This document shows, piece by piece, positions 1 through 62,462 of a stretch of DNA of 62,462 nt. Within the stretch, counting starts at the first letter, position 1. Each line of letters starts with the position of its first letter. Under the pieces are notes generated by a model. That model saw only the letters and a list, made by a program, of their open reading frames with translations. It had not been told where the DNA came from and did not search any database. This DNA comes from Eubacteriales bacterium (GTDB lineage Bacteria; Bacillota; Clostridia; Lachnospirales; Lachnospiraceae). The stretch is taken from contig JAUNCI010000008.1 in the NCBI GenBank assembly GCA_030526665.1, positions 1 through 62,462 of the forward strand, in the 5' to 3' direction. The position numbers were made by a program, and so were the translations under genes.

Positions 1-3000
1 ACAGAATTCGTTCTGTGAAAACTGGAAAAAGCATGCGTATGAGTTACCAGAGACAGCAAGAAGTTCTGGAAATGCCTAACCTTATTGAGGTTCAGAAGAA
101 TTCCTACAAATGGTTTCTTGAAGAAGGACTTAATGAAGTTTTCGAAGACATCTTTCCGATTGAAGACTTTGGAGGAAAACTGAGACTTGAATTCGTTCGT
201 TATGAATATGACAAAGAGTCAGCAAAATACACTATTGATCAGTGTAAAGAGCGAGATGTTACTTATTCAGCTCCTTTGCGAGTGAAACTGTTGCTTCATA
301 ATAAAGAAACAGGCGAAGTTATCGAAGCGCGTGATCCTAAGACTAATGAGCCAACGCTCATTTTTATGGGTGATCTTCCGCTTATGACAGAAACCGGTAC
401 ATTCGTAATTAACGGCGCTGAACGAGTTATCGTAAGTCAGTTAGTGCGTTCTCCTGGTATTTATTATGCAATAACCCATGATAAAATTGGAAAACGGTTA
501 TTTTCCAGTACCGTAATTCCTAATAGAGGTGCATGGTTGGAGTATGAAACAGATTCCAACGATGTGTTTTATGTTCGAGTTGACAGAACTAGAAAAGTAC
601 CGATCACAGTGCTGATTCGTGCACTTGGTATCGGAACAAATGCAGAAATTCTTGAATTGTTTGGTGAAGAACCGAAACTTCTTGCAAGTATCGGAAAAGA
701 CGTATCTACAAACTATCAGGAAGGTCTTCTGGAACTTTACAAAAAAATCCGTCCGGGTGAACCGCTTGCGGTAGAAAGTGCAGAAAGCCTTGTAAATGCA
801 ATGTTCTTTGATCCGAGAAGATATGATCTTGCTAAAGTCGGACGTTATAAATTCAATAAAAAACTTCACTTTAACAAACGTATCGTAGGACATGTTCTTG
901 CTGAAACTGTTGTAGATCCAACAACAGGTGAAGTTCTTGCGGAAGCAGGAGAGACTGTAAACAAAGAACTTGCAAATACAATTCAGAATGCTGCAGTACC
1001 ATATGTTTGGATCAAAGGTGAAGAACGTGATGTTAAAGTTCTTTCCAACCTTATGGTAAATATCAAACAGCATGTTGATATTGAAGATCCAAAAGCAATC
1101 GGTGTAACAGAAGATGTTTATTATCCGGTTCTTGCGAAAATTCTCGAAGAAAATGAAACATTAGAAGAACAGATTGAGGCTATTAAGCGAGATATCCACG
1201 ATCTGATTCCAAAACATATTACAAAAGAAGATATTTTAGCTTCTATTAACTACAATATGCACTTAGAATATGGCCTTGGAAACGATGATGATATCGACCA
1301 CCTCGGCAACCGTCGTATTCGTGCTGTCGGTGAACTTCTTCAGAACCAGTATCGTATCGGTCTCTCCAGACTGGAACGTGTTGTTCGTGAAAGAATGACA
1401 ACTCAGCAGGATGCAGAAGGTAAAGTATCTCCGCAGAATTTGATTAATATTAAACCTGTTACAGCTGCTGTAAAAGAATTCTTTGGTTCTTCCCAGCTGT
1501 CACAGTTCATGGATCAGAACAATCCGCTTGGTGAGCTGACCCATAAGAGACGTCTTTCCGCATTGGGACCTGGTGGTCTGTCACGAGACAGAGCAGGTTT
1601 CGAGGTACGAGACGTACATTATTCACACTATGGAAGAATGTGCCCGATCGAGACTCCTGAAGGACCTAACATCGGTCTGATCAACTCTCTGGCATCTTAT
1701 GCTCGTATCAACGAGTATGGATTTGTTGAGGCACCATATCGTAAAATTGACAAAACAGATCCGATGAATCCGCGTGTTACAGACGAAGTTGTATACATGA
1801 CTGCGGATGAAGAGGATAACTATCATGTAGCACAGGCGAATGAGGCACTCGATGCAGAGGGACACTTCGTTCGTAAAAATGTTTCCGGTCGTTTCCGTGA
1901 AGAAACACAGGAATATGAACGTCAGATGTTTGATTATATGGACGTGTCTCCAAAGATGGTATTTTCAGTTGCAACAGCACTGATTCCATTCCTTCAGAAC
2001 GATGATGCGAACCGTGCGCTGATGGGATCAAACATGCAGCGTCAGGCAGTACCGCTTATGATTACAGATGCTCCTGTAGTTGGTACCGGTATGGAAACAA
2101 AAACAGCAGTCGACTCCGGTGTTTGCGTAGTTGCAAAAAGAGCCGGTATCGTTGAACGTGCTACATCTACTGACATTACAATCAAAGCCGACGAAGACGG
2201 AACAAGAGATGAATATCATCTTACAAAATTCCTGAGAAGTAACCAGAGCAACTGTTATAACCAGAAACCTATCGTATTCCAGAACGAACACGTAGAAGCC
2301 GGTCAGGTTATCGCAGACGGTCCTTCTACTTCAAACGGTGAACTTGCACTTGGTAAAAACCCACTGATCGGATTTATGACCTGGGAAGGTTATAACTACG
2401 AGGATGCGGTTCTTCTTAGTGAAAGACTTGTAGAATATGATGTATACACATCTATTCATATTGAAGAATACGAAGCAGAAGCTCGTGATACAAAACTCGG
2501 ACCGGAAGAAATCACAAGAGATGTTCCGGGTGTGGGTGATGATGCACTCAAAGATCTGGATGAACGTGGTATCATTCGTATCGGTGCAGAAGTACGTGCC
2601 GGAGATATCCTGGTTGGTAAAGTTACACCTAAGGGTGAAACAGAATTGACAGCTGAGGAAAGACTTCTTCGTGCCATTTTTGGTGAGAAAGCACGTGAGG
2701 TACGTGATACATCACTGAAAGTACCACACGGTGAATATGGTATCGTTGTAGATGCAAAAGTGTTTACAAGAGAAAATTGTGATGACCTTTCTCATGGTGT
2801 ACATCAGTCTGTACGTATCTATATCGCACAGAAGAGAAAAATCTCTGTTGGTGACAAGATGGCCGGTCGTCATGGTAACAAGGGTGTCGTTTCCCGAGTA
2901 CTTCCTGTTGAAGATATGCCGTTCCTTCCAAACGGACGTCCGCTTGATATCGTACTGAATCCACTTGGTGTACCTTCACGTATGAATATCGGACAGGTCC

Positions 3001-3878
3001 TTGAAATTCACTTAAGTCTTGCTGCAAAAGCACTTGGCTTTAACATTGCAACACCGGTATTTGATGGTGCAAACGAGGTGGATATCCAGGATACACTGGA
3101 ATTGGCAAATGATTATGTAAATATTGAAGATTTCGAAGAGTTTCGTGCAAAATATCAGGACATTCTTGCTCCGGATGTAATGCAGTATCTCGACGAAAAT
3201 AAAGCACATAGAAGCCTGTGGAAGGGCGTACCGATCTCCAGAGATGGTAAAGTACGTCTTCGTGACGGTCGTACCGGTGAATATTTCGACAGCCCGGTAA
3301 CAATTGGTCACATGCATTACCTGAAACTGCATCATCTGGTTGATGACAAGATCCATGCACGTTCTACAGGTCCTTACTCACTTGTTACTCAGCAGCCACT
3401 TGGTGGTAAAGCACAGTTCGGTGGACAGCGTTTCGGTGAGATGGAGGTTTGGGCTCTGGAAGCTTATGGTGCATCTTACACACTTCAGGAAATTCTTACT
3501 GTTAAATCCGATGATGTTATCGGTCGTGTGAAAACATACGAAGCGATCATTAAAGGTGATAATATTCCTGAACCGGGTATTCCGGAATCCTTCAAGGTAC
3601 TTCTCAAAGAGCTTCAGTCTCTTGGTCTGGATGTTCGTGTGCTTAGAGAAGACCATACAGAAGTTGAAATTCTTGAAAACGTTGACTATGGCAATATAGA
3701 TTTCAAATCTGTCGAATCAGTAATGGGTGATGACCGAGACTATAAATCAAAAGAATCATATGGTGATCATGGATATACTCAGCAGGAAGTTGTAGATGGT
3801 GAATTTACAGCAGTTGAGGAAGAAAATGATGCAGATGATTTCGATTACGACGACAGTGAAACTTTTGACGAAGAATAG
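1..3878 (+). CDS. rpoB: RNA polymerase beta subunit, 5' end outside window
   Basis: Beta subunit of DNA-dependent RNA polymerase, forming half of the active-site cleft. The reading frame is open from the first bases: the codons before the GTG at 15 read R-I-R-S, matching the N-R-I-R stretch that precedes TGKSMRMSY in clostridial RpoB. The true start therefore lies a few codons upstream of the window and the GTG is internal. About 1290 residues are visible, the normal size, ending in an acidic tail ([14 protein letters not shown]). The rifampicin-binding region ([22 protein letters not shown]) has the usual sensitive-type residues. [12 protein letters not shown] and the C-terminal [21 protein letters not shown] clamp region are intact. 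A 17-base gap and a good ribosome binding site lead to rpoC, so the two are one operon. Confidence 0.98.
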
Positions 3879-3895
3879 AAAGGGGAAAGTAATAA

Positions 3896-6800
3896 ATGGC
3901 AGAAACAACAAATACAGTAGTACAACCTTATCAGCCAATGACTTTCGATGCCATTAAAATCGGATTGGCCTCCCCTGAGCAAATCAGAAAATGGTCAAAA
4001 GGGGAAGTGTTAAAACCGGAAACTATCAATTATCGTACATTAAAACCAGAGAGAGACGGTCTTTTCTGTGAAAAGATTTTTGGACCTAGCAAAGACTGGG
4101 AATGCCATTGCGGTAAATACAAAAAAATCCGTTATAAAGGTGTTGTCTGCGATCGTTGTGGAGTAGAAGTTACAAAAGCAACGGTTCGTAGAGAACGTAT
4201 GGGACATATTGAACTTGCCGCACCGGTATCTCATATCTGGTATTTCAAGGGAATTCCGTCCCGTATGGGATTGATTCTCGACATTTCTCCGAGAACACTG
4301 GAAAAGGTATTATATTTCTCAAGTTATGTAGTATTAAATCCGGGTCAGACAGGTCTTTCTTATAAACAGGTTCTTACAGAATCTGAATATCAGAAAGCAA
4401 AAGACGATCTCCGTGCTGCAGGCATTGATGACAAAGAATTCAGAGCTGAAATGGGTGCGGAAGCTGTCCTTGAACTGCTTCAGAATATTGATGTGGAAAA
4501 AGAGGCAGATGAACTCAAAGAAGAGTTGAAAGATGCCACAGGACAGAAACGTGCAAAAATCATTAAAAGACTGGAAGTTGTTGAATCTTTCCGTGAGTCA
4601 GGAAACAAACCGGAATGGATGGTAATGACAGTACTTCCTGTTATTCCACCGGATCTTCGCCCGATGGTTCAGTTGGATGGAGGACGTTTTGCAACATCTG
4701 ACTTAAATGATCTTTACAGAAGAATCATTAACCGTAACAATCGTCTGAAACGTTTACAGGAACTGAAAGCTCCGGATATCATTGTAAGAAATGAAAAACG
4801 TATGCTTCAGGAAGCTGTTGACGCGCTGATCGATAACGGTCGTAGAGGCCGTCCGGTAACAGGACCTGGAAATAGAGCACTGAAATCTCTTTCTGATATG
4901 CTGAAAGGTAAAGGCGGACGTTTCCGTCAGAACCTTCTCGGAAAACGAGTTGACTATTCCGGACGTTCCGTAATCGTCGTTGGACCGGAACTGAAAATTT
5001 ATCAGTGTGGTCTTCCAAAAGAAATGGCAATCGAGCTTTTCAAACCTTTCGTTATGAAAGAACTCGTTGCAAATAAAACATCACATAATATTAAAAATGC
5101 TAAGAAAATGGTAGAAAAACTGGAACCTGCAGTTTGGGACGTTCTGGAAGAAGTTATCAAAGAACATCCGGTTATGCTTAACCGAGCACCTACACTGCAT
5201 CGTCTTGGTATCCAGGCTTTCGAACCAATTCTTGTTGAAGGTAAAGCAATCAAACTTCATCCGCTTGTATGTACTGCGTTCAACGCCGACTTTGACGGTG
5301 ACCAGATGGCTGTACATCTTCCGCTTTCAGTAGAAGCTCAGGCGGAATGCCGTTTCCTTCTGCTTTCACCAAACAACCTTCTGAAACCATCCGATGGTGG
5401 TCCTGTAGCTGTTCCTTCACAGGATATGGTTCTTGGTATTTATTACCTGACACAGGAAAGACCGGAACTTGCCCGTAAAGTAATCATTGATGGGGAAGAA
5501 GTTGTTCGTAAATTAACATTCAAAGATTTGAACGAAGCAATCCTTGCTTATGAAAATAAAGTCATTAAACTTCAGACACCTATTAAAGTAGGAATCTGCA
5601 AAACAATGCCGGACGGCACTGAGAAAAAAGGCTTTGTTGAGACAACATTGGGACGTCTTCTGTTCAATGAAATTCTTCCACAGGATCTTGGATTTGTAGA
5701 TCGAAGTGTGGAAGGCAATGAATTACTTCCGGAAGTTGATTTCCTTGTAGGAAAGAAACAGTTGAAGAAAATTCTTGAAAAAGTTATTAATACACACGGT
5801 GCAACCAAGACAGCTGAAGTATTGGATGCTATCAAATCTACCGGTTATAAATATTCTACAAGAGCAGCCATGACAGTATCTATTTCTGACATGACAGTGC
5901 CTCCGCAGAAACCGGAAATGATTCAGGCTGCACAGGATACAGTTGATAAAATCACACGAAACTACAAACGTGGTCTTATCACAGAGGAAGAACGTTATAA
6001 AGAAGTTGTTGAAACATGGAAGAAGACTGACGATGCCCTTACAAAAGCGCTTCTGTCAGGACTTGATAAATATAACAACATCTTCATGATGGCCGATTCC
6101 GGTGCCCGTGGTTCTGATAAACAGATTAAACAGCTTGCAGGTATGCGTGGTTTGATGGCGGATACAACCGGTCATACGATCGAACTTCCAATCAAATCAA
6201 ACTTCCGTGAAGGTCTGGATGTATTGGAATACTTCATGTCTGCGCATGGTGCTCGTAAAGGTCTTTCCGATACAGCTCTTCGTACAGCCGACTCCGGTTA
6301 CCTGACAAGACGAATGGTTGACGTTTCTCAGGAACTTATTGTTCGCGAACTTGACTGCTGTGAAACAAGACCAGAAATTTCCGGTATGTATGTAAAAGCA
6401 TTCATGGACGGAAAAGAAGAAATCGAAGTTCTTCAGGAACGTATTACAGGACGTTACTCCTGCAATACAATTACAGATAAAAACGGTGAAGTTATCGTAA
6501 AAGCAAACCATATGATCACTCCAAAACGTGCTGCACGTATTATGAGTGATGGTGTGAATGAAAACGGCGGCAAGATCGATAGTGTTAAGATTCGTACCAT
6601 TCTTACATGTAAATGTAAAAATGGTATCTGTGCAAAATGTTACGGTGCCAATATGGCAACCGGCGAATCTGTTCAGGTTGGTGAATCTGTTGGTATTATC
6701 GCTGCACAGTCAATCGGTGAACCTGGTACACAGCTTACCATGCGTACATTCCATACCGGTGGTGTTGCCGGCGGCGATATCACACAGGGTCTTCCTCGAG

Positions 6801-7618
6801 TTGAGGAGCTTTTCGAAGCAAGAAAACCAAAAGGTCTTGCAATCATCACCGAAATCAAAGGTATCGCTACAATCAACGATACAAAGAAAAAACGTGAGAT
6901 CACAGTTACAAATCCTGATGATGGAGAATCCAAGACATACCTTATTCCTTATGGATCTCGTATTAAAGTTCTTGATGGTCAGGTTCTTGAAGCCGGTGAT
7001 GAACTTACAGAAGGTAGTGTAAATCCGCATGATATCCTTAGAATTAAAGGTGTTCGTGCAGTACAGGATTATATGCTCCGTGAAGTTCAGCGTGTATACA
7101 GACTTCAGGGTGTAGAAATCAGCGATAAACATATCGAAGTTATTGTTCGTCAGATGCTGAAAAAAATCCGTATTGAAGAAAACGGTGACAGTGAATTCCT
7201 TCCTGGAACATTGGTTGATGTTCTGGAATTCGAGGATGTCAATGAACAGCTTGAAGCAGAAGGAAAAGTTCCTGCAGAAGGAAAACAGATCATGCTTGGT
7301 ATTACAAAAGCTGCTCTGGCAACAAATTCATTCCTGTCAGCTGCATCTTTCCAGGAAACAACAAAAGTTCTTACAGAAGCTGCAATCAAAGGAAAAATTG
7401 ATCCGCTGCTCGGCCTGAAAGAAAATGTTATTCTTGGTAAACTGATTCCTGCCGGTACAGGTTTGAAGCGTTACAGCAAAGTTGAGCTGAGCACACAGAT
7501 GCCTGAAACAGCAGAAGAATCAATTATGATTGGCGAAGAAGACAATGAGATGCCGAATTTGGAAGAAAATTCTGTAGCTGAAGAAAACGACCTTGTGGTT
7601 GATGTAACAGAAGAATAA
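3896..7618 (+). CDS. rpoC: RNA polymerase beta' subunit
   Basis: Beta' subunit of RNA polymerase, 1240 residues, complete. The start ATG follows AAAGGGG at a normal distance. Visible landmarks in order are: the N-terminal zinc ribbon (CHCGKYKK ... CDRCGVEV, about residues 63-85), the rudder and lid region, the catalytic magnesium loop [12 protein letters not shown] (about 462-473), a second cysteine cluster ([11 protein letters not shown], about 904-914) and the bridge-helix/trigger-loop segment [20 protein letters not shown] (about 932-951). The C-terminus is acidic like that of RpoB. An intrinsic terminator follows directly. In many Clostridia rpoC is followed within a few hundred bases by rpsL; here about 5 kb of other genes intervene. 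Confidence 0.98.
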
Positions 7619-7631
7619 AAGTAAGTTAATG

Positions 7632-7667
7632 ATCAGGCGATACAATTCGTATCGCCTGATTTTTTTT
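7632..7667 (+). terminator. Intrinsic terminator after rpoC
   Basis: A perfect 12-bp stem (ATCAGGCGATAC / GTATCGCCTGAT) with a 5-base loop is followed by eight T residues. It ends the rpoBC transcript. Confidence 0.93.
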
Positions 7668-7719
7668 ATAAATGTTGGCTGTGAAAGTGCATTGCAGACG
7701 CACTTTGTTCTATAATAAG
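7667..7719 (+). repeat. 53-base intergenic repeat, copy 1
   Basis: This segment is the same length as, and about 80% identical to, the segment at 42985-43037. It contains a short inverted repeat (AAGTGC ... GCACTT) followed by TGTTCT. Both copies begin exactly at the T-run of an intrinsic terminator and precede a gene for a membrane-anchored protein with an extracellular C-terminal part. Function is unknown. Confidence 0.6.
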
Positions 7720-7813
7720 AAACAAAAAAGAGTTTACAACAAAGAATAAAATTTATGATAAAATAGGCGTATCGATTTGAAATAAAAAGCAAAGCTCAAA
7801 GGAGGGAATGAAT

Positions 7814-9466
7814 ATGGACAAGAACCTGCCGGTATCAGTATGGCCGGAGTGGGAAATTATCGAGAAAATCGGTGAAGGATCCTATGGCAAGGTCTATAAA
7901 GCAGAGAGGATCGTAAATGGACTCAGCTTTTACTCTGCGATAAAAGTTCTGACGATTCCATCCGGAAAGAGTGAGCTGAACGGAGTTTTATCGGATCTTG
8001 GTGATGAACAGTCAGCAAAAAAATATTTTGAGGATCTGCTCAAAGAATGTGCCCAGGAAATCACTATGATGGAGTATTTCCGTGGGAATTCGAATATGGT
8101 TTCTGTTGAGGACTACAAAGTAGTCGAATATCTGGATGAAATAGGCTGGGATATTTACATTAGAATGGAATTTTTAACCAGCTTTTTAGAGTATTCGGCA
8201 GAACATGCTATGACAAAAAATAAAATTCTTCAGCTGGGCATAGATTTGTGTAAATCTCTTCAATGCTGTAATCGATACAATATAATACACAGGGACATAA
8301 AACCGGAAAATATTTTTGTGTCAGAGTTTGGAGATTTTAAATTGGGAGACTTTGGCATTGCACGTAAATGGGAACGTACAATGAGTGGATTCTCCAAAAA
8401 AGGAACATATTCCTATATGGCTCCGGAGATGTATCGTGGAGAGGCATATGATTATCGCGCCGATATATATTCTCTGGGTATTGTACTTTATAAACTCCTG
8501 AATCATAACAGGCTTCCGTTTCTGGATCTGAATAAACAGCTGATTACGTATCACGATAAGGAAGCAGCCCTGAACAGACGTATGTCTGGAGAAAAGATGC
8601 CTTATCCGATTGATGCCGGGGAAGAATTAGGAAAGATCGTCAATCGTGCATGTGAATTTGATCCTGAGAAAAGATATAAAACACCAGATGCATTAAGAAA
8701 AGACCTGGAAGGTATTTTGTATGGAACGTCTGACAAAAAAGAAACTGCAAAAGATGAGGAACTTCCGTTTTCAGAATTTTTTGAGGATGAGCAGATAGAA
8801 AAGGATGCCTTTGAAAATACCCGAGAGGTAAAAAATATCGCAGAGGATATTTCGGAACGCAAGAAAAAGGAAAAAAAGGCCAACAACAAAAAACGTGTCA
8901 GTATCTGGGTCGTTACGGCAATTATCATTTCTGCGCTGGCGAGTGCCGGAGCGGTTGCTCTGTATATGAAGGATGTTGTGGAACGTACTGTTCGTGAGCA
9001 GCAAAAAGAAATGCTGGAGCTGTTAAATAAGAGCGATTATGCATTGAATCCGGAGTTGGTTGATGATTTTTCTGAAAGTATTCAACAGGTAAAAGATCAT
9101 GCAACGGAAATTGTAAATAATTTACAATCTTACAGACGAGTTGGAAAAGAAGAAGAACAATTTTTATACTATGATGAAAATAATAATCTGATGAAAGCAC
9201 TGGTATATCCCGAATACTCAGAAGATGGTGTTTATGAAGAGTATTATTATTGGAACAATGAACTGTTCTTTGCTTATATCTGGAGTGGTGAAAATGAAGA
9301 AATGTATTATTACAACAGCGGAAAAATGATTCGCTGGATTGCGCAGGATGGAACCTGTCATGATGAAGAGTGGGACGATTCGGAATATCAGGAGCGCGGG
9401 GAGAAATACTGGAATCGCTCAGAAGCATTATTGGAACGCTCTGAAGCTTCACGGAAAGGCAGGTAG
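7814..9466 (+). CDS. Membrane-anchored Ser/Thr protein kinase
   Basis: Hanks-type serine/threonine kinase, about 550 residues. The kinase domain (about 12-300) has the glycine loop (GEGSYGKVYKAE), the ATP-binding lysine in AIKVL, the catalytic loop HRDIKPEN (about 159), DFG (about 179), GTYSYMAPE and the DIYSLGIVLY helix. It therefore looks active. A charged linker leads to one transmembrane helix (about 363-386). The extracellular part of some 160 residues is rich in Tyr/Glu/Asn with short repeats (LYYDENNNLMKAL, MYYYNSGKM) resembling MORN or toxin-like repeat proteins, and it has no PASTA domains. It is therefore not the usual PrkC. The ATG at 7808 abuts the GGAGGG, so the ATG at 7814 with a 7-base spacing is preferred. 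A PP2C phosphatase gene follows after 3 bases. Ligand and substrates are unknown. Confidence 0.9.
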   Translation: MDKNLPVSVWPEWEIIEKIGEGSYGKVYKAERIVNGLSFYSAIKVLTIPSGKSELNGVLSDLGDEQSAKKYFEDLLKECAQEITMMEYFRGNSNMVSVEDYKVVEYLDEIGWDIYIRMEFLTSFLEYSAEHAMTKNKILQLGIDLCKSLQCCNRYNIIHRDIKPENIFVSEFGDFKLGDFGIARKWERTMSGFSKKGTYSYMAPEMYRGEAYDYRADIYSLGIVLYKLLNHNRLPFLDLNKQLITYHDKEAALNRRMSGEKMPYPIDAGEELGKIVNRACEFDPEKRYKTPDALRKDLEGILYGTSDKKETAKDEELPFSEFFEDEQIEKDAFENTREVKNIAEDISERKKKEKKANNKKRVSIWVVTAIIISALASAGAVALYMKDVVERTVREQQKEMLELLNKSDYALNPELVDDFSESIQQVKDHATEIVNNLQSYRRVGKEEEQFLYYDENNNLMKALVYPEYSEDGVYEEYYYWNNELFFAYIWSGENEEMYYYNSGKMIRWIAQDGTCHDEEWDDSEYQERGEKYWNRSEALLERSEASRKGR

Positions 9467-9469
9467 AAA

Positions 9470-10297
9470 ATGTCATATCAAATTGAATATGCCTGTGTTT
9501 GCGAAAATGGAAAAGTTCGTATGCATAATGAGGATAATTTCTGGTGCAAGGGTGCCTATCTTCCTTCTGAAAATACCGGAACGAGAGACTATCTGACTGG
9601 AAATTGCAGCGAAGATAAAAAATCGATTTTTGCGGTTTTTGACGGAATGGGCGGAGAAAGTCACGGAGAAATGGCATCTTATTTATCCGCCAAAAGTCTG
9701 GATGAATTTTATTATGAGAATCAAAAACTTTTGGATCAAAATCCGGAAAAATTTCTGGAAATGTCATGCAAATCAATGAATACAGCAGTTTGTGATTTCG
9801 CGAAAAACAACAAAATCCGCTCCATGGGAAGTACTGTGGCGATGGCAGCGATTGATGAGAAAAAGATATATGTGTCTAATTTAGGAGATAGCAGAGTATA
9901 CTGGTACCATGACGGAGAATTGCTGCTGCTGACAACCGACCATGTGATGAAAAGAGGCTTATTTGGAAAACCTCCGCTGGTACAATATTTGGGAATTGAA
10001 GAAAAGCATATGATTTTAGAACCATCAATAAAAGTTGTTGAACATTCTGAAAACGATGCACTTATTTTGTGCAGTGACGGAGTTACCGATATGCTGACGG
10101 AATCGGAAATGAGTAATATGCTTGCAGAAGAACTGCCGGATCAAAAACGTTCCATGGTGGATATCGCACATAAAATAGTAGAGCTGGCGTTAGAACGTGG
10201 CGGACGTGATAATACAACATTGATTATTTGCAGAGTAAAAGGAAAAACCAGAGAACATATCTGGAAAAAAGTTTTTCGTAAACTAAGGGAGAAATAA
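9470..10297 (+). CDS. PP2C-family Ser/Thr protein phosphatase
   Basis: PPM/PP2C metal-dependent phosphatase, 275 residues, cytoplasmic. The metal-binding aspartates are in the expected motifs: HNEDN near residue 20, FAVFDGMGG near 55, SNLGDSR near 138, LCSDGVTDML near 203 and GGRDNTTLII near 246. The gene starts 3 bases after the kinase stop and is surely co-transcribed with it, so the pair forms a reversible phosphorylation switch. The N-terminal 45 residues between HNEDN and the DGMGG motif are longer than in the shortest Stp proteins (NFWCKGAYLPSEN region), as in the phosphatases paired with non-PASTA kinases. Confidence 0.93.
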   Translation: MSYQIEYACVCENGKVRMHNEDNFWCKGAYLPSENTGTRDYLTGNCSEDKKSIFAVFDGMGGESHGEMASYLSAKSLDEFYYENQKLLDQNPEKFLEMSCKSMNTAVCDFAKNNKIRSMGSTVAMAAIDEKKIYVSNLGDSRVYWYHDGELLLLTTDHVMKRGLFGKPPLVQYLGIEEKHMILEPSIKVVEHSENDALILCSDGVTDMLTESEMSNMLAEELPDQKRSMVDIAHKIVELALERGGRDNTTLIICRVKGKTREHIWKKVFRKLREK

Positions 10298-10302
10298 CAA
10301 TC

Positions 10303-11517
10303 ATGAAGAATCGAATGAAGGATCTTGATTTTGAGCAGACGGTTGCTTTTGATTCTGTTCAGGATTTTGAATTTACCAGAAAAGCACTTCAGAGATTTCG
10401 GGAAGTGGTCAGTCTGGAAGATTTCGAAGACGAGGATGCAGAGGTCATTTTTCGTTATTTATATAAAGAGATGGAACTTGTTTCCTTTGGGGATTTTCTG
10501 AAAAGATATATTTATGAGCGTGCGGGCCTGGAAGAACCCTATGCGGAAGTACCGAATGAAGTATATCGTGAGATTGTGGTGGACTCTTTTCGAGAAACGT
10601 TTACACCAAAATCAATGACGCCTACGACGGCAAAGCTGCCTGCATTGATCAACAATTGGCTGAATCAGGCTTCTGTCAAACGAGAAACCATATTTCTGCT
10701 TGGCTTTGGACTTAGAATGACGGTCGAAGATGTTTCAGACTTTTTGACAAGTGTACTTAGAGAACAGGATTTTGATTTCCAAAATCCGGATGAAGTGATT
10801 TTCTGGTATTGTTACAGCAAACAGCTGGGATATCACCAGGCAGAGCTTTATCAGGAAAAATATGCAAAACTTAAAGAAAATTCACAGATACAGGCAAAAA
10901 GAGTAGTAGGAAATAATATTTCTATTGAAAATGAAAAAGAATTATTTGAATATCTTGCATATTTAAAAACGGGATGGGAAGATCCTCTTTCAGAAAAAAG
11001 CCAGGCTTTTTCAGAGTTTAATCGATTATTAAATGAGTCAAAGGAAATTATAGCTCAGATGTATCAGAAAGACGAAGAGGAAGAACGAGGCAAGAAAATC
11101 TGGACTGCAGAACAGATAGGACCATCTGACATAGAAAAGGTGATCTGCAGTGGAATTCCGATCAATGAAATGGGAAATCTCAAAAAAATGTCAGCGTCGA
11201 TTCTGTCGAAACATTTCAGTCAGAAACGATTCAGCCGACAAAGAATTACTAATATTCTCAATCATAAACTTCCGGTCGAACGTTTTGATCTGATCACATT
11301 AGAATTCTTTGTCGTATCACAGAAAATGCAGGACATCGATCCATATGAACGCTATCAGTTTTTTGTAAAAGAAATCAAGAATCTTCTATATAAATGTGGT
11401 ATGAGCGAGCTTTATATTGTGAATCCGTATGAATGCTTTATTCTTATGTGTCTGCTTACGGATTGTCCGCTTGCAGTTTTTTCTGAAATCTGGGAACGCT
11501 CTTATGAGGAGGCGTAG
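10303..11517 (+). CDS. Uncharacterised protein of the kinase/phosphatase operon
   Basis: A 404-residue soluble protein with no signal peptide or membrane helix, predicted largely helical. I do not recognise a named domain. Segments such as FLLGFGLRMTVEDVSDFL, PDEVIFWYCYSKQLGY and MSELYIVNPYECFILMCLL suggest repeated helical units. The first 20 residues (DLDFEQTVAFD) contain a Thr in an acidic setting, as in phospho-Thr tails read by FHA domains, but no FHA domain is visible nearby. It starts 5 bases after the PP2C stop and is the last gene of the unit. A role as substrate or scaffold of the kinase is plausible but inferred from position only. The ribosome binding site is weak; the ATG at 10315 is an alternative start. 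Confidence 0.75.
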   Translation: MKNRMKDLDFEQTVAFDSVQDFEFTRKALQRFREVVSLEDFEDEDAEVIFRYLYKEMELVSFGDFLKRYIYERAGLEEPYAEVPNEVYREIVVDSFRETFTPKSMTPTTAKLPALINNWLNQASVKRETIFLLGFGLRMTVEDVSDFLTSVLREQDFDFQNPDEVIFWYCYSKQLGYHQAELYQEKYAKLKENSQIQAKRVVGNNISIENEKELFEYLAYLKTGWEDPLSEKSQAFSEFNRLLNESKEIIAQMYQKDEEEERGKKIWTAEQIGPSDIEKVICSGIPINEMGNLKKMSASILSKHFSQKRFSRQRITNILNHKLPVERFDLITLEFFVVSQKMQDIDPYERYQFFVKEIKNLLYKCGMSELYIVNPYECFILMCLLTDCPLAVFSEIWERSYEEA

Positions 11518-12384
11518 TTATCGATCTATTCCGAAATAGGCATCAATACCATTTGCAATTCCGGTTACCATTGTTTTCTGAAATTCCGGATCAGCCATCT
11601 GTCGATCGTCGGATTCGTAGGACATGAATCCCATTTCAAGGATCGTAACCGGAACGCGGCTCCAATTGATACCGGTCATTGTGTCGGTATACTGAATACC
11701 AAGATTACGAAAACCGGTTGCTTCGCAATAAGAATCGAGAATTACCTGAGACAATCGATTGGAGTCATCGTATAAAGCGGCAACATATGGATTGGAGGCA
11801 GACGGACTCATCGTCAAAGCACCGCTGACAGTATGAGAATCATCTCCGTTTGCGTGGATGCGAACATAAATGTCGGAGCCGGATTCAGCAGCATACAGTG
11901 CACGTTCTTTATTGCTGATGGCAGTAAAATTGTCGGTACGTGTCATTACGACAGAATAGCCGCGGGATTCTAATTCATCACGAAGTTGAAGAGAAATCTG
12001 AAGATTTAACTCATACTCTGGCAAACCGGTATAGGACCCTTCCGTTCCTGTGGTACATTTCATCTTCATTTCGGAAGAACCCGGACCGTTTTCTTCCATG
12101 GCACTCATATCTACGGATTCTGCCTGGTGACCGGGATCAATACCAATCACATAGCCGTTAGAATCTGCGGAATTGGTTTTGGCGTCGAAAATACTGGAAC
12201 TGCTTTCGGAAGGAGAACCTATCATTGCCGTATCATCAGAGGCTTTGTTCAGGATGGATGCCTGGTTTGAAGCATCTTCAGCGTAAATGTTTCCGGAAAA
12301 AACCGGCATAAAAAGAAATCCGATCAGCAAAGAGGAAACAATTTTTTTACAGGTAAGATCTGATAAAAATTCTAAACGTTTCAT
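11518..12384 (-). CDS. Exported N-acetylmuramoyl-L-alanine amidase
   Basis: Amidase_3-type zinc amidase, 288 residues, cleaving the bond between muramic acid and the stem peptide. An N-terminal signal peptide is present (positive charges, then the SSLLIGFLFMPVFSGNIYA core). After a Ser-rich linker the catalytic domain begins with VIGIDPGHQ (zinc His). YELNLQIS follows with the zinc Glu, then DIYVRIHANG (zinc His) and VTILEMGFMS with the catalytic Glu. All four are intact. The linker contains TAMIGSPS followed by SSSSIFD, which recurs in other exported proteins of this window. Its stop codon abuts that of the upstream plus-strand gene with no spare bases. A probable extended -10 (TGCTAAAAT, minus strand, plus positions 12426-12434) lies upstream. 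Confidence 0.93.
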   Translation of the reverse strand: MKRLEFLSDLTCKKIVSSLLIGFLFMPVFSGNIYAEDASNQASILNKASDDTAMIGSPSESSSSIFDAKTNSADSNGYVIGIDPGHQAESVDMSAMEENGPGSSEMKMKCTTGTEGSYTGLPEYELNLQISLQLRDELESRGYSVVMTRTDNFTAISNKERALYAAESGSDIYVRIHANGDDSHTVSGALTMSPSASNPYVAALYDDSNRLSQVILDSYCEATGFRNLGIQYTDTMTGINWSRVPVTILEMGFMSYESDDRQMADPEFQKTMVTGIANGIDAYFGIDR

Positions 12385-12523
12385 ATTAGAAATCCTTTCA
12401 TCTTTTTTATGTTTAATTTGCCTCTATTTTAGCATGAAAGGACAATTCATATTTTATTTCTTCTGTAATTTAATAAAAAAGAAATAAAACGAATAAAAAA
12501 TGCAATAATATTTGACAAAGTTA

Positions 12524-12552
12524 TTGACACAAAAAATATTTTGCGTTACACT
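12524..12552 (+). promoter_or_regulatory. Promoter of the str operon (rpsL)
   Basis: A consensus -35 TTGACA (12524-12529), an exact 17-base spacer and TACACT as -10 (12547-12552). Transcription would start near 12559, exactly where the leader hairpin begins. Confidence 0.8.
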
Positions 12553-12557
12553 AATCG

Positions 12558-12590
12558 GGCGTGCGAAAGATAGCGTTTCTTTTGCACGCC
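12558..12590 (+). promoter_or_regulatory. Leader hairpin of the str operon
   Basis: A 13-bp stem (GGCGTGCGAAAGA with TCTTTTGCACGCC, one G-U pair) and a 7-base loop. It starts at the predicted transcription start of rpsL and lies about 70 bases upstream of the gene. There is no T-run, so it is not a terminator. It may stabilise the 5' end of the mRNA or take part in ribosomal-protein feedback. Confidence 0.6.
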
Positions 12591-12660
12591 TGAAATCAAT
12601 TAATAGCGACCGCGAGGCCCCATGTTAGGCATGGAGAAATAAATCGGGAGGTGAAATGGA

Positions 12661-13080
12661 ATGCCAACATTCAACCAGTTAGTAAGAAAAGGACGCGAAA
12701 CAGCTGTTAAAAAATCCACAGCACCAGCTCTTCAGAAAACATATAACTCTCTGAGAAAGAAAGCTTTCGATCAGTCCTCACCACAGAAACGTGGTGTTTG
12801 TACAGCTGTAAAAACAGCTACACCTAAAAAACCTAACTCAGCTCTTAGAAAAATCGCCAGAGTTCGTCTTTCAAACGGTATCGAAGTAACAAGCTACATC
12901 CCAGGTGAAGGACATAACCTTCAGGAACATAGCGTTGTTCTTATCCGTGGCGGTAGAGTAAAAGACTTACCAGGTACAAGATACCACATCATCAGAGGTA
13001 CTCTTGATACAGCAGGTGTTGCAAACAGAAAACAGGCTCGTTCTAAATACGGAGCTAAGAGACCAAAAGTTAAAAAATAA
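12661..13080 (+). CDS. rpsL: 30S ribosomal protein S12
   Basis: S12, 139 residues, part of the decoding centre of the small subunit. The conserved loops [11 protein letters not shown] and [10 protein letters not shown] followed by [10 protein letters not shown] are intact, including the two lysines whose change gives streptomycin resistance, so the allele looks sensitive. The start ATG is preceded by GGGAGGTG. It is first gene of the str operon, with S7, EF-G and EF-Tu downstream. Confidence 0.98.
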
Positions 13081-13139
13081 TTAAAACAGTTACAGTTATA
13101 TCTATAGTATTAACGGAGACTATATACGATTTGTACGGT

Positions 13140-13178
13140 GTTCCATATACCCTAACGGTTGCGGGTTAAATATAGAAC
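13140..13178 (+). promoter_or_regulatory. Possible regulatory hairpin between rpsL and rpsG
   Basis: The 176-base rpsL-rpsG gap is long for this operon. It can fold as nested stems: GTTC/GAAC, then ATAT/ATAT, then ACCC/GGGT, closing a 10-base loop. In Escherichia coli S7 represses its own translation by binding the S12-S7 intergenic RNA. Whether this unrelated fold plays the same part is inference. Confidence 0.35.
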
Positions 13179-13256
13179 TTTGCCAGTGCGAAACATGCAA
13201 TAGTTTACTGTGTGAGTACCGATGATATAATCAATATGATTAAGGAGGGAAGTAAC

Positions 13257-13727
13257 GTGCCACGTAAAGGACATACTCAGAAAAGAGACGTTCTGGCAGA
13301 TCCAATGTACAATAACAAAGTCGTTACTAAACTTATCAATAACATCATGTTAGATGGTAAGAAAGGTGTCGCTCAGAAAATTGTATACGGAGCATTCGCC
13401 AGAATCGAAGAGAAGGCTGGAAAGCCGGCTCTTGAAGTATTTGAAGAGGCAATGAACAACATCATGCCTGTTCTGGAAGTAAAAGCAAGACGTATCGGTG
13501 GAGCTACATATCAGGTTCCGATCGAAGTTAGACCTGACCGTCGTCAGGCACTCGCTCTTCGTTGGTTAACAATGTTCTCACGTAAGAGAGGCGAAAAAAC
13601 AATGGAAGAGAGACTTGCAAACGAATTATTAGATGCAATGAACAACACCGGCGCATCTGTTAAGAGAAAAGAAGACATGCACAAGATGGCAGAAGCAAAC
13701 AAAGCATTTGCTCACTATCGCTTCTAA
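13257..13727 (+). CDS. rpsG: 30S ribosomal protein S7
   Basis: S7, 156 residues, binds the 3' major domain of 16S rRNA and organises the small-subunit head. The frame is open to an upstream GTG at 13212, but the family starts with [13 protein letters not shown]. The GTG at 13257 has the strong site AAGGAGGGA 6 bases before it, so that start is used. Conserved segments include [24 protein letters not shown] and the C-terminal [11 protein letters not shown]-like end ([11 protein letters not shown]). Confidence 0.97.
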
Positions 13728-13745
13728 TAACAGGAGGAAAAGCAA

Positions 13746-15866
13746 TTGGCTAAAGAAGGAAGAGAATATCCGCTTGAGCGCACCAGAAATATTGGTATCA
13801 TGGCTCATATCGATGCTGGTAAAACAACAACAACAGAGCGTATCCTGTATTATACTGGTGTAAACTATAAAATCGGCGATACTCATGAAGGTACTGCTAC
13901 CATGGACTGGATGGAACAGGAGCAGGAAAGAGGTATCACAATTACTTCTGCAGCTACTACATGCCATTGGACATTGCAGGAAAACTGCAAACCAAAGGCT
14001 GGTGCCCTGGAACATCGTATCAACATCATTGATACTCCTGGACACGTAGACTTCACAGTAGAAGTTGAGCGTTCCCTTCGTGTACTTGATGGCGCCGTTG
14101 GTGTCTTCTGTGCAAAGGGTGGTGTTGAACCACAGTCTGAAAACGTATGGCGTCAGGCTGATACATACAATGTACCACGTATGGCATTCATCAATAAGAT
14201 GGATATCCTTGGTGCAGACTTCTACAACGCTGTAGATCAGATCAAAAACCGTCTTGGAAAAAATGCAATCTGCATTCAGCTTCCAATCGGTAAAGAAGAC
14301 GAATTCAAAGGAATCGTTGACCTTTTTGAAATGAAAGCATACATCTACAATGATGATAAAGGTGATGACATCTCTATCGTAGATATCCCAGAGGATATGG
14401 CAGATGATTGCGAATTATATCATACAGAGCTTGTTGAAAAAATCTGTGAATTAGATGATGATCTGATGATGGCTTACCTTGAAGGTGAAGAGCCAACAAT
14501 CGATGAACTCAAAAAAGTTCTCAGAAAAGCAACATGCGAATGTACAGCAGTTCCTGTATGCTGTGGTACAGCTTACAGAAACAAAGGTGTTCAGAAACTT
14601 CTGGATGCTGTTATTGAATTCATGCCATCACCGGTTGATATTCCGGCTATCAAAGGTACAGACCTTGATGGTAATGAAGTTGAAAGACATTCATCAGATG
14701 ATGAACCTTTCTCAGCACTTGCGTTCAAAATCATGGCTGACCCATTCGTTGGTAAGCTTGCATTCTTCCGTGTATATTCCGGTACAATGAACTCCGGTTC
14801 TTATGTACTGAACTCTACAAAAGGAAAGAAAGAACGTGTAGGCCGTATCCTTCAGATGCACGCAAACAAGAGACAGGAACTTGACAAAGTTTACTCTGGT
14901 GACATTGCTGCAGCTGTTGGTTTCAAAGTAACAGGTACAGGTGACACGATCTGTGATGAACAGCATCCTGTTATCCTTGAATCTATGGAATTCCCGGAAC
15001 CGGTTATCGAGCTTGCTATCGAGCCTAAAACAAAAGCCGGCCAGGGTAAACTTGGTGAATCTCTTGCAAAACTTGCAGAAGAAGACCCAACATTCCGTGC
15101 ACATACAAACCATGAAACAGGTCAGACAATCATCGCCGGTATGGGTGAGCTTCATCTGGAAATCATCGTTGACCGTCTGCTTCGTGAATTCAAAGTAGAA
15201 GCTAACGTTGGTGCTCCACAGGTTGCTTACAAAGAAACCATTACAAAACCGGTTGACGTTGACAGCAAATATGCGAAACAGTCCGGTGGTCGTGGTCAGT
15301 ATGGTCACTGTAAAGTTAAATTCGAGCCAATGGATGCCAACGGTGAAGAACTGTACAAGTTTGAATCTACTGTTGTTGGTGGTGCTATTCCTAAAGAATA
15401 CATCCCGGCAGTTGGCGAAGGTATCGAAGAAGCTATGAAAGCCGGTATCCTTGGTGGATTCCCGGTAGTTGGTGTACATGCAAATGTATACGATGGTTCT
15501 TACCATGAAGTCGACTCTTCTGAAATGGCATTCCACATTGCAGGTTCTCTTGCATTCAAAGATGCTATGAAAAAAGCTTCCGCAATTCTTCTTGAGCCAA
15601 TCATGAGAGTTGAGGTTACTACACCAGAAGATTACATGGGTGATGTTATCGGTGATATCAACTCCCGTCGTGGTCGTATCGAAGGTATGGAAGACATTGG
15701 TGGCGGAAAGATGATCCGTGGATTCGTTCCGCTTTCAGAGATGTTCGGTTATGCAACAGACCTGCGTTCTAGAACACAGGGACGTGGTAACTACTCTATG
15801 TTCTTCGAAAAATATGAACCGGTACCGAAATCCGTTCAGGAAAAAGTACTTTCATCTAAAGACTGA
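13746..15866 (+). CDS. fusA: Elongation factor G
   Basis: GTPase that drives ribosomal translocation, 706 residues. The start is TTG (reads [14 protein letters not shown]), preceded by AGGAGG 8 bases upstream; no ATG fits better. GTP-binding motifs are visible: [10 protein letters not shown] (P loop), the switch I region [21 protein letters not shown] and NKMD. Domains II to V follow with [10 protein letters not shown]-type G-domain and [10 protein letters not shown] in domain IV. It lies 18 bases after rpsG. Confidence 0.98.
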
Positions 15867-15890
15867 TTTTAAATCAACAATATAAAAATA

Positions 15891-15933
15891 CTTGCAAATA
15901 TCCATGGTTTAACATATAATCATGGATAGCAAG
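15891..15933 (+). promoter_or_regulatory. tuf promoter overlapped by an inverted repeat
   Basis: A promoter for tuf: TTGCAA (15892-15897), a 17-base spacer and a perfect TATAAT (15915-15920). An interrupted inverted repeat straddles it, CTTGC-aaa-TATCCATG on the left and CATGGATA-GCAAG on the right. The -35 lies in the left arm and the -10 in the 14-base centre. No T-run follows the repeat. It could be an operator or, on read-through RNA from fusA, a processing hairpin. Confidence 0.7.
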
Positions 15934-15995
15934 TTTAAAACGTAAAAAAAAACACTTTCTCAAATAATGAGACAGATTTTTAGGAGGAAATTAAA

Positions 15996-17183
15996 ATGGC
16001 AAAGGCTAAGTTTGACAGATCCAAAACACATTGTAACATTGGTACAATCGGACACGTTGACCATGGTAAAACTACTTTAACAGCAGCTATCACAAAAGTT
16101 CTTGCTGAAAGAGTAGAAGGTAACGCTAAAGTAGATTTCGAAAACATCGATAAAGCTCCAGAAGAAAGAGAACGTGGTATCACAATCTCTACAGCTCACG
16201 TTGAATATCAGACAAAAAAACGTCACTATGCTCACGTTGACTGCCCAGGACATGCTGACTACGTTAAAAACATGATCACAGGTGCTGCTCAGATGGATGG
16301 TGCTATCCTTGTAGTAGCTGCTACTGATGGTGTTATGGCTCAGACAAAAGAACATATCCTTCTTTCTCGTCAGGTAGGTGTACCTTACATCGTTGTATTC
16401 ATGAACAAATGTGATATGGTTGACGACGAAGAACTTCTTGAACTCGTTGAAATGGAAATCACAGAACAGCTTGAAGAATATGATTTCACAGACTGCCCAA
16501 TCATCAAAGGATCTGCTCTTAAAGCTCTTGAAGATCCAAACAGCGAATGGGGCGACAAAATCATGGAACTTATGGATACAGTTGATGAATACATTCCGGA
16601 TCCACAGCGTGATACAGACAAACCATTCATCATGCCTGTAGAAGACGTATTCTCTATCACAGGTCGTGGTACAGTTGCTACTGGTAGAGTAGAAGCTGGT
16701 GTTCTTCACGTATCTGAAGAAGTAGAAATCGTTGGTCTTAAAGAAGAAACACGTAAAGTAGTTGTAACAGGTATCGAAATGTTCCGTAAACTCCTTGATG
16801 AAGCTCAGGCTGGTGATAACATCGGTGCTCTTCTTCGTGGTGTTCAGAGAAACGAAATCGAACGTGGACAGGTTCTTGCTAAACCAGGAACAATCAAATG
16901 CCACACAAAATTCACAGCTCAGGTTTACGTTCTGACAAAAGATGAAGGTGGTCGTCATACACCATTCTTCAACAACTATCGTCCACAGTTCTACTTCAGA
17001 ACAACAGACGTAACAGGTGTTTGCAACCTTCCAGAAGGAACAGAAATGTGCATGCCTGGTGACAACATCGAAATGACTATCGAACTGATTCACCCAATCG
17101 CTATGGATCAGGGTCTTACATTCGCTATCCGTGAAGGTGGACGTACAGTAGGTTCAGGTCGTGTTGCTACAATCATCGACTAA
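15996..17183 (+). CDS. tuf: Elongation factor Tu
   Basis: GTPase that delivers aminoacyl-tRNA to the ribosome, 395 residues, the usual size. Motifs: [10 protein letters not shown] (P loop), [18 protein letters not shown] and GSALKALED. The start ATG follows AGGAGG at 9 bases. Codon use is strongly biased, as expected for one of the most abundant proteins. It is the last gene of the str operon and ends at an intrinsic terminator. Confidence 0.98.
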
Positions 17184-17244
17184 TTTTTAATTAATATTGA
17201 ATATATTAAATGCATTTTTAATGCAGTGTCCAAACGTAAAATCA

Positions 17245-17276
17245 GGCTTCCGGAAGAAATTCCGGGAGCCTTTTTT
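17245..17276 (+). terminator. Intrinsic terminator after tuf
   Basis: An 11-bp stem (GGCTTCCGGAA / TTCCGGGAGCC, one G-T pair) with a GAAA loop and six T residues. Confidence 0.93.
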
Positions 17277-17314
17277 GTGCAACAGAAAAGTCAGAGATAA
17301 TAAAGAGAGGAATT

Positions 17315-18193
17315 ATGAGAAACAAGACAAAAATAACAGGACATTTGCTGGCAATTATCACGGCATTTATCTGGGGAGTAACCTTTGTATCTTCCAAAAT
17401 ATTACTTAGAGAATTTACGCCGGTTGAGCTTCTGCTGAATCGATTTGTAGTGGGATATATTACTTTGTGGATCATTCGCCCGAAACGACTTCGATTTGAA
17501 AACTGGAAAAGAGAATTATTATATGCAGGTGCAGGATTAACCGGTGTTTGTCTGTATTATTTGGGTGAAAATCTTGCATTGGTATACACACAGGCAGCAA
17601 ATGTCAGTGTTATCGTATCGTCCGCCCCGTTGTTCGTAAGTTTGTTCGCACACTTTTTCCTCAAAGATGAAAAAATTAAGCGCTATTTTTATATTGGTTT
17701 TGCTTGTTCCATTGTAGGAATTTTGCTTTTGAGCTTTGGCGGAGGTCAGGGAATCCGTGTAAATGCAATCGGTGATGGAATCTGTGTTCTGGCTGCAGTA
17801 TTTTGGGGCGTGTATTCCATTATTGTTAAAAAGATTAATGAAGGGAGTATTTCTGCGGTTTTAACGACACGTAGAATTTTCTTTTATGGGATTGTATTTA
17901 TGATTCCGCTGGCATTGTTATCCGGTTATCAGCTTAAACCGGAGCGATTTGCCAATACGATAAATCTTTTCAATTTCCTGTTCCTGGGGGTATGTGCCTG
18001 TGCGTTGTGTTTTATTATGTGGAACAAAGCAGTAGCGATTTTGGGAGCAATCAAGACTAGCGCATATATTTATGCAATTCCTGCGATAACGATCGTATTT
18101 TCTGTTTTGGTATTACACGAAAAAATAACACTTTTGATGGGGATTGGAACGATACTGACGATCGTAGGTCTTGTCGTTTCAGAAAAAGAATAG
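17315..18193 (+). CDS. EamA-family (DMT) permease
   Basis: Membrane protein of 292 residues with about ten hydrophobic helices, arranged as two EamA repeats (about 8-140 and 150-288). The first begins LLAIITAFIWGVTFVSSKILLREF and the second IGDGICVLAAVFWGVYSIIVKK, the usual mirrored signatures. The drug/metabolite transporter superfamily moves amino acids, sugars or drugs, and the substrate cannot be told from sequence. It stands alone: a terminator precedes it and a separate promoter follows. The start ATG has AGAGAGG upstream. Confidence 0.9.
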   Translation: MRNKTKITGHLLAIITAFIWGVTFVSSKILLREFTPVELLLNRFVVGYITLWIIRPKRLRFENWKRELLYAGAGLTGVCLYYLGENLALVYTQAANVSVIVSSAPLFVSLFAHFFLKDEKIKRYFYIGFACSIVGILLLSFGGGQGIRVNAIGDGICVLAAVFWGVYSIIVKKINEGSISAVLTTRRIFFYGIVFMIPLALLSGYQLKPERFANTINLFNFLFLGVCACALCFIMWNKAVAILGAIKTSAYIYAIPAITIVFSVLVLHEKITLLMGIGTILTIVGLVVSEKE

Positions 18194-18232
18194 ACTGTGG
18201 ATATGCCTGAATATGAAAGATACAATGGAATA

Positions 18233-18241
18233 TGATATAAT
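18233..18241 (+). promoter_or_regulatory. Extended -10 promoter for the exported protein gene
   Basis: TGATATAAT is an extended -10 element with no good -35. It lies about 70 bases upstream of the start codon at 18312. A small GTAGC/GCTAC hairpin follows in the leader. Confidence 0.45.
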
Positions 18242-18311
18242 ATGTTATACTATATTCAAATGTAGCTAAAGCTACGTTAGATATAGAAAAATATCTTTCT
18301 AAATTCAGGTT

Positions 18312-19055
18312 ATGGGAATGAAAAATATGAAAAAGAAATGTTGTGCAGCGATTCTAAGCTGCATTATGATATTCGGAAACAGCGCGGGTATATCGGCAGG
18401 CATTTTTGATCAGAATACAGATCAGAATATGGTAGAGGCTGAGGAAGAGGACTCTGCTGATGGCAAAGCTGCCGAAGGAGACACTGTCGATGATGAAGGT
18501 ACGGCAATGATCGGACCTTCCAAAGGTAATGATTCTTCCATCTTTGATACGATTAATGAAGTGGAAGGAACAGTATATGAATTGCCGGATGGATTAGGTG
18601 CTTATTTTACCTATATGGGCTGGCAGTGTATTACAAATAGAGCGAGTAATCAATGGGCTGTTATCGAAAAAAGCGGTGGATTTGATTACAATTTTAACGA
18701 CGAGGGATTTGCAGTGGTAAACGATCGTTATCTGATAGCATGTACACTGACATTTGGCAATGTAGGTGATGCGGTAGATTTTGTCCAGAATGACGGAACC
18801 GTCATTACCGGCATAATCGGCGATATTAAAAATCAAAATGATCCGGGATGTAATATATACGGGCATAATAATGGACAGGTCGTTTTGGAGTTTATTGTGG
18901 ACAAAAATCAATGGTATTCGGGAGGCAGTGCGTCACATCCAAATCCGGGAACGTCTACATGTCATCCTGAATGGGGTGGAAAATACATATCTAAAATCAT
19001 TAACTACGGACCTTATTTTACCACAGAAAATTCACAGCCGATTCCTCAATCCTGA
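18312..19055 (+). CDS. Small exported protein of unknown function
   Basis: A 247-residue exported protein. A signal peptide (KKKCCAAILSCIMIFGNSAG) is followed by an acidic segment (about 38-65) and the linker GTAMIGPSKGNDSSIFD. The C-terminal domain of about 165 residues contains GLGAYFTYMGWQCITNRAS, FAVVNDRYLIACTLTFG, VGDAVDF, GDIKNQNDPGCNIYGHNNG and VVLEFIVDKNQWY, and ends near TSTCHPEWGG. It looks like a compact beta-rich extracellular domain; I recall similar unnamed proteins in Lachnospiraceae but no assigned function. The conserved Asp, His and Cys residues could make it a hydrolase or binder, but this is not demonstrable. In-frame ATGs at 18318 and 18327 are alternative starts. Confidence 0.75.
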   Translation: MGMKNMKKKCCAAILSCIMIFGNSAGISAGIFDQNTDQNMVEAEEEDSADGKAAEGDTVDDEGTAMIGPSKGNDSSIFDTINEVEGTVYELPDGLGAYFTYMGWQCITNRASNQWAVIEKSGGFDYNFNDEGFAVVNDRYLIACTLTFGNVGDAVDFVQNDGTVITGIIGDIKNQNDPGCNIYGHNNGQVVLEFIVDKNQWYSGGSASHPNPGTSTCHPEWGGKYISKIINYGPYFTTENSQPIPQS

Positions 19056-19133
19056 TATAGAAGTTGAGAGATTTGAAATTGTTGTTGCATAATAGTTATA
19101 ATAATCGTATAATAAATACGAAATTTAAATAAT

Positions 19134-19224
19134 GACCGGGGGAGTTTCAATTGAGAAGCTGAGAGTAAGGTATTCCTTAGACCCTTTAAACCTGTTGGAT
19201 CATGCCAGAGTAGGGAGTGTATAT
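19134..19224 (+). promoter_or_regulatory. TPP riboswitch (THI element)
   Basis: The hallmarks of the thiamine pyrophosphate riboswitch are present in order: CCGGGGAG, GCTGAGAG, ACCCTTTAAACCTG, then GGATCATGCCAGAGTAGGGA. A likely promoter is upstream (-10 TATAAT at 19108-19113 with TTGCAT 17 bases before it). It is followed by an intrinsic terminator and the thiamine transport operon, so bound TPP should stop transcription. Confidence 0.93.
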
Positions 19225-19235
19225 AACGAATTTTT

Positions 19236-19265
19236 GACATCTGCTGATCGCAGATGTCTTTTTTT
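19236..19265 (+). terminator. Riboswitch-controlled terminator of the thiamine operon
   Basis: A perfect 9-bp stem (GACATCTGC / GCAGATGTC), a 5-base loop and seven T residues, placed 11 bases after the TPP aptamer. Confidence 0.92.
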
Positions 19266-19274
19266 ATATAAAAC

Positions 19275-19316
19275 GCTCCGCGAGGATGTGCCAGATCCCG
19301 CTGAGCTCGACTTGAA
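19275..19316 (+). other. Leader hairpin followed by the TCGACTTGAA motif
   Basis: After the terminator, GCTCCGCGAGGAT can pair with ATCCCGCTGAGC (one mismatch, one bulge). The hairpin is directly followed by the 10-mer TCGACTTGAA (19307-19316), which occurs four times in this window, always between genes. Confidence 0.45.
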
Positions 19317-19393
19317 AATAGGAAATTCTATTTCTGCAGATAATTACGGTTTGATTTGAATTTCAAAAAATAAAGATTTCGGAGGAAGAAAAA

Positions 19394-19690
19394 ATGAACG
19401 CAAGTGTAGCTATTCAGGTACTGCCAACCGTACTTGACGACGAAGAAGTAATCAGAATTGTAGATGAGGTAATCGCTTACATCAAATCCACAGGATTAAG
19501 CTGTTATGTCGGACCATTTGAGACAACCATTGAAGGTGATTATGATGAACTGATGGACATTGTAAAAGAATGTCAGCATGTAGCAGAGCGTGCAGGATGC
19601 CCGGCAATGAATGTATACGTAAAAATTGCGTATAAACCAGAAGGAGATGTACTTACCATTGAAAAGAAGGTCAAAAAACATCACGAATAA
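19394..19690 (+). CDS. Thiamine-binding protein, MTH1187/YkoF type
   Basis: A 98-residue cytoplasmic protein of the thiamine-binding (DUF77, MTH1187/YkoF-like) family. The core NASVAIQVLP, the segment VIAYIKSTGLSCYVGPFETTIEGDYDEL and the final VKIAYKPEG are typical ferredoxin-like-fold elements. Family members bind thiamine or its pyrimidine part and accompany thiamine-precursor transporters. A strong GGAGGAAG site precedes the ATG. It overlaps the permease gene at its 3' end and is first in the TPP-controlled operon. Confidence 0.88.
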   Translation: MNASVAIQVLPTVLDDEEVIRIVDEVIAYIKSTGLSCYVGPFETTIEGDYDELMDIVKECQHVAERAGCPAMNVYVKIAYKPEGDVLTIEKKVKKHHE

Positions 19691-20438
19691 AATTCCGCCT
19701 GTCATAGCCATGGCAGCGATTTTATTCATCTGGTTTGGTGTGAGTGAGGGAGAAGTTGTGCCATCATACATGCTTCCTTCACCGATCAATGTGGTAAAAG
19801 CACTGGTTGGTGATATTGCAATGATTTTAACGCACGCAAAATTTACTCTTCAGGAGGCATTTTATGGGCTGGCGATTGGAATCTTGCTTGCATTTTGCAT
19901 GGCCACACTGATGGAGCGATTCAAGGTGGTGGATCTTGCCTTATATCCAATTATGATCGTAACGCAGACAATTCCTACCATTGCAATCGCACCGATCCTT
20001 GTTCTCTGGATGGGATTTGGAATGGCACCAAAAATCACGCTGGTCGTGATTACAACCTTTTTTCCAATCACGGTAGGTCTGCTGGATGGATACAAAAGTG
20101 TGGATAAGGACGCCATTGATCTGATGAGATCGATGGGCGCAAGCAGAATGCAGATTTTTACACATGTAAAATTCCCATCTGCACTGCCACAGTTTTTTTC
20201 CGGACTGAAAATATCAGCATCCTATGCAGTAGTTGGTGCGGTCGTTTCAGAATGGCTGGGTGGATTTAACGGTCTTGGTGTGTATATGACGCGTGTAAAA
20301 AAAGCTTATGCATTTGATAAGATGTTTGCTGTAATTATTTTTATCGTGATTATCAGCCTTACACTTTTGCTGATTGTAAATGTTTTGAGTCGCGTGGTTA
20401 TGCCGTGGCTTCGTATTGAAAGAGGAAATAGAAATTGA
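19647..20438 (+). CDS. ABC transporter permease of the thiamine/precursor system
   Basis: Inner-membrane permease of about 263 residues with about six helices. The EAA loop that contacts the ATPase is visible (DLMRSMGASRMQIFTHVKFP, then ALPQFFSGLKIS). It resembles ThiX/SsuC-type permeases paired with THI5/NMT1-like binding proteins. The start is uncertain. The frame opens with TTG at 19626; the ATG at 19647 directly abuts AAGGAG; a TTG at 19659 has a longer 12-base spacing. All overlap the end of the preceding gene, which implies translational coupling. The binding-protein gene overlaps its stop by one base. Confidence 0.9.
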   Translation: MYLPLKRRSKNITNKIPPVIAMAAILFIWFGVSEGEVVPSYMLPSPINVVKALVGDIAMILTHAKFTLQEAFYGLAIGILLAFCMATLMERFKVVDLALYPIMIVTQTIPTIAIAPILVLWMGFGMAPKITLVVITTFFPITVGLLDGYKSVDKDAIDLMRSMGASRMQIFTHVKFPSALPQFFSGLKISASYAVVGAVVSEWLGGFNGLGVYMTRVKKAYAFDKMFAVIIFIVIISLTLLLIVNVLSRVVMPWLRIERGNRN

Positions 20439-21457
20439 TGAAAAATACAACGAAAAAAATTATGTCACTGATGTTAAGTACCGGTGTAGCTGTTGGAATG
20501 CTGGCCGGCAGTACTGTTTTTGTTCAGGCGGAAGAACAGGAACTTACCAAAATAACTTTCTGCCTGGACTGGACACCGAATACAAATCATACAGGTATTT
20601 ATGCTGCGCAGGCACTTGGCTACTACGAAGAAGCTGGACTTGAGGTAGAAATCGTTCAGCCGCCGGAAAACGGAGCAGTACTGATGTGTGCAGCGGGACA
20701 GGCTCAGTTTGCAGTGGATGCCCAGGATACGCTGGCAGCCTCTCTTGCATTGGATGATCCGCTTGGAATCACAGCCGTTGCAGCTATGGTTCAGCACAAT
20801 ACATCAGGTATTATTTCGCGTGCCGGAGAAGGAATTGATAAACCGGCAGGTCTTACCGGAAAAACATATTCTACATGGGAGTCACCGATTGAGCTGGCAA
20901 TTCTCGAAAATCTGGTAAATGCTGATGGCGGCGATTTTAGTCAGGTAGAACTCATTCCAAATGATATTACAGATGAACCGGCAGCACTTGCGGCACATCA
21001 GACGGATGCAATCTGGGTATTTGAAGGATGGGGACGCGTTACTGCAGATATTGAAGGGGTAGATGTAGATTATTTTAACTTCAGAGATATCAATAGCGTT
21101 TTTGATTACTATACACCTGTCTTGATTGCAAATAATGAATTTCTGGAGGAATCACCGGAGATCGCAAAGGCTTTTGTTGCGGCAACAGCCAAAGGGTATG
21201 AGTATGCTGCTGAAAATCCAAAGGAAGCTGCGGACATGCTGATTGCAGGTGATAATACAGGATCTTTGGGTGGATCGGAAGAACTGGTATACAAAAGCCA
21301 GGAATATTTGTCATCAAAATATGTGGACGATGCAAAGTCCTGGGGTGTCATTGATCCGGCTCGTTGGGACGGATTCTATGGATGGCTGTATGAGAATGAA
21401 CTTTGTGCAAAAGATTTGATCGGCGTAGGATATACCAATGACTTTCTGCCGGAATAG
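20438..21457 (+). CDS. THI5/NMT1-like substrate-binding protein (ThiY type)
   Basis: Extracytoplasmic binding protein of 339 residues. ITFCLDWTPNTNHTGIYAA, followed by LGYYEEAGLEVEIVQPPENGA, is the signature of the THI5/ThiY group that binds pyrimidine precursors of thiamine. The signal sequence runs MKKIMSLML-like (KNTTKKIMSLMLSTGVAVGML) into LAGSTVFVQAEEQ. The usual lipobox cysteine is replaced by Ser (LAGS), so the protein seems to be cleaved after VQA rather than lipidated. That is odd for a Gram-positive binding protein, which needs an anchor. The ATG at 20438 overlaps the permease stop and has AGAGGA upstream. Confidence 0.9.
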   Translation: MKNTTKKIMSLMLSTGVAVGMLAGSTVFVQAEEQELTKITFCLDWTPNTNHTGIYAAQALGYYEEAGLEVEIVQPPENGAVLMCAAGQAQFAVDAQDTLAASLALDDPLGITAVAAMVQHNTSGIISRAGEGIDKPAGLTGKTYSTWESPIELAILENLVNADGGDFSQVELIPNDITDEPAALAAHQTDAIWVFEGWGRVTADIEGVDVDYFNFRDINSVFDYYTPVLIANNEFLEESPEIAKAFVAATAKGYEYAAENPKEAADMLIAGDNTGSLGGSEELVYKSQEYLSSKYVDDAKSWGVIDPARWDGFYGWLYENELCAKDLIGVGYTNDFLPE

Positions 21458-21465
21458 GAGGCAGT

Positions 21466-22203
21466 ATGTCATTATTAAAAGCTGAGCATGTGACAAAACG
21501 CTATGGTGATCAGACGATTATTCAGGATATAAATATTCATCTGGAAAAGGGCGAACTGGTTTCGCTTTTGGGAGTCAGCGGATCGGGAAAAACAACTTTG
21601 TTCCATATTTTATCCGGTCTTGTTGCTCCGGAAGAAGGAAAGGTATATCTGAATGATACAGATATTACGGAGAAACCGGGCAGTATCAGTTACATGCTTC
21701 AGAAAGATTTATTGCTTGCTCACAAAAAGATTATTGATAATGTATCGCTTCCACTGATTTTAAAAGGAATCTCCAAAAAAGAAGCGAGGGCACAGGTGGA
21801 TCCTCTTTTTGCAGAATTCGGTCTGGAAGGCACGCAGTATAAATATCCAAGCCAGCTCTCCGGCGGCATGCGCCAAAGAGCGGCACTACTTAGAACTTAT
21901 CTGTCTTCCAATGGCGTAGCACTTCTGGATGAACCATTCAGTGCATTGGATACACTTACCAAATCCAATATTCATAAATGGTATCTGGATATTATGCAGC
22001 ACATTGACTTATCTACGCTGTTCATTACGCATGATATCGATGAGGCGATTCTGCTGTCGGATCGAATTTATATTTTGAATGGAAATCCGGGACGCATCAC
22101 AGAAGAAATTGTGATCGAGGAGAAAAAACCTCGTCCGGAGGATTTCTATCTGACAGAAACGTTTTTGAAATATAAAAGAGAAATTATCAGTAAGCTCGGT
22201 TGA
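21466..22203 (+). CDS. ABC transporter ATP-binding protein (ThiZ type)
   Basis: ATPase of 245 residues energising the thiamine/precursor importer. Walker A is GVSGSGKTT, the Q loop region is SYMLQKDLLL, the signature is LSGGMRQRAALLR, Walker B is VALLDEPFSALD and the switch is FITHDIDEA. It belongs to the SsuB/TauB/ThiZ branch. A good GGAGG site precedes the ATG 8 bases after the binding-protein gene. It is last of the TPP-controlled operon; no terminator was found before the next promoter. Confidence 0.93.
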   Translation: MSLLKAEHVTKRYGDQTIIQDINIHLEKGELVSLLGVSGSGKTTLFHILSGLVAPEEGKVYLNDTDITEKPGSISYMLQKDLLLAHKKIIDNVSLPLILKGISKKEARAQVDPLFAEFGLEGTQYKYPSQLSGGMRQRAALLRTYLSSNGVALLDEPFSALDTLTKSNIHKWYLDIMQHIDLSTLFITHDIDEAILLSDRIYILNGNPGRITEEIVIEEKKPRPEDFYLTETFLKYKREIISKLG

Positions 22204-22294
22204 GATAAAATATCAGAAGAGATAATAAAATATGAAAGTCTTTGGAAACAAGTCGTAATACTATTGAGAATAGATAGGAGATTTGAAAAAAGAC

Positions 22295-22373
22295 TTGACG
22301 AATAGTACCTCCGTATGCATAATGTACTTGTCAGGTGACAAGACACATAAATTGACACTTGCATACGGAGGTA
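22295..22373 (+). promoter_or_regulatory. Promoter and nested palindromes before the EIIC-like gene
   Basis: The promoter is TTGACG (22295-22300), a 17-base spacer and CATAAT (22318-22323). A perfect 14-base inverted repeat, TACCTCCGTATGCA (22306-22319) and TGCATACGGAGGTA (22360-22373), has its left arm in the promoter spacer. Its right arm holds the ribosome binding site. At the start site lies a second palindrome, CTTGTC-AGGT-GACAAG (22327-22342). With niaR next door this inner palindrome is a natural candidate for the NiaR operator. Confidence 0.6.
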
Positions 22374-22378
22374 TTAAA

Positions 22379-23431
22379 ATGAAAGAATTTTTGAAAAAGA
22401 AAAATGTTATTTTTTCTGTGAAACGTTATGGAATTGATGCACTTGGCGCAATGGCAATGGGGCTGTTTGCGTCACTTCTGATTGGAACGATCATAGGAAC
22501 GCTGGGTGAACGTCTGGGAATAGAAGTGTTATCGACAATCGGCACTTATGCCAAAAGTGCAACCGGACCTGCAATGGCGATTTCCATCGGCTATGCCTTA
22601 CAAAGTCCGCCGCTTGTGTTGTTTTCTCTTGCAACGGTTGGTATCGCTGCGAATGAACTTGGCGGTGCCGGCGGCCCATTGGCGGTATTGCTGATTACGA
22701 TTATTGCAGCAGAGCTTGGAAAAATCGTGTCCAAAGAAACGAAAATAGATATTATCGTTACACCTGCAGTTACCATTTGCGTTGGAGTACTTCTCAGTTT
22801 AGGATGTGCGCCTGTTATTGGTAAAGCAGCCAGTGCGGTTGGAACCGCAATTATGTGGGCAACAGAGTTACAGCCATTTTTGATGGGAATCCTGGTATCT
22901 GTTATAGTAGGTATCGCGTTAACACTTCCAATCAGCAGTGCGGCAATTTGTGCAGCATTGTCTCTGACCGGTCTGGCCGGCGGTGCGGCAGTTGCAGGAT
23001 GCTGTGCACAGATGGTTGGTTTTGCGGTTATGAGTTATCGTGAAAACAAAGTGGGTGGTCTGGTAGCACAGGGAATCGGAACCTCTATGCTGCAGATGGG
23101 AAATATTGTAAAAAATCCCAAAATCTGGCTTCCGCCAATTATCGCATCCGCCATTACGGGACCGATCGCAACCTGTATTTTTAAACTGCATATGGATGGA
23201 CCGGCGATTGCTTCCGGAATGGGTACCTGTGGTCTAGTAGGACAGATCGGTGTTTATACCGGCTGGGTAAACAGTGTAGCGGAAGGTGCAAAAGCTTCGA
23301 TTGGAGCAATGGACTGGATCGGACTGATTTTGATCAGCTTTGTTTTGCCGGCAATTATTACCTGGGCTATTTCACTGCTTTTCAGAAAACAGGGCTGGAT
23401 CAAACAAAATGATTTAAAACTGGATCTGTAA
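22379..23431 (+). CDS. EIIC-like membrane transporter (PTS_EIIC_2 type), possible niacin carrier
   Basis: Polytopic membrane protein of 350 residues, about nine or ten helices, rich in Gly and Ala. It resembles the PTS_EIIC_2 family (DALGAMAMGLFASLLIGTII, GGPLAVLL, ITLP-like LPISSAAI, GLAGGAAVAGCCAQM). No EIIA or EIIB partner is encoded nearby, which argues against sugar phosphotransfer. The ATG at 22379 has ACGGAGG upstream; longer starts in this frame would read through the promoter. The gene is followed by niaR, which suggests transport of niacin or another NAD precursor; this is inference from context. Confidence 0.8.
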   Translation: MKEFLKKKNVIFSVKRYGIDALGAMAMGLFASLLIGTIIGTLGERLGIEVLSTIGTYAKSATGPAMAISIGYALQSPPLVLFSLATVGIAANELGGAGGPLAVLLITIIAAELGKIVSKETKIDIIVTPAVTICVGVLLSLGCAPVIGKAASAVGTAIMWATELQPFLMGILVSVIVGIALTLPISSAAICAALSLTGLAGGAAVAGCCAQMVGFAVMSYRENKVGGLVAQGIGTSMLQMGNIVKNPKIWLPPIIASAITGPIATCIFKLHMDGPAIASGMGTCGLVGQIGVYTGWVNSVAEGAKASIGAMDWIGLILISFVLPAIITWAISLLFRKQGWIKQNDLKLDL

Positions 23432-23436
23432 TGTGC

Positions 23437-23456
23437 TATAATGGTCTCGACTTGAA
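23437..23456 (+). promoter_or_regulatory. niaR promoter and TCGACTTGAA motif
   Basis: TGCTATAAT is an extended -10 element (TATAAT at 23437-23442), so transcription should start at about 23449. That is inside the motif TCGACTTGAA (23447-23456), one of four copies of this 10-mer in the window. Confidence 0.6.
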
Positions 23457-23520
23457 TTGAGAGGGCAGGGGAATTGCATTCTGCCTGCAGACTTTGTTAG
23501 AAAAGATTCGAGAGGGTATT

Positions 23521-24036
23521 ATGACTGGAGAAGAAAGACGCGATCATATCATACAGATGATTCGAAATACAACACGCCCGATACCGGCGAAAGCTCTGGC
23601 TGCTGATTTTGAAGTCAGCCGTCAGGTAATAGTACAGGATATTGCTTTGATTCGTGCGGCAGGATTTGATATCTTATCAACAAATCGAGGTTATATATTG
23701 CTGGAAAATACAAGTGCCAGCAGAGTATTTAAGGTGAGTCACACGGATGAGCAGATGGTGGAAGAACTCTCCTGTATCGTTGATCTGGGTGGAAAAGTTC
23801 AAAATGTGATGATTAACCACAGAGTTTACGGACATATTGAAGCACCGCTGCATATTTCTTCCAGAAAAGATATTTCGGTTTTTGTGGATAAACTCAGTAA
23901 CAGCAAATCAGGGTTGTTGAAAAACACAACTTCCGGATATCATTATCATACCGTGGAAGCAGATTCGGAAAAGACATTGGATGAAATAGAAGACGAACTT
24001 CGAAAACGAGGGTTTTTAGTAGCTGTAAATTCTTAA
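23521..24036 (+). CDS. niaR: Niacin-responsive transcriptional repressor NiaR
   Basis: DNA-binding repressor of 171 residues. An N-terminal HTH_11 winged helix (RRDHIIQMIRNTTRPIPAK, then SRQVIVQDIALIRAAG) is followed by a 3H domain carrying the three namesake histidines, seen around MINHRVYGHIEAPLHI and SGYHYHTVE. In Firmicutes NiaR (YrxA) senses nicotinic acid and represses NAD synthesis or niacin uptake genes. The frame runs upstream to 23494, but the ATG at 23521 has GAGAGGG before it and gives the normal N-terminus. The EIIC-like gene upstream is the likely target. Confidence 0.92.
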   Translation: MTGEERRDHIIQMIRNTTRPIPAKALAADFEVSRQVIVQDIALIRAAGFDILSTNRGYILLENTSASRVFKVSHTDEQMVEELSCIVDLGGKVQNVMINHRVYGHIEAPLHISSRKDISVFVDKLSNSKSGLLKNTTSGYHYHTVEADSEKTLDEIEDELRKRGFLVAVNS

Positions 24037-24059
24037 AAATGTCAGAAAGATAGAAACAG

Positions 24060-24088
24060 TACCGGCAGGATTTTCCTGCCGGTTTTTT
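24060..24088 (+). terminator. Intrinsic terminator after niaR
   Basis: Stem CCGGCAGGA/TCCTGCCGG with a short TTT-rich loop, followed by six T residues. Confidence 0.9.
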
Positions 24089-24160
24089 ATAGTTTTACTA
24101 GTTCTCCTCTATACGTTTTCTGTGTGAGTATGATAAAGTATAGACGAGAGAAGACGCCGC

Positions 24161-24201
24161 ATCTCAGATGTGAGATGACTCTCATCTGAGATCGACTTGA
24201 A
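24161..24201 (+). other. Leader hairpin followed by the TCGACTTGAA motif
   Basis: ATCTCAGAT (24161-24169) pairs with ATCTGAGAT (24184-24192), with a further GAG/CTC inside, and runs directly into TCGACTTGAA (24192-24201). The start codon of the next gene is 18 bases further on. The same hairpin-then-motif order is seen at 19275-19316. Confidence 0.5.
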
Positions 24202-24219
24202 TATCTGTGAGGTTAATAT

Positions 24220-26436
24220 ATGAATATTTTACATATAAAACGAAGCCAGTCGTTTATAAAAAACTTGTGTACGGCCGGTCTTGTCCTGTGCTTAATGGGA
24301 CAGGCATTTCCATGTACAGCAACCGGGATGGATGAATTTAACAACAGTATAAGTGGGGAGGAAAGCGTTCTAAATTCGGAAAGGATACAATCGGATGCGA
24401 ATATCGATAATGAGAATGAATCGGATGAGGCAGACGAGTTTGACGAGATCATAACGGAAGATGGAGAAGCGGAGGAGATTTCTGCTGATGCGCTTTTGGC
24501 AGAAATAGATGATGATCCGGAGCAGGATTCGAATGTAAATTCAGATGTGGATACAGCAGAAGCAGATTTTTTCGGTGATGGAGCGGATAAGGAAAATACG
24601 GAAATATCCCCCATTATGACTGCCGCTCCTGTTTTAAAAAAAGCAGAACTTACGGAAGATGGCGTACATATTACATGGGAAGCCTGCGAAAATGCAGAAC
24701 AATATCGCGTATTTCGCAAAAAAGCAGGAAGCGATAAATGGAGCAGAGTAACGACGACTGCAGAAACAGAAGCGTATGATTCTTTGCAGGAAAGCGGACA
24801 GACATATTTTTATACTGTTCGATGCGTGGCCTCTGACGGAGAACGATATATGAGTCCGTATGATACAAAGGGACTCAGGATTTACTATGTAGCATGCCCG
24901 ATGATAACATCTCTGAATAATAAACTGGCCGGGATCGAGATCAAATGGAATAAGGTTTCCGGAGCTCAGCAATATCGGGTATATCGTAAAAACAGTGATG
25001 GAAAATGGGAAAAAATTTCTACAACGACGTCATGTGATTTTGTATACAAAAAATTGCCGGTGGGATTGGAAGGGGTATTTACCGTGCGTGCACTGGATGG
25101 AAAAGGAAAATTTGTCAGTGCATACAGCAAACAGGGAAAACAAATATACAGACTCGGCGAGTGTACTATTTCAACTTTGAAAAATAAGGGGAATGGTGTT
25201 GAAATAACATGGAAACCGCAAAAAGGTGCGGAAGGGTACTGCGTGTATCGAAAAAGTACCGGTGACCGTACCTATACACTTTTGAAGGAACTGCCGGGAG
25301 CAGAGGTGCAGAGTTTTACAGATTTATCTAACAAAACCGACGGTGGAAAATATGCCTATGCGGTTCGTTCCTATCATGGTGATTTTAAAAGTTCTGCAAA
25401 AGCAAAAACAATTTATTATTTGCCTGCACCGGACCTTGTAAGTCTGGCAAATAATAAAGAGAACATCGTTACAGCTTCCTGGAAGCAAATGAAAAATGTT
25501 TCCGGATATGAGGTATATTGCAAGACCGGTAATGAATCATTTCGACAGAAATTTTCAGGAAGTAAAAGTATCAAAAAAGCAATTAGCGGATTTGAATATA
25601 GAAAAACATATACGATCTATGTTCGCAGTTATAAAGTTGTTTCCGGAAGCGTGTTCTATTCCGGATGGAGCAAGAAAAAGGAAATCCATATCGAAAAGGG
25701 AAAAAATATAGATTTTACAAATTTGAAAAAAACAATTAATCAGATTATCCGAAGTAAGGGTGGGACCTGGTCTGTTTATATCAAAGAGCTAAAAGGAGGT
25801 TCTGAGCTTAGTATAAACAATACCTCTATGTATCCGGCGAGTATAATCAAACTGTTTTGCATGGCGTCTACGTATGATCAGATTCAAAAAGGGAATTTAC
25901 GTCAAACCTCCAGAATCAATACATTGCTGACGGATATGATTACGGTGAGCGATAATGAATCTTTTAATGAACTGGTTCGACGCCATTCAGGTTCTCGTGG
26001 TTTTTTAAACGGTGCAGGTGTTGTAAATCAATATCTGAAAGCGAATGGATATAGTGGAACGGAATGTCACAGTTCATTGCGCCCTTCATCGACAACGTTT
26101 ACCAATGATGGAAAGCTTAACTGTTCCAGTGCAAAAGATGCCGGAAAAATATTGGAACGTATTTATTACGGAGAATGTGTTTCGCCGGAATATTCACGGG
26201 AAATGCTGAACCTTTTAAAACGCCAGACGAGACGATGGAAAATTCCTTCCGGAATACCGTCCGGTGTTGTTGTAGCAAATAAAACAGGTGAAAACAATAC
26301 TTATCAGCATGATGCAGCTATTGTGTATGGCTCAAAAACAACATTTATTCTATGTATTTTTTCAAACTCTGGAGAAAACAGCGGATGTGAGGGAATCAGA
26401 CAGATCGCATCGGCAGTATATCGTTATCTGAACTAA
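24220..26436 (+). CDS. Exported Fn3-repeat serine hydrolase (beta-lactamase fold)
   Basis: Surface protein of 738 residues. A signal peptide (about 1-36) is followed by an acidic stretch (about 45-130) and four Fn3-like repeats (about 135-495; e.g. ITWEACENAEQYRVFRK, IKWNKVSGAQQYRVYRK). The C-terminal domain is of class A beta-lactamase type (about 505-738). Catalytic motifs are SIIK (Ser541, Lys544), SDN (577-579) and KTG (688-690). It is probably a cell-wall-directed serine hydrolase rather than a resistance enzyme, since it is large, repeat-bearing and anchored by nothing obvious. A shorter paralogue is encoded at 52294-53292, and the Fn3-like module recurs in the two large proteins at 30852-42673. 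The nitroreductase-fusion gene follows after 13 bases. Confidence 0.85.
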   Translation: MNILHIKRSQSFIKNLCTAGLVLCLMGQAFPCTATGMDEFNNSISGEESVLNSERIQSDANIDNENESDEADEFDEIITEDGEAEEISADALLAEIDDDPEQDSNVNSDVDTAEADFFGDGADKENTEISPIMTAAPVLKKAELTEDGVHITWEACENAEQYRVFRKKAGSDKWSRVTTTAETEAYDSLQESGQTYFYTVRCVASDGERYMSPYDTKGLRIYYVACPMITSLNNKLAGIEIKWNKVSGAQQYRVYRKNSDGKWEKISTTTSCDFVYKKLPVGLEGVFTVRALDGKGKFVSAYSKQGKQIYRLGECTISTLKNKGNGVEITWKPQKGAEGYCVYRKSTGDRTYTLLKELPGAEVQSFTDLSNKTDGGKYAYAVRSYHGDFKSSAKAKTIYYLPAPDLVSLANNKENIVTASWKQMKNVSGYEVYCKTGNESFRQKFSGSKSIKKAISGFEYRKTYTIYVRSYKVVSGSVFYSGWSKKKEIHIEKGKNIDFTNLKKTINQIIRSKGGTWSVYIKELKGGSELSINNTSMYPASIIKLFCMASTYDQIQKGNLRQTSRINTLLTDMITVSDNESFNELVRRHSGSRGFLNGAGVVNQYLKANGYSGTECHSSLRPSSTTFTNDGKLNCSSAKDAGKILERIYYGECVSPEYSREMLNLLKRQTRRWKIPSGIPSGVVVANKTGENNTYQHDAAIVYGSKTTFILCIFSNSGENSGCEGIRQIASAVYRYLN

Positions 26437-26449
26437 ACGGAGGTATAAG

Positions 26450-27751
26450 ATGAATCAGTTGGAGGCAATCAAGGCAAGACATTCAGTGAGAAGTTACAAA
26501 GAACAAATGCCGGATTCAAAATGTGTGGATAAACTTTGTGCAATGATTGATGAATTAAATCACAGCAGCGGACTTCATATGCAGTTGCTGCTCGATGAAC
26601 CTCGTGCATTTTCGTCTATAAAAGCCCATTACGGAAAATTTGCAGGAGTAAAAAATTATATCGCATTGATTGGACCAAAGACCGATAACCTGGAAGAAAT
26701 TTGCGGATATAATGGCGAGAAGCTGGTGCTGGCGGCACAGCAGATGGGATTGAATACGTGCTGGGTCGCGGGAACATACAAGAAAATTCCCGATGCATAT
26801 CATATGGAAAAAGGAGAGCGAATTGTTGCTGTCATCGTTATTGGATATGGTACAACAGACGGAAAGGCACATAAAAGTAAAAGTCCGGAACAGGTAACAG
26901 AGGTAGAAGGCACGGCACCGGAATGGTTCTATCGTGGAGTAGATGCTGCTCTTTTGGCCCCAACGGCAATCAATCAGCAGAGATTTCGCTTTAGCTGGAA
27001 AAATGGTGAGGCCAGTGTTCGTTCCCTTTTGGGACCATGCAGCAAACTGGACCTGGGTATCGTAAAGCTTCATTTTGAAATAGGATCCGGAAAGGTATTT
27101 TCACAGATGAATACCATTGTTGTGGAACCGGAGTGGGATCTGCACGATCGGTATTTTTCTGAGATAAAAATGTATCAAAAAGTCGAAGCAGTTGCGAAAC
27201 AGTGCGGACTGGTGATGACAGAAAAAGCACTTCCTTATATGAAGGAAGCACATAAAGGGCAGACTCGAAAAGGAAAAGAACATATACCGTATATCTATCA
27301 TCCACTGATGATGTGCTGTCATGCACTTGCATTGGGGATTCGAGAAGATGAAATTCTGGCAGCTATTCTGCTGCACGATGTCTGTGAGGACTGCGGAATA
27401 TTGCCGGAAGAACTTCCGGTCAGCAAAGAGGTACAAAAGGCAGTTTCTCTGTTGACATTCACGTTGAAAGAGGGACAGGAACTTCATGATGCACAGGTTG
27501 CGTATTGTCAGAAAATCAGTGAAAACCGTATCGCCTTATTGATAAAAATCCTGGATCGGTGCAATAATATTTCAACTATGGCAATTGGTTTTTCGAAAGA
27601 ACAGATGGGAAGATATATCAAAAATACGGAAGAATTTATTTTTCCTTTGCTGGAACGTTTGAAAAGAGATTATCCACAGCATTACGATCATGCATTTTTA
27701 TTGAAATATCAGATCGTAAGTCTGCTGGAAACATTTAAGCGACTGATATAA
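26450..27751 (+). CDS. Nitroreductase fused to a RelA/SpoT-type hydrolase domain
   Basis: A 433-residue cytoplasmic fusion. Residues 1 to about 230 form a TM1586-type nitroreductase (IKARHSVRSYKEQMP, GFNGEKLV-like GYNGEKLVLAAQQMGLNTCWVAGTYKK, LAPTAINQQRFRF), a flavin-dependent oxidoreductase fold. From about 245 on there is an HD hydrolase of the small alarmone hydrolase (MESH1/SpoT) type. AHKGQTRKGKEHIPYIYHPL gives the Arg and first His, AAILLHDVCED gives HD and ED, and IKILDRCNNISTM gives the late Asp and Asn. All catalytic positions look intact, so (p)ppGpp or a related nucleotide could be its substrate. No synthetase domain is present. The start ATG has CGGAGG upstream. Confidence 0.85.
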   Translation: MNQLEAIKARHSVRSYKEQMPDSKCVDKLCAMIDELNHSSGLHMQLLLDEPRAFSSIKAHYGKFAGVKNYIALIGPKTDNLEEICGYNGEKLVLAAQQMGLNTCWVAGTYKKIPDAYHMEKGERIVAVIVIGYGTTDGKAHKSKSPEQVTEVEGTAPEWFYRGVDAALLAPTAINQQRFRFSWKNGEASVRSLLGPCSKLDLGIVKLHFEIGSGKVFSQMNTIVVEPEWDLHDRYFSEIKMYQKVEAVAKQCGLVMTEKALPYMKEAHKGQTRKGKEHIPYIYHPLMMCCHALALGIREDEILAAILLHDVCEDCGILPEELPVSKEVQKAVSLLTFTLKEGQELHDAQVAYCQKISENRIALLIKILDRCNNISTMAIGFSKEQMGRYIKNTEEFIFPLLERLKRDYPQHYDHAFLLKYQIVSLLETFKRLI

Positions 27752-27784
27752 TAAAAAAGGAAGGCAACAGAAAAGACAGCGGAT

Positions 27785-28348
27785 ATGGAATTTACAAGGG
27801 GAATTTTGCAGAATTATGTTCCGTTTAATGAACAGGAAGAAAAAGATCAGAAAGAAATGCTGGAGGCATTGCAGCAGGATGATATTTTTGAACGTACAAA
27901 TAAGATTGCACATATGACGGCTTCCGCCTGGGTCGTAAATCAGGCAAGAGATAAGGTCCTGATGTGTTATCACAACATCTATGATTCCTGGTCCTGGCTC
28001 GGAGGACATGCGGACGGAGAAAGGGATTTACTGAAGGTTGCGGTAAAGGAAGTGAAAGAAGAAAGCGGTCTGACAGATGTCAGACCACTGAGTGACGATA
28101 TTTATTCCATAGAAATACTGACCGTGGATGGACATGTAAAAAAAGGACAGTATGTCTCCTCGCATCTTCATTTCAATGTGACGTATCTTCTGGAAGCAAA
28201 GGAAGAAGAAGCGTTATCGGTAAATGAGGAGGAGAATAGCGGTGTGCAATGGTTCGGGCTGGAAGAAGCGATTGCTGCAAGCACGGAACCATGGTTTTGT
28301 GAACATATCTACAGCAAATTGAATCAAAAACTTCGTTCGATGTTTTGA
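27785..28348 (+). CDS. NUDIX hydrolase
   Basis: A 187-residue NUDIX protein. The box reads GGHADGERDLLKVAVKEVKE followed by ESGL. This is the HADG-variant subgroup, in which the first Glu of the classical box is replaced but the second part (KEVKEESG) remains. Such enzymes hydrolyse nucleoside diphosphate derivatives; the substrate is not predictable. The N-terminal 45 residues (FNEQEEKDQKEMLEALQQ) are helical. It lies 33 bases after the nitroreductase-alarmone hydrolase fusion and probably shares its transcript, which would pair two nucleotide-cleaving enzymes. It converges with the minus-strand gene downstream. Confidence 0.9.
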   Translation: MEFTRGILQNYVPFNEQEEKDQKEMLEALQQDDIFERTNKIAHMTASAWVVNQARDKVLMCYHNIYDSWSWLGGHADGERDLLKVAVKEVKEESGLTDVRPLSDDIYSIEILTVDGHVKKGQYVSSHLHFNVTYLLEAKEEEALSVNEEENSGVQWFGLEEAIAASTEPWFCEHIYSKLNQKLRSMF

Positions 28349-28374
28349 AATACGCAATAAAATGAAACGAGAAT

Positions 28375-29262
28375 TTACGAAAAAGAAGCAATGGCTTTTT
28401 TCATGTATTCTTCATGCTGCGCTCTGTTTTCCGTTATAAATTCGTATGTTACATATTCAGGATTGATCATAGCAATCAATTCCGGTAACTTTGGAGAACA
28501 AAAAGGTTTATGCTGATCGATTTTAAAGATATGTTCAAACATCTGACAGAATCTGGTGTCAGAATCATCTGACAATGCAGGTGGATTTTTAAAATATTGC
28601 TCCAGATATTCCCCGCTAAGTGACTGACTGAGATGGATTCCATAGATATATGGGATCCATTTTTTGTGTTCCTGCAGCATCGTTTTCAGATAGAACACGG
28701 CATCCTCAATCGTACGAAGCGAACGGTTTGTACTCATGAAATGACCGGTGTCAAACATAAAGCCTTTTTTCGAATAATGTACACCTTCCAGGAGGTGCTG
28801 TGTGGTATCTGTGGATAAAAAATCGAGTCCGGGCCACCATAAATTTTCCATTAGAAAATAGAAGGAGTACGCCTGGTTATCCAATAAACGATTGATCAGC
28901 GGAAGCACTGCATCGATAACCTCCATAGAAGTATGCTCAAGCCGGTAAGTCATGGATTCTATCAGGCTGACCTGAGTTACATGAAATACAACGTATCTGG
29001 CATTGAGGGATTGCGCATAATCCAGTTCTTTGCGGTAATGCTCATAGAGGACATCGGGGTCCATTTGCATCCAATCGGAAGGACAATTTAAATGTACGCC
29101 GATGACCATATCATTTTCGATGATGTGATGCTGATCCGTTCCCAGATTCATAAGTTCCAGTCCGTCACAACCGAAGCTTTGATAATAGTTTCGCAGATCA
29201 TCCGGAGAGTCAAAACGAAGCGTGTCATCTTCTGAAGTAGTAAAATTGATTGTTTTTATCAT
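28375..29262 (-). CDS. TIM-barrel protein, sugar-phosphate isomerase/epimerase-like
   Basis: A 295-residue soluble protein of the AP-endonuclease-2 / xylose-isomerase-like TIM-barrel superfamily. Features are YYQSFGCDGLELMNLG near the start, VIGVHLNCPSDW, ARYVVFHVTQ, FYFLMENLWWPG with the metal-ligand-type Glu, FMFDTGHFMST with Asp and His, and YIYGIHLSQS with a further His. This set of Glu/Asp/His is compatible with a divalent-metal site. Substrate is unknown. It lies 41 bases downstream of the leucine-rich-repeat gene on the same strand, so both are probably controlled by the cobalamin riboswitch upstream. No clear ribosome binding site is seen before the ATG. Confidence 0.8.
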   Translation of the reverse strand: MIKTINFTTSEDDTLRFDSPDDLRNYYQSFGCDGLELMNLGTDQHHIIENDMVIGVHLNCPSDWMQMDPDVLYEHYRKELDYAQSLNARYVVFHVTQVSLIESMTYRLEHTSMEVIDAVLPLINRLLDNQAYSFYFLMENLWWPGLDFLSTDTTQHLLEGVHYSKKGFMFDTGHFMSTNRSLRTIEDAVFYLKTMLQEHKKWIPYIYGIHLSQSLSGEYLEQYFKNPPALSDDSDTRFCQMFEHIFKIDQHKPFCSPKLPELIAMINPEYVTYEFITENRAQHEEYMKKAIASFS

Positions 29263-29270
29263 AACTTTTC

Positions 29271-29280
29271 TCGACTTGAA
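29271..29280 (+). other. TCGACTTGAA motif
   Basis: An exact copy of the 10-mer also found at 19307, 23447 and 24192. Here it lies in the 41-base gap between two minus-strand genes and is in the opposite orientation to them. Confidence 0.4.
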
Positions 29281-29303
29281 TTACTAACAATAGATATACA
29301 ATA

Positions 29304-30122
29304 TTAAATATAGGATACTTTGAAACCATATTCCTGACAATAGCGATCGACTGCGGAATCTTTGTAACAGCGTATCGTTGCGGAACGGTTAATGATCCAT
29401 GGTCCGATGTATTCCGGATCATGGCGAATTTCCAATACCTGCAGACGATTACATCCGTGGAAAACCCATTTTCCAATGTACTTTGTACTTTGCGGCAGTA
29501 CGACATGTGTCAGATGCGTACATTTAAAAAAGGCACTGTCTCCTAAATATTCCAATGAGTCAGGCAGAATGAGTTCATCCATGGCACAATTATAGAAAGC
29601 TTCCGAGCCGATTTCTCGAATCTGTGACGGAAAATGAACCTCTGACAGATTTTTACAATGATAAAAGGCACGATTGCCAATTGTATCGACACTGTCCGGA
29701 AGTCCGACAGAAGTCAGAGAGGTACACTGTTCGAAGGTACGCTGACGAATCAGTTTTGTACGCTGCGTATTTTCTGTAAAAGAAATATGTTTCAGAGCAC
29801 GATCCTGCAGAAATAATTCCTTTGGCAAAGCTTCCAGAGAGGAAGGTAATTTTGCACTGGTCAGAGCCGCGCAGTCAGAAAAAGCCCCTGGTCCAACATC
29901 GTACAGGGATTCCGGAAGTGTGAGTGAGGATAGCGAACAACATCCTCGAAAAGCGCGGGCGCCAATACGTTTTAATGTATGAGGAAAGCAAATCTGCTGA
30001 ATTTTTGATTTTTTCTGAAAGGCTTCCGTAGAGATCGCAACAGTCCCATGCGGAATCGTGATATTTGTATTTAGAAAACGGGCAGAATTTGTCCGTGTAA
30101 TGATTTGTGTGTAAGTATTCAT
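29304..30122 (-). CDS. BspA-type leucine-rich-repeat protein without signal peptide
   Basis: A 272-residue protein made almost wholly of LRR_5 (BspA-like) repeats of about 23 residues. They run from about residue 22 to the end (IGARAFRGCCSLSSLTLPESL, then VGPGAFSDCAALTSAKLPSSL, IGNRAFYHCKNLSEVHFPS, IGSEAFYNCAMDELILPDSL). BspA-type repeats are usually on the cell surface, but no signal peptide, membrane helix or sorting motif is visible. It would therefore be cytoplasmic or exported by an unknown route. It is the first gene behind a cobalamin riboswitch, which is an unusual target for that RNA. An AGGGAGATGGAG site precedes the ATG. Confidence 0.88.
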   Translation of the reverse strand: MNTYTQIITRTNSARFLNTNITIPHGTVAISTEAFQKKSKIQQICFPHTLKRIGARAFRGCCSLSSLTLPESLYDVGPGAFSDCAALTSAKLPSSLEALPKELFLQDRALKHISFTENTQRTKLIRQRTFEQCTSLTSVGLPDSVDTIGNRAFYHCKNLSEVHFPSQIREIGSEAFYNCAMDELILPDSLEYLGDSAFFKCTHLTHVVLPQSTKYIGKWVFHGCNRLQVLEIRHDPEYIGPWIINRSATIRCYKDSAVDRYCQEYGFKVSYI

Positions 30123-30165
30123 AGAATCTCCATCTCCCTAATTCCGTGTAGTATAATGGACAATG

Positions 30166-30326
30166 TTATAAGCAGGTCTTCTGACTTACGCAGTAACGTT
30201 AAATTCGCCTTCTCACGAGTACTGTTCGCAATGGCATAGCAATGAATTTAACTTCACGTATACAGCAGCACGACTGTTCAGGATTCACACCTGATTCCCT
30301 TTTCACTATTTAAATAGAACTTATAA
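30166..30326 (-). promoter_or_regulatory. Cobalamin riboswitch (class I, AdoCbl type)
   Basis: Read on the minus strand, the core elements are in order. TTATAAG opens P1, then come AAAAGGGAATCAGGTGTGAA, TCCTGAACAG and the CTGCTGTATACGTGA segment. GCGAACAGTACTCGTGAG follows, then GTAAGTCAGAAGACCTGC, the strongly conserved 3' box, and finally CTTATAA closing P1 (7 bp, plus positions 30166-30172 with 30320-30326). No T-run terminator follows, so control is probably at translation of the leucine-rich-repeat gene 44 bases downstream. Confidence 0.9.
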
Positions 30327-30425
30327 CTGAAAATGCAAAATATACATTTTATTTGTGCTTTTTTTAGTTGTAAAATTAAGTGTATAAATTATATAAAAAT
30401 CCGTGGAAAAAGTCAAATGAGGGAA

Positions 30426-30454
30426 TTGACAGAAGTGAGAATGTAAAGTATATT
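30426..30454 (+). promoter_or_regulatory. Promoter of the first surface-protein operon
   Basis: A perfect -35 TTGACA (30426-30431), a 17-base spacer and TATATT (30449-30454). Transcription would start near 30461, about 37 bases before the riboswitch-like RNA. Confidence 0.8.
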
Positions 30455-30497
30455 TTAAATAACTATTCGCATTAAATTATAAATAAATATATGAAAA

Positions 30498-30661
30498 ATA
30501 TACTACGAATGGGCGGAATTCCCATACAGATGAAGAGCACTGCTGTACAGTCAGCGTGTGGTGTGTTTTTATAATAAGATAGAGCAAGGGTTCGTGCTTA
30601 AAGAACGACTATCAGGTAACAGGAAACCTCTGAAAAGGGGCTATTTCTGTTACCTTTTTTT
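30498..30661 (+). promoter_or_regulatory. Cobalamin-riboswitch-like RNA with terminator, copy A
   Basis: A structured leader closely matching the one at 42817-42983. ATACTAC pairs with GTGGTGT to close a junction. Inside are a TGGG/CCCA stem whose loop and flank (CGGAATT, then TACAG) match the cobalamin-riboswitch P4 region, and a CAC-GCTG/CAGC-GTG hairpin with a TACAGT loop. Next are a GATAG/CTATC stem enclosing AGCA/TGCT and AAAGAAC. The last part is an intrinsic terminator, AGGTAACAG (30613-30621) with CTGTTACCT (30646-30654) and eight T residues. I assign it to the short class II cobalamin riboswitches with moderate confidence. Confidence 0.65.
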
Positions 30662-30845
30662 GTTGCCGGAAATGCAGAATTTCATCTGAGAAATGTTGAG
30701 GAATATGCATATCATAGTTAATGCGCGGAGAACGAAACGGGACAAAAGCAGGTATACAGATTGCGAATAAATCCGGTATTTCGAATTTAATAACAACATA
30801 TAATTAGAAGTTATTTTTTTCGATGTACAAGTAAAAAATGGAGGG
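30662..30845 (+). other. Leader between terminator and start codon
   Basis: This 184-base stretch holds no gene. A TATAAT at 30799-30804 without a good -35 could be a minor, riboswitch-independent promoter. The GGAGGG ribosome binding site of the next gene is at its end. Confidence 0.35.
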
Positions 30846-30851
30846 ATGAAG

Positions 30852-33800
30852 ATGAAAAGAAAACGTTATCAATTGTTGATGAGTACACTTCTTGCCGCAA
30901 GTATGACAGTGCAGTCGCCAATGTTGGCTCTTGCTTCTGACTTTGATGAAGCACAGATTTCAGCAGAAGTTTTGGCGGATGAAGGCGCACAGAGTGCTGA
31001 AATGTGGGATGAAACAGACTCTGCAGACGAAGCGTTTAAAGAAGACTCTGAAGCAGAAGAATTTGTCGAGGATGAGGAAGATGTCGATGCGGAGGAAGAT
31101 GCAGAAGGCACGGATGCAATAGACGACGCGGAAGATTTTGAAATTTTTGAAGACGAAGAAGATGATTTTATCAGCGAAGCAGATACTTTGGAATCCGATC
31201 TCAGTTATTCGGTTAAAGTGGCTGCTGTCGGAGATATTTTAGATGGATATCTGGTAACGCCGCAGACGGTTACTGTTGGAGCAAATGAGGCGGAATCCTA
31301 TGGCTTTACAGATCTGGAAGGCGATTATGTAACGACTCTGGACGTCTTGGTTAAAATGCATGAGATTACGTACGGAGATAGTTTTACTGCAGAAACAGCA
31401 TCCAGTTATCTGGGCGTTTCCTCATCCGGTTATATCAATAAATTATTTGAAACATCAACCGGAAATGTAGGTTTTACGGTAAATGGAATCGTACCAAACG
31501 ATGGCGTGGTAGGAGATTACGGATATGACGGCTATACGGTAGATCAGGCCGTTGTAACAGAAAATGATGATATCTTCTTTTTCCTGTACCAGGATTCTGA
31601 TGCAATGGACTATATGGGATGGTTCGTGGATGAGAATGGAGTCAAAAAGACTGAGTTTGAGGCGGAAGCGGGAACACCTCTTACCATTGGCTGTAAAGGA
31701 TATGAGTCTTTCGGATGGAATTATTTAAGTCCGGATCTGGAAGATCATGTTACAGAAATTTCCTATGCGACGATTATGTCTGCATTAGAAAGCGGTGCTC
31801 CGGATGGTGTAGTAGTCTCTGAACCAACAGATGAAGATGGCATGACAACGCTGACCTTCGAGGAAGCGGGTGAATACTATATCATCATGCATGCCGACGA
31901 GGATGAATATCCGATTATTTCTCCGATTGCAAAGGTTACTGTTACGGCACCATTTGCTCTGGAAGGCGATGGAACAGAAGAAAATCCATATATTCTGTCA
32001 TCTGCAGAAGGACTGACTTATGTATCCGATAAGGTAAATAATCAGGGAGAAACATACAATGGCTGCTATTTTGCAATAACAAAAGATATTACTTTGCCGG
32101 AAGGCTGGGAGCCGATTGGAAAAAGAATCGATAATAAAACCGTTCACCGTTTTGGCGGATACATTGATGGCGGAGATCATCTCCTGACGATTCCGGCCGG
32201 CGAGAAATGTCTGTTGGGAAATACCGCAGGTGCAAAACTGGAAAATCTGAACATCTATGGAACACAGATCGCTTCTGCAGGTGTCTTGGAAACCTATGAA
32301 GTTGGAGTAACACTTGACTGTTCAAATGTAACATTGAAATCAGGAACACAGACTCTTATGTCAGGATTCCTTGGAGGATACGGAAACGAATCAGCCAATA
32401 TTACAAATTGTACCGTTGAGGAAGGTGTTGTTATTGGTTACAACAAGGATCAGACCAACATCGGATCTTTTGGCGGTGATTTTAATGGAACTATTACAAA
32501 CTGCAGCAGTGCAGCGACTGTTTATGGCGTAAATTATGTCGGGGGTATCTGTGGCAACAAAGGGCAGTCCATGAGAACTTACAAAATTTTGGACTGCACA
32601 TTTACCGGAACGGTAGAAGCAAGCGGTAATTATGTCGGCGGTATTTCCGGCGGCGGATACGGCGGAACCAGATGGGGAATTGATACAGCACCAAATACAG
32701 GAACCGCTACAATTGAAAACTGTGAAGTTTATGCAGATATCACAGGTGCAAATTATGTTGGCGGTATTCTGGGTGCAGAACCTGGCGTTGTACAGACATG
32801 GAACAATGGAATCGGATCTATTAAAAATAACTATTTCAACGGAACTGTTACAGCAACAGAAGAAGCAGCATATGTAGGCGGTATTATCGGATACTTCCAT
32901 GGACTGGATCGTTACAACGAAATCGCAGAAAACGTATATAACTGCCAGGCTGATGTAAAAGGTATTGGACATATCACTTATATCGATACAAACTATGAAA
33001 ATCCGGCAGCTGTTGAAGGTGTAACTTATTACAATACAGAAAATGGAAAACCGGATTTTAAAATCGCTTATTGTTCATTTAAGCAGGATCATAACAGAAC
33101 GGATGATCCGTTAGGTGCAGATGCAGATTTACTTGCAAGACGTGAAAAAGCCAAAATTCAGGTTACGGCTTCTTTATTTGGTGATGATGTTCATGACAGT
33201 GATAAGGATGGTGCTGTACATACAAATAGAGGTCATAATCTGACCGAATGGGCAGCAGCAGAAACTTATACAGTTTATGAGGACGCATATGTCATTGATG
33301 TATTTGAAGCAATGGCTGAGAAATACGGTCTGACATTTGAAAATGAATCCGGTAATTATATCCAGTCTATTACAAAAGATGATGTGGTACTTGGCGAATT
33401 CACAAACGGAAAGAATTCCGGATGGATGTATACCTTAAATGGAGAATATCCGGATTATGGTGTGGCAGAACAGCATGTTTCAGCTGATGACGTATTGGTA
33501 TTCCACTATACCGATAACTACAACAGAGAGTTCCTGCTTGATACTCCTGTACTGACCGGTGTTTCCTATGCGGCCGGCGGTGTGAAAATCGCCTGGGAGC
33601 CTGTTAACTGGGCAGAAAAATATCGTGTGTTCCGTAAAGAAAAAGGTGGTAACTGGAAAAAGGTTGGAGAAACAGAAAATACAAGTCTGATTGACACGAC
33701 AGGTAAGACTAATACCACCTATACCTATACGGTTCGCTGCATTTCCGCTGACGGAAGTTATTATGCAAGTGAATATGACAAAAAAGGCAAATCAATTCGT

Positions 33801-34352
33801 TATATTCCTTCCGGTGTAATTACTTCACTGAAATCAGGTGCTTCAGGCATTACCGTTACATGGAAAAAAGTTGCAGGAGCACAGTCTTATGTTTTGTATC
33901 GTGCAGACGGCTCCGGAAAATTTGCGGTACTGGCTACTGTGAAAGGTGCAAATACAGTAACCTATGCGGACAAAAAAGCAACCGCAAATGGACAGAAATA
34001 TAAATATGCGGTACGTCCGGTCATTGGAAAAGACAAAGGATACTACATCGCAAAAGAAACATACTATTTAGCTGCTCCGAAGATTTCAAGCGCAAGCAAC
34101 AATAAAGCAAAATCCATAAGTGTTGCATGGAATAAAAACGCCAAAGCCGCAGGATATCAGGTTTACTATAAAACTAGCGGATCTGCTGCAAAAACAGTGA
34201 CGATCAAAGAGAACACAAAACTGAACACATTGATTTCTTCGCTGAAAAAAGGCACATCTTACAATGTATATGTTCGCAGTTACATTACCGAATCCGATAA
34301 GAATTACTATTCTGCTTGGAGTCCGGTAAAGACTGTAAAAATATCAAAATAA
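30852..34352 (+). CDS. Exported GLUG / DUF4430 / Fn3-like surface protein
   Basis: Surface protein of about 1166 residues. A signal peptide (KRKRYQLLMSTLLAASMT) is followed by a very acidic stalk (about 30-115). Next is a first domain (about 116-260) that resembles a transcobalamin-type DUF4430 fold (VTTLDVLVKMHEITYG, VGFTVNGIVPNDG, DDIFFFLYQD). GLUG repeats follow (about 430-700; NYVGGISGGGYGG, AYVGGIIGYFHG). A clear DUF4430 domain (about 770-893) contains YVIDVFEAMAEKYGL and SGWMYTLNGEYPDYG. Three Fn3-like repeats close the protein (about 897-1166). No LPxTG, SLH or membrane helix is seen at the C-terminus. DUF4430 is the beta domain of intrinsic factor and transcobalamin, so with the riboswitch upstream a corrinoid-binding role is inferred. 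The ATG at 30846 abuts GGAGGG; 30852 is preferred. Confidence 0.85.
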   Translation: MKRKRYQLLMSTLLAASMTVQSPMLALASDFDEAQISAEVLADEGAQSAEMWDETDSADEAFKEDSEAEEFVEDEEDVDAEEDAEGTDAIDDAEDFEIFEDEEDDFISEADTLESDLSYSVKVAAVGDILDGYLVTPQTVTVGANEAESYGFTDLEGDYVTTLDVLVKMHEITYGDSFTAETASSYLGVSSSGYINKLFETSTGNVGFTVNGIVPNDGVVGDYGYDGYTVDQAVVTENDDIFFFLYQDSDAMDYMGWFVDENGVKKTEFEAEAGTPLTIGCKGYESFGWNYLSPDLEDHVTEISYATIMSALESGAPDGVVVSEPTDEDGMTTLTFEEAGEYYIIMHADEDEYPIISPIAKVTVTAPFALEGDGTEENPYILSSAEGLTYVSDKVNNQGETYNGCYFAITKDITLPEGWEPIGKRIDNKTVHRFGGYIDGGDHLLTIPAGEKCLLGNTAGAKLENLNIYGTQIASAGVLETYEVGVTLDCSNVTLKSGTQTLMSGFLGGYGNESANITNCTVEEGVVIGYNKDQTNIGSFGGDFNGTITNCSSAATVYGVNYVGGICGNKGQSMRTYKILDCTFTGTVEASGNYVGGISGGGYGGTRWGIDTAPNTGTATIENCEVYADITGANYVGGILGAEPGVVQTWNNGIGSIKNNYFNGTVTATEEAAYVGGIIGYFHGLDRYNEIAENVYNCQADVKGIGHITYIDTNYENPAAVEGVTYYNTENGKPDFKIAYCSFKQDHNRTDDPLGADADLLARREKAKIQVTASLFGDDVHDSDKDGAVHTNRGHNLTEWAAAETYTVYEDAYVIDVFEAMAEKYGLTFENESGNYIQSITKDDVVLGEFTNGKNSGWMYTLNGEYPDYGVAEQHVSADDVLVFHYTDNYNREFLLDTPVLTGVSYAAGGVKIAWEPVNWAEKYRVFRKEKGGNWKKVGETENTSLIDTTGKTNTTYTYTVRCISADGSYYASEYDKKGKSIRYIPSGVITSLKSGASGITVTWKKVAGAQSYVLYRADGSGKFAVLATVKGANTVTYADKKATANGQKYKYAVRPVIGKDKGYYIAKETYYLAAPKISSASNNKAKSISVAWNKNAKAAGYQVYYKTSGSAAKTVTIKENTKLNTLISSLKKGTSYNVYVRSYITESDKNYYSAWSPVKTVKISK

Positions 34353-34375
34353 CAGGACAGGAAAAGAGGACATTT

Positions 34376-37300
34376 ATGAACATAAACGGAAAACATACAA
34401 ATAGATGGCGTTTTCTGGCATGGCTGCTGACTGCAGCCATGGTCTCATCAAGCAGCAGTGTAACTGCATTTGCTGAGAATTATGAAAACGCAGAGCTGCT
34501 CTTGGCAGAGGAAACATGGGAATCGGATAGTGAAGCAGCTGATACTGAATTCGATGAATTTGACGTATCGGATGAAGAAACACAGGACGATGTTACAGAT
34601 AATTTGGGGGAAGAAGACGCAGAAACAGATGCGGATTTTGAAGATGGTTTTGACGCAGAAACAGATGCTGAATTTGGTGATGATGGGGATTGGATCAGCG
34701 AAGCAGAATTGCTTTTGGATGGTGAGGAACCAACAGAAACTACGTTTGAATCATTCTTCACAGCATTAAATGGCTATGCCACAGTTACCAACGACAGTGC
34801 ATATCCGTATCAGGCTGCTATGGATGGTGAAAATTCGTGTCTGAGCAGTACCAATAAATCGGTGTCCAGCAAAGATGCAAGTATATCTCTTGTTGCGCAA
34901 TCACCGATTATTTTGACATTTTCATATCGTATCAGCAGTGAACCAAGATATGATTATATGAAGGTTGTGCTCAATGGAACCGATGTGACTGCAAAAAATA
35001 AAGCGGATTACAGTGGATTGCAGACAGAGTACTCTACCTATTCGATTAATTTGAATGCGGGCGATCAGCTGCGTATCGGATATTACAAAGATTCAGGCGG
35101 TGACAAAGGAGAAGATACACTTTATCTGCGTGATTTCAATGCAGAGTTGATGTATACCATATCTTTTCCAAATATGCCTGAGGGAAGCACAATTACATTA
35201 AAAAATGAAGACGATGAGTCAATTGCGGTTGCAGGCAAAAGCGCTGCAGTCAGCAATGGTACTTATAGCTGGACAGCAGAGTGCTTCGGATATGTAAGCA
35301 AATCCGGAACCATTACTGTAGAAAATGCAGACGTGACAGTGGGGGATGTGCTGGAGGCTGCTTCCGGTCACAGTGTGAAATTTAATGTTACCGGTGAAAT
35401 GGATGGATATCCATATACCATCGCTATTCTTCACGATAATGCAGCAGTAGATGCTGAACTGGATCAGGAAAACAGTGTAACATTGCTTCCGGCATCTTAT
35501 ACTTACACAATCACAGGTGAGGGATACAAAAAAATAGCAGGATCATTCACGATCGAGGAGGAAGCTCTGGTTATTGACTGCACACTGGAACCGGTCGCTG
35601 TTCTTAGCGAATATCTGGCAGATCTTCTGGCTGTGTCAGAAATGACGAACGATGCGGAATATCCATGGGTTGTAGATGAAGACGGAACAAAGATCTACTC
35701 TACAAACCAGAAAAAAAGCAACAGTAAATCAGAAATCAGTTTCACATTTACGAGACCGGCAATCGTTTCCTTTGTATATGAGGTTTCGTCTGAAAAGAAT
35801 TATGACAAACTGATTATTGAAAAAGAAGCTGCAGGAGTCATCAGTACGGTTGCAGGTCCATTCAGCGACAATAATGGTATTTCCGGAAATGTAACTGCAA
35901 ACTTTTTGGCTGGTGAAACATTAAAACTTAGATATCAGAAGGATTCCGGCGGAGATAAAGGAACCGATACCGCATCTGTTTCCGGAATTCAGGTAACCGA
36001 TCTGTATCAGATCACATTTGAAAATGCACCACAGGGCGCAGTAATTACGTTAAAAGATACTGAAGATCAGAATGTTGAGATCGTAAATGGAGTTGCCAGT
36101 GTTCGTGCAGGAAGCTATACCTATACATCCGAAGCCTTTGGATATGCAGTAGTTCAGGGAACCGTTGATGTTTCTGAGGATACAACCGTTGATCTGACGG
36201 CGCAGGCACTGGAAGGCAAAAAAGTTACTTTTGTAATCGGCGGACTTGCAGAAGGTGTGATTCCTCAGATTACAGTAAAACACGGGGATGTATCATTTGA
36301 AGCAGACGAAGAGGGCGCGTATTCTCTGGTTCCTGCAGAGTACACCTATCGTGTAAAAGCAGAGGGTTACAAGACAGCCAGAGGAAGCTTTACCGTAGAA
36401 GAGGAAGATCTCGAGATTCCTGTTGATATGGATGAAGGAAATGAATGGGAAGGTGAAGTCGCAGAAGAATATGCAGGCGGTACCGGAACAGCAGATGATC
36501 CATATCAGATCGCAAATGGTGATCAGCTGGCATTTCTTTCCGCACAGGTTGACGCCGGAACAACTTATGCAGGACAGTATTTTGTTCTGACCAAAGATGT
36601 TTTGATGGGGAATGAGGCTGCATTTACTCCAATTGGCTCCAGCAAGACAAAAGCATTCCAGGGTACTTTTGATGGACAGGGATATACGATCAGTGGTCTG
36701 AAAGTAAACGGTGCAAGCAACAGTGGCTTGTTCGGATATACCATCAATGCAGTCATTCGAAATCTGACAGTAAATGGAACTATTTCAGGTGAGAGTTATG
36801 TTGGCGGTATTGTTGGATACGGCAGTACTACAACGATAGAAAACTGTGCAAACTATGCGTCAGTTTCAGGTAGAGGAACAAATATCGGAGGTATTGCCGG
36901 CTGGTTTGAAAAAGGAACGATCCAGAGATGTTATAACAAGGGAAGTATTTCCGGCGGCGGCTCCAACTATAGTTACCTTGCCGGTATCGTAGGAAATCTA
37001 AGAGACCAGGCAGTTCTGCAAGAATGCTACAACACCGGTTCTGTAAATATTACAGGAAAAGCCGGCGGTATTGCAGGTATTGTATACAGTGCGACAGTGA
37101 AACAGGCATATAATGTGGGATCTGTAGCAGGAACAGGAGACGCCTGCTCCATTATTGGATATTGCGGCAGCAATGTAACAGCTGACAGCTGCTATTATTT
37201 AAGCGGAACCAAAGCAACTTCAGATGGTAAAGGTACAAATATGCACGAAGAATCTGCGGAAGAAATGGCAATGGCATCAACCGTTGCAGGACTTGGCGGA

Positions 37301-40300
37301 AGCTTTGTAACAGATGATTTAAATCAGAACAATGGGTATCCTGTTTTAGCATGGCAGGATCCAAACGCACAGCTCACAGTTGTGATTTCTGTAAATTATG
37401 AGGCAGAAATAGAAGTTACGGATGAAAACGGAACAGTTGTTGCTCCGCAGGAAGACGGTTCTTATAAACTTTCAAACGGAACCTACTCTTATCGTGTATC
37501 GAGAGAAGAATGCAATACGGAGGAAGGAACATTTACCGTTGCCGGAAGTGGTCTGCTGATTAATGTAGAACTTACGGTAATGACTTATCCGCTTTCACTG
37601 AGTGTGAATCCGGAAGATGCAGCAATTGTTATCACAAATGCAGATAATGAAGTTGTTGAAGCAGCAGAAGACGGCTATAAACTTGCAAAAGGCGAATATA
37701 GCTGGAAAGCTTCTAAATTTGGCTATGTAGCACAGAGTGGAAGCTTAACGATTACCGGAGAAGAGGATTCCTTAAGTATTACTTTGGAAGAAGCACCTCG
37801 CTACAATGTGTCTATTACAACAACAGACAAAGATACACAGGAACCGGTTGAAGCAGCGATTGAACTTCGTCATGCAACCGGCGGCGTTCAGAACGTGCAG
37901 GAAGACGGAACCTATCAGCTTCCGGCGGAAACCTATAGCTATATTGCTACTGCAGAAGGCTATGTGACAGCAAAAGGAAATATTGAAGTTTCCGAAGATA
38001 CAACAGAATTCGAAATTCTCATGGAACAGGGCAGTGATGTCTGGACAGGAGAAATAGCAGAAACAGAACCGCAGAAGGAAACAATCGATGGAAAAGAATT
38101 CTATCTGATTACATCAGGAGAAGAACTTGCATGGTTCCGGAAAGCGGTTGCGGACGGACAGACAGCCATTAACGGTAAAGCTATGACCAATCTCCTTCTC
38201 AACGATACTGATTCAACTGTAAATGACTGGGAAGGAATTGGTGACTATAGCAAAAAGTACACAGGTACATTTGATGGTAACGGAAAAACCATCAGTGGCT
38301 ACTACAGTACAAAATCCGGTTTATTTGGCTACGTTGGTGAAGGCGCGGAAATCAAAAATATTACGATTTCCGGAACGATCAATGCAAGCAGTGTAATTGG
38401 TGGAATCGCAAATCAGAGCTACGGAAGCATCAAAAATTGTACCAACAGAATGAATATTGTCAACACATCCGGTCCGACCGGCGGTATTGCAGGCCGTATC
38501 TATGCTTCGGCTGGAACAATCGAAAACTGTGCAAATGAAGGAAACATCAGTGGAAACCTGAAAAGTTCCTACAGTGATAACTATGTCGGTGGTATTGCCG
38601 GCCAGTCATATGCTTCTATAGATCAATGCAGTAATACAGGTGATATCTATGCTGCAAAAGGTTATGTATATGAAGGCGGTATCCTTGGCGGTCCTGCAAC
38701 AAACAGTACGGTAGCACTTACAAATTGCTATAATCAAGGAAGTGTAACAGCAAGTGCACAGGCATCGACTCCGTATGTTGGAGGTATTGTCGGACGTCAT
38801 ACATTAGGAACACCAACGATCAATAATTGCTACAACAGCGGTATGGTCAGCTCTTCTGCTTCCGGTGCCAAGGTCGGAGCAATTGCAGCGGATATTAACG
38901 GAAATGTGATGAATTGCTACTATCTGGAGGGAAGTGCTCCGGCTGCAATCGGCATGGAAAGAAGCGGATTTACAGTAGAAGCAGCCCAGAAAACTTCAGA
39001 AGAAATGACCGGCAGAGCATTTGTTTTGGAACTTTCTAATCAGGCATTTGGTCTGGTACAAGGAAATTACCCGGTTCTGTTATGGCAGGGCGGTGAAATT
39101 GTTGAAGACAGCGAAGCTGCAGCAGAGGTAGCAGCGGCAAAAGAAGCACTGGAAATGACAGAGACTCTGGTGACAGAATCAAAACAGCTGGAACTTCCGA
39201 CTCTCGAAGATTTTGCAGGAAGTATTACCTGGAGCAGCAGTAATACAGATATTATTTCCGATGACGGACTGGTAACACTTCCACAAAGCGGAACGGAGTA
39301 TGTAACATTAACAGCAACTATTACAAAAGACGGTGCGAGTGCACAGAAAAATTTCATTATCACTGTAAAATCACTGGATGAACAGGAAAATGAGGCACTC
39401 GAAGATGCTCGTATATGGCTTGAAAACTATGGATCATTAAAACCTCAGTATATAGAGGGAGAAAACCTGAACGAATACGTGCAGAGCCTGCTGGTCGGCA
39501 GAGCACAGGAAGATGCATCGAAATCCATGCAGACACAGATTACAGTATCTGTTCTGGAACAGGGAAATATGATCTATCCGGTATATGAAGCAGATGGTGA
39601 GATCGCCGAGAATGGTGATATTACCTGGTTCTATGCTGATCCGGCAACACTTCAGTATTCAGCTAATCAGGCAACGATCAGTGATGTAAAATTGAGCCTG
39701 AGCTTAGGTGACAAGACTGCTGAAGTCACCAAAAATGTATCTCTTGCATGGGATCATGAGAGATTAATGTCGTATCTTCAGGCAGCAGCCGAGAATGCAG
39801 AACAGGTATTTGATTCCTATAAAGATGAGGATGGTAATATTGTGATTCCTGTAGGCGCAGGCACAATTGCTCTTCCGAAGACACAGGAAGGATATCGTTT
39901 CACAAAAGCGGAATGGCATACGATGGATCCGAACCTGAATATCACAGATGAAAATCCGCTTAGTGATACAGTAACAATGAATGTCCTTACACCGGAAACA
40001 CAAAAAGAAGCAAAACTTTCTTTTTATGTAGAATTCCTCTGTACAGACGATAGTGATCCGATTTATTTCGATGCAGAAGATGTTACTCTGACATTGATGG
40101 CGGAAAGTCTGGATGATCTTCGTGCTGAAATGCAGCAGCAGCTGGATGATAATTATACGATTGAGAAACTGAAAGGATTCATCACGAAAAAAGATCTGGA
40201 TCCACAGAATATTGATGAAGATATTCAGCTTCCAACACCTAAAAATACAGGAATCGAAAATTATTCGAACTACAAATTTACAGCTGCATCCTCCGATGAA

Positions 40301-42673
40301 TCTGTAGTAAAAATTTCAGGTTATCATGCAGATGTATACCGTCCAATGCCGAATGAACAGGAAAAGGATGTTACGATTACCGTAACAATGTCACACAGAA
40401 CAAAAGATGTAAGTGTGTCAAAAGCATTTGATCTGAAAGTACTGCCGCTTGAAGAAAGTGAACTTCAGGAAGCGGTTGCACTGATGAATCAGGTAAAAGA
40501 TGCATATTGGGATGGAATCAATGATGGTGCCAATGCGAGCCCATTAAAAGTAACTGCAAGTCTTCATGCATTCCAGGAAGCACATTTGGATACAGATGGA
40601 AATCTCGTTTGGGCATATAATTACAATGATAAAACAGGTATCGGTATTATCCCGGGAGACCAGAGAGATTACAAAGTACTGGAGCAGCAGGAAGAATATA
40701 ACAAATTTAAATCCAGCAACAAAGCAGTTATTGCTCATGAAAATCTGGTTCTGACACAGCCGCAGTATCATACAGCCGTTACGATCAGCAGTGTTCTGGA
40801 ACATACGATCTATGCAAAATATGCAAAGACGGTTACAGAAGGAACCTGGTACGAACAGTATTTCAGCAAGCTTTACAATGTACCGGTGTCAGCAGATCTG
40901 ACAGTTATCGGAACAGACGGAGAAGATCCGGAGGGCGAAGATCATCCTGTAACTGCGGTAACGGTCAGAGTTAGAATGAATGGTGTCAATCGTGTCGGTG
41001 CGGTGGACAAAACGATAGAAACAACCAGTGATAAAACAATTGCAGAAGCAATTACAGAAGCACTTGGAAGTGAATATACACTGAATGTTGTAAATGGATA
41101 CATCAGTTCATTAACAGGATCGGATGCGTTCAATCAGGAAAATAGTGAGGTTGCATATTGGGGACAGTATCTGCGTTACGGAGATACGTTTGATACAAAC
41201 TCACCACTGACAAATAAGGTAACAGATGGTGCGGTTTATGGTATTATGCCGTATACATCAACTACTGTAGAACCCAATATGTGGGGAAGCAGTATTCCGG
41301 TATGGTTTGACGAAACAAGCTATACTGCACAGGCAGGTGAATCCATTAAATTAACGCTTTATCAGATGAGTGCTGATATGAGCGGCGCTCTTAAAATGCC
41401 TGGTATTCCGGTAACCTTAAACGGAGAACCGATAGGTACTACCGACAATAACGGACAAATCGAAGTAGCTAAAGAAGTAAACGGAACCTATACATTTGAG
41501 GTAACAGCGGAAAATTACAGCTATACCTATGCAGATGTAATTGTAACAGGCGGAACCGATCCGGAACCAACTCCGACTCCAACACCGGAAACAGCAAAAA
41601 ATCCGGTCCTGGTTAGCGCGACCTGTGCAGCAACAGGTGTTCTGGTGAAATGGAAGGCATCGGAAGGTGCGACCCGATATCGTGTATATCGCAAAACCGC
41701 AAATGGAAAATGGGGACGTATTGGAGAAACAGAGCAGACAAGCTTTACAGATAAAGCAGCTGTCAGCGGAACAAAATATTTCTACACAGTCAGATGCCTG
41801 GGCAGTGATGGAAGCTTGATCAGCGGATATGACAAAAACGGAAAATCCGTTCAGTATGTCGCCGCACCTGAGATTACAAAAGTGGAAAATAGAACGAAAG
41901 CAATATTGGTTCAGTGGAAAGCTGTAAAAGGTGCAAAGAAATATCGTGTATTCCGTAAAGTAGATAACAGTGATTGGAAAAGAATCAAAGATACAGAGAA
42001 CTTAAATGTTACTGACGAAAATGTAGAAGCCGGAAAAGTATACACTTATACCGTTCGCTGCATCGATGCGGCAGGTAAATCCTATATCAGTGCATATGAT
42101 AAGACAGGTAAAAGTACTACTTACTTAGACGCCTGCGATGTGACCTTACTTCTCAATAGAAACGAAGGAATAAAAATTGAGTGGACAAGTGTCAAGGGTG
42201 CAGAGGGCTATGAAGTATATCGTGCAAATGCAGATGGTGGTAAGTATAGTATCATTGCAACAGTGGAAGGCAATACAACAACTTATACCGATACATCAGC
42301 ACTTACAAATGGTGTGCAATACAAGTATGCGGCACGAGCATATCAGGGTTCTGCCAAAGGCTATTTTGTATCGTCAAAAGTCATCAGTCGTCTGACAACA
42401 CCTGCACTTGGAAATGTTGTGAATAATGCAGCAGGTTCTATGAAAGTTTCATGGAATCGAAATGCAAAAGCAACAGGATATCAGGTATGGTACAAAACGG
42501 GATCAACTGTGAAAAAAGTGACTGTAAAAGGAAATAACACACTCAGCAAAGTGATTACATCACTGAAAAAAGGAAGCTCCTATGATGTACATGTACGCAG
42601 CTATATCACGGTAGGTAATACAAATTATTATTCTGCATGGAGTGGAAAAAAGACCGTAACGATCAAAAAATAA
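34376..42673 (+). CDS. Giant exported multidomain surface protein
   Basis: About 2765 residues, the longest gene here. Order: signal peptide (RWRFLAWLLTAAMVSSSSS), acidic stalk (to about 120), and a duplicated beta-rich unit (about 125-390 and 420-690). Each copy of that unit carries a KDSGGDKG segment followed by PEGA-like beta repeats. Then come GLUG repeats (about 750-925), more PEGA-like repeats, a second GLUG block (about 1290-1510) and atrophied Ig-like domains (from about 1578). A DUF4430-like domain (about 2190-2295; VRVRMNGVNRVGAV, VAYWGQYLRYG), a Pro-Thr linker (EPTPTPTPE) and Fn3-like repeats (about 2410-2765) finish it. It ends without LPxTG, SLH or membrane helix. The longer frame start at 34316 lies inside the previous gene; the ATG at 34376 has AAGAGGA. 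It is co-transcribed with the preceding gene. Confidence 0.85.
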   Translation: MNINGKHTNRWRFLAWLLTAAMVSSSSSVTAFAENYENAELLLAEETWESDSEAADTEFDEFDVSDEETQDDVTDNLGEEDAETDADFEDGFDAETDAEFGDDGDWISEAELLLDGEEPTETTFESFFTALNGYATVTNDSAYPYQAAMDGENSCLSSTNKSVSSKDASISLVAQSPIILTFSYRISSEPRYDYMKVVLNGTDVTAKNKADYSGLQTEYSTYSINLNAGDQLRIGYYKDSGGDKGEDTLYLRDFNAELMYTISFPNMPEGSTITLKNEDDESIAVAGKSAAVSNGTYSWTAECFGYVSKSGTITVENADVTVGDVLEAASGHSVKFNVTGEMDGYPYTIAILHDNAAVDAELDQENSVTLLPASYTYTITGEGYKKIAGSFTIEEEALVIDCTLEPVAVLSEYLADLLAVSEMTNDAEYPWVVDEDGTKIYSTNQKKSNSKSEISFTFTRPAIVSFVYEVSSEKNYDKLIIEKEAAGVISTVAGPFSDNNGISGNVTANFLAGETLKLRYQKDSGGDKGTDTASVSGIQVTDLYQITFENAPQGAVITLKDTEDQNVEIVNGVASVRAGSYTYTSEAFGYAVVQGTVDVSEDTTVDLTAQALEGKKVTFVIGGLAEGVIPQITVKHGDVSFEADEEGAYSLVPAEYTYRVKAEGYKTARGSFTVEEEDLEIPVDMDEGNEWEGEVAEEYAGGTGTADDPYQIANGDQLAFLSAQVDAGTTYAGQYFVLTKDVLMGNEAAFTPIGSSKTKAFQGTFDGQGYTISGLKVNGASNSGLFGYTINAVIRNLTVNGTISGESYVGGIVGYGSTTTIENCANYASVSGRGTNIGGIAGWFEKGTIQRCYNKGSISGGGSNYSYLAGIVGNLRDQAVLQECYNTGSVNITGKAGGIAGIVYSATVKQAYNVGSVAGTGDACSIIGYCGSNVTADSCYYLSGTKATSDGKGTNMHEESAEEMAMASTVAGLGGSFVTDDLNQNNGYPVLAWQDPNAQLTVVISVNYEAEIEVTDENGTVVAPQEDGSYKLSNGTYSYRVSREECNTEEGTFTVAGSGLLINVELTVMTYPLSLSVNPEDAAIVITNADNEVVEAAEDGYKLAKGEYSWKASKFGYVAQSGSLTITGEEDSLSITLEEAPRYNVSITTTDKDTQEPVEAAIELRHATGGVQNVQEDGTYQLPAETYSYIATAEGYVTAKGNIEVSEDTTEFEILMEQGSDVWTGEIAETEPQKETIDGKEFYLITSGEELAWFRKAVADGQTAINGKAMTNLLLNDTDSTVNDWEGIGDYSKKYTGTFDGNGKTISGYYSTKSGLFGYVGEGAEIKNITISGTINASSVIGGIANQSYGSIKNCTNRMNIVNTSGPTGGIAGRIYASAGTIENCANEGNISGNLKSSYSDNYVGGIAGQSYASIDQCSNTGDIYAAKGYVYEGGILGGPATNSTVALTNCYNQGSVTASAQASTPYVGGIVGRHTLGTPTINNCYNSGMVSSSASGAKVGAIAADINGNVMNCYYLEGSAPAAIGMERSGFTVEAAQKTSEEMTGRAFVLELSNQAFGLVQGNYPVLLWQGGEIVEDSEAAAEVAAAKEALEMTETLVTESKQLELPTLEDFAGSITWSSSNTDIISDDGLVTLPQSGTEYVTLTATITKDGASAQKNFIITVKSLDEQENEALEDARIWLENYGSLKPQYIEGENLNEYVQSLLVGRAQEDASKSMQTQITVSVLEQGNMIYPVYEADGEIAENGDITWFYADPATLQYSANQATISDVKLSLSLGDKTAEVTKNVSLAWDHERLMSYLQAAAENAEQVFDSYKDEDGNIVIPVGAGTIALPKTQEGYRFTKAEWHTMDPNLNITDENPLSDTVTMNVLTPETQKEAKLSFYVEFLCTDDSDPIYFDAEDVTLTLMAESLDDLRAEMQQQLDDNYTIEKLKGFITKKDLDPQNIDEDIQLPTPKNTGIENYSNYKFTAASSDESVVKISGYHADVYRPMPNEQEKDVTITVTMSHRTKDVSVSKAFDLKVLPLEESELQEAVALMNQVKDAYWDGINDGANASPLKVTASLHAFQEAHLDTDGNLVWAYNYNDKTGIGIIPGDQRDYKVLEQQEEYNKFKSSNKAVIAHENLVLTQPQYHTAVTISSVLEHTIYAKYAKTVTEGTWYEQYFSKLYNVPVSADLTVIGTDGEDPEGEDHPVTAVTVRVRMNGVNRVGAVDKTIETTSDKTIAEAITEALGSEYTLNVVNGYISSLTGSDAFNQENSEVAYWGQYLRYGDTFDTNSPLTNKVTDGAVYGIMPYTSTTVEPNMWGSSIPVWFDETSYTAQAGESIKLTLYQMSADMSGALKMPGIPVTLNGEPIGTTDNNGQIEVAKEVNGTYTFEVTAENYSYTYADVIVTGGTDPEPTPTPTPETAKNPVLVSATCAATGVLVKWKASEGATRYRVYRKTANGKWGRIGETEQTSFTDKAAVSGTKYFYTVRCLGSDGSLISGYDKNGKSVQYVAAPEITKVENRTKAILVQWKAVKGAKKYRVFRKVDNSDWKRIKDTENLNVTDENVEAGKVYTYTVRCIDAAGKSYISAYDKTGKSTTYLDACDVTLLLNRNEGIKIEWTSVKGAEGYEVYRANADGGKYSIIATVEGNTTTYTDTSALTNGVQYKYAARAYQGSAKGYFVSSKVISRLTTPALGNVVNNAAGSMKVSWNRNAKATGYQVWYKTGSTVKKVTVKGNNTLSKVITSLKKGSSYDVHVRSYITVGNTNYYSAWSGKKTVTIKK

Positions 42674-42724
42674 AACAAAGCAGTCCTTTCTCCTTGGGTA
42701 TATAGATTTGTACAAATAATGGCG

Positions 42725-42757
42725 AATGCCGGATTCCGTATGGGGTCCGGCATTTGA
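42725..42757 (+). terminator. Weak terminator after the giant surface-protein gene
   Basis: AATGCCGGA pairs with TCCGGCATT (9 bp) around a 12-base loop that can itself pair. Only three T residues follow before the sequence becomes the -35 box of the next promoter, so termination may be incomplete. Confidence 0.5.
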
Positions 42758-42782
42758 CATTATATGGCAAAAGGATTATAAT
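42754..42782 (+). promoter_or_regulatory. Consensus promoter of the ECF operon
   Basis: TTGACA (42754-42759), exactly 17 bases, TATAAT (42777-42782): a full consensus sigma-A promoter. Such strength fits a gene set held down by a riboswitch terminator. Confidence 0.9.
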
Positions 42783-42816
42783 TTTAGAACATTTAAATAA
42801 CGATAAAAAAAGAATA

Positions 42817-42983
42817 ATCTGCAAATGAGTGAAATTCTCATACAGGATCAGGCGCTTCCGTAAAGTCGGAACGCAGATGTTCTTTTGACAAGGTAGATAC
42901 AAAGTCGCATACTGTAAAGAACTATCAGGTAACGGGAAACCTCTTTTCGAGATAAAAGGGGCTATTTTTCGTTACCTTTTTTT
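42817..42983 (+). promoter_or_regulatory. Cobalamin-riboswitch-like RNA with terminator, copy B
   Basis: The same architecture as 30498-30661 with compensatory changes. ATCTGC (42817-42822) pairs with GCAGAT (42873-42878). TGAG/CTCA encloses TGAAATT and is followed by TACAG. GCG-TTCCG pairs with CGGAA-CGC around a TAAAGT loop. GGTAG/CTATC encloses TACA/TGTA and AAAGAAC. The terminator is AGGTAACG with CGTTACCT and seven T residues, with an inner CCTCTTTT/AAAAGGGG hairpin. The GTGAAATTC...ACAG core agrees with cobalamin riboswitches, best with the short class II type. It precedes the ECF transporter operon. Confidence 0.7.
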
Positions 42984-42984
42984 A

Positions 42985-43037
42985 TATAAATATTGGTTGC
43001 GAGAGTGCGGTGAAGACGCACTTTGTTCTGTAGAAAG
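42985..43037 (+). repeat. 53-base intergenic repeat, copy 2
   Basis: Counterpart of 7667-7719, again starting at a terminator T-run. It keeps AGTGC/GCACT pairing and the string AGACGCACTTTGTTCT. Ten of 53 positions differ. Confidence 0.6.
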
Positions 43038-43050
43038 GGTCTTTGATGAT

Positions 43051-44436
43051 ATGGAAACAAAAAAGAAGAAACGAATCTTAAATATTCTGATGATCGTAAT
43101 GATACTTATCATTGCGGGGAGTGGTGTCCTGGCGGTCGGAAGCTTAAAAGGATGGTTCGGCGGTAAAAAACAGACACAGATTTATTGTGATTCGGTAGTT
43201 GGGATCGCAAATATAGAAAGATGCGGTGTGGGATATTCACTGAAAAAAGATACGGCACTGGCAGAACAGGATCTGATAGAAACACGCCAGGGATCTTCGG
43301 CGAAACTTCGGATTCGAGAAGATCAGGAATTGGTTATGAACCAGAATTCAGAATTAAAAATTCTCACGGCATCTGATCGAGAAATCATTTTGAAACTCAA
43401 TAAGGGAGAAATCCTTGCGGATACTGCACAGATTTCATCCGGGATGAAAGTTTCCTTTGAAGGCATAAAAGAATTTGATGAAATAGAAGCAGAGGCACAA
43501 TCTGCCGTATTTTCACTCAGCGTACAGAGTGGAAGTGCACAGGTGAATGTTTTCAAAGGAGCTGTATCTGTTTCTGCCGGAACGGATACAAAACAGACGG
43601 TCAGAGAAAAAGAATCGCTGTTGATCGTGAATGGAAATATGACCAAAGGAGAACTGCATCCGGAGGAACTGAATGAGTTTTTGATTCAGCAGCTCCAGAA
43701 CTGCAAAAATGCAAATCAGATCGTTTTTTCTTCTGAAGAACTTCAGAAAATAGTAGATGATCGTGAAGCACAAAAACAGGCTGCATTAGAGGAAAGTCTG
43801 AATTCCGGCATATATGTTTCTGCAAAAGAGAATAATGAGACAAATGAGAGCAAAGCGGATGAGAATAAAACAGATGCACATCCGACCAAAACACCGGCGA
43901 ATTCTGAGAAACAATCCGATGGTTCAGTTACCGTAGAAACAGAACAGTCGGTTGAAGATTCGGATGATGCGGACACAAACAATGAAGAGGCAGAAGATGT
44001 ACAGGATGATGCAGATAATGAAAATACATCGATTCGTACATGCACGATCCAAATCGTATGTGACACGATTTTAGACAATCTGGATAACTTATCAGATGGA
44101 AAAGAAGCCTATGTTCCGGCAAATGGCGTGATTCTGGCGACCAGCACGGTAGAATTCAATGATGGAGAAACTGTATTTGATGTTTTGAATCGCGTATGCA
44201 GCGCTGCAGGTATTCATCTGGAATACTCCTGGACGCCGATGTACAACAGTTATTATATCGAAGGAATTAACAATCTCTATGAATTCGACTGCGGAAATGA
44301 ATCCGGCTGGATGTATAAAGTAAATGGATGGTTCCCGAATTATGGATGTTCTTCCTATACATTGGAAGATGGTGATTCTATCGTATGGTGTTATACATGT
44401 AATGGACTTGGTGCAGATGTCGGCGGTGGAATGTAA
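43051..44436 (+). CDS. Membrane-anchored FecR-like / DUF4430 protein
   Basis: About 461 residues. One N-terminal transmembrane helix (ILNILMIVMILIIAGSGVLAV) leaves the rest outside. Residues about 40-210 look like a FecR domain (GSSAKLRIREDQELVMNQNS, LKLNKGEILADTAQ, VFKGAVSVSAG). A low-complexity Glu/Asp/Asn linker (about 240-335) leads to a C-terminal DUF4430 domain (about 340-455; ETVFDVLNRVCSAAGIHLEY, ESGWMYKVNGWFPNYGCSS). FecR domains normally sense siderophore receptors in Gram-negative bacteria; here the domain is extracellular and its partner unknown. The start at 42997 would read through the repeat, so the ATG at 43051 is used. First gene of the riboswitch-controlled ECF operon. Confidence 0.85.
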   Translation: METKKKKRILNILMIVMILIIAGSGVLAVGSLKGWFGGKKQTQIYCDSVVGIANIERCGVGYSLKKDTALAEQDLIETRQGSSAKLRIREDQELVMNQNSELKILTASDREIILKLNKGEILADTAQISSGMKVSFEGIKEFDEIEAEAQSAVFSLSVQSGSAQVNVFKGAVSVSAGTDTKQTVREKESLLIVNGNMTKGELHPEELNEFLIQQLQNCKNANQIVFSSEELQKIVDDREAQKQAALEESLNSGIYVSAKENNETNESKADENKTDAHPTKTPANSEKQSDGSVTVETEQSVEDSDDADTNNEEAEDVQDDADNENTSIRTCTIQIVCDTILDNLDNLSDGKEAYVPANGVILATSTVEFNDGETVFDVLNRVCSAAGIHLEYSWTPMYNSYYIEGINNLYEFDCGNESGWMYKVNGWFPNYGCSSYTLEDGDSIVWCYTCNGLGADVGGGM

Positions 44437-44453
44437 TAAAAGAGGATGATAGC

Positions 44454-47400
44454 ATGCGAAAGAAAAAAATATGGAAGATTCTGATCGGCACTGCTGCAGC
44501 GGCTCAGATAGCAGTGCTCCCGACGCTTTCTATTATAAATAACAATCATGAAGCATATGGACAGGATAATAGTCTGGAAATATATGATAAAGAGGAAGAG
44601 GACTCTGTTTATGAAAATGCTTCCTCAGATGAAGAAAGAAACGAAGACCAAAACGAAGTGCAAGGTGAAGCTGACGGAAGTAATAGCATCGATGGTGATG
44701 TGGCGGTATCGGATTCTTCTGAGGATAATGCTTTAGAAAAAGTGGAAGAGCAGGAAAACGAAAATAGTGAATCTGCGGAAACGAACGAAGAAACGGATGA
44801 AGAGGAACCCCCGGATGAAGAGGAAAAACCGGATGGTTTATCGGTGCATGCACAGATAGAAGTATCTCTGGCAGATGGAACGATCTGTAATCTGGCAGAG
44901 CAGTCTGTTCCTTCAGAATTGGAATGTAACGGGATTTCTCTGCCTGCAGACTATGCGGATGGTGTATTTAAGGTAGCAGTACCGGAAGGAACGGATTCTT
45001 TGCAGATTGCAGCACATCCATCTTTTGATGAAAATGAAACCATTCAAATGCCGTTCTTTTTTTCAGGCTGGAAAGGGTATTTGTGGCAGGACGAAACAGA
45101 ATGGAAATTATATCCGGAGTTTTTGGGAAATGAAGAATATGTGTATGCAACAGATACGTTTGATGCAGAAGTGACAACGTGGCTGGTGGACGAGATAGAC
45201 GGCGCGGCACAAATTTCATTAGAAGATTTTATTATTTCTGAAGACAGCTTTTCACAGGAACAACAGCAGGTATACGGAGAATTGGATTTTGAATCCTTTT
45301 CCTATGCCGAGATATGTATCGGATATTTTGATGAAGACGGGGAACGATATGAAAATTCGATTTTGCTTGTTGAAATTCCATCCGAAAACGCGGGAAAAAA
45401 CACAGTCGATGTCGCTGAAGAACAGGCTGCAGAAACAACAGAAAATCAAACAGAAATCACAGAAGAAGGCACTGTCCTGCAAAATGATGTTCTGCAGGCA
45501 GCTGAAATTCCGGATAATACAAAAGCAAATGAACAGTACCAGAAAACAGGAGAGTATCTGGTAAAAACAGCAAAAGACAAAACGCTGACTGTTAACTCGA
45601 TCGGAGGCGAATGGTCAGTTATCGGATTGGTACGCAGCGGGCAGAATGTAGATCAGAAGGTTTATGAGACCTATTTGAACAATCTGGAACAGGTACTGAA
45701 AAAGAAAAATGGAGTACTGCACAGCAAAAAATATACAGAATATTCCCGTGTTGTACTGGCGTTGACAAGTTTAGGAGAGGATGTAACCGATTTTCGCGGA
45801 TATAATCTGCTCGAGCCGCTTGCAGATTTTGACCAGGTCGTATGGCAGGGAATTAACGGTGCATCCTGGGCGCTGATTGCAATTGATTCTCATAATTATG
45901 AAATTCCTGCTGCAAAAAGCGGGAAAAAGCAGACGACCCGAGAGGCATTGATTAATCACCTGCTGGAAAATGAGAAAAACGGCGGCGGATGGGCGCTCGG
46001 AAGCGGAAATGCCGATGTCGATATCACAGCGATGGTGATTCAGTCGCTTGCACCGTATTATGATTCAAATGATAAAGTGAAAGCTGCTGTTGACAGAGGA
46101 CTGAAAAAACTGAGTACTATGCAGAAAAATAACGGGGATTTCGGTACAACATACGGAGGAAAAACGGAGAACACTTCCGAGAGTTGTTCGCAGGTTCTAG
46201 TTGCCCTCTCTGCATTAAAAATTGATCCTGAAACAGACAGACGATTTATCAAAAACGGAAAAAGTGTTTTAGATGCACTGCTCAGTTACAAAAAAGGTCA
46301 GGGATTTTCGCATGTGGCAGGCGGCGACCAGAATGGTATGGCTACTGAACAGGCATATTATGCGCTTGCATCCTATGAGCGTTTCAAAAACGGAAAAACA
46401 TCATTGTATAATATGAGCGATATTGAGGTACCGGAACCGACGATTACGCCGAGACCGACACCGGATCCATCGAAACCTACAGTTACACCGGAACCAACAG
46501 GTGCGCCAAATCCAACAGGCGGCCCCAAACCAACAGCGGCTCCGAAGCCTACGGTGACGCCCAAACCGACACCTACACAAAAAGCATCCAAAAAACCGAC
46601 AGGAAGTACGAAAACAGTTACATTGACAAATGGAACTTCGTCTGATAACAGCAAAGATGCAAAAAAGAAGGCAACAGATAAAAATGACAAGACAAAAGAA
46701 CTATCTTCGAAAAATATAAACGGTTCTACCGAAGCTGCCGGCAAGTCAAAGCAAAAGAATGAAAAAAAAGCAAATGATTCTCGTGGAACGACTACCGGCG
46801 AAGAAACACTGCTCACATTTAAAGATAGTCCAAATGTTTTGGCACGGAAGTATACAAATAGGGCCAGGAATCTTGCGAAAGCGATGGGAACTCTGTATAT
46901 AGATCAGGGCAATCGAAAAGCACTGTTTGCAGATGAAGATGTGTCAGATCGGAAACTGCTGGAACAGATGAAGCAGATCTGGGATTCTTATGAATTGCTG
47001 ACAGAATCGGAAAAAGAAGCAATCTCTTCACATGCCCGTTTTGAAAACTTCAGCAGCAATATTGAACGTTTAAGAGCGAAAAACCATTATGATGAGGATA
47101 CGACCATCAGTGTTCGGGATAATGAAGAAGCTCAGCTGCCATGGTATGTTCAGTTGAGAGTAGTCCCGGAACTTCCGGACAGTACAATGGAACAGAATCT
47201 GCAAATGATTTTGGGAGAGCAAAGTAAAGTATTACATCTGTGGGATATTCAAATGTATGATCCGATTCAGGACAAATCATGGGAACCACAGGAAATTATT
47301 CATTTACAGATTCCGATGGAACCGATGGGAGACTATGATCAGATTATAGTGGTTCATATCACGCAGGACGGTACATTTGAATTTTTGGACAGTGAATCGC

Positions 47401-47588
47401 AGGGTGAAGTTATTCATACAGATACGGTAGGATTCTCACGATATGCAACAGTTGGTATTCATGGATCAATTGAAAATCTGTTAGAACCGGTGAATACAAA
47501 AAATAATACGCTGTTATGGATCCTTGGCTGTGGAGGTGCAGCGGCGATTCTTCTCATAATTTTAATAGCAGTCAGGAAAAAAATATGA
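44454..47588 (+). CDS. Membrane-anchored alpha-toroid (intrinsic-factor-like) surface protein
   Basis: A 1044-residue protein with a signal peptide (KIWKILIGTAAAAQIAVLPT), an acidic stalk (to about 130) and a beta-rich region. An alpha/alpha-toroid domain follows (about 375-650), with prenyltransferase/squalene-cyclase-type repeats (GASWALIAIDSHNY, NADVDITAMVIQSLAPYYD, SESCSQVLVALSAL, MATEQAYYALASYERF). A Pro-Thr-rich linker (about 665-710), a Lys/Asn-rich part and a C-terminal beta domain come next. It ends in a transmembrane helix with a basic tail (LLWILGCGGAAAILLIILIAV, RKKI), so it is held in the membrane. The toroid is the alpha domain fold of intrinsic factor and transcobalamin, whose beta domain fold is encoded in the gene just upstream. 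Its stop overlaps the EcfT start (ATGA). Confidence 0.85.
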   Translation: MRKKKIWKILIGTAAAAQIAVLPTLSIINNNHEAYGQDNSLEIYDKEEEDSVYENASSDEERNEDQNEVQGEADGSNSIDGDVAVSDSSEDNALEKVEEQENENSESAETNEETDEEEPPDEEEKPDGLSVHAQIEVSLADGTICNLAEQSVPSELECNGISLPADYADGVFKVAVPEGTDSLQIAAHPSFDENETIQMPFFFSGWKGYLWQDETEWKLYPEFLGNEEYVYATDTFDAEVTTWLVDEIDGAAQISLEDFIISEDSFSQEQQQVYGELDFESFSYAEICIGYFDEDGERYENSILLVEIPSENAGKNTVDVAEEQAAETTENQTEITEEGTVLQNDVLQAAEIPDNTKANEQYQKTGEYLVKTAKDKTLTVNSIGGEWSVIGLVRSGQNVDQKVYETYLNNLEQVLKKKNGVLHSKKYTEYSRVVLALTSLGEDVTDFRGYNLLEPLADFDQVVWQGINGASWALIAIDSHNYEIPAAKSGKKQTTREALINHLLENEKNGGGWALGSGNADVDITAMVIQSLAPYYDSNDKVKAAVDRGLKKLSTMQKNNGDFGTTYGGKTENTSESCSQVLVALSALKIDPETDRRFIKNGKSVLDALLSYKKGQGFSHVAGGDQNGMATEQAYYALASYERFKNGKTSLYNMSDIEVPEPTITPRPTPDPSKPTVTPEPTGAPNPTGGPKPTAAPKPTVTPKPTPTQKASKKPTGSTKTVTLTNGTSSDNSKDAKKKATDKNDKTKELSSKNINGSTEAAGKSKQKNEKKANDSRGTTTGEETLLTFKDSPNVLARKYTNRARNLAKAMGTLYIDQGNRKALFADEDVSDRKLLEQMKQIWDSYELLTESEKEAISSHARFENFSSNIERLRAKNHYDEDTTISVRDNEEAQLPWYVQLRVVPELPDSTMEQNLQMILGEQSKVLHLWDIQMYDPIQDKSWEPQEIIHLQIPMEPMGDYDQIIVVHITQDGTFEFLDSESQGEVIHTDTVGFSRYATVGIHGSIENLLEPVNTKNNTLLWILGCGGAAAILLIILIAVRKKI

Positions 47589-48475
47589 CAAATAAAGATT
47601 CATTTACAGAATATCATCCTATCATTAATTTTATGTTTTTTATAGGTGCTATTGTGTGCGGAATGTTTTATATCCACCCTTATTTTGTCGGAGTATCGGT
47701 ATTCTGTGCGGCAGCCTATCTGATTACGGTTCGAGGAACAAAGGCATTTTCGATTCTTGCGGGAATGTGTGGTGTGTTTATTGTTATCTCAATTATCAAC
47801 CCGATTTTTAACACAAACGGAGAACATGTTTTATGCCAACTGTTTGGAAGACCATATACTCTGGAGGCGCTTCTGTATGGTATGACGCTGGCTGGAATGA
47901 TGGTTTCTATCCTTCTCTGGTTTGTTTCGTATCAGACGGTTATGACCAGCGATAAATTCTTGTATTTGTTTGGCGGCTTGTCACCGGCTTTTTCACTTGT
48001 GCTCACGATGATTCTGCGTCTGGTTCCTAATTATCAGAAAAAAATAATGCAGATATCCGAGATACGAAAAAGTATTGGAAAATCAGCCGGAGATGGTACT
48101 TTGAGGCAAAAAACAGAACATGGAATAACAGTATTATCCGTTACCACTACCTGGGCACTGGAGGGCGGTATCGTTATGGCGGATAGTATGCAAAGTCGAG
48201 GGTATGGATGTGGAAAAAGAAGTCGTTTTTCAATATACAGAATGGGAAATGGGGATAAACTGCTTTTGATTCTAATGACATTACTTTTGACAATTACACT
48301 TGTATGCGGTGCAAAAGGGATGGCATCCATAACATTTGCACCGACGATACAAATGCACGGAAGCACTATGGTTCGAATCGGCGGCCTCATTGTATATATG
48401 TTATTTTTAATGCTTCCGACAATGATAAATATAAAGGAGAATGTGACATGGCACATTTTGAGATCAAAGATCTGA
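47585..48475 (+). CDS. ecfT: ECF transporter transmembrane subunit EcfT (first copy)
   Basis: A 296-residue membrane subunit that couples the ATPases to the S component. Helices are seen from about 14 to 115 and 235 to 290, with the long coupling region between. The second coupling motif is ADSMQSRGYG, and RLVPNYQKKIMQISEIRKS is in the coupling helices. The frame opens at 47516, but the ATG at 47585 overlaps the previous stop and gives the N-terminus EYHPIINFMFFIGAIVCG, shared with the second EcfT at 50841-51728. The ATPase gene starts 28 bases before its end, showing tight coupling. Confidence 0.93.
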   Translation: MTNKDSFTEYHPIINFMFFIGAIVCGMFYIHPYFVGVSVFCAAAYLITVRGTKAFSILAGMCGVFIVISIINPIFNTNGEHVLCQLFGRPYTLEALLYGMTLAGMMVSILLWFVSYQTVMTSDKFLYLFGGLSPAFSLVLTMILRLVPNYQKKIMQISEIRKSIGKSAGDGTLRQKTEHGITVLSVTTTWALEGGIVMADSMQSRGYGCGKRSRFSIYRMGNGDKLLLILMTLLLTITLVCGAKGMASITFAPTIQMHGSTMVRIGGLIVYMLFLMLPTMINIKENVTWHILRSKI

Positions 48476-50115
48476 CATTTTCCTATCCTGCAGCGGGTGA
48501 AAAAAAAGCACTGGATCAAGTGAATATCACGATTGAACACGGACAGTATGTAACGGTCTGCGGGCAGAGCGGCAGTGGGAAAACAACACTTTTGAAACAA
48601 TTAAAAAGTGTGTTGGCACCGCATGGGAAAAAAAGTGGAGAAATTCTGTTTGAAGGAACGCGTTTGGAAGAAGTGAATCTTCGAACACAGTCTTCAAAAA
48701 TTGGATATGTTATGCAAAATCCCGATAGTCAGATCGTTACGGATAAAGTCTGGCATGAACTGGCATTTGGCCTGGAAAGTCTTGGAATGGACCAGAAAAC
48801 AATGCGTTTGCGTGTTGCGGAGATGGCTAGTTACTTTGGGATTCAGGACTGGTTTCACCGGAATGTAACCGAGTTGTCCGGCGGCCAGAAACAGCTGCTG
48901 AATCTGGCTTCCATCATGGCGATGCAGCCTTCGGTTCTGATTTTGGATGAACCGACGAGTCAACTGGATCCGATTGCAGCTGCAGATTTTTTGAATACGA
49001 TTCGTAAAATTAATCGAGAATTGCGAACAACGATTATTATTACCGAACATCGTCTGGAGGATATTTTTTACGCTTCGGACAAAGTGATAGTAATGGAAGA
49101 AGGCCGAGTGATTGCGGATGAAGAACCCGGAAAAATCGGAGCTTTTCTAAAAAAGGAAAATCGCCGGATGTTTGCGGCAATGCCTTCACCGGTACAGATT
49201 TTCTATGGAGTAAATGGAACCGGCAACTGTCCGCTGACTGTTCGGGAAGGCGGTGCATGGCTGAGCAGGTATTTTGCCGGGAAAACACCGGAATACACTA
49301 CAGTGGAAGATAAAATTACGATTGATCCGGATGATGTCCAGAAGCCGGCGGTTTTGATGAAAGAAGTATGGTTTCGCTATGAAAAAAATGGAAAAGATGT
49401 TCTGAAGGGAACAACGATTCAGGTACCGGAAAATACATTGTTTGCTATTGTAGGTGGAAACGGAACCGGAAAGAGCACATCGCTGAAAATAATTTGCAAT
49501 ATCTGCAAACCATATCGCGGACATGTATATATTCATGGACAGCGTGTTGATAAAATTAAAGGAGATCGTCTGTTTAAACAAAATGTGGCACTTCTGCCTC
49601 AGGATCCACTGAGTCTTTTTGTAAAAAAGACGGTGAGAGAAGATCTGGAAGAAATGTGTGATCGTAATCTATCAGAAGAAAAAGTCAGAGAGATTGCGAA
49701 ATTATGTGAAATCGAGGAGATTCTTGAACAGCATCCATATGATTTGTCCGGTGGAGAACAGCAAAGAGCAGCATTGGCAAAAATCCTTTTGACAGAGCCA
49801 AAGATTCTACTGCTGGATGAGCCGACGAAGGGACTGGATAATTTCTTTAAAATACAGTTCGGAAAGATTATGAAACGTTTGAAGCAGCAGGGGGCCACCA
49901 TTATTATGGTTTCTCATGATGTTGAATTCTGTGCAAAGTATGCAGATCTTGTAAGTATGTTTTTTGACGGCGGAATTATTACGACCAATACTGCCAATCG
50001 ATTCTTTGCTCAGAATAGTTTCTATACGACTGCGGCCAATCGAATGAGTCGTCATGTTTTTGAAAATGCAGTAACAAATGAGGATGTGATTCAACTATGT
50101 CAGAAAAATCAATAG
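48448..50115 (+). CDS. ECF transporter ATPase, fused EcfA-EcfA'
   Basis: A 555-residue protein with two complete ABC ATPase domains in tandem. The first (about 1-235) has GQSGSGKTTLLKQ, LSGGQKQLLNLASIM and VLILDEPTSQLD. The second (about 300-535) has GGNGTGKSTSLKI, LSGGEQQRAALAK and ILLLDEPTKGLD. Fusion of the two ECF ATPases is common in Firmicutes with dedicated ECF systems. The ATG at 48448 has AAGGAG 8 bases before it; upstream in-frame starts lie inside ecfT. The S-component gene overlaps the 3' end by 19 bases. Confidence 0.95.
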   Translation: MAHFEIKDLTFSYPAAGEKKALDQVNITIEHGQYVTVCGQSGSGKTTLLKQLKSVLAPHGKKSGEILFEGTRLEEVNLRTQSSKIGYVMQNPDSQIVTDKVWHELAFGLESLGMDQKTMRLRVAEMASYFGIQDWFHRNVTELSGGQKQLLNLASIMAMQPSVLILDEPTSQLDPIAAADFLNTIRKINRELRTTIIITEHRLEDIFYASDKVIVMEEGRVIADEEPGKIGAFLKKENRRMFAAMPSPVQIFYGVNGTGNCPLTVREGGAWLSRYFAGKTPEYTTVEDKITIDPDDVQKPAVLMKEVWFRYEKNGKDVLKGTTIQVPENTLFAIVGGNGTGKSTSLKIICNICKPYRGHVYIHGQRVDKIKGDRLFKQNVALLPQDPLSLFVKKTVREDLEEMCDRNLSEEKVREIAKLCEIEEILEQHPYDLSGGEQQRAALAKILLTEPKILLLDEPTKGLDNFFKIQFGKIMKRLKQQGATIIMVSHDVEFCAKYADLVSMFFDGGIITTNTANRFFAQNSFYTTAANRMSRHVFENAVTNEDVIQLCQKNQ

Positions 50116-50837
50116 ATAATACAAAGAAAAAGAACAGTGTACGAAAATGTATCGTATGGATGCTTATTTTAATTCTTGTTCCCGCAACGCTGATCGTATC
50201 ATGGAAATATGGAAATCGTCGCTATTATTTAACCAGTGTTTTGGTAATTGTATATTCCATACTGGCATTTGTAATCAGCTTTGAGTCGAGAAAACCTCAG
50301 GCAAGAGAAATTGTGACAATTGCGGTAATGAGTGCTTTGTCAGTGGCTGCCAGAGCGGCATTTGCGATGGTACCGTTTTTTAAACCAAGTACGGCGATTA
50401 TCATGATCACCGGAATTGCGATGGGACCGGAAGCAGGATTTTTGACAGGGGCAGCATGTGCACTTGTCAGCAATTTTTTGTTTGGACAGGGTCCCTGGAC
50501 CCCATGGCAGATGTTTGCATATGGAATTGCAGGAGTAATTATGGGAGCTTTGGCAAAAACGGGAGTGGTTTCTGAAAAGAAAAAGCTGTTGACATCTGTT
50601 ATCGGTTTCGTCTGTGTGATGCTGATCGTAGGACCGATTCTGGATACCTGTTCTTTATTCACTATGAGTACAGAAATCTCAAAGGTATCGGTGACGGGGA
50701 TATATATGGCCGGAATACCGGTAAACGCAGTTCACAGTGCTGCGACATTTCTGACATTGCTGTTGTTTTGCAGACCTTTGGCAGAAAAATTAGAACGTAT
50801 AAAAATTAAGTATGGAATGATGGATGGAGAACAGTAG
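50097..50837 (+). CDS. ECF transporter substrate-binding S component
   Basis: A 246-residue membrane protein with six or seven helices. The core REIVTIAVMSALSVAARAAF, followed by MVPFFKPSTAIIMITGIAMGPEAGFLTGAACALVSNFLFGQGP and PWQMFAYGIAGVIMGAL, is that of an ECF S component, the part that binds the vitamin. Helix 1 has the small residues (AVMSALSVAARA) that pack against EcfT. An extra N-terminal helix pair (about 17-65) precedes this core. Substrate is not readable from sequence; the riboswitches and the intrinsic-factor-like neighbours point to cobalamin or another corrinoid. It lies between the ATPase and a second EcfT gene. Confidence 0.9.
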   Translation: MSEKSIDNTKKKNSVRKCIVWMLILILVPATLIVSWKYGNRRYYLTSVLVIVYSILAFVISFESRKPQAREIVTIAVMSALSVAARAAFAMVPFFKPSTAIIMITGIAMGPEAGFLTGAACALVSNFLFGQGPWTPWQMFAYGIAGVIMGALAKTGVVSEKKKLLTSVIGFVCVMLIVGPILDTCSLFTMSTEISKVSVTGIYMAGIPVNAVHSAATFLTLLLFCRPLAEKLERIKIKYGMMDGEQ

Positions 50838-50840
50838 AAA

Positions 50841-51728
50841 ATGGGATTTGAAAGTTATCATCCGATGATAAATTTTCTGTATTTTGCAGCAGCAATTATC
50901 TGTGCGATTTGGTTTAACCATCCTGTGTTCGCTGCAATTGCCTGGCTTTGTGCTTTTGTATTTTCAGTGAAGCGAAATGGAATACGAATGCTGGTTGGTA
51001 ATATCTGCCTGCTTGCAGCAGCATTTATATACAGCGGCTGGTATTCCTATTACCATCATTTTGGAGTGACAAAACTAAGAGTGAATTTTATCGGCAATGC
51101 AATCACTTTGGAAGCTGTATTGTATGGATTACAGAGAGGAATTACGGTGATCACGGTTGTAATGATTATGAGCTGTGTGTTTTCTGTGGTGTCTTCTGAT
51201 AAGGTGGTTTATTTATTTGGAAGAATCTCGCCTAAATTATCATTGTTTTTTTCAATTCTGCTGCGAAGCATACCGAAAATCAAAGTTCGGGCCGAAAAGA
51301 TCAGGCTGGCAAGAGCGGGAATCGGCAAAGACATCAGCAGAGGTAATATATGGAAACGAATCGTAAATCTGACTGCTGTTTTTTCAATTCTGATCACCTG
51401 GATCAGTGAAGAGTGGATAGAAAATTCTGCGTCTATGAAAAGCAGAGGATATTCACTGAAAGGAAGAACTGCTTTTTCTATTTATCGATTTGACAATCGT
51501 GACAGATTTGTAGTACTTCTGCTTTTTTTCTGTTATACTACTATTATTATGGCGGCTGCATTGGATCAGACCCATATATATTATTCGCCGGAAATCATAT
51601 GGAACCATATGACATTTATGTCCGGCTTTTTTTATGGCGCTTATGCATTGTTTCTCATGCTGCCGGTAATATTGGAATTATACGGTACATGGAAGCATCA
51701 TAAGGCGGCAAAAGAAGGAGTGGAATGA
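50841..51728 (+). CDS. ECF transporter transmembrane subunit EcfT (second copy)
   Basis: A 295-residue paralogue of the EcfT at 47585-48475. Both start with YHPxINFxxF, and both have an SRGY coupling motif followed by a GRTAFSIYRFD / KRSRFSIYRM segment. Here the coupling motifs are SMKSRGYSLKG and LRSIPKIKVRAEKIRLARAG. Two EcfT genes around one ATPase and one S gene is unusual: a functional heterodimer or two alternative partners are possible. It starts 3 bases after the S-component stop and overlaps the next gene by 4 bases (ATGA). Confidence 0.92.
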   Translation: MGFESYHPMINFLYFAAAIICAIWFNHPVFAAIAWLCAFVFSVKRNGIRMLVGNICLLAAAFIYSGWYSYYHHFGVTKLRVNFIGNAITLEAVLYGLQRGITVITVVMIMSCVFSVVSSDKVVYLFGRISPKLSLFFSILLRSIPKIKVRAEKIRLARAGIGKDISRGNIWKRIVNLTAVFSILITWISEEWIENSASMKSRGYSLKGRTAFSIYRFDNRDRFVVLLLFFCYTTIIMAAALDQTHIYYSPEIIWNHMTFMSGFFYGAYALFLMLPVILELYGTWKHHKAAKEGVE

Positions 51729-52297
51729 CAGATTATATTACAACTTATAGTGGAGTACATTTTTATCCAATGAATCCGGAACCGGAGATGGTTCGTATTC
51801 AGGATATTGCACATGCCCTTTCTATGATTTGCAGAGGAAACGGGCACGTAAAAACGTTCCTGTCAGTCGGACAGCATTGTATTCGATGTGCAAAGGAGGC
51901 GCAAGCCCGGGGAATGTCCGAACGAGTGGTATTGGGATGTTTACTGCATGATGCAGGAGAGGCATATATGTCTGATGTTCCCAGACCATTCAAGCAATAT
52001 CTGCAGGGATATGTTGAAATGGAAGAGAAGCTTCTCAGCATGATTTATATCAAATATCTGGGATCTGATTTGACAGAAGAGGAGCAAAAACTGCTGCGGC
52101 AGGTGGACGATGATGTTTTATATTATGATTTGAAAATTTTATTAAATGAACCGAGCGAAAAAACAGAACCGGAGATGAAAGTTCCATTCACTTATCAATT
52201 TGTTCCGTTTGAACAGATTGAGAAAGAGTATATGGAAATGTTTGAAAAAATACATTATAATATAAATAATAATTCGCAGTCAGGAGGGGAAAAATGA
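51725..52297 (+). CDS. HD-domain phosphohydrolase (YfbR-like)
   Basis: A 190-residue cytoplasmic metal-dependent hydrolase. Visible are ITTYSGVHFYPMNPEPEMV, RIQDIAHALSMICRGNGH (metal His), FLSVGQHCIRCA (metal His), GCLLHDAGEAYMSDVPRPFK (HD and catalytic Glu) and the late Asp in RQVDDDVLYYD. Family members act as 5'-deoxynucleotidases or related phosphohydrolases. Its place in an ECF vitamin operon, with 4-base overlaps on both sides, suggests a role in processing the imported nucleotide-bearing compound (cobalamin has a nucleotide loop). This is inference. Confidence 0.85.
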   Translation: MTDYITTYSGVHFYPMNPEPEMVRIQDIAHALSMICRGNGHVKTFLSVGQHCIRCAKEAQARGMSERVVLGCLLHDAGEAYMSDVPRPFKQYLQGYVEMEEKLLSMIYIKYLGSDLTEEEQKLLRQVDDDVLYYDLKILLNEPSEKTEPEMKVPFTYQFVPFEQIEKEYMEMFEKIHYNINNNSQSGGEK

Positions 52298-53292
52298 AGA
52301 ACAAATTTAGGAATAGAATTCTGATTGGACTGCTGACAGGAACGGTGATTTTCTCCGGATTCGCAAATGTATTTGCCGAGGATGCGGAAATGGACATTGA
52401 AACCATCGAACGTATGCAGAAAGAGGGTACTTTATCAGCACCATCAGAGGAAGGAACTCTATCAGCACCGACAGAAGAGGGGACGTTATCAGCATCTTCA
52501 GAGGAGGGAACTCTTTCACCATCCTCAAAATCAAGCATCTTCAGCGGTGTTCCGGAAACAACAGGAACAGATGAGAAAATGCAGGGACTTATGGAACAGC
52601 TTCAGAATTCTCTGCCAACATCAAACGGAAGCTGGTCCGTTTATGTGTGTGATCTGAAAACCGGATCCGAGGGAAGCATCAATAATCATGCAATGCAGGC
52701 AGCCAGTCTGGTTAAATTGTATATTATGGGTGCTATTTACGAAAATTATGACAATATTATAGCTGCATATGGAAAAGACAACGTGGATACAAACCTGTAT
52801 TATATGATCACAGTCAGTGATAATGATGCTGCAAATACATTGACGACATATCTTGGGGGCGGTGACAGCAGTACCGGTATGGCAATGGTAACCGGTTATG
52901 CCTCATCACATGGATTTGTAAATTCAAGTATGGGAAGACTCCTTTTGCACAGCAATGAATTTGGGGATAACTATACTTCCGTAGATGACTGTGGGCATCT
53001 GTTCCAGGCAATTATGGCCGGAGACTCTGCGGACTATCCGCATGCACAGGATATGTTTAATCTTTTGGCACAGCAGCAGCGCAGAAACAAAATTCCGGCA
53101 CAGCTTTCCGGTGTCAGCGTTGCCAATAAAACAGGCGAACTGGATACCGTTGAGAATGATGCAGGAATTATCTATAATGCGGCAAATGATTTGATTATTG
53201 TATTTATGTCTGAGCAGCTGAATGAAGTAGGAAGTGCACAGAATACGATCGCATCACTGAGCAAAATGATTTATGACTACTATAATTCATAA
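52294..53292 (+). CDS. Exported serine hydrolase (beta-lactamase fold)
   Basis: A 332-residue exported protein. Signal peptide (NRILIGLLTGTVIFSGFANVFA), then four tandem 9-residue repeats of the form EGTLSAPSE and the motif PSSKSSIF, then a class A beta-lactamase-like domain (about 95-332). It has SLVK (Ser138, Lys141), SDN (175-177) and KTG (279-281). The sequence around NGSWSVYVCDLKTG matches GGTWSVYIKELKGG in the larger paralogue at 24220-26436. More likely a cell-wall or ester hydrolase than a resistance enzyme. Last gene of the ECF operon, starting within the HD gene stop (ATGA). No clear terminator was found after it. Confidence 0.85.
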   Translation: MKNKFRNRILIGLLTGTVIFSGFANVFAEDAEMDIETIERMQKEGTLSAPSEEGTLSAPTEEGTLSASSEEGTLSPSSKSSIFSGVPETTGTDEKMQGLMEQLQNSLPTSNGSWSVYVCDLKTGSEGSINNHAMQAASLVKLYIMGAIYENYDNIIAAYGKDNVDTNLYYMITVSDNDAANTLTTYLGGGDSSTGMAMVTGYASSHGFVNSSMGRLLLHSNEFGDNYTSVDDCGHLFQAIMAGDSADYPHAQDMFNLLAQQQRRNKIPAQLSGVSVANKTGELDTVENDAGIIYNAANDLIIVFMSEQLNEVGSAQNTIASLSKMIYDYYNS

Positions 53293-53364
53293 AAACAGCA
53301 TGCAGAACGTGTGAAAAAAAAAGAATTTATATGACATGAAAATTACAATTCTGCAAGATAAATG

Positions 53365-53373
53365 TGTTATACT
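53365..53373 (+). promoter_or_regulatory. Extended -10 promoter of the SH3-repeat gene
   Basis: TGTTATACT, an extended -10 element, about 58 bases upstream of the start codon; no good -35 is visible. Confidence 0.5.
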
Positions 53374-53431
53374 ATAAACAACAAATCCAGAGGAAATTTG
53401 CAAATGTTATTTATGTATGGAGGGTTATCAA

Positions 53432-54427
53432 ATGAAAGAGAGACAGCTGACATCCAGAGGATTGAAAATGCTGCAGGCAGCGATTTTATTCGCGTTTGTG
53501 CTTGCATGTGTAGTGGGATTTAAAGCAGTAAATGTAAAAGCGGGAACGATGTATACCGTAAGCGTGCAGAGCGGATATCTTGCATTGAGAACAGCGCCTG
53601 CTTATGATGACAGCAATGAAATCGGAAAACTTTATTCCGGAGATCAGGTAGAAGCAACAGGTGGATATAGCGGAAAATATTTATGGGTATATTCTTCCAA
53701 GCTTGGTAAATCCGGCTATGTAAACGGAGACTATCTGATTGGTGCAGGTTCTTCTGTATCAGGTGCATCTTATACGGTAAGAGTAGCGAGCGGATATCTT
53801 GCACTGAGAACAGCACCTTCCTATAATTCAAGCAACGAAATCGGAGAACTTTATTCCGGAGATACCGTACAGATTGCCGGTTCAACAAGCGGAAAATATG
53901 TATGGGTATATTCTCCGAAGCTTAACAAACAGGGCTATGTAAACGGGGATTATCTGGTAGGTTACAATGGGGGATCTTCCGGTAATAATTATTCTTCTTA
54001 TGCATCCTACACGGTAAGCGTAGCGAGCGGATATCTTGCACTGAGAACGGCACCTTCCTATAATTCAAGCAATGAAATCGGAGCACTTTATTCCGGTGAA
54101 ACTGTATATGTAGTTGGTGGCACAAGCGGATCTTATGTATGGGTATATTCTCCGAAACTTGGCAGAGAAGGCTATGTAAACGGAGATTATCTGGTTGGAT
54201 ACAGAGGCGGCAGCTCTTCTAAATATTCGAAATCCTATACAGTAAGCGTAGCGAGTGGATATCTTGCACTGAGAACGGCACCTTCTTACAGTACAAGCAA
54301 TGAAATCGGAGCACTTTATTCCGGTGAAACCGTATATGCAGCAGGCGGATACAGTGGAGAATATCTGTGGGTATATTCTCCAAAACTCGGAAGAGAAGGT
54401 TACGTAAATGCAAACTATCTTTATTAA
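53432..54427 (+). CDS. Exported protein with four SH3b repeats
   Basis: A 331-residue exported protein. After a signal peptide (GLKMLQAAILFAFVLACVVGF) it consists only of four bacterial SH3 (SH3_3) domains of about 60-65 residues joined by Ser/Gly-rich linkers. Each reads SGYLALRTAPSYNSSNEIG, then LYSGETVYVVGG and YVWVYSPKLGREGYVNGDYL. Such domains bind peptidoglycan or other wall polymers. There is no enzymatic domain. The repeats are nearly identical at the DNA level, a sign of recent duplication or gene conversion. The ATG at 53417 precedes the GGAGGG, so the ATG at 53432 is used. A strong terminator follows. Confidence 0.9.
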   Translation: MKERQLTSRGLKMLQAAILFAFVLACVVGFKAVNVKAGTMYTVSVQSGYLALRTAPAYDDSNEIGKLYSGDQVEATGGYSGKYLWVYSSKLGKSGYVNGDYLIGAGSSVSGASYTVRVASGYLALRTAPSYNSSNEIGELYSGDTVQIAGSTSGKYVWVYSPKLNKQGYVNGDYLVGYNGGSSGNNYSSYASYTVSVASGYLALRTAPSYNSSNEIGALYSGETVYVVGGTSGSYVWVYSPKLGREGYVNGDYLVGYRGGSSSKYSKSYTVSVASGYLALRTAPSYSTSNEIGALYSGETVYAAGGYSGEYLWVYSPKLGREGYVNANYLY

Positions 54428-54465
54428 ATAACTGTGCGACAGATTAATAAATGAAAATAACAATA

Positions 54466-54511
54466 CGGCCCGACATTTTCGATATAATCGTAAATGTCGG
54501 GCTGTTTTTTT
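54466..54511 (+). terminator. Intrinsic terminator after the SH3-repeat gene
   Basis: An 11-bp stem (GCCCGACATTT / AAATGTCGGGC), extended by C-G and G-T pairs, with seven T residues. Confidence 0.92.
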
Positions 54512-54622
54512 GATTTTTGATGGTGTATACTTAGCTTCAATGGGCTTTATGGAGCCAATGAGCTGCATGCCTGCGAGTGAAAAAATAATTGGATAGGATG
54601 AAATTAAAGGACACAAAATCAA

Positions 54623-56125
54623 ATGAGTAATAAAAATAGAAAAAAAATGAGAACGCAATCAGTAAGTACATCCATGAACAGAATCTGTGGATATTTGTTT
54701 TTTGCTGCTATTACAATGATTATGCCGTTTTATTATGAGAATAAATATTTCAATATGCTGCAGGCAAAAGGTCATGTGATTCAGTTCCTGGTTTGTACAT
54801 TGCTTCCAATAACGGCGATGATATATTTGCTTGGCTGTGCTATGGATTATAAAAAGAAAGAGTTGACAGCATGGAATTGGAAAAATTGCAATTATATGGA
54901 TATGGCACTGACAATGTTTGGAATTGCAACGCTCGTCTCCTGGTTAGGGTGTAAAGATCGGGATACCTCTTTGTGGGGAATGAAAGTCTGGTGTGTCGGT
55001 GCGGCAATTCTGGTTGGACTGGTATTGTTTTACTGGTTTTCCTCCAGATCATTATATTTAACGGAATATACATGGATACCGGTAGGAATCGTGAATGGAA
55101 TTATTTTTACGATCAGTATCTATCATTCGGCAGGGGTTGATCTGCTGGGAATGCATGAGCGTATTGTTGAAAAGCAATACTATACATATATATCGACAAT
55201 CGGAAATATTAACTGGTTTTCCGGATATCTGTGCCTGCTGGTTCCGCTGTTTATCGTATTGTTTTTAAATAGTGAAAAAAGAATGCTGACCATTTTTTAT
55301 TTTATTATCAGCAGTCTGGCAATGGTCAATATCGTTTTGTGTGCGAGTGACAGTGTGTTTGTCGGAATCGGAAGCTGTCTGTTTTTCTTTGTTCCCTATA
55401 TGCTGGGAAAAGAACAGAGAATACGAAGAGGTTTCCTGGTCATCGCGACATACGGTATCAGCCTTTCAATTGTTAATTTTGCCCCCTGCTTTGCTGCCAA
55501 AAAAGAGACTATGGATGGTGTTGCGGCAAGTGTATTATCACCGGACATTGCATTTCCTTTTGTGGGAATCGGAGTATTAGGCTATATAGCGGTAAGGCTC
55601 TGGTGGAAAAAACTGAATGAGAAAACAATACAGCGCATCGTATACATCATTGACGGAATATTATTGATTACGATTATAGGAATGCTTATTTATAATATTT
55701 CAATTTTTGACGATAAATGGGGGACAAAACGTGGATTGATCTGGAAAGAATCGATTCGCGCGTTTGGAACTTTTGATTTCAGAGAAAAATTATTTGGAAT
55801 CGGACCTGAGATGCTCGGAAATTGTTATAGAGGAATTCGTGATAAATTTACGTATCAGGTACTGTGTGCACATAGTGAATTTCTTCAGTTTTTATTATCG
55901 GTCGGATTGGTTGGCGCAGGTTCCTGGATCGCGATGTGGATAGGGCTTCTCACAGAATATTTTCGCAGAAAAATCTGGAAAACAGATCGAATTGTGCTTT
56001 TTTTGCCACTGGCTGCATATATGGGACAATCTTTTTTCAACAGTCCGATGGCATTGACTATATCGATGCTGTTTGTTATGCTGGCATGCTATCGCAGCAC
56101 AGAGGATGCTTGCAAGCCTATATAA
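54623..56125 (+). CDS. O-antigen-ligase / polymerase-like membrane protein
   Basis: A 500-residue membrane protein with about ten to twelve helices. Signs of the O-antigen ligase/Wzy group are TYISTIGNINWFSGYLCLLV in the middle, then, in the large loop, GTKRGLIWKESIRAFG, KLFGIGPEML and a conserved CAHSEFLQFLLSVGLVG with the likely catalytic His and Glu. These proteins join or polymerise lipid-linked glycans outside the membrane. AAAGGA lies 12 bases before the ATG. The neighbouring oxidoreductase and GtrA-like genes also suggest envelope polysaccharide work. The glycan is unknown. Confidence 0.75.
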   Translation: MSNKNRKKMRTQSVSTSMNRICGYLFFAAITMIMPFYYENKYFNMLQAKGHVIQFLVCTLLPITAMIYLLGCAMDYKKKELTAWNWKNCNYMDMALTMFGIATLVSWLGCKDRDTSLWGMKVWCVGAAILVGLVLFYWFSSRSLYLTEYTWIPVGIVNGIIFTISIYHSAGVDLLGMHERIVEKQYYTYISTIGNINWFSGYLCLLVPLFIVLFLNSEKRMLTIFYFIISSLAMVNIVLCASDSVFVGIGSCLFFFVPYMLGKEQRIRRGFLVIATYGISLSIVNFAPCFAAKKETMDGVAASVLSPDIAFPFVGIGVLGYIAVRLWWKKLNEKTIQRIVYIIDGILLITIIGMLIYNISIFDDKWGTKRGLIWKESIRAFGTFDFREKLFGIGPEMLGNCYRGIRDKFTYQVLCAHSEFLQFLLSVGLVGAGSWIAMWIGLLTEYFRRKIWKTDRIVLFLPLAAYMGQSFFNSPMALTISMLFVMLACYRSTEDACKPI

Positions 56126-56279
56126 TATAAGTTATAATAAAATTTAACGTAAAAATTGCGTTAAGTGAGTTTGATTTAAATATCCAAATCATAATATAGC
56201 AGATGTAAAATGACTACCACTTCTAAATGTAGTGTAGGTGGTGAGCAACAATTAGTTAAGAAAGGATGAAGGACTTTAT

Positions 56280-57848
56280 ATGGCAGATAAGAAAAAAATA
56301 ATTATCATCGGTGCCGGTCCTGCCGGAGTTACCGCTGGTTATGAGGCATTAAAAAAAGATCCTAATCTGGATGTCAAAATTTTAGAAGAAACACAGGAAA
56401 TCGGTGGTATTTCCAGAACTGTAAAGTACAATGGACATCGTATGGATATCGGAGGACATCGCTTTTTCTCCAAAGATGAGCGAGTGACAAAATGGTGGCA
56501 GGATATGATGCCAATGCAGGGAAAACCATCCTTTGATGACATCAAACTAAATCGTACGATCGAATGTGCACCGGAAGGACCGGACCCGGAAAAAGAAGAC
56601 CGCGTTATGCTGAAACGCCGCAGAATTTCCAGAATTTACTACAAAAAGAAATTCTTTGACTATCCGGTAAAAATGAACGCAAACACAATTAAAAATATGG
56701 GATTTTTGACAACGATGGAATCCGGCTTCAGTTATCTGGCGTCCACCGTTCATAAACTTCCGGAAGACTCTCTCGAGAATTTCTATATCAATCGTTTTGG
56801 GCGTAAGCTTTACTCAATGTTCTTCGAAGGATATACAGAAAAATTGTGGGGCAGACATCCGAAGGAAATTTCCGCAGACTGGGGTGCACAGCGTGTAAAA
56901 GGACTTTCCATTCTGGCAATCATCAAGGATATGTGCTCCAAAGTACTGCCAAACAATAAAAATCGTAAAGTTGAAACTTCTCTGATCGAAGAATACAGCT
57001 ATCCGAAATTCGGTCCGGGACAGCTTTGGGAGACCGCCGCGTCTGAGTTTGAAAAAATGGGCGGTGTTATTCAGAAAAACAGCCGTGTTACCGGGATTAA
57101 AACGGAAAACGGAATGGTAAAATCGGTAATTTACAATCGGGATGGTGCGCTTTGCGAAGAAGAGGCAGACATTGTAATATCTTCTATGCCATTGAAGGAT
57201 CTTGTTGCAGGAATGAATGATGTGCCGGAGAATATTGGTAAGATTGCAGAAGGATTGCCATATCGTGATTTTGTGACGGTTGGTTTATTGCTGAACAAAC
57301 TGGCACTGAAAAATGAGACAAAACTTTCAACACTTGGAAATATTGTACCGGACTGCTGGATCTATGTTCAGGATGCCGGAGTAAAACTTGGAAGAATTCA
57401 GATTTTTAATAACTGGTCACCATATCTGGTTGCGGATCCGGAACATACTGTCTGGATCGGTCTCGAGTATTTCTGTACAGAAGGTGATAAATACTGGAGA
57501 GGCTCTGAGGAAACCTGGGTAAAACATGGTATCAAAGAATTGAAAAAAATGGGTGTCATTGACAAAGATGCGGAAATCTTAGATTCTCACTATGAAAAGG
57601 TGAAAAAAGCATATCCGGCATATTTTGATACCTATTCAGAAATTGACTCTTTGATTGAATATCTGAATGGCTTTGAAAATCTCTACTGTGTTGGACGAAA
57701 TGGTCAGCATCGATACAACAATATGGACCATTCCATGGCTACTGCTTTTGAAGCGATCCGCAGCATTACAGAAGGAAGCGGCAGAAAAGATAATGTATGG
57801 AATGTGAACACAGATAAAGAATATCACGAAGAGAAAAAAGAAGCATGA
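56280..57848 (+). CDS. FAD-dependent oxidoreductase, protoporphyrinogen-oxidase/mutase-like
   Basis: A 522-residue flavoprotein. The N-terminal dinucleotide-binding motif is [17 protein letters not shown], followed by [25 protein letters not shown], a pattern shared with UDP-galactopyranose mutases and related amine-oxidase-fold enzymes. [21 protein letters not shown] and the C-terminal [17 protein letters not shown] are typical of the branch found beside GtrA-like proteins in glycan loci. Likely role: flavin-dependent isomerisation or oxidation of a sugar nucleotide or polyprenyl-linked sugar. The GtrA-like gene overlaps its stop by 4 bases (ATGA). The 154-base upstream gap has a TTAACG/CGTTAA inverted repeat but no clear terminator. 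Confidence 0.85.
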
Positions 57849-58276
57849 ATGAAAAGAAAACAAACCAGAATCTGATTCAAAAACTTTGGTCAAACCGGGA
57901 ATTGAGAAATCTGTTTCTGTATCTGATCGTAGGTGGGCTTGCAACAATCGTTGAGTGGGCATGCTTCTGGGTATTTGACTCAAAATTTGGCATTCACTAT
58001 ATGATCGCAACCGCGCTTGCCTTTGTCTTTTCTACATTTGCAAACTGGCTTTTCGGACGTTTACTTGTTTTTCAAAAACGCGAAAACTTCAGTGTCTGGA
58101 AAGAACTTGCCGCAATCTATGCTACAAGTATCGGAGGATTACTTTTTAATCTGGCGATTATGTATGTGCTGGTAGAATGGGTACATGTGGGAAACATGAT
58201 TGCAAAGATCATTGCTACCGGAATTGTATTTATCTATAATTATGTGATTCGAAAAGTTTTGATTTATAAGCAGTGA
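57845..58276 (+). CDS. GtrA-like membrane protein
   Basis: A 143-residue membrane protein with four helices, the size and layout of the GtrA/DPMS flippase-associated family. [41 protein letters not shown] and [20 protein letters not shown] are the family signatures. GtrA proteins help move polyprenyl-phosphate-linked sugars across the membrane or support the glycosyltransferase. It is translationally coupled to the upstream oxidoreductase. A strong terminator follows. Confidence 0.9.
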
Positions 58277-58309
58277 TGAGTCGGATTTTATAAATTTAAA
58301 AGATGAATA

Positions 58310-58370
58310 AAGGGTTCGAATTTATATAACAAAAACAGAAGTTTTTGAAGTATAAACTCGAACCCTTTTT
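58310..58370 (+). terminator. Long-stem terminator between convergent genes
   Basis: AAGGGTTCGAATTTATA pairs with TATAAACTCGAACCCTT (one mismatch), with an inner AAAAAC/GTTTTT pairing, and runs into six T residues on the plus strand. It stops the GtrA transcript and may also serve the minus-strand cupin gene. A second inverted repeat, ATAACAGGAAA/TTTCCTGTTAT (58373-58399), overlaps the cupin stop codon. Confidence 0.85.
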
Positions 58371-58395
58371 CTATAACAGGAAATTATGTTTCCTG

Positions 58396-58746
58396 TTATG
58401 CGTGAAGAATCAGTGCAACAAGTTCAACGACTTCCTCGGAAGGGTTGGAAATGCAATGGCCGGATCCCGGAGGACAGATCGTCACATCACCTTCGCTTAC
58501 AGGAACTTCGGTTCCGTTATCATTATAAATCGCATTTCCTTTGATAATATAGAAAAGTTCACTTTCATTTTCATGCACATGATAACCGATGCCGCATCCC
58601 GGTTTTAATGTGATTTTTGAGAATAAACGCCCTTTGTTGTTTAATTCCTCTGCGGAGCCAATGAAATTTGTAATTTCAACGGTACCTGCACCATCACGCA
58701 TATGTTCACGATATTCTTTTGTACAATTTTCAGCTTTTCTGATCAT
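58396..58746 (-). CDS. Cupin-domain protein
   Basis: A 116-residue single-domain cupin. Motif 1 is PGCGIGYHVHENESELFYIIKG with the His-His-Glu metal ligands, and motif 2 is PPGSGHCISNPS with the third His. Function in this family is diverse (enzymes, binding proteins) and cannot be fixed. It is transcribed away from the iron-type alcohol dehydrogenase gene, with promoters facing apart in a shared 192-base gap. GGAGGA precedes the ATG. Confidence 0.9.
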   Translation of the reverse strand: MIRKAENCTKEYREHMRDGAGTVEITNFIGSAEELNNKGRLFSKITLKPGCGIGYHVHENESELFYIIKGNAIYNDNGTEVPVSEGDVTICPPGSGHCISNPSEEVVELVALILHA

Positions 58747-58804
58747 GAGAAAATCCTCCGTTTTCTGATATTAGGTATCTGATTGATACATTTTATATGA
58801 ATTC

Positions 58805-58833
58805 AGTATACCGAGAATAGAAGCTCTTTGCAA
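58805..58833 (-). promoter_or_regulatory. Promoter of the cupin gene
   Basis: On the minus strand: TTGCAA (-35, plus 58828-58833), a 17-base spacer and TATACT (-10, plus 58805-58810). Confidence 0.65.
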
Positions 58834-58844
58834 GTTGCTCAAAG

Positions 58845-58873
58845 TTGATTTTGCCTACTGATTGGGATATAAT
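58845..58873 (+). promoter_or_regulatory. Promoter of the alcohol dehydrogenase gene
   Basis: TTGATT (58845-58850), a 17-base spacer and TATAAT (58868-58873). Its -35 box is 11 bases from that of the divergent cupin promoter, so one bound regulator could affect both. Confidence 0.65.
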
Positions 58874-58938
58874 GAACACCACAAAACGACATTATTTTGA
58901 ATAAAAAAACATCATGAAAGCGATGGGAGAATAATCAT

Positions 58939-60057
58939 ATGAATATGAACCATTATATGCCGACAAAATTGATTACCGGCAAGGGGTGCGTGAAAAAGTC
59001 TGCAAAAAATATAGCGGAGCTGGGCAAAAAATGTCTGATTATCACCGGGAAGAATTCTGCAAAAGCCTGTGGCGCATTGGCGGATATTCAGGCAGTATTA
59101 CAGGAAAACGGTCAGAAATACAGAGTATTTGATGGAATTGGACAGAATCCCAAACTGTCAGATTGTATGAAAGCAGCTGAAATTGCAAGCGAAATGGGAG
59201 CGGATTTTCTGATTGGAATCGGAGGCGGTTCGCCTTTGGATGCAGCAAAATGTACGGCGGTACTTTCGGCAAATCCCGGAATGACACAGGAACAGCTGTA
59301 TGCGTTTGATTGGAAAAAAGATCCTTTGAAAATCATGTTGATTGGCACGACTGCAGGAACGGGAAGTGAAGTAACGAAGGTTTCCGTTATTACGAATCTG
59401 TCCGGAAAAAAGAAAAGTTTTCATCATGAAAAAGTATATCCGGTTCTTTCTTTTGGAGATCCGGCCTATACATTGACACTTTCGGAACAGTTTACAAAGT
59501 CTACTGCAATTGATGCGTTTGCACATTGTATGGAAAGTTATTTCAGCAAGGCAGCAAATGAAATCTCACAGTGCTATGCGGTCAGAGGAATTCGGATGCT
59601 GTTAAATCCATTCCGTGAAATGTGTATTATGGGTACCGGCGAACTGTCTTATGAGACAAGAGAGCTATTGTATAATGCTTCCATATATGGAGGACTTGCG
59701 ATAAACATTACAGGTACGACGTTTCCGCATACGATGGGATATCTTCTGACGGAAGAATTTCAGATTCCCCATGGAACTGCCTGTGCGGTTTTTCTTCCGG
59801 AATTTTATGAGTATAACAAAAAAACAGTTCCTGAATTAACTGCACAATTTCTCCGGGAAATCGGATGTACGGAAATTGAACTGTTGAGTTTGTTGAAAGG
59901 AATTACACCATCCTGCGAAATCGAAATTTCAGAGGAGATGATCGTGCAGGCACACAGTCGATGGATCGGAAACGGAAGTATTGCAAAATGCCAGGGGAAT
60001 CTGGAAGCTGATGAAGTAGATGCAATTCTGAGAAGACGTTTTGGCGCGAAAGCATAA
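58939..60057 (+). CDS. Iron-containing alcohol dehydrogenase
   Basis: A 372-residue NAD(P)-dependent group III alcohol dehydrogenase. The nucleotide-binding GIGGGSPLDAAK, the GTTAGTGSEVT loop, the metal-binding DAFAHCMESY (Asp and His) and two further His in FPHTMGYLL and QIPHGTACAV are all present, so it should be active. Substrate (ethanol, butanol, propanediol or other) is not predictable. It stands alone, divergent from the cupin gene. Downstream, GTTTTGA/TCAAAAC can form a small hairpin before the next gene. Confidence 0.93.
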   Translation: MNMNHYMPTKLITGKGCVKKSAKNIAELGKKCLIITGKNSAKACGALADIQAVLQENGQKYRVFDGIGQNPKLSDCMKAAEIASEMGADFLIGIGGGSPLDAAKCTAVLSANPGMTQEQLYAFDWKKDPLKIMLIGTTAGTGSEVTKVSVITNLSGKKKSFHHEKVYPVLSFGDPAYTLTLSEQFTKSTAIDAFAHCMESYFSKAANEISQCYAVRGIRMLLNPFREMCIMGTGELSYETRELLYNASIYGGLAINITGTTFPHTMGYLLTEEFQIPHGTACAVFLPEFYEYNKKTVPELTAQFLREIGCTEIELLSLLKGITPSCEIEISEEMIVQAHSRWIGNGSIAKCQGNLEADEVDAILRRRFGAKA

Positions 60058-60133
60058 AAAGGTGTTTTGAACCAATCTTGAACGGATGGATCAAAACCAT
60101 AAATATATAAATGAGATTGAATGGAGGGGGAGA

Positions 60134-61891
60134 ATGAAACAGTTTTGGAAGACGAATGAAAAAAGAATTTGTCTTACGATAGGTGGAATACTTGCATTTT
60201 TTCGAATTGCAATGTTATTGAGAACACCGATATATGCAATTGCAAATGCCATATACGATGACCAGCTTCTGGCAAAACTGGCAGAACATTTATTGCAGGG
60301 GGAATGGCTGGGACCATATAACAGCGTTACCCTGGTAAAAGGAATTTCATTTTCTGTATTTCTGGCGATGGCGAACCGGTTGGGAATTCCTTATTTACTT
60401 GCAGAAGGAACCGCTTACATAGTGGCAGTAATATTGTTTTTGTATGCGTTGAGAAAAGTGTTGAAAAATCAGTGGATCCGCTTAGCTGCCTTTGGCTTTT
60501 TGCTGTATTCACCATCGATGCTCTCTACTTTCACGGAACAGAGAGTATACAATATGGCATTGATTCCGACTGCGATTTTGCTTGTGGCAGCCGGTTGTAT
60601 CGGTATGTTTTATAGCTGCAGTGAGCAGAAAAAGGAGTTCTATGGATGGACAATACTGGAAGTAATTTCGTTTGTATTTTTCTGGCACCTTAGAAATGAA
60701 TCTATCTGGTACCTGCCATTTGTAATGGCAGCCTGTGGCTGCAGTGCATTTTGCATTGCCGTAAACTTTGGACGTAGAAAAAAAACGGTGCTGCGCTGTA
60801 TCTGCTGCCTGCTTCCATTTGTTGGAATCTATGCAAGCAACGAGATTATTGCGCAGATCAATGAGAATCATTATGGAGTCCATCTTGTAAATGATCGTTC
60901 GGAAGGTGCGGAAGCAGAACTTATGACTTTGCTGTTGTCGATTGATGAGGAAAAGTCGATTGCTGCAATGGGAGAGGATTATACTTATAAGAGCATGAAT
61001 AAACATTACAGCAAAAATGTGTGGATTCCCAGAGAAGTGATTGAGCTGGCAATGGAAAACAGTCCCACATTTGAAACGATTCACAAATACGTTTCCGAAT
61101 TGTACGAAGGAAAATGGAACAGTATGTCCACAAGCGTGAATGCGGTAATGGGAGATTCCTTTATATGGGCAATTCGAGAAGCAATGCTCAATGCCGGGTA
61201 CTATCATGAAAATGCGGTTGAGACAGAAGCGTTTTATCAAAGTGTTGTAGATGAATTGGAAGAAGCGTTTGAACAGGGACGTTTGGTAAAAGATGACAAA
61301 ATTCATTTGTCTGCATTGTCGAGAGGGATTTCCAAGGATGATATTCCTGAGATCGTGGAAGGAGTAAAAGCGGCCTTTGGGTCTCTGATTACGGAAGAGT
61401 ATACTTATGTGGGATTGCGAGATGCAGATGGGAATATAGAAGAAGTCAGATACTTTGAAGCACTTACCGGCGCACTTGCGGAGTATGGATATACATTAGG
61501 TATACAGGATTCGGAAATGTCATTTGGAAACCTGGTCGTACAGCGTTCAAACAAGATTATTCGAATATATCAAAAAACAGGCACTCTGCGATTTGTGGGA
61601 AGTATCATAGCATTTTTGATCTTAACCGTTATCCTGGTTAAAAGAATCAAAGAGAAAAAATTCTTTCTGATAGGAGAATGGCTGATTACGTTAGGAATGC
61701 TCGGCACGTTATTGCTGTTTACCAGTGCTGTAGTTACTTTCTCATCCTTCCTTGGCACGGTATTTGTGTATTACCATTATCTGACACCGGGGCTTGTTTT
61801 GATCGATATCATTGAAACATTGATGCTTTTTGGAGGACTGGATCAGCTTATTCGTTTTTGGCTGAACAAACGTCACACAGACCATAAATAA
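60134..61891 (+). CDS. Large membrane protein, GT-C glycosyltransferase-like
   Basis: A 585-residue protein with about nine hydrophobic helices and one large extracytoplasmic part. The first loop has NAIYDDQLLAKLAEHLLQGEW, and the Asp-Asp there recalls the DD motif of GT-C glycosyltransferases, which use polyprenyl-linked sugars. The soluble region lies between about 260 and 470, late in the chain but still followed by four helices, which is not the classical PMT layout. Hence function is uncertain. The frame opens at 60086, but the ATG at 60134 has GGAGGGGG before it. Its 3' end overlaps the convergent Fur-family gene by 44 bases. Confidence 0.75.
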   Translation: MKQFWKTNEKRICLTIGGILAFFRIAMLLRTPIYAIANAIYDDQLLAKLAEHLLQGEWLGPYNSVTLVKGISFSVFLAMANRLGIPYLLAEGTAYIVAVILFLYALRKVLKNQWIRLAAFGFLLYSPSMLSTFTEQRVYNMALIPTAILLVAAGCIGMFYSCSEQKKEFYGWTILEVISFVFFWHLRNESIWYLPFVMAACGCSAFCIAVNFGRRKKTVLRCICCLLPFVGIYASNEIIAQINENHYGVHLVNDRSEGAEAELMTLLLSIDEEKSIAAMGEDYTYKSMNKHYSKNVWIPREVIELAMENSPTFETIHKYVSELYEGKWNSMSTSVNAVMGDSFIWAIREAMLNAGYYHENAVETEAFYQSVVDELEEAFEQGRLVKDDKIHLSALSRGISKDDIPEIVEGVKAAFGSLITEEYTYVGLRDADGNIEEVRYFEALTGALAEYGYTLGIQDSEMSFGNLVVQRSNKIIRIYQKTGTLRFVGSIIAFLILTVILVKRIKEKKFFLIGEWLITLGMLGTLLLFTSAVVTFSSFLGTVFVYYHYLTPGLVLIDIIETLMLFGGLDQLIRFWLNKRHTDHK

Positions 61892-62261
61892 TAGAATTTT
61901 TGCATTGAATAGCGAAATGGTGATGGCTTTTTACGTGGGAAGAAATTTCTTCCATGAAGTGACAGTCCATATGAATCACGCGGCCGCAGGCAGTACATTT
62001 TAAATGCAGATGATCCTCACAGTGAGAATCATTCTGTACGTATTGAAAAACAGCTTTTTTACCCTTTTCATCGACGTATTTGATAATGTTTCCATCGGCA
62101 ATGAGTTTATCTAAGTACCGATAGATCGTTGTCAGATTCACGTCGTGATCAATTGATTTTAAATATGCAGAGATATCAGAAACAGTGACAGTTTTGTCAC
62201 TGTTTTTTTGTAGAAAAGTGAGGATGTTTTTGCGGCTAGAGGTTGCGTATGAAGTTTTCAT
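61848..62261 (-). CDS. Fur-family metal-responsive repressor
   Basis: A 137-residue regulator of the Fur/Zur/PerR family. A winged-helix domain (ATSSRKNILTFLQKNSDKTV, DVNLTTIYRYLDKLIADGNI) is followed by the dimerisation domain. That domain has HLHLKCTACGRVIHMDC and a second CDVC pair (a structural zinc site), and metal-binding His in SHHHF. Which metal it senses is not clear from sequence; the His-rich regulatory site is compatible with Zur or Fur. The frame extends to 62315, but MKTSYATSSRKN with AAAGGA before it is the likely start. Three direct repeats lie upstream. Confidence 0.88.
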   Translation of the reverse strand: MKTSYATSSRKNILTFLQKNSDKTVTVSDISAYLKSIDHDVNLTTIYRYLDKLIADGNIIKYVDEKGKKAVFQYVQNDSHCEDHLHLKCTACGRVIHMDCHFMEEISSHVKSHHHFAIQCKNSIIYGLCDVCSAKNE

Positions 62262-62296
62262 GTTGGGGTCCTTTCTATGGGATGATAAATGCTTGC

Positions 62297-62401
62297 GAAT
62301 GTGAAAGCTCTGCATAGGGAGTATAGATTGCTATGAATGTGAAAGCCCTGCATAGGGTTATAGATTTATAGATTGTTATAAATATGAAAGCTCTGCATAG
62401 G
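62297..62401. repeat. Three direct repeats upstream of the Fur-family gene
   Basis: The unit GAATGTGAAAGCTCTGCATAGG occurs at 62297-62318, with near copies at 62335-62356 and 62380-62401 (one and two changes). The stretches between also resemble each other (TATAGATTGCTAT, TATAGATTGTTAT), so this is a degenerate tandem array rather than a CRISPR. They lie in the promoter region of the regulator gene. Confidence 0.65.
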
Positions 62402-62462
62402 CTTATGCGCAAACCTTTGCAACGCGCTTGCAAACTAAGTTTAAGAAACACTATATAAAATC

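Follow-up and report, generated by a model that had tools for sequence, protein, structure and literature searches.

A putative corrinoid capture-and-import locus pairing transcobalamin-like surface proteins with a CbrT-type ECF importer in a Lachnospiraceae bacterium

We suggest that the locus described here is probably a corrinoid-repressed capture-and-import system, in which a DUF4430/toroid binder feeds an ECF importer of CbrT type. An earlier note on this DNA had proposed corrinoid capture and import, and computed folds, S-component kinship, riboswitch class and conserved gene linkage agree with this proposal. The ligand is presumably a corrinoid, as suggested by the CbrT-type S component, by the riboswitch cores upstream of related genes and by a fused relative, L141, whose model matches the animal B12 carriers.

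Organization of the locus

The window, i.e. the whole stretch of 62,462 nucleotides that was analysed, comes from a gut-type bacterium. Features of the locus are collected in Table 1. The ECF importer genes run in overlapping frames, as the earlier note had read them and as the coordinates bear out. A phmmer search of the 80 named loci (the best 80 of 422) found no counterpart of the HD and beta-lactamase-fold genes, which may be passengers.

The three leaders had been described as flanking one locus. The large surface proteins and the importer have one compact leader each, whereas the canonical riboswitch on the minus strand points away from the importer, to the divergent LRR and TIM-barrel genes (30122-28375).

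Table 1. Positions of the genes and RNA elements in the window
Feature	Positions	Strand	Evidence
AP_endonuc_2 TIM barrel, candidate CbiR-type cobamide-remodelling hydrolase (putative role)	28375..29262	-	PF01261 35.2 bits (cut-off 31.1)
BspA-type leucine-rich-repeat protein, first gene below canonical riboswitch	29304..30122	-	PF13306 190.5 bits
Canonical cobalamin riboswitch aptamer	30154..30339	-	RF00174, 96.5 bits (Rfam gathering score 31.5), full model 1-189
Compact cobalamin-type riboswitch, copy 1	30498..30567	+	Seed of model R1; covariation on five sequences
Terminator-like hairpin and T run, copy 1	30614..30661	+	-21.9 kcal/mol, z -4.63
Large secreted surface protein, DUF4430 and fn3	30846..34352	+	PF14478 44.3 bits (cut-off 23.8); fn3 31.6 bits
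Giant surface protein (GLUG, aBig_2, fn3), in line after 30846 gene	34376..42673	+	Pfam
Compact cobalamin-type riboswitch, copy 2	42814..42882	+	RF01689 below cut-off; seed of model R1
Terminator-like hairpin and T run, copy 2	42927..42983	+	-24.1 kcal/mol, z -4.50
Membrane-anchored protein: N-terminal hydrophobic helix, FecR-like domain, C-terminal DUF4430 (beta half)	43051..44436	+	PF14478 72.4 bits (cut-off 23.8); PF04773 34.3 bits; N-terminus by eye
Signal peptide, alpha/alpha toroid (residues about 385-638), C-terminal transmembrane helix (alpha half)	44454..47588	+	Predicted structure, fold matches; termini by eye
ECF T component 1	47585..48475	+	Solved EcfT match 9e-5
Fused double ECF ATPase	48448..50115	+	TIGR04520 357.7 bits, two stretches
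ECF S component, CbrT type	50097..50837	+	Best PDB match 6FNP (CbrT)
ECF T component 2	50841..51728	+	30% identical to T component 1; same family profile
HD-domain protein, operon end	51725..52297	+	PF01966 19.2 bits, under cut-off 22
Beta-lactamase-fold protein, operon end	52294..53292	+	PF13354 112.3 bits

ECF importer

The importer noticed earlier is present, with a T component, two fused A components, an S component and a second T component. The ATPase is also recognized by Pfam (204.5 bits). Neither T component has a Pfam match or a useful NCBIfam match; the solved EcfT is the sole PDB match of T component 1, and the T family profile finds matches in 21 of 55 sources. In Pfam the S component falls under ECF-ribofla_trS (57.9 bits), and the NCBIfam riboflavin and folate models both stay below their cut-offs (34.3 against 99 and 32.8 against 60). 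Among the solved S components CbrT (6FNP) comes first in the profile comparison at 1.3e-30, with the next at 4e-4, and it also heads the PDB matches of the single sequence (4.5e-8). By this kinship the S component is of CbrT type, and cobalamin transport is predicted from its sequence.

CbrT is a proven importer of cobalamin and cobinamide (PMC5997447). ECF-CbrT (CbrUVT) shares with the window the S-component family and the T and A subunits. The window differs by its two T genes and by the extracellular DUF4430 and toroid proteins, which are not described in passages of two papers on CbrT (PMC5997447, PMC6593275). We give almost no credence to another ligand, such as flavin, folate, queuosine, haem or cobalt: the Pfam label and the riboflavin and folate matches below cut-off point that way, whereas CbrT is by far the best of the solved S components and the leaders are cobalamin-type.

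Cobalamin-type riboswitches

All three leaders had been called cobalamin-type riboswitches, and the calls stand: one is canonical and two are compact variants, supported by covariation and by relatives in other genomes. RF01689 (AdoCbl-II) matches the leader of copy 2 at 42805-42883 (+) with 30.5 bits and E 0.0018, under the cut-off of 36.5, and this leader is filed only as a cobalamin-type variant, not as AdoCbl-II. Copy 1 has no Rfam match. Model R1 was built from both compact leaders and one leader of a Blautia MAG (L091). In a search covering 98 of 135 sources (1.65 Mb) it also recovers L092 (E 4e-15) and L089 (E 6e-11), two loci outside its training set. In the alignment of these five sequences, which was fitted to the model, a three-helix fold is conserved, both sides change in 12 of 17 pairs and 95.3% of the cells pair. 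Neither value was reached by any of 500 shuffles; a fourth measure, further pair types, was reached by 49 of the 500.

The compact variant is rare. Among 299 family genomes strong matches were obtained only in the window's own and a weak one (7e-4) in one other, under strict filters which may lose some matches, and the one same-genus genome searched contained none. A first motif scan for the compact leader was of no use, as reversed controls gave 6 matches to its 8. After tightening, the scan returned 3 matches and the controls none; two of the three were the sequences used to design it. Strong hairpins with T runs stand 3' of both plus-strand leaders, and promoter-like sites precede all three aptamers in numbers close to those in shuffles (2 against 1.4 and 4 against 3.4). 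We infer that the compact leaders respond to cobalamin and switch OFF.

DUF4430 and toroid proteins

DUF4430, the beta fold of transcobalamin, had been noted in the 43051 and 30846 products and scores well above the cut-off in both; neither Pfam nor the profile finds it in the giant surface protein. The toroid proposed for the 44454 product appears in a confident predicted structure (pLDDT 93.5, pTM 0.91), for which transcobalamin occupies Foldseek ranks 2, 3, 5 and further. This fold is general, and by VIA Z terpene cyclases (22.4) outrank haptocorrin (18.7). In sequence, the window toroid lies under the Pfam threshold (SQHop_cyclase_C, 20.9 against 26.1) and has no match to the Transcobalamin / intrinsic factor family PF01122 at E 0.01, and the toroid profile finds cyclases and no link to animal B12 carriers. 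PF01122 is matched by 2 of 24 toroids, at best with 0.0027. The DUF4430 profile gives weak matches (0.006 to 0.11) to transcobalamin-2, haptocorrin and intrinsic factor, with a collagen chain at 0.053 among them, and DUF4430 matches also occur in the control genomes of Lactococcus lactis and Methanosarcina acetivorans. The alignments comprised 34 of 60 DUF4430 domains (A2), 24 of 26 toroids (A1) and 29 of 48 S stretches (A3). Lipobox, LPxTG and C-terminal helix patterns account for anchoring in 24 of 188 DUF4430/toroid frames of the named loci (best 80 of 422).

Squalene-hopene cyclases carry the acid catalytic motif D-x-D-D. This motif aligns in the toroids but is broken, with D at the fourth position in none of 52, and the toroid was rejected as a squalene-hopene cyclase on account of the incomplete motif. 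It is very unlikely that the surface proteins mainly strip corrinoids from carriers of the host or of neighbours, or process them with the toroid as an enzyme, import being secondary. The fold lists do contain many enzymatic toroids, and intrinsic factor loses its B12 to BtuG of Bacteroides (PMC6143338); against this stand the broken motif and the presence of an S component beside the module in 68 of the 80 named loci (best 80 of 422). BtuG likewise captures B12 at the surface ahead of an importer (PMC6143338). It is part of a Gram-negative BtuB-type uptake system, and is likened here by role.

Related loci in other genomes

Related gene sets are present in many Gram-positive bacteria. T, A, S, toroid and DUF4430 genes were detected with profiles grown from the window proteins on family loci. 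In the toroid-bearing named loci (best 80 of 422) DUF4430 is found in 78 of 80, T in 70, A in 70 and S in 68, the ATPase count being an upper figure because its profile also matches other ABC ATPases. In 62 of these best 80 of 422 a toroid or DUF4430 gene is preceded, at no more than 1500 bases, by a cobalamin-riboswitch core, and 18 have no core match in that place; homologous loci are tied to cobalamin riboswitches and not to another vitamin. Only the named loci test the core model R2, because of the 32 family loci that R2 matches 31 had served as its seeds; named locus L105 may overlap L073 of the training set, and other species may overlap too. Co-occurrence with B12 riboswitches was also seen in 100 family genomes, where 33 of 68 DUF4430 matches have RF00174 on the same strand at most 10 kb upstream; the chance estimate for this count takes 280 Mb as the total length of the 100 genomes.

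The earlier note had the binder split into halves. Two chains are indeed present in the window, but the split is not the rule: toroid and DUF4430 share one open frame in 49 of the 80 named loci (best 80 of 422). Short DUF4430 genes paired with an S gene, at gaps of -92 to 221 bases, make up 26 of 54 fetched family loci. RUMGNA_00854 (PDB 3u7z), 'putative metal binding protein', is a DUF4430 relative (profile E 2e-15) whose title names no corrinoid role and which resembles the DUF4430 of these short pairs. RtpR needs B12. A DUF4430 gene adjoins rtpR in L. rhamnosus (PMC9963975).

The fused relative L141 has the domain order of transcobalamin with a 42-residue linker. The 15 best Foldseek PDB matches of its model are transcobalamin, intrinsic factor and haptocorrin (E 4e-10 to 6e-8), while its domain placement differs from that in holo-transcobalamin (rmsd 19.6 Å, TM 0.42). 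The animal carriers have the same alpha/alpha toroid and DUF4430-type beta domain, in the order of L141. However, the bacterial proteins belong to the cell surface, form two chains in the window and are linked to an ECF importer; the window pair has the folds of the PF01122 family on separate chains, whereas that family has both domains in one. Separate alpha and beta domains of human transcobalamin join only with added cobalamin (PMC5599065), and a two-chain clasp is therefore chemically possible.

The toroid is a widespread, non-specific fold, and FecR, fn3, GLUG and LRR domains, common in surface proteins, are present in the locus. ECF transport is also possible without surface receptors, as in the haem transporter LhaSTA (PMC7299338). 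These points favour an ordinary CbrT-type corrinoid importer, with toroid and DUF4430 proteins co-regulated for another purpose (adhesion, wall anchoring) and no clasp. We consider this unlikely in view of the short DUF4430 and S pairs, the single-frame folds and the match of L141 to the carriers over both domains.

Divergent unit and host cobamide genes

The LRR protein has a relative in L091 at 5709-6587(-) (phmmer 4e-86), likewise below a minus-strand riboswitch core. The product of the 28375 gene falls in the AP endonuclease 2 fold family. Its relative in L182 lies within a cobalamin-riboswitch BtuFCD-like operon and that in L128 within a DUF4430/toroid/ECF gene set; beside those in L178 and L184 no corrinoid gene was seen among the open frames read by eye. 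We regard the product as a candidate cobamide-remodelling hydrolase of CbiR type. It shares the AP endonuclease 2 superfamily with CbiR of Akkermansia (PMC7733943), and some of its relatives adjoin corrinoid genes; the likeness is one of fold family. The host genome contains a cbi cobamide synthesis cluster, so that corrinoid uptake need not be essential, as well as B12-binding-domain proteins and lower-ligand genes.

Proposed mechanism

Step 1: In cobamide shortage the terminators behind both compact riboswitches would not form. The derepressed products would be the large wall/surface proteins, one with DUF4430; the membrane-anchored DUF4430 protein and the membrane-anchored toroid, as putative beta and alpha halves of a transcobalamin-like binder; and the ECF importer with its CbrT-type S component.

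Step 2: Outside the membrane, the DUF4430 and toroid parts would capture a cobamide or cobinamide, which would most likely sit between the two.

Step 3: The captured corrinoid would be handed to the S component and then pumped in at the expense of ATP.

Step 4: The divergent unit under the canonical riboswitch would contribute the LRR surface protein and the TIM-barrel enzyme, which may strip foreign lower ligands; CobT/CobU/CobS would then rebuild the cobamide.

For Bacillota in general we propose, tentatively and as something somewhat short of probable, that a corrinoid-induced toroid/DUF4430 clasp, on one chain or on two neighbouring anchored chains, catches cobamides at the cell surface, feeds a CbrT-type importer and has a common two-domain ancestor with the animal carriers.

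Implications

In the freely accessible journal literature searched we found no paper that links DUF4430 or transcobalamin-like proteins of the bacterial surface to corrinoid uptake, and no account of corrinoid capture outside the membrane by Gram-positive bacteria; surface B12 capture has been described for Bacteroides (BtuG). Because the locus offers definite proteins, a two-domain candidate in L141 and a control RNA, it lends itself to immediate tests of binding, assembly and repression. It suggests a function for DUF4430 and for 3u7z, a solved structure annotated as a putative metal-binding protein, and prompts one to ask whether bacterial relatives of the animal B12 carriers exist.

Locus organization

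The locus extends from 28375 to about 51728. In agreement with the earlier note, it encodes surface proteins with DUF4430 (PF14478, the beta fold of transcobalamin and intrinsic factor) and, adjacent to them, a membrane-anchored alpha/alpha toroid (the alpha fold of the same carriers), followed by an ECF importer (T, fused A-A, S, T). By their coordinates, the importer, HD and beta-lactamase frames overlap or almost touch. Terminator-like hairpins lie 3' of both compact leaders. Promoter-like sites 5' of all three aptamers are no more frequent than in shuffles. Beta-lactamase-fold genes stand on either side of the locus (24220-26436 and 52294-53292), and a TPP riboswitch in the window (19128-19234, plus strand; 55.4 bits) is barely over its Rfam cut-off of 54.3.

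Features of the locus, with the basis of each assignment
Feature	Position	Strand	Basis or context
AP_endonuc_2 TIM-barrel gene	28375-29262	-	in unit of canonical cobalamin riboswitch
BspA-type LRR gene	29304-30122	-	in unit of canonical cobalamin riboswitch
Canonical cobalamin riboswitch	30339-30154	-	RF00174, 96.5 bits
Compact leader, head of unit 1	30498-30567	+	R1 seed
Large surface-protein gene, DUF4430 + fn3, unit 1	30846-34352	+	domain matches
Large surface-protein gene, GLUG + aBig_2 + fn3, unit 1	34376-42673	+	domain matches
Compact leader, head of unit 2	42814-42882	+	sub-cut-off RF01689; R1 seed
N-terminal hydrophobic helix + FecR + DUF4430 gene, unit 2	43051-44436	+	N-terminus judged by eye
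Signal peptide + toroid + C-terminal transmembrane helix gene, unit 2	44454-47588	+	termini judged by eye
T, fused A-A, S, T, HD, beta-lactamase genes, rest of unit 2 in order		+	

Ligand of the importer

We suggest that the locus very probably captures and imports corrinoids. Against solved structures, the best match of the S family profile is CbrT (6FNP; 1.3e-30), which transports cobalamin and cobinamide (excerpt of PMC5997447); another S component follows at 4e-4 and a riboflavin uptake protein at 0.005. The window S component as a single sequence reaches CbrT at 4.5e-8. For the first T component, EcfT chains of solved structures, including that of 6FNP, are found at 9e-5. The DUF4430 profile finds 3u7z best (2e-15); its matches to the animal carriers transcobalamin-2, haptocorrin (transcobalamin-1) and intrinsic factor range from 0.006 to 0.11, with a collagen chain interspersed at 0.053, and we therefore rate the animal-carrier matches as weak. 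One DUF4430 tryptophan is kept in all 34 aligned domains and aligns with a tryptophan of transcobalamin-2. DUF4430 is named transcobalamin-like in a domain database. The structure 3u7z (Ruminococcus gnavus RUMGNA_00854), solved as a 'putative metal binding protein', is by sequence a member of the DUF4430 family found at these loci and may bind a corrinoid.

Compact riboswitches

Three cobalamin-type riboswitches had been called in the window, and all are retained: the RF00174 member and two compact variants backed by the RNA model R1 and covariation. The 42.8 kb leader scores 30.5 bits against RF01689, under the cut-off of 36.5, and the 30.5 kb leader has no Rfam match. Built on these two and the leader of L091 (L-numbers denote loci fetched from other genomes), R1 picks up L092 (4e-15) and L089 (6e-11) in a search of 98 of 135 sources (1.65 Mb); each of the five copies sits 83 to 279 bases upstream of a DUF4430 frame. 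In the alignment of the five sequences, itself made to fit the model, both partners vary in 12 of 17 pairs and 95.3% of cells are paired, values approached by none of 500 shuffles and by no slide; the number of further pair types is equalled by 49 of 500 shuffles. Given the sub-cut-off RF01689 score and the hairpin loops of L092 and L089, which are closer to the canonical core and bridge the two kinds, we term the compact leaders cobalamin-type variants rather than members of RF01689. The literature describes cobalamin riboswitches as OFF switches (excerpt of PMC11477304), and OFF control would operate at this locus.

Conservation of the linkage

Among 100 Lachnospiraceae genomes, DUF4430 is present in 46 (68 matches) and RF00174 in 83. 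An RF00174 match lies within 10 kb of 35 of the 68, in 33 cases upstream on the same strand; the chance of this is about 1% per DUF4430 match, taking 280 Mb as the assumed total. The 54 loci fetched from this family divide into 26 short (DUF4430 gene adjoining an S gene), 27 long ones that hold a toroid, a T gene or both, and one with DUF4430 only. The toroid occurs in 22, fused to DUF4430 in 12. Each of the 26 short loci (within L055-L087) pairs a gene for a short DUF4430 protein with one for a CbrT-type S component, and 16 of them have a cobalamin riboswitch core within the locus.

Toroid matches (E 0.001 or better) occur in 55 of 199 genomes of an even phylum sample, the window's own included. 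The best 80 of 422 toroid relatives in the genome collection include Lachnospiraceae, Christensenella, Paenibacillus, Cohnella, Clostridium, Lutispora, Emergencia and Pelotomaculum; these 80 loci hold DUF4430 in 78, T in 70, S in 68 and, by a profile that is not specific, the ATPase in 70. R2, a cobalamin-riboswitch core model built from the family loci and the window, has 79 matches in them (78 on the operon strand), and 62 loci carry a core at most 1500 bases upstream of the toroid or DUF4430 gene (median 249). Among the other 18, L089, L091 and L092 bear the compact variant, and in L095, L111, L139, L155, L158 and L165 the start of the fetched stretch truncates the first relevant frame. Two to five cores per fetched stretch are seen in L130, L138, L160 and L162, and the ATPase is fused to the S component in one frame in L110, L128, L129, L137, L140 and others. 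Toroid and DUF4430 share a single frame in 49 of these best 80; the split onto neighbouring proteins stands for the window, not as the general layout.

Toroid and two-domain structures

For the window toroid, the predicted structure has a pLDDT of 93.5. Fungal farnesyltransferase ranks first in Foldseek (transcobalamins 2, 3 and 5), and squalene-hopene cyclase leads by VIA Z (22.4; haptocorrin 18.7, 3.2 A over 248 residues); as these enzymes stand ahead of the carriers, the fold by itself is indecisive. D-x-D-D is the motif of squalene-hopene cyclases; aligned to them, none of 52 toroids has D at the fourth position, whereas 47 or more of the 52 retain each of D162, D164, T166, Q106, N109, E217, Q221 and Q274. 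The toroid is probably not an enzyme.

The Paenibacillus herberti protein of L141 has a signal-like start, a toroid, a 42-residue linker and DUF4430. The 15 best PDB matches of its model (residues 47-445; pLDDT 90.8, pTM 0.78) are all animal B12 carriers, with both domains aligned (413 to 448 columns; Foldseek); the VIA comparison scarcely covered residues beyond 273. In Foldseek its DUF4430 part matches 3u7z at TM 0.70 and the transcobalamin beta domain at 0.74 (by target length). The domain placement is unlike that of holo-transcobalamin (rmsd 19.6 A), so the model gives no demonstration of the clasp; such a difference may be expected in the absence of ligand. Separate human transcobalamin domains join only in the presence of cobalamin (excerpt of PMC5599065), which provides direct precedent for a clasp formed by two chains. 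We give the clasp between toroid and DUF4430 an even chance.

Divergent unit

Relatives of the window TIM barrel occur in three other genomes among the 100 of the family. That of L182 (2045-3070, minus strand) ends a row of cobalamin riboswitch, Peripla_BP_2, FecCD and ABC ATPase; the two others (L178, L184) have no corrinoid gene among their neighbours, open frames judged by eye. In L128, a named MAG, a relative (8060-9034, plus strand) lies between the DUF4430 and toroid genes. Counting that of the window, three genomes have the barrel beside a cobalamin riboswitch or genes of corrinoid uptake. CbiR is a cobamide-remodelling hydrolase of the AP endonuclease 2 superfamily (excerpt of PMC7733943), to which the window protein, a candidate remodelling enzyme, also belongs. 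The LRR gene lies directly under the canonical riboswitch, and its relative in L091 (Blautia MAG, 5709-6587, minus strand) is similarly placed below a minus-strand core.

Known systems and the host

CbrUVT is listed as a B12 importer in gut genomes (excerpt of PMC6593275), and BtuG is the known B12 surface capture protein of Bacteroides (excerpt of PMC6143338). In the accessible portions of the open literature we found no account of DUF4430/transcobalamin-like surface proteins in bacterial corrinoid uptake, in line with the earlier note, whose author knew of no described Gram-positive system of this form. The host genome (1.55 Mb, 92% complete) has a cbi cluster (CbiD, CbiG, CbiJ, CbiB, CbiC and others) and genes of the cobT, cobU and cobS types. 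It also encodes a protein that combines a B12-binding with a pterin-binding domain, and a radical SAM protein of the B12-binding kind. We suggest that the host probably both makes and imports cobamides.
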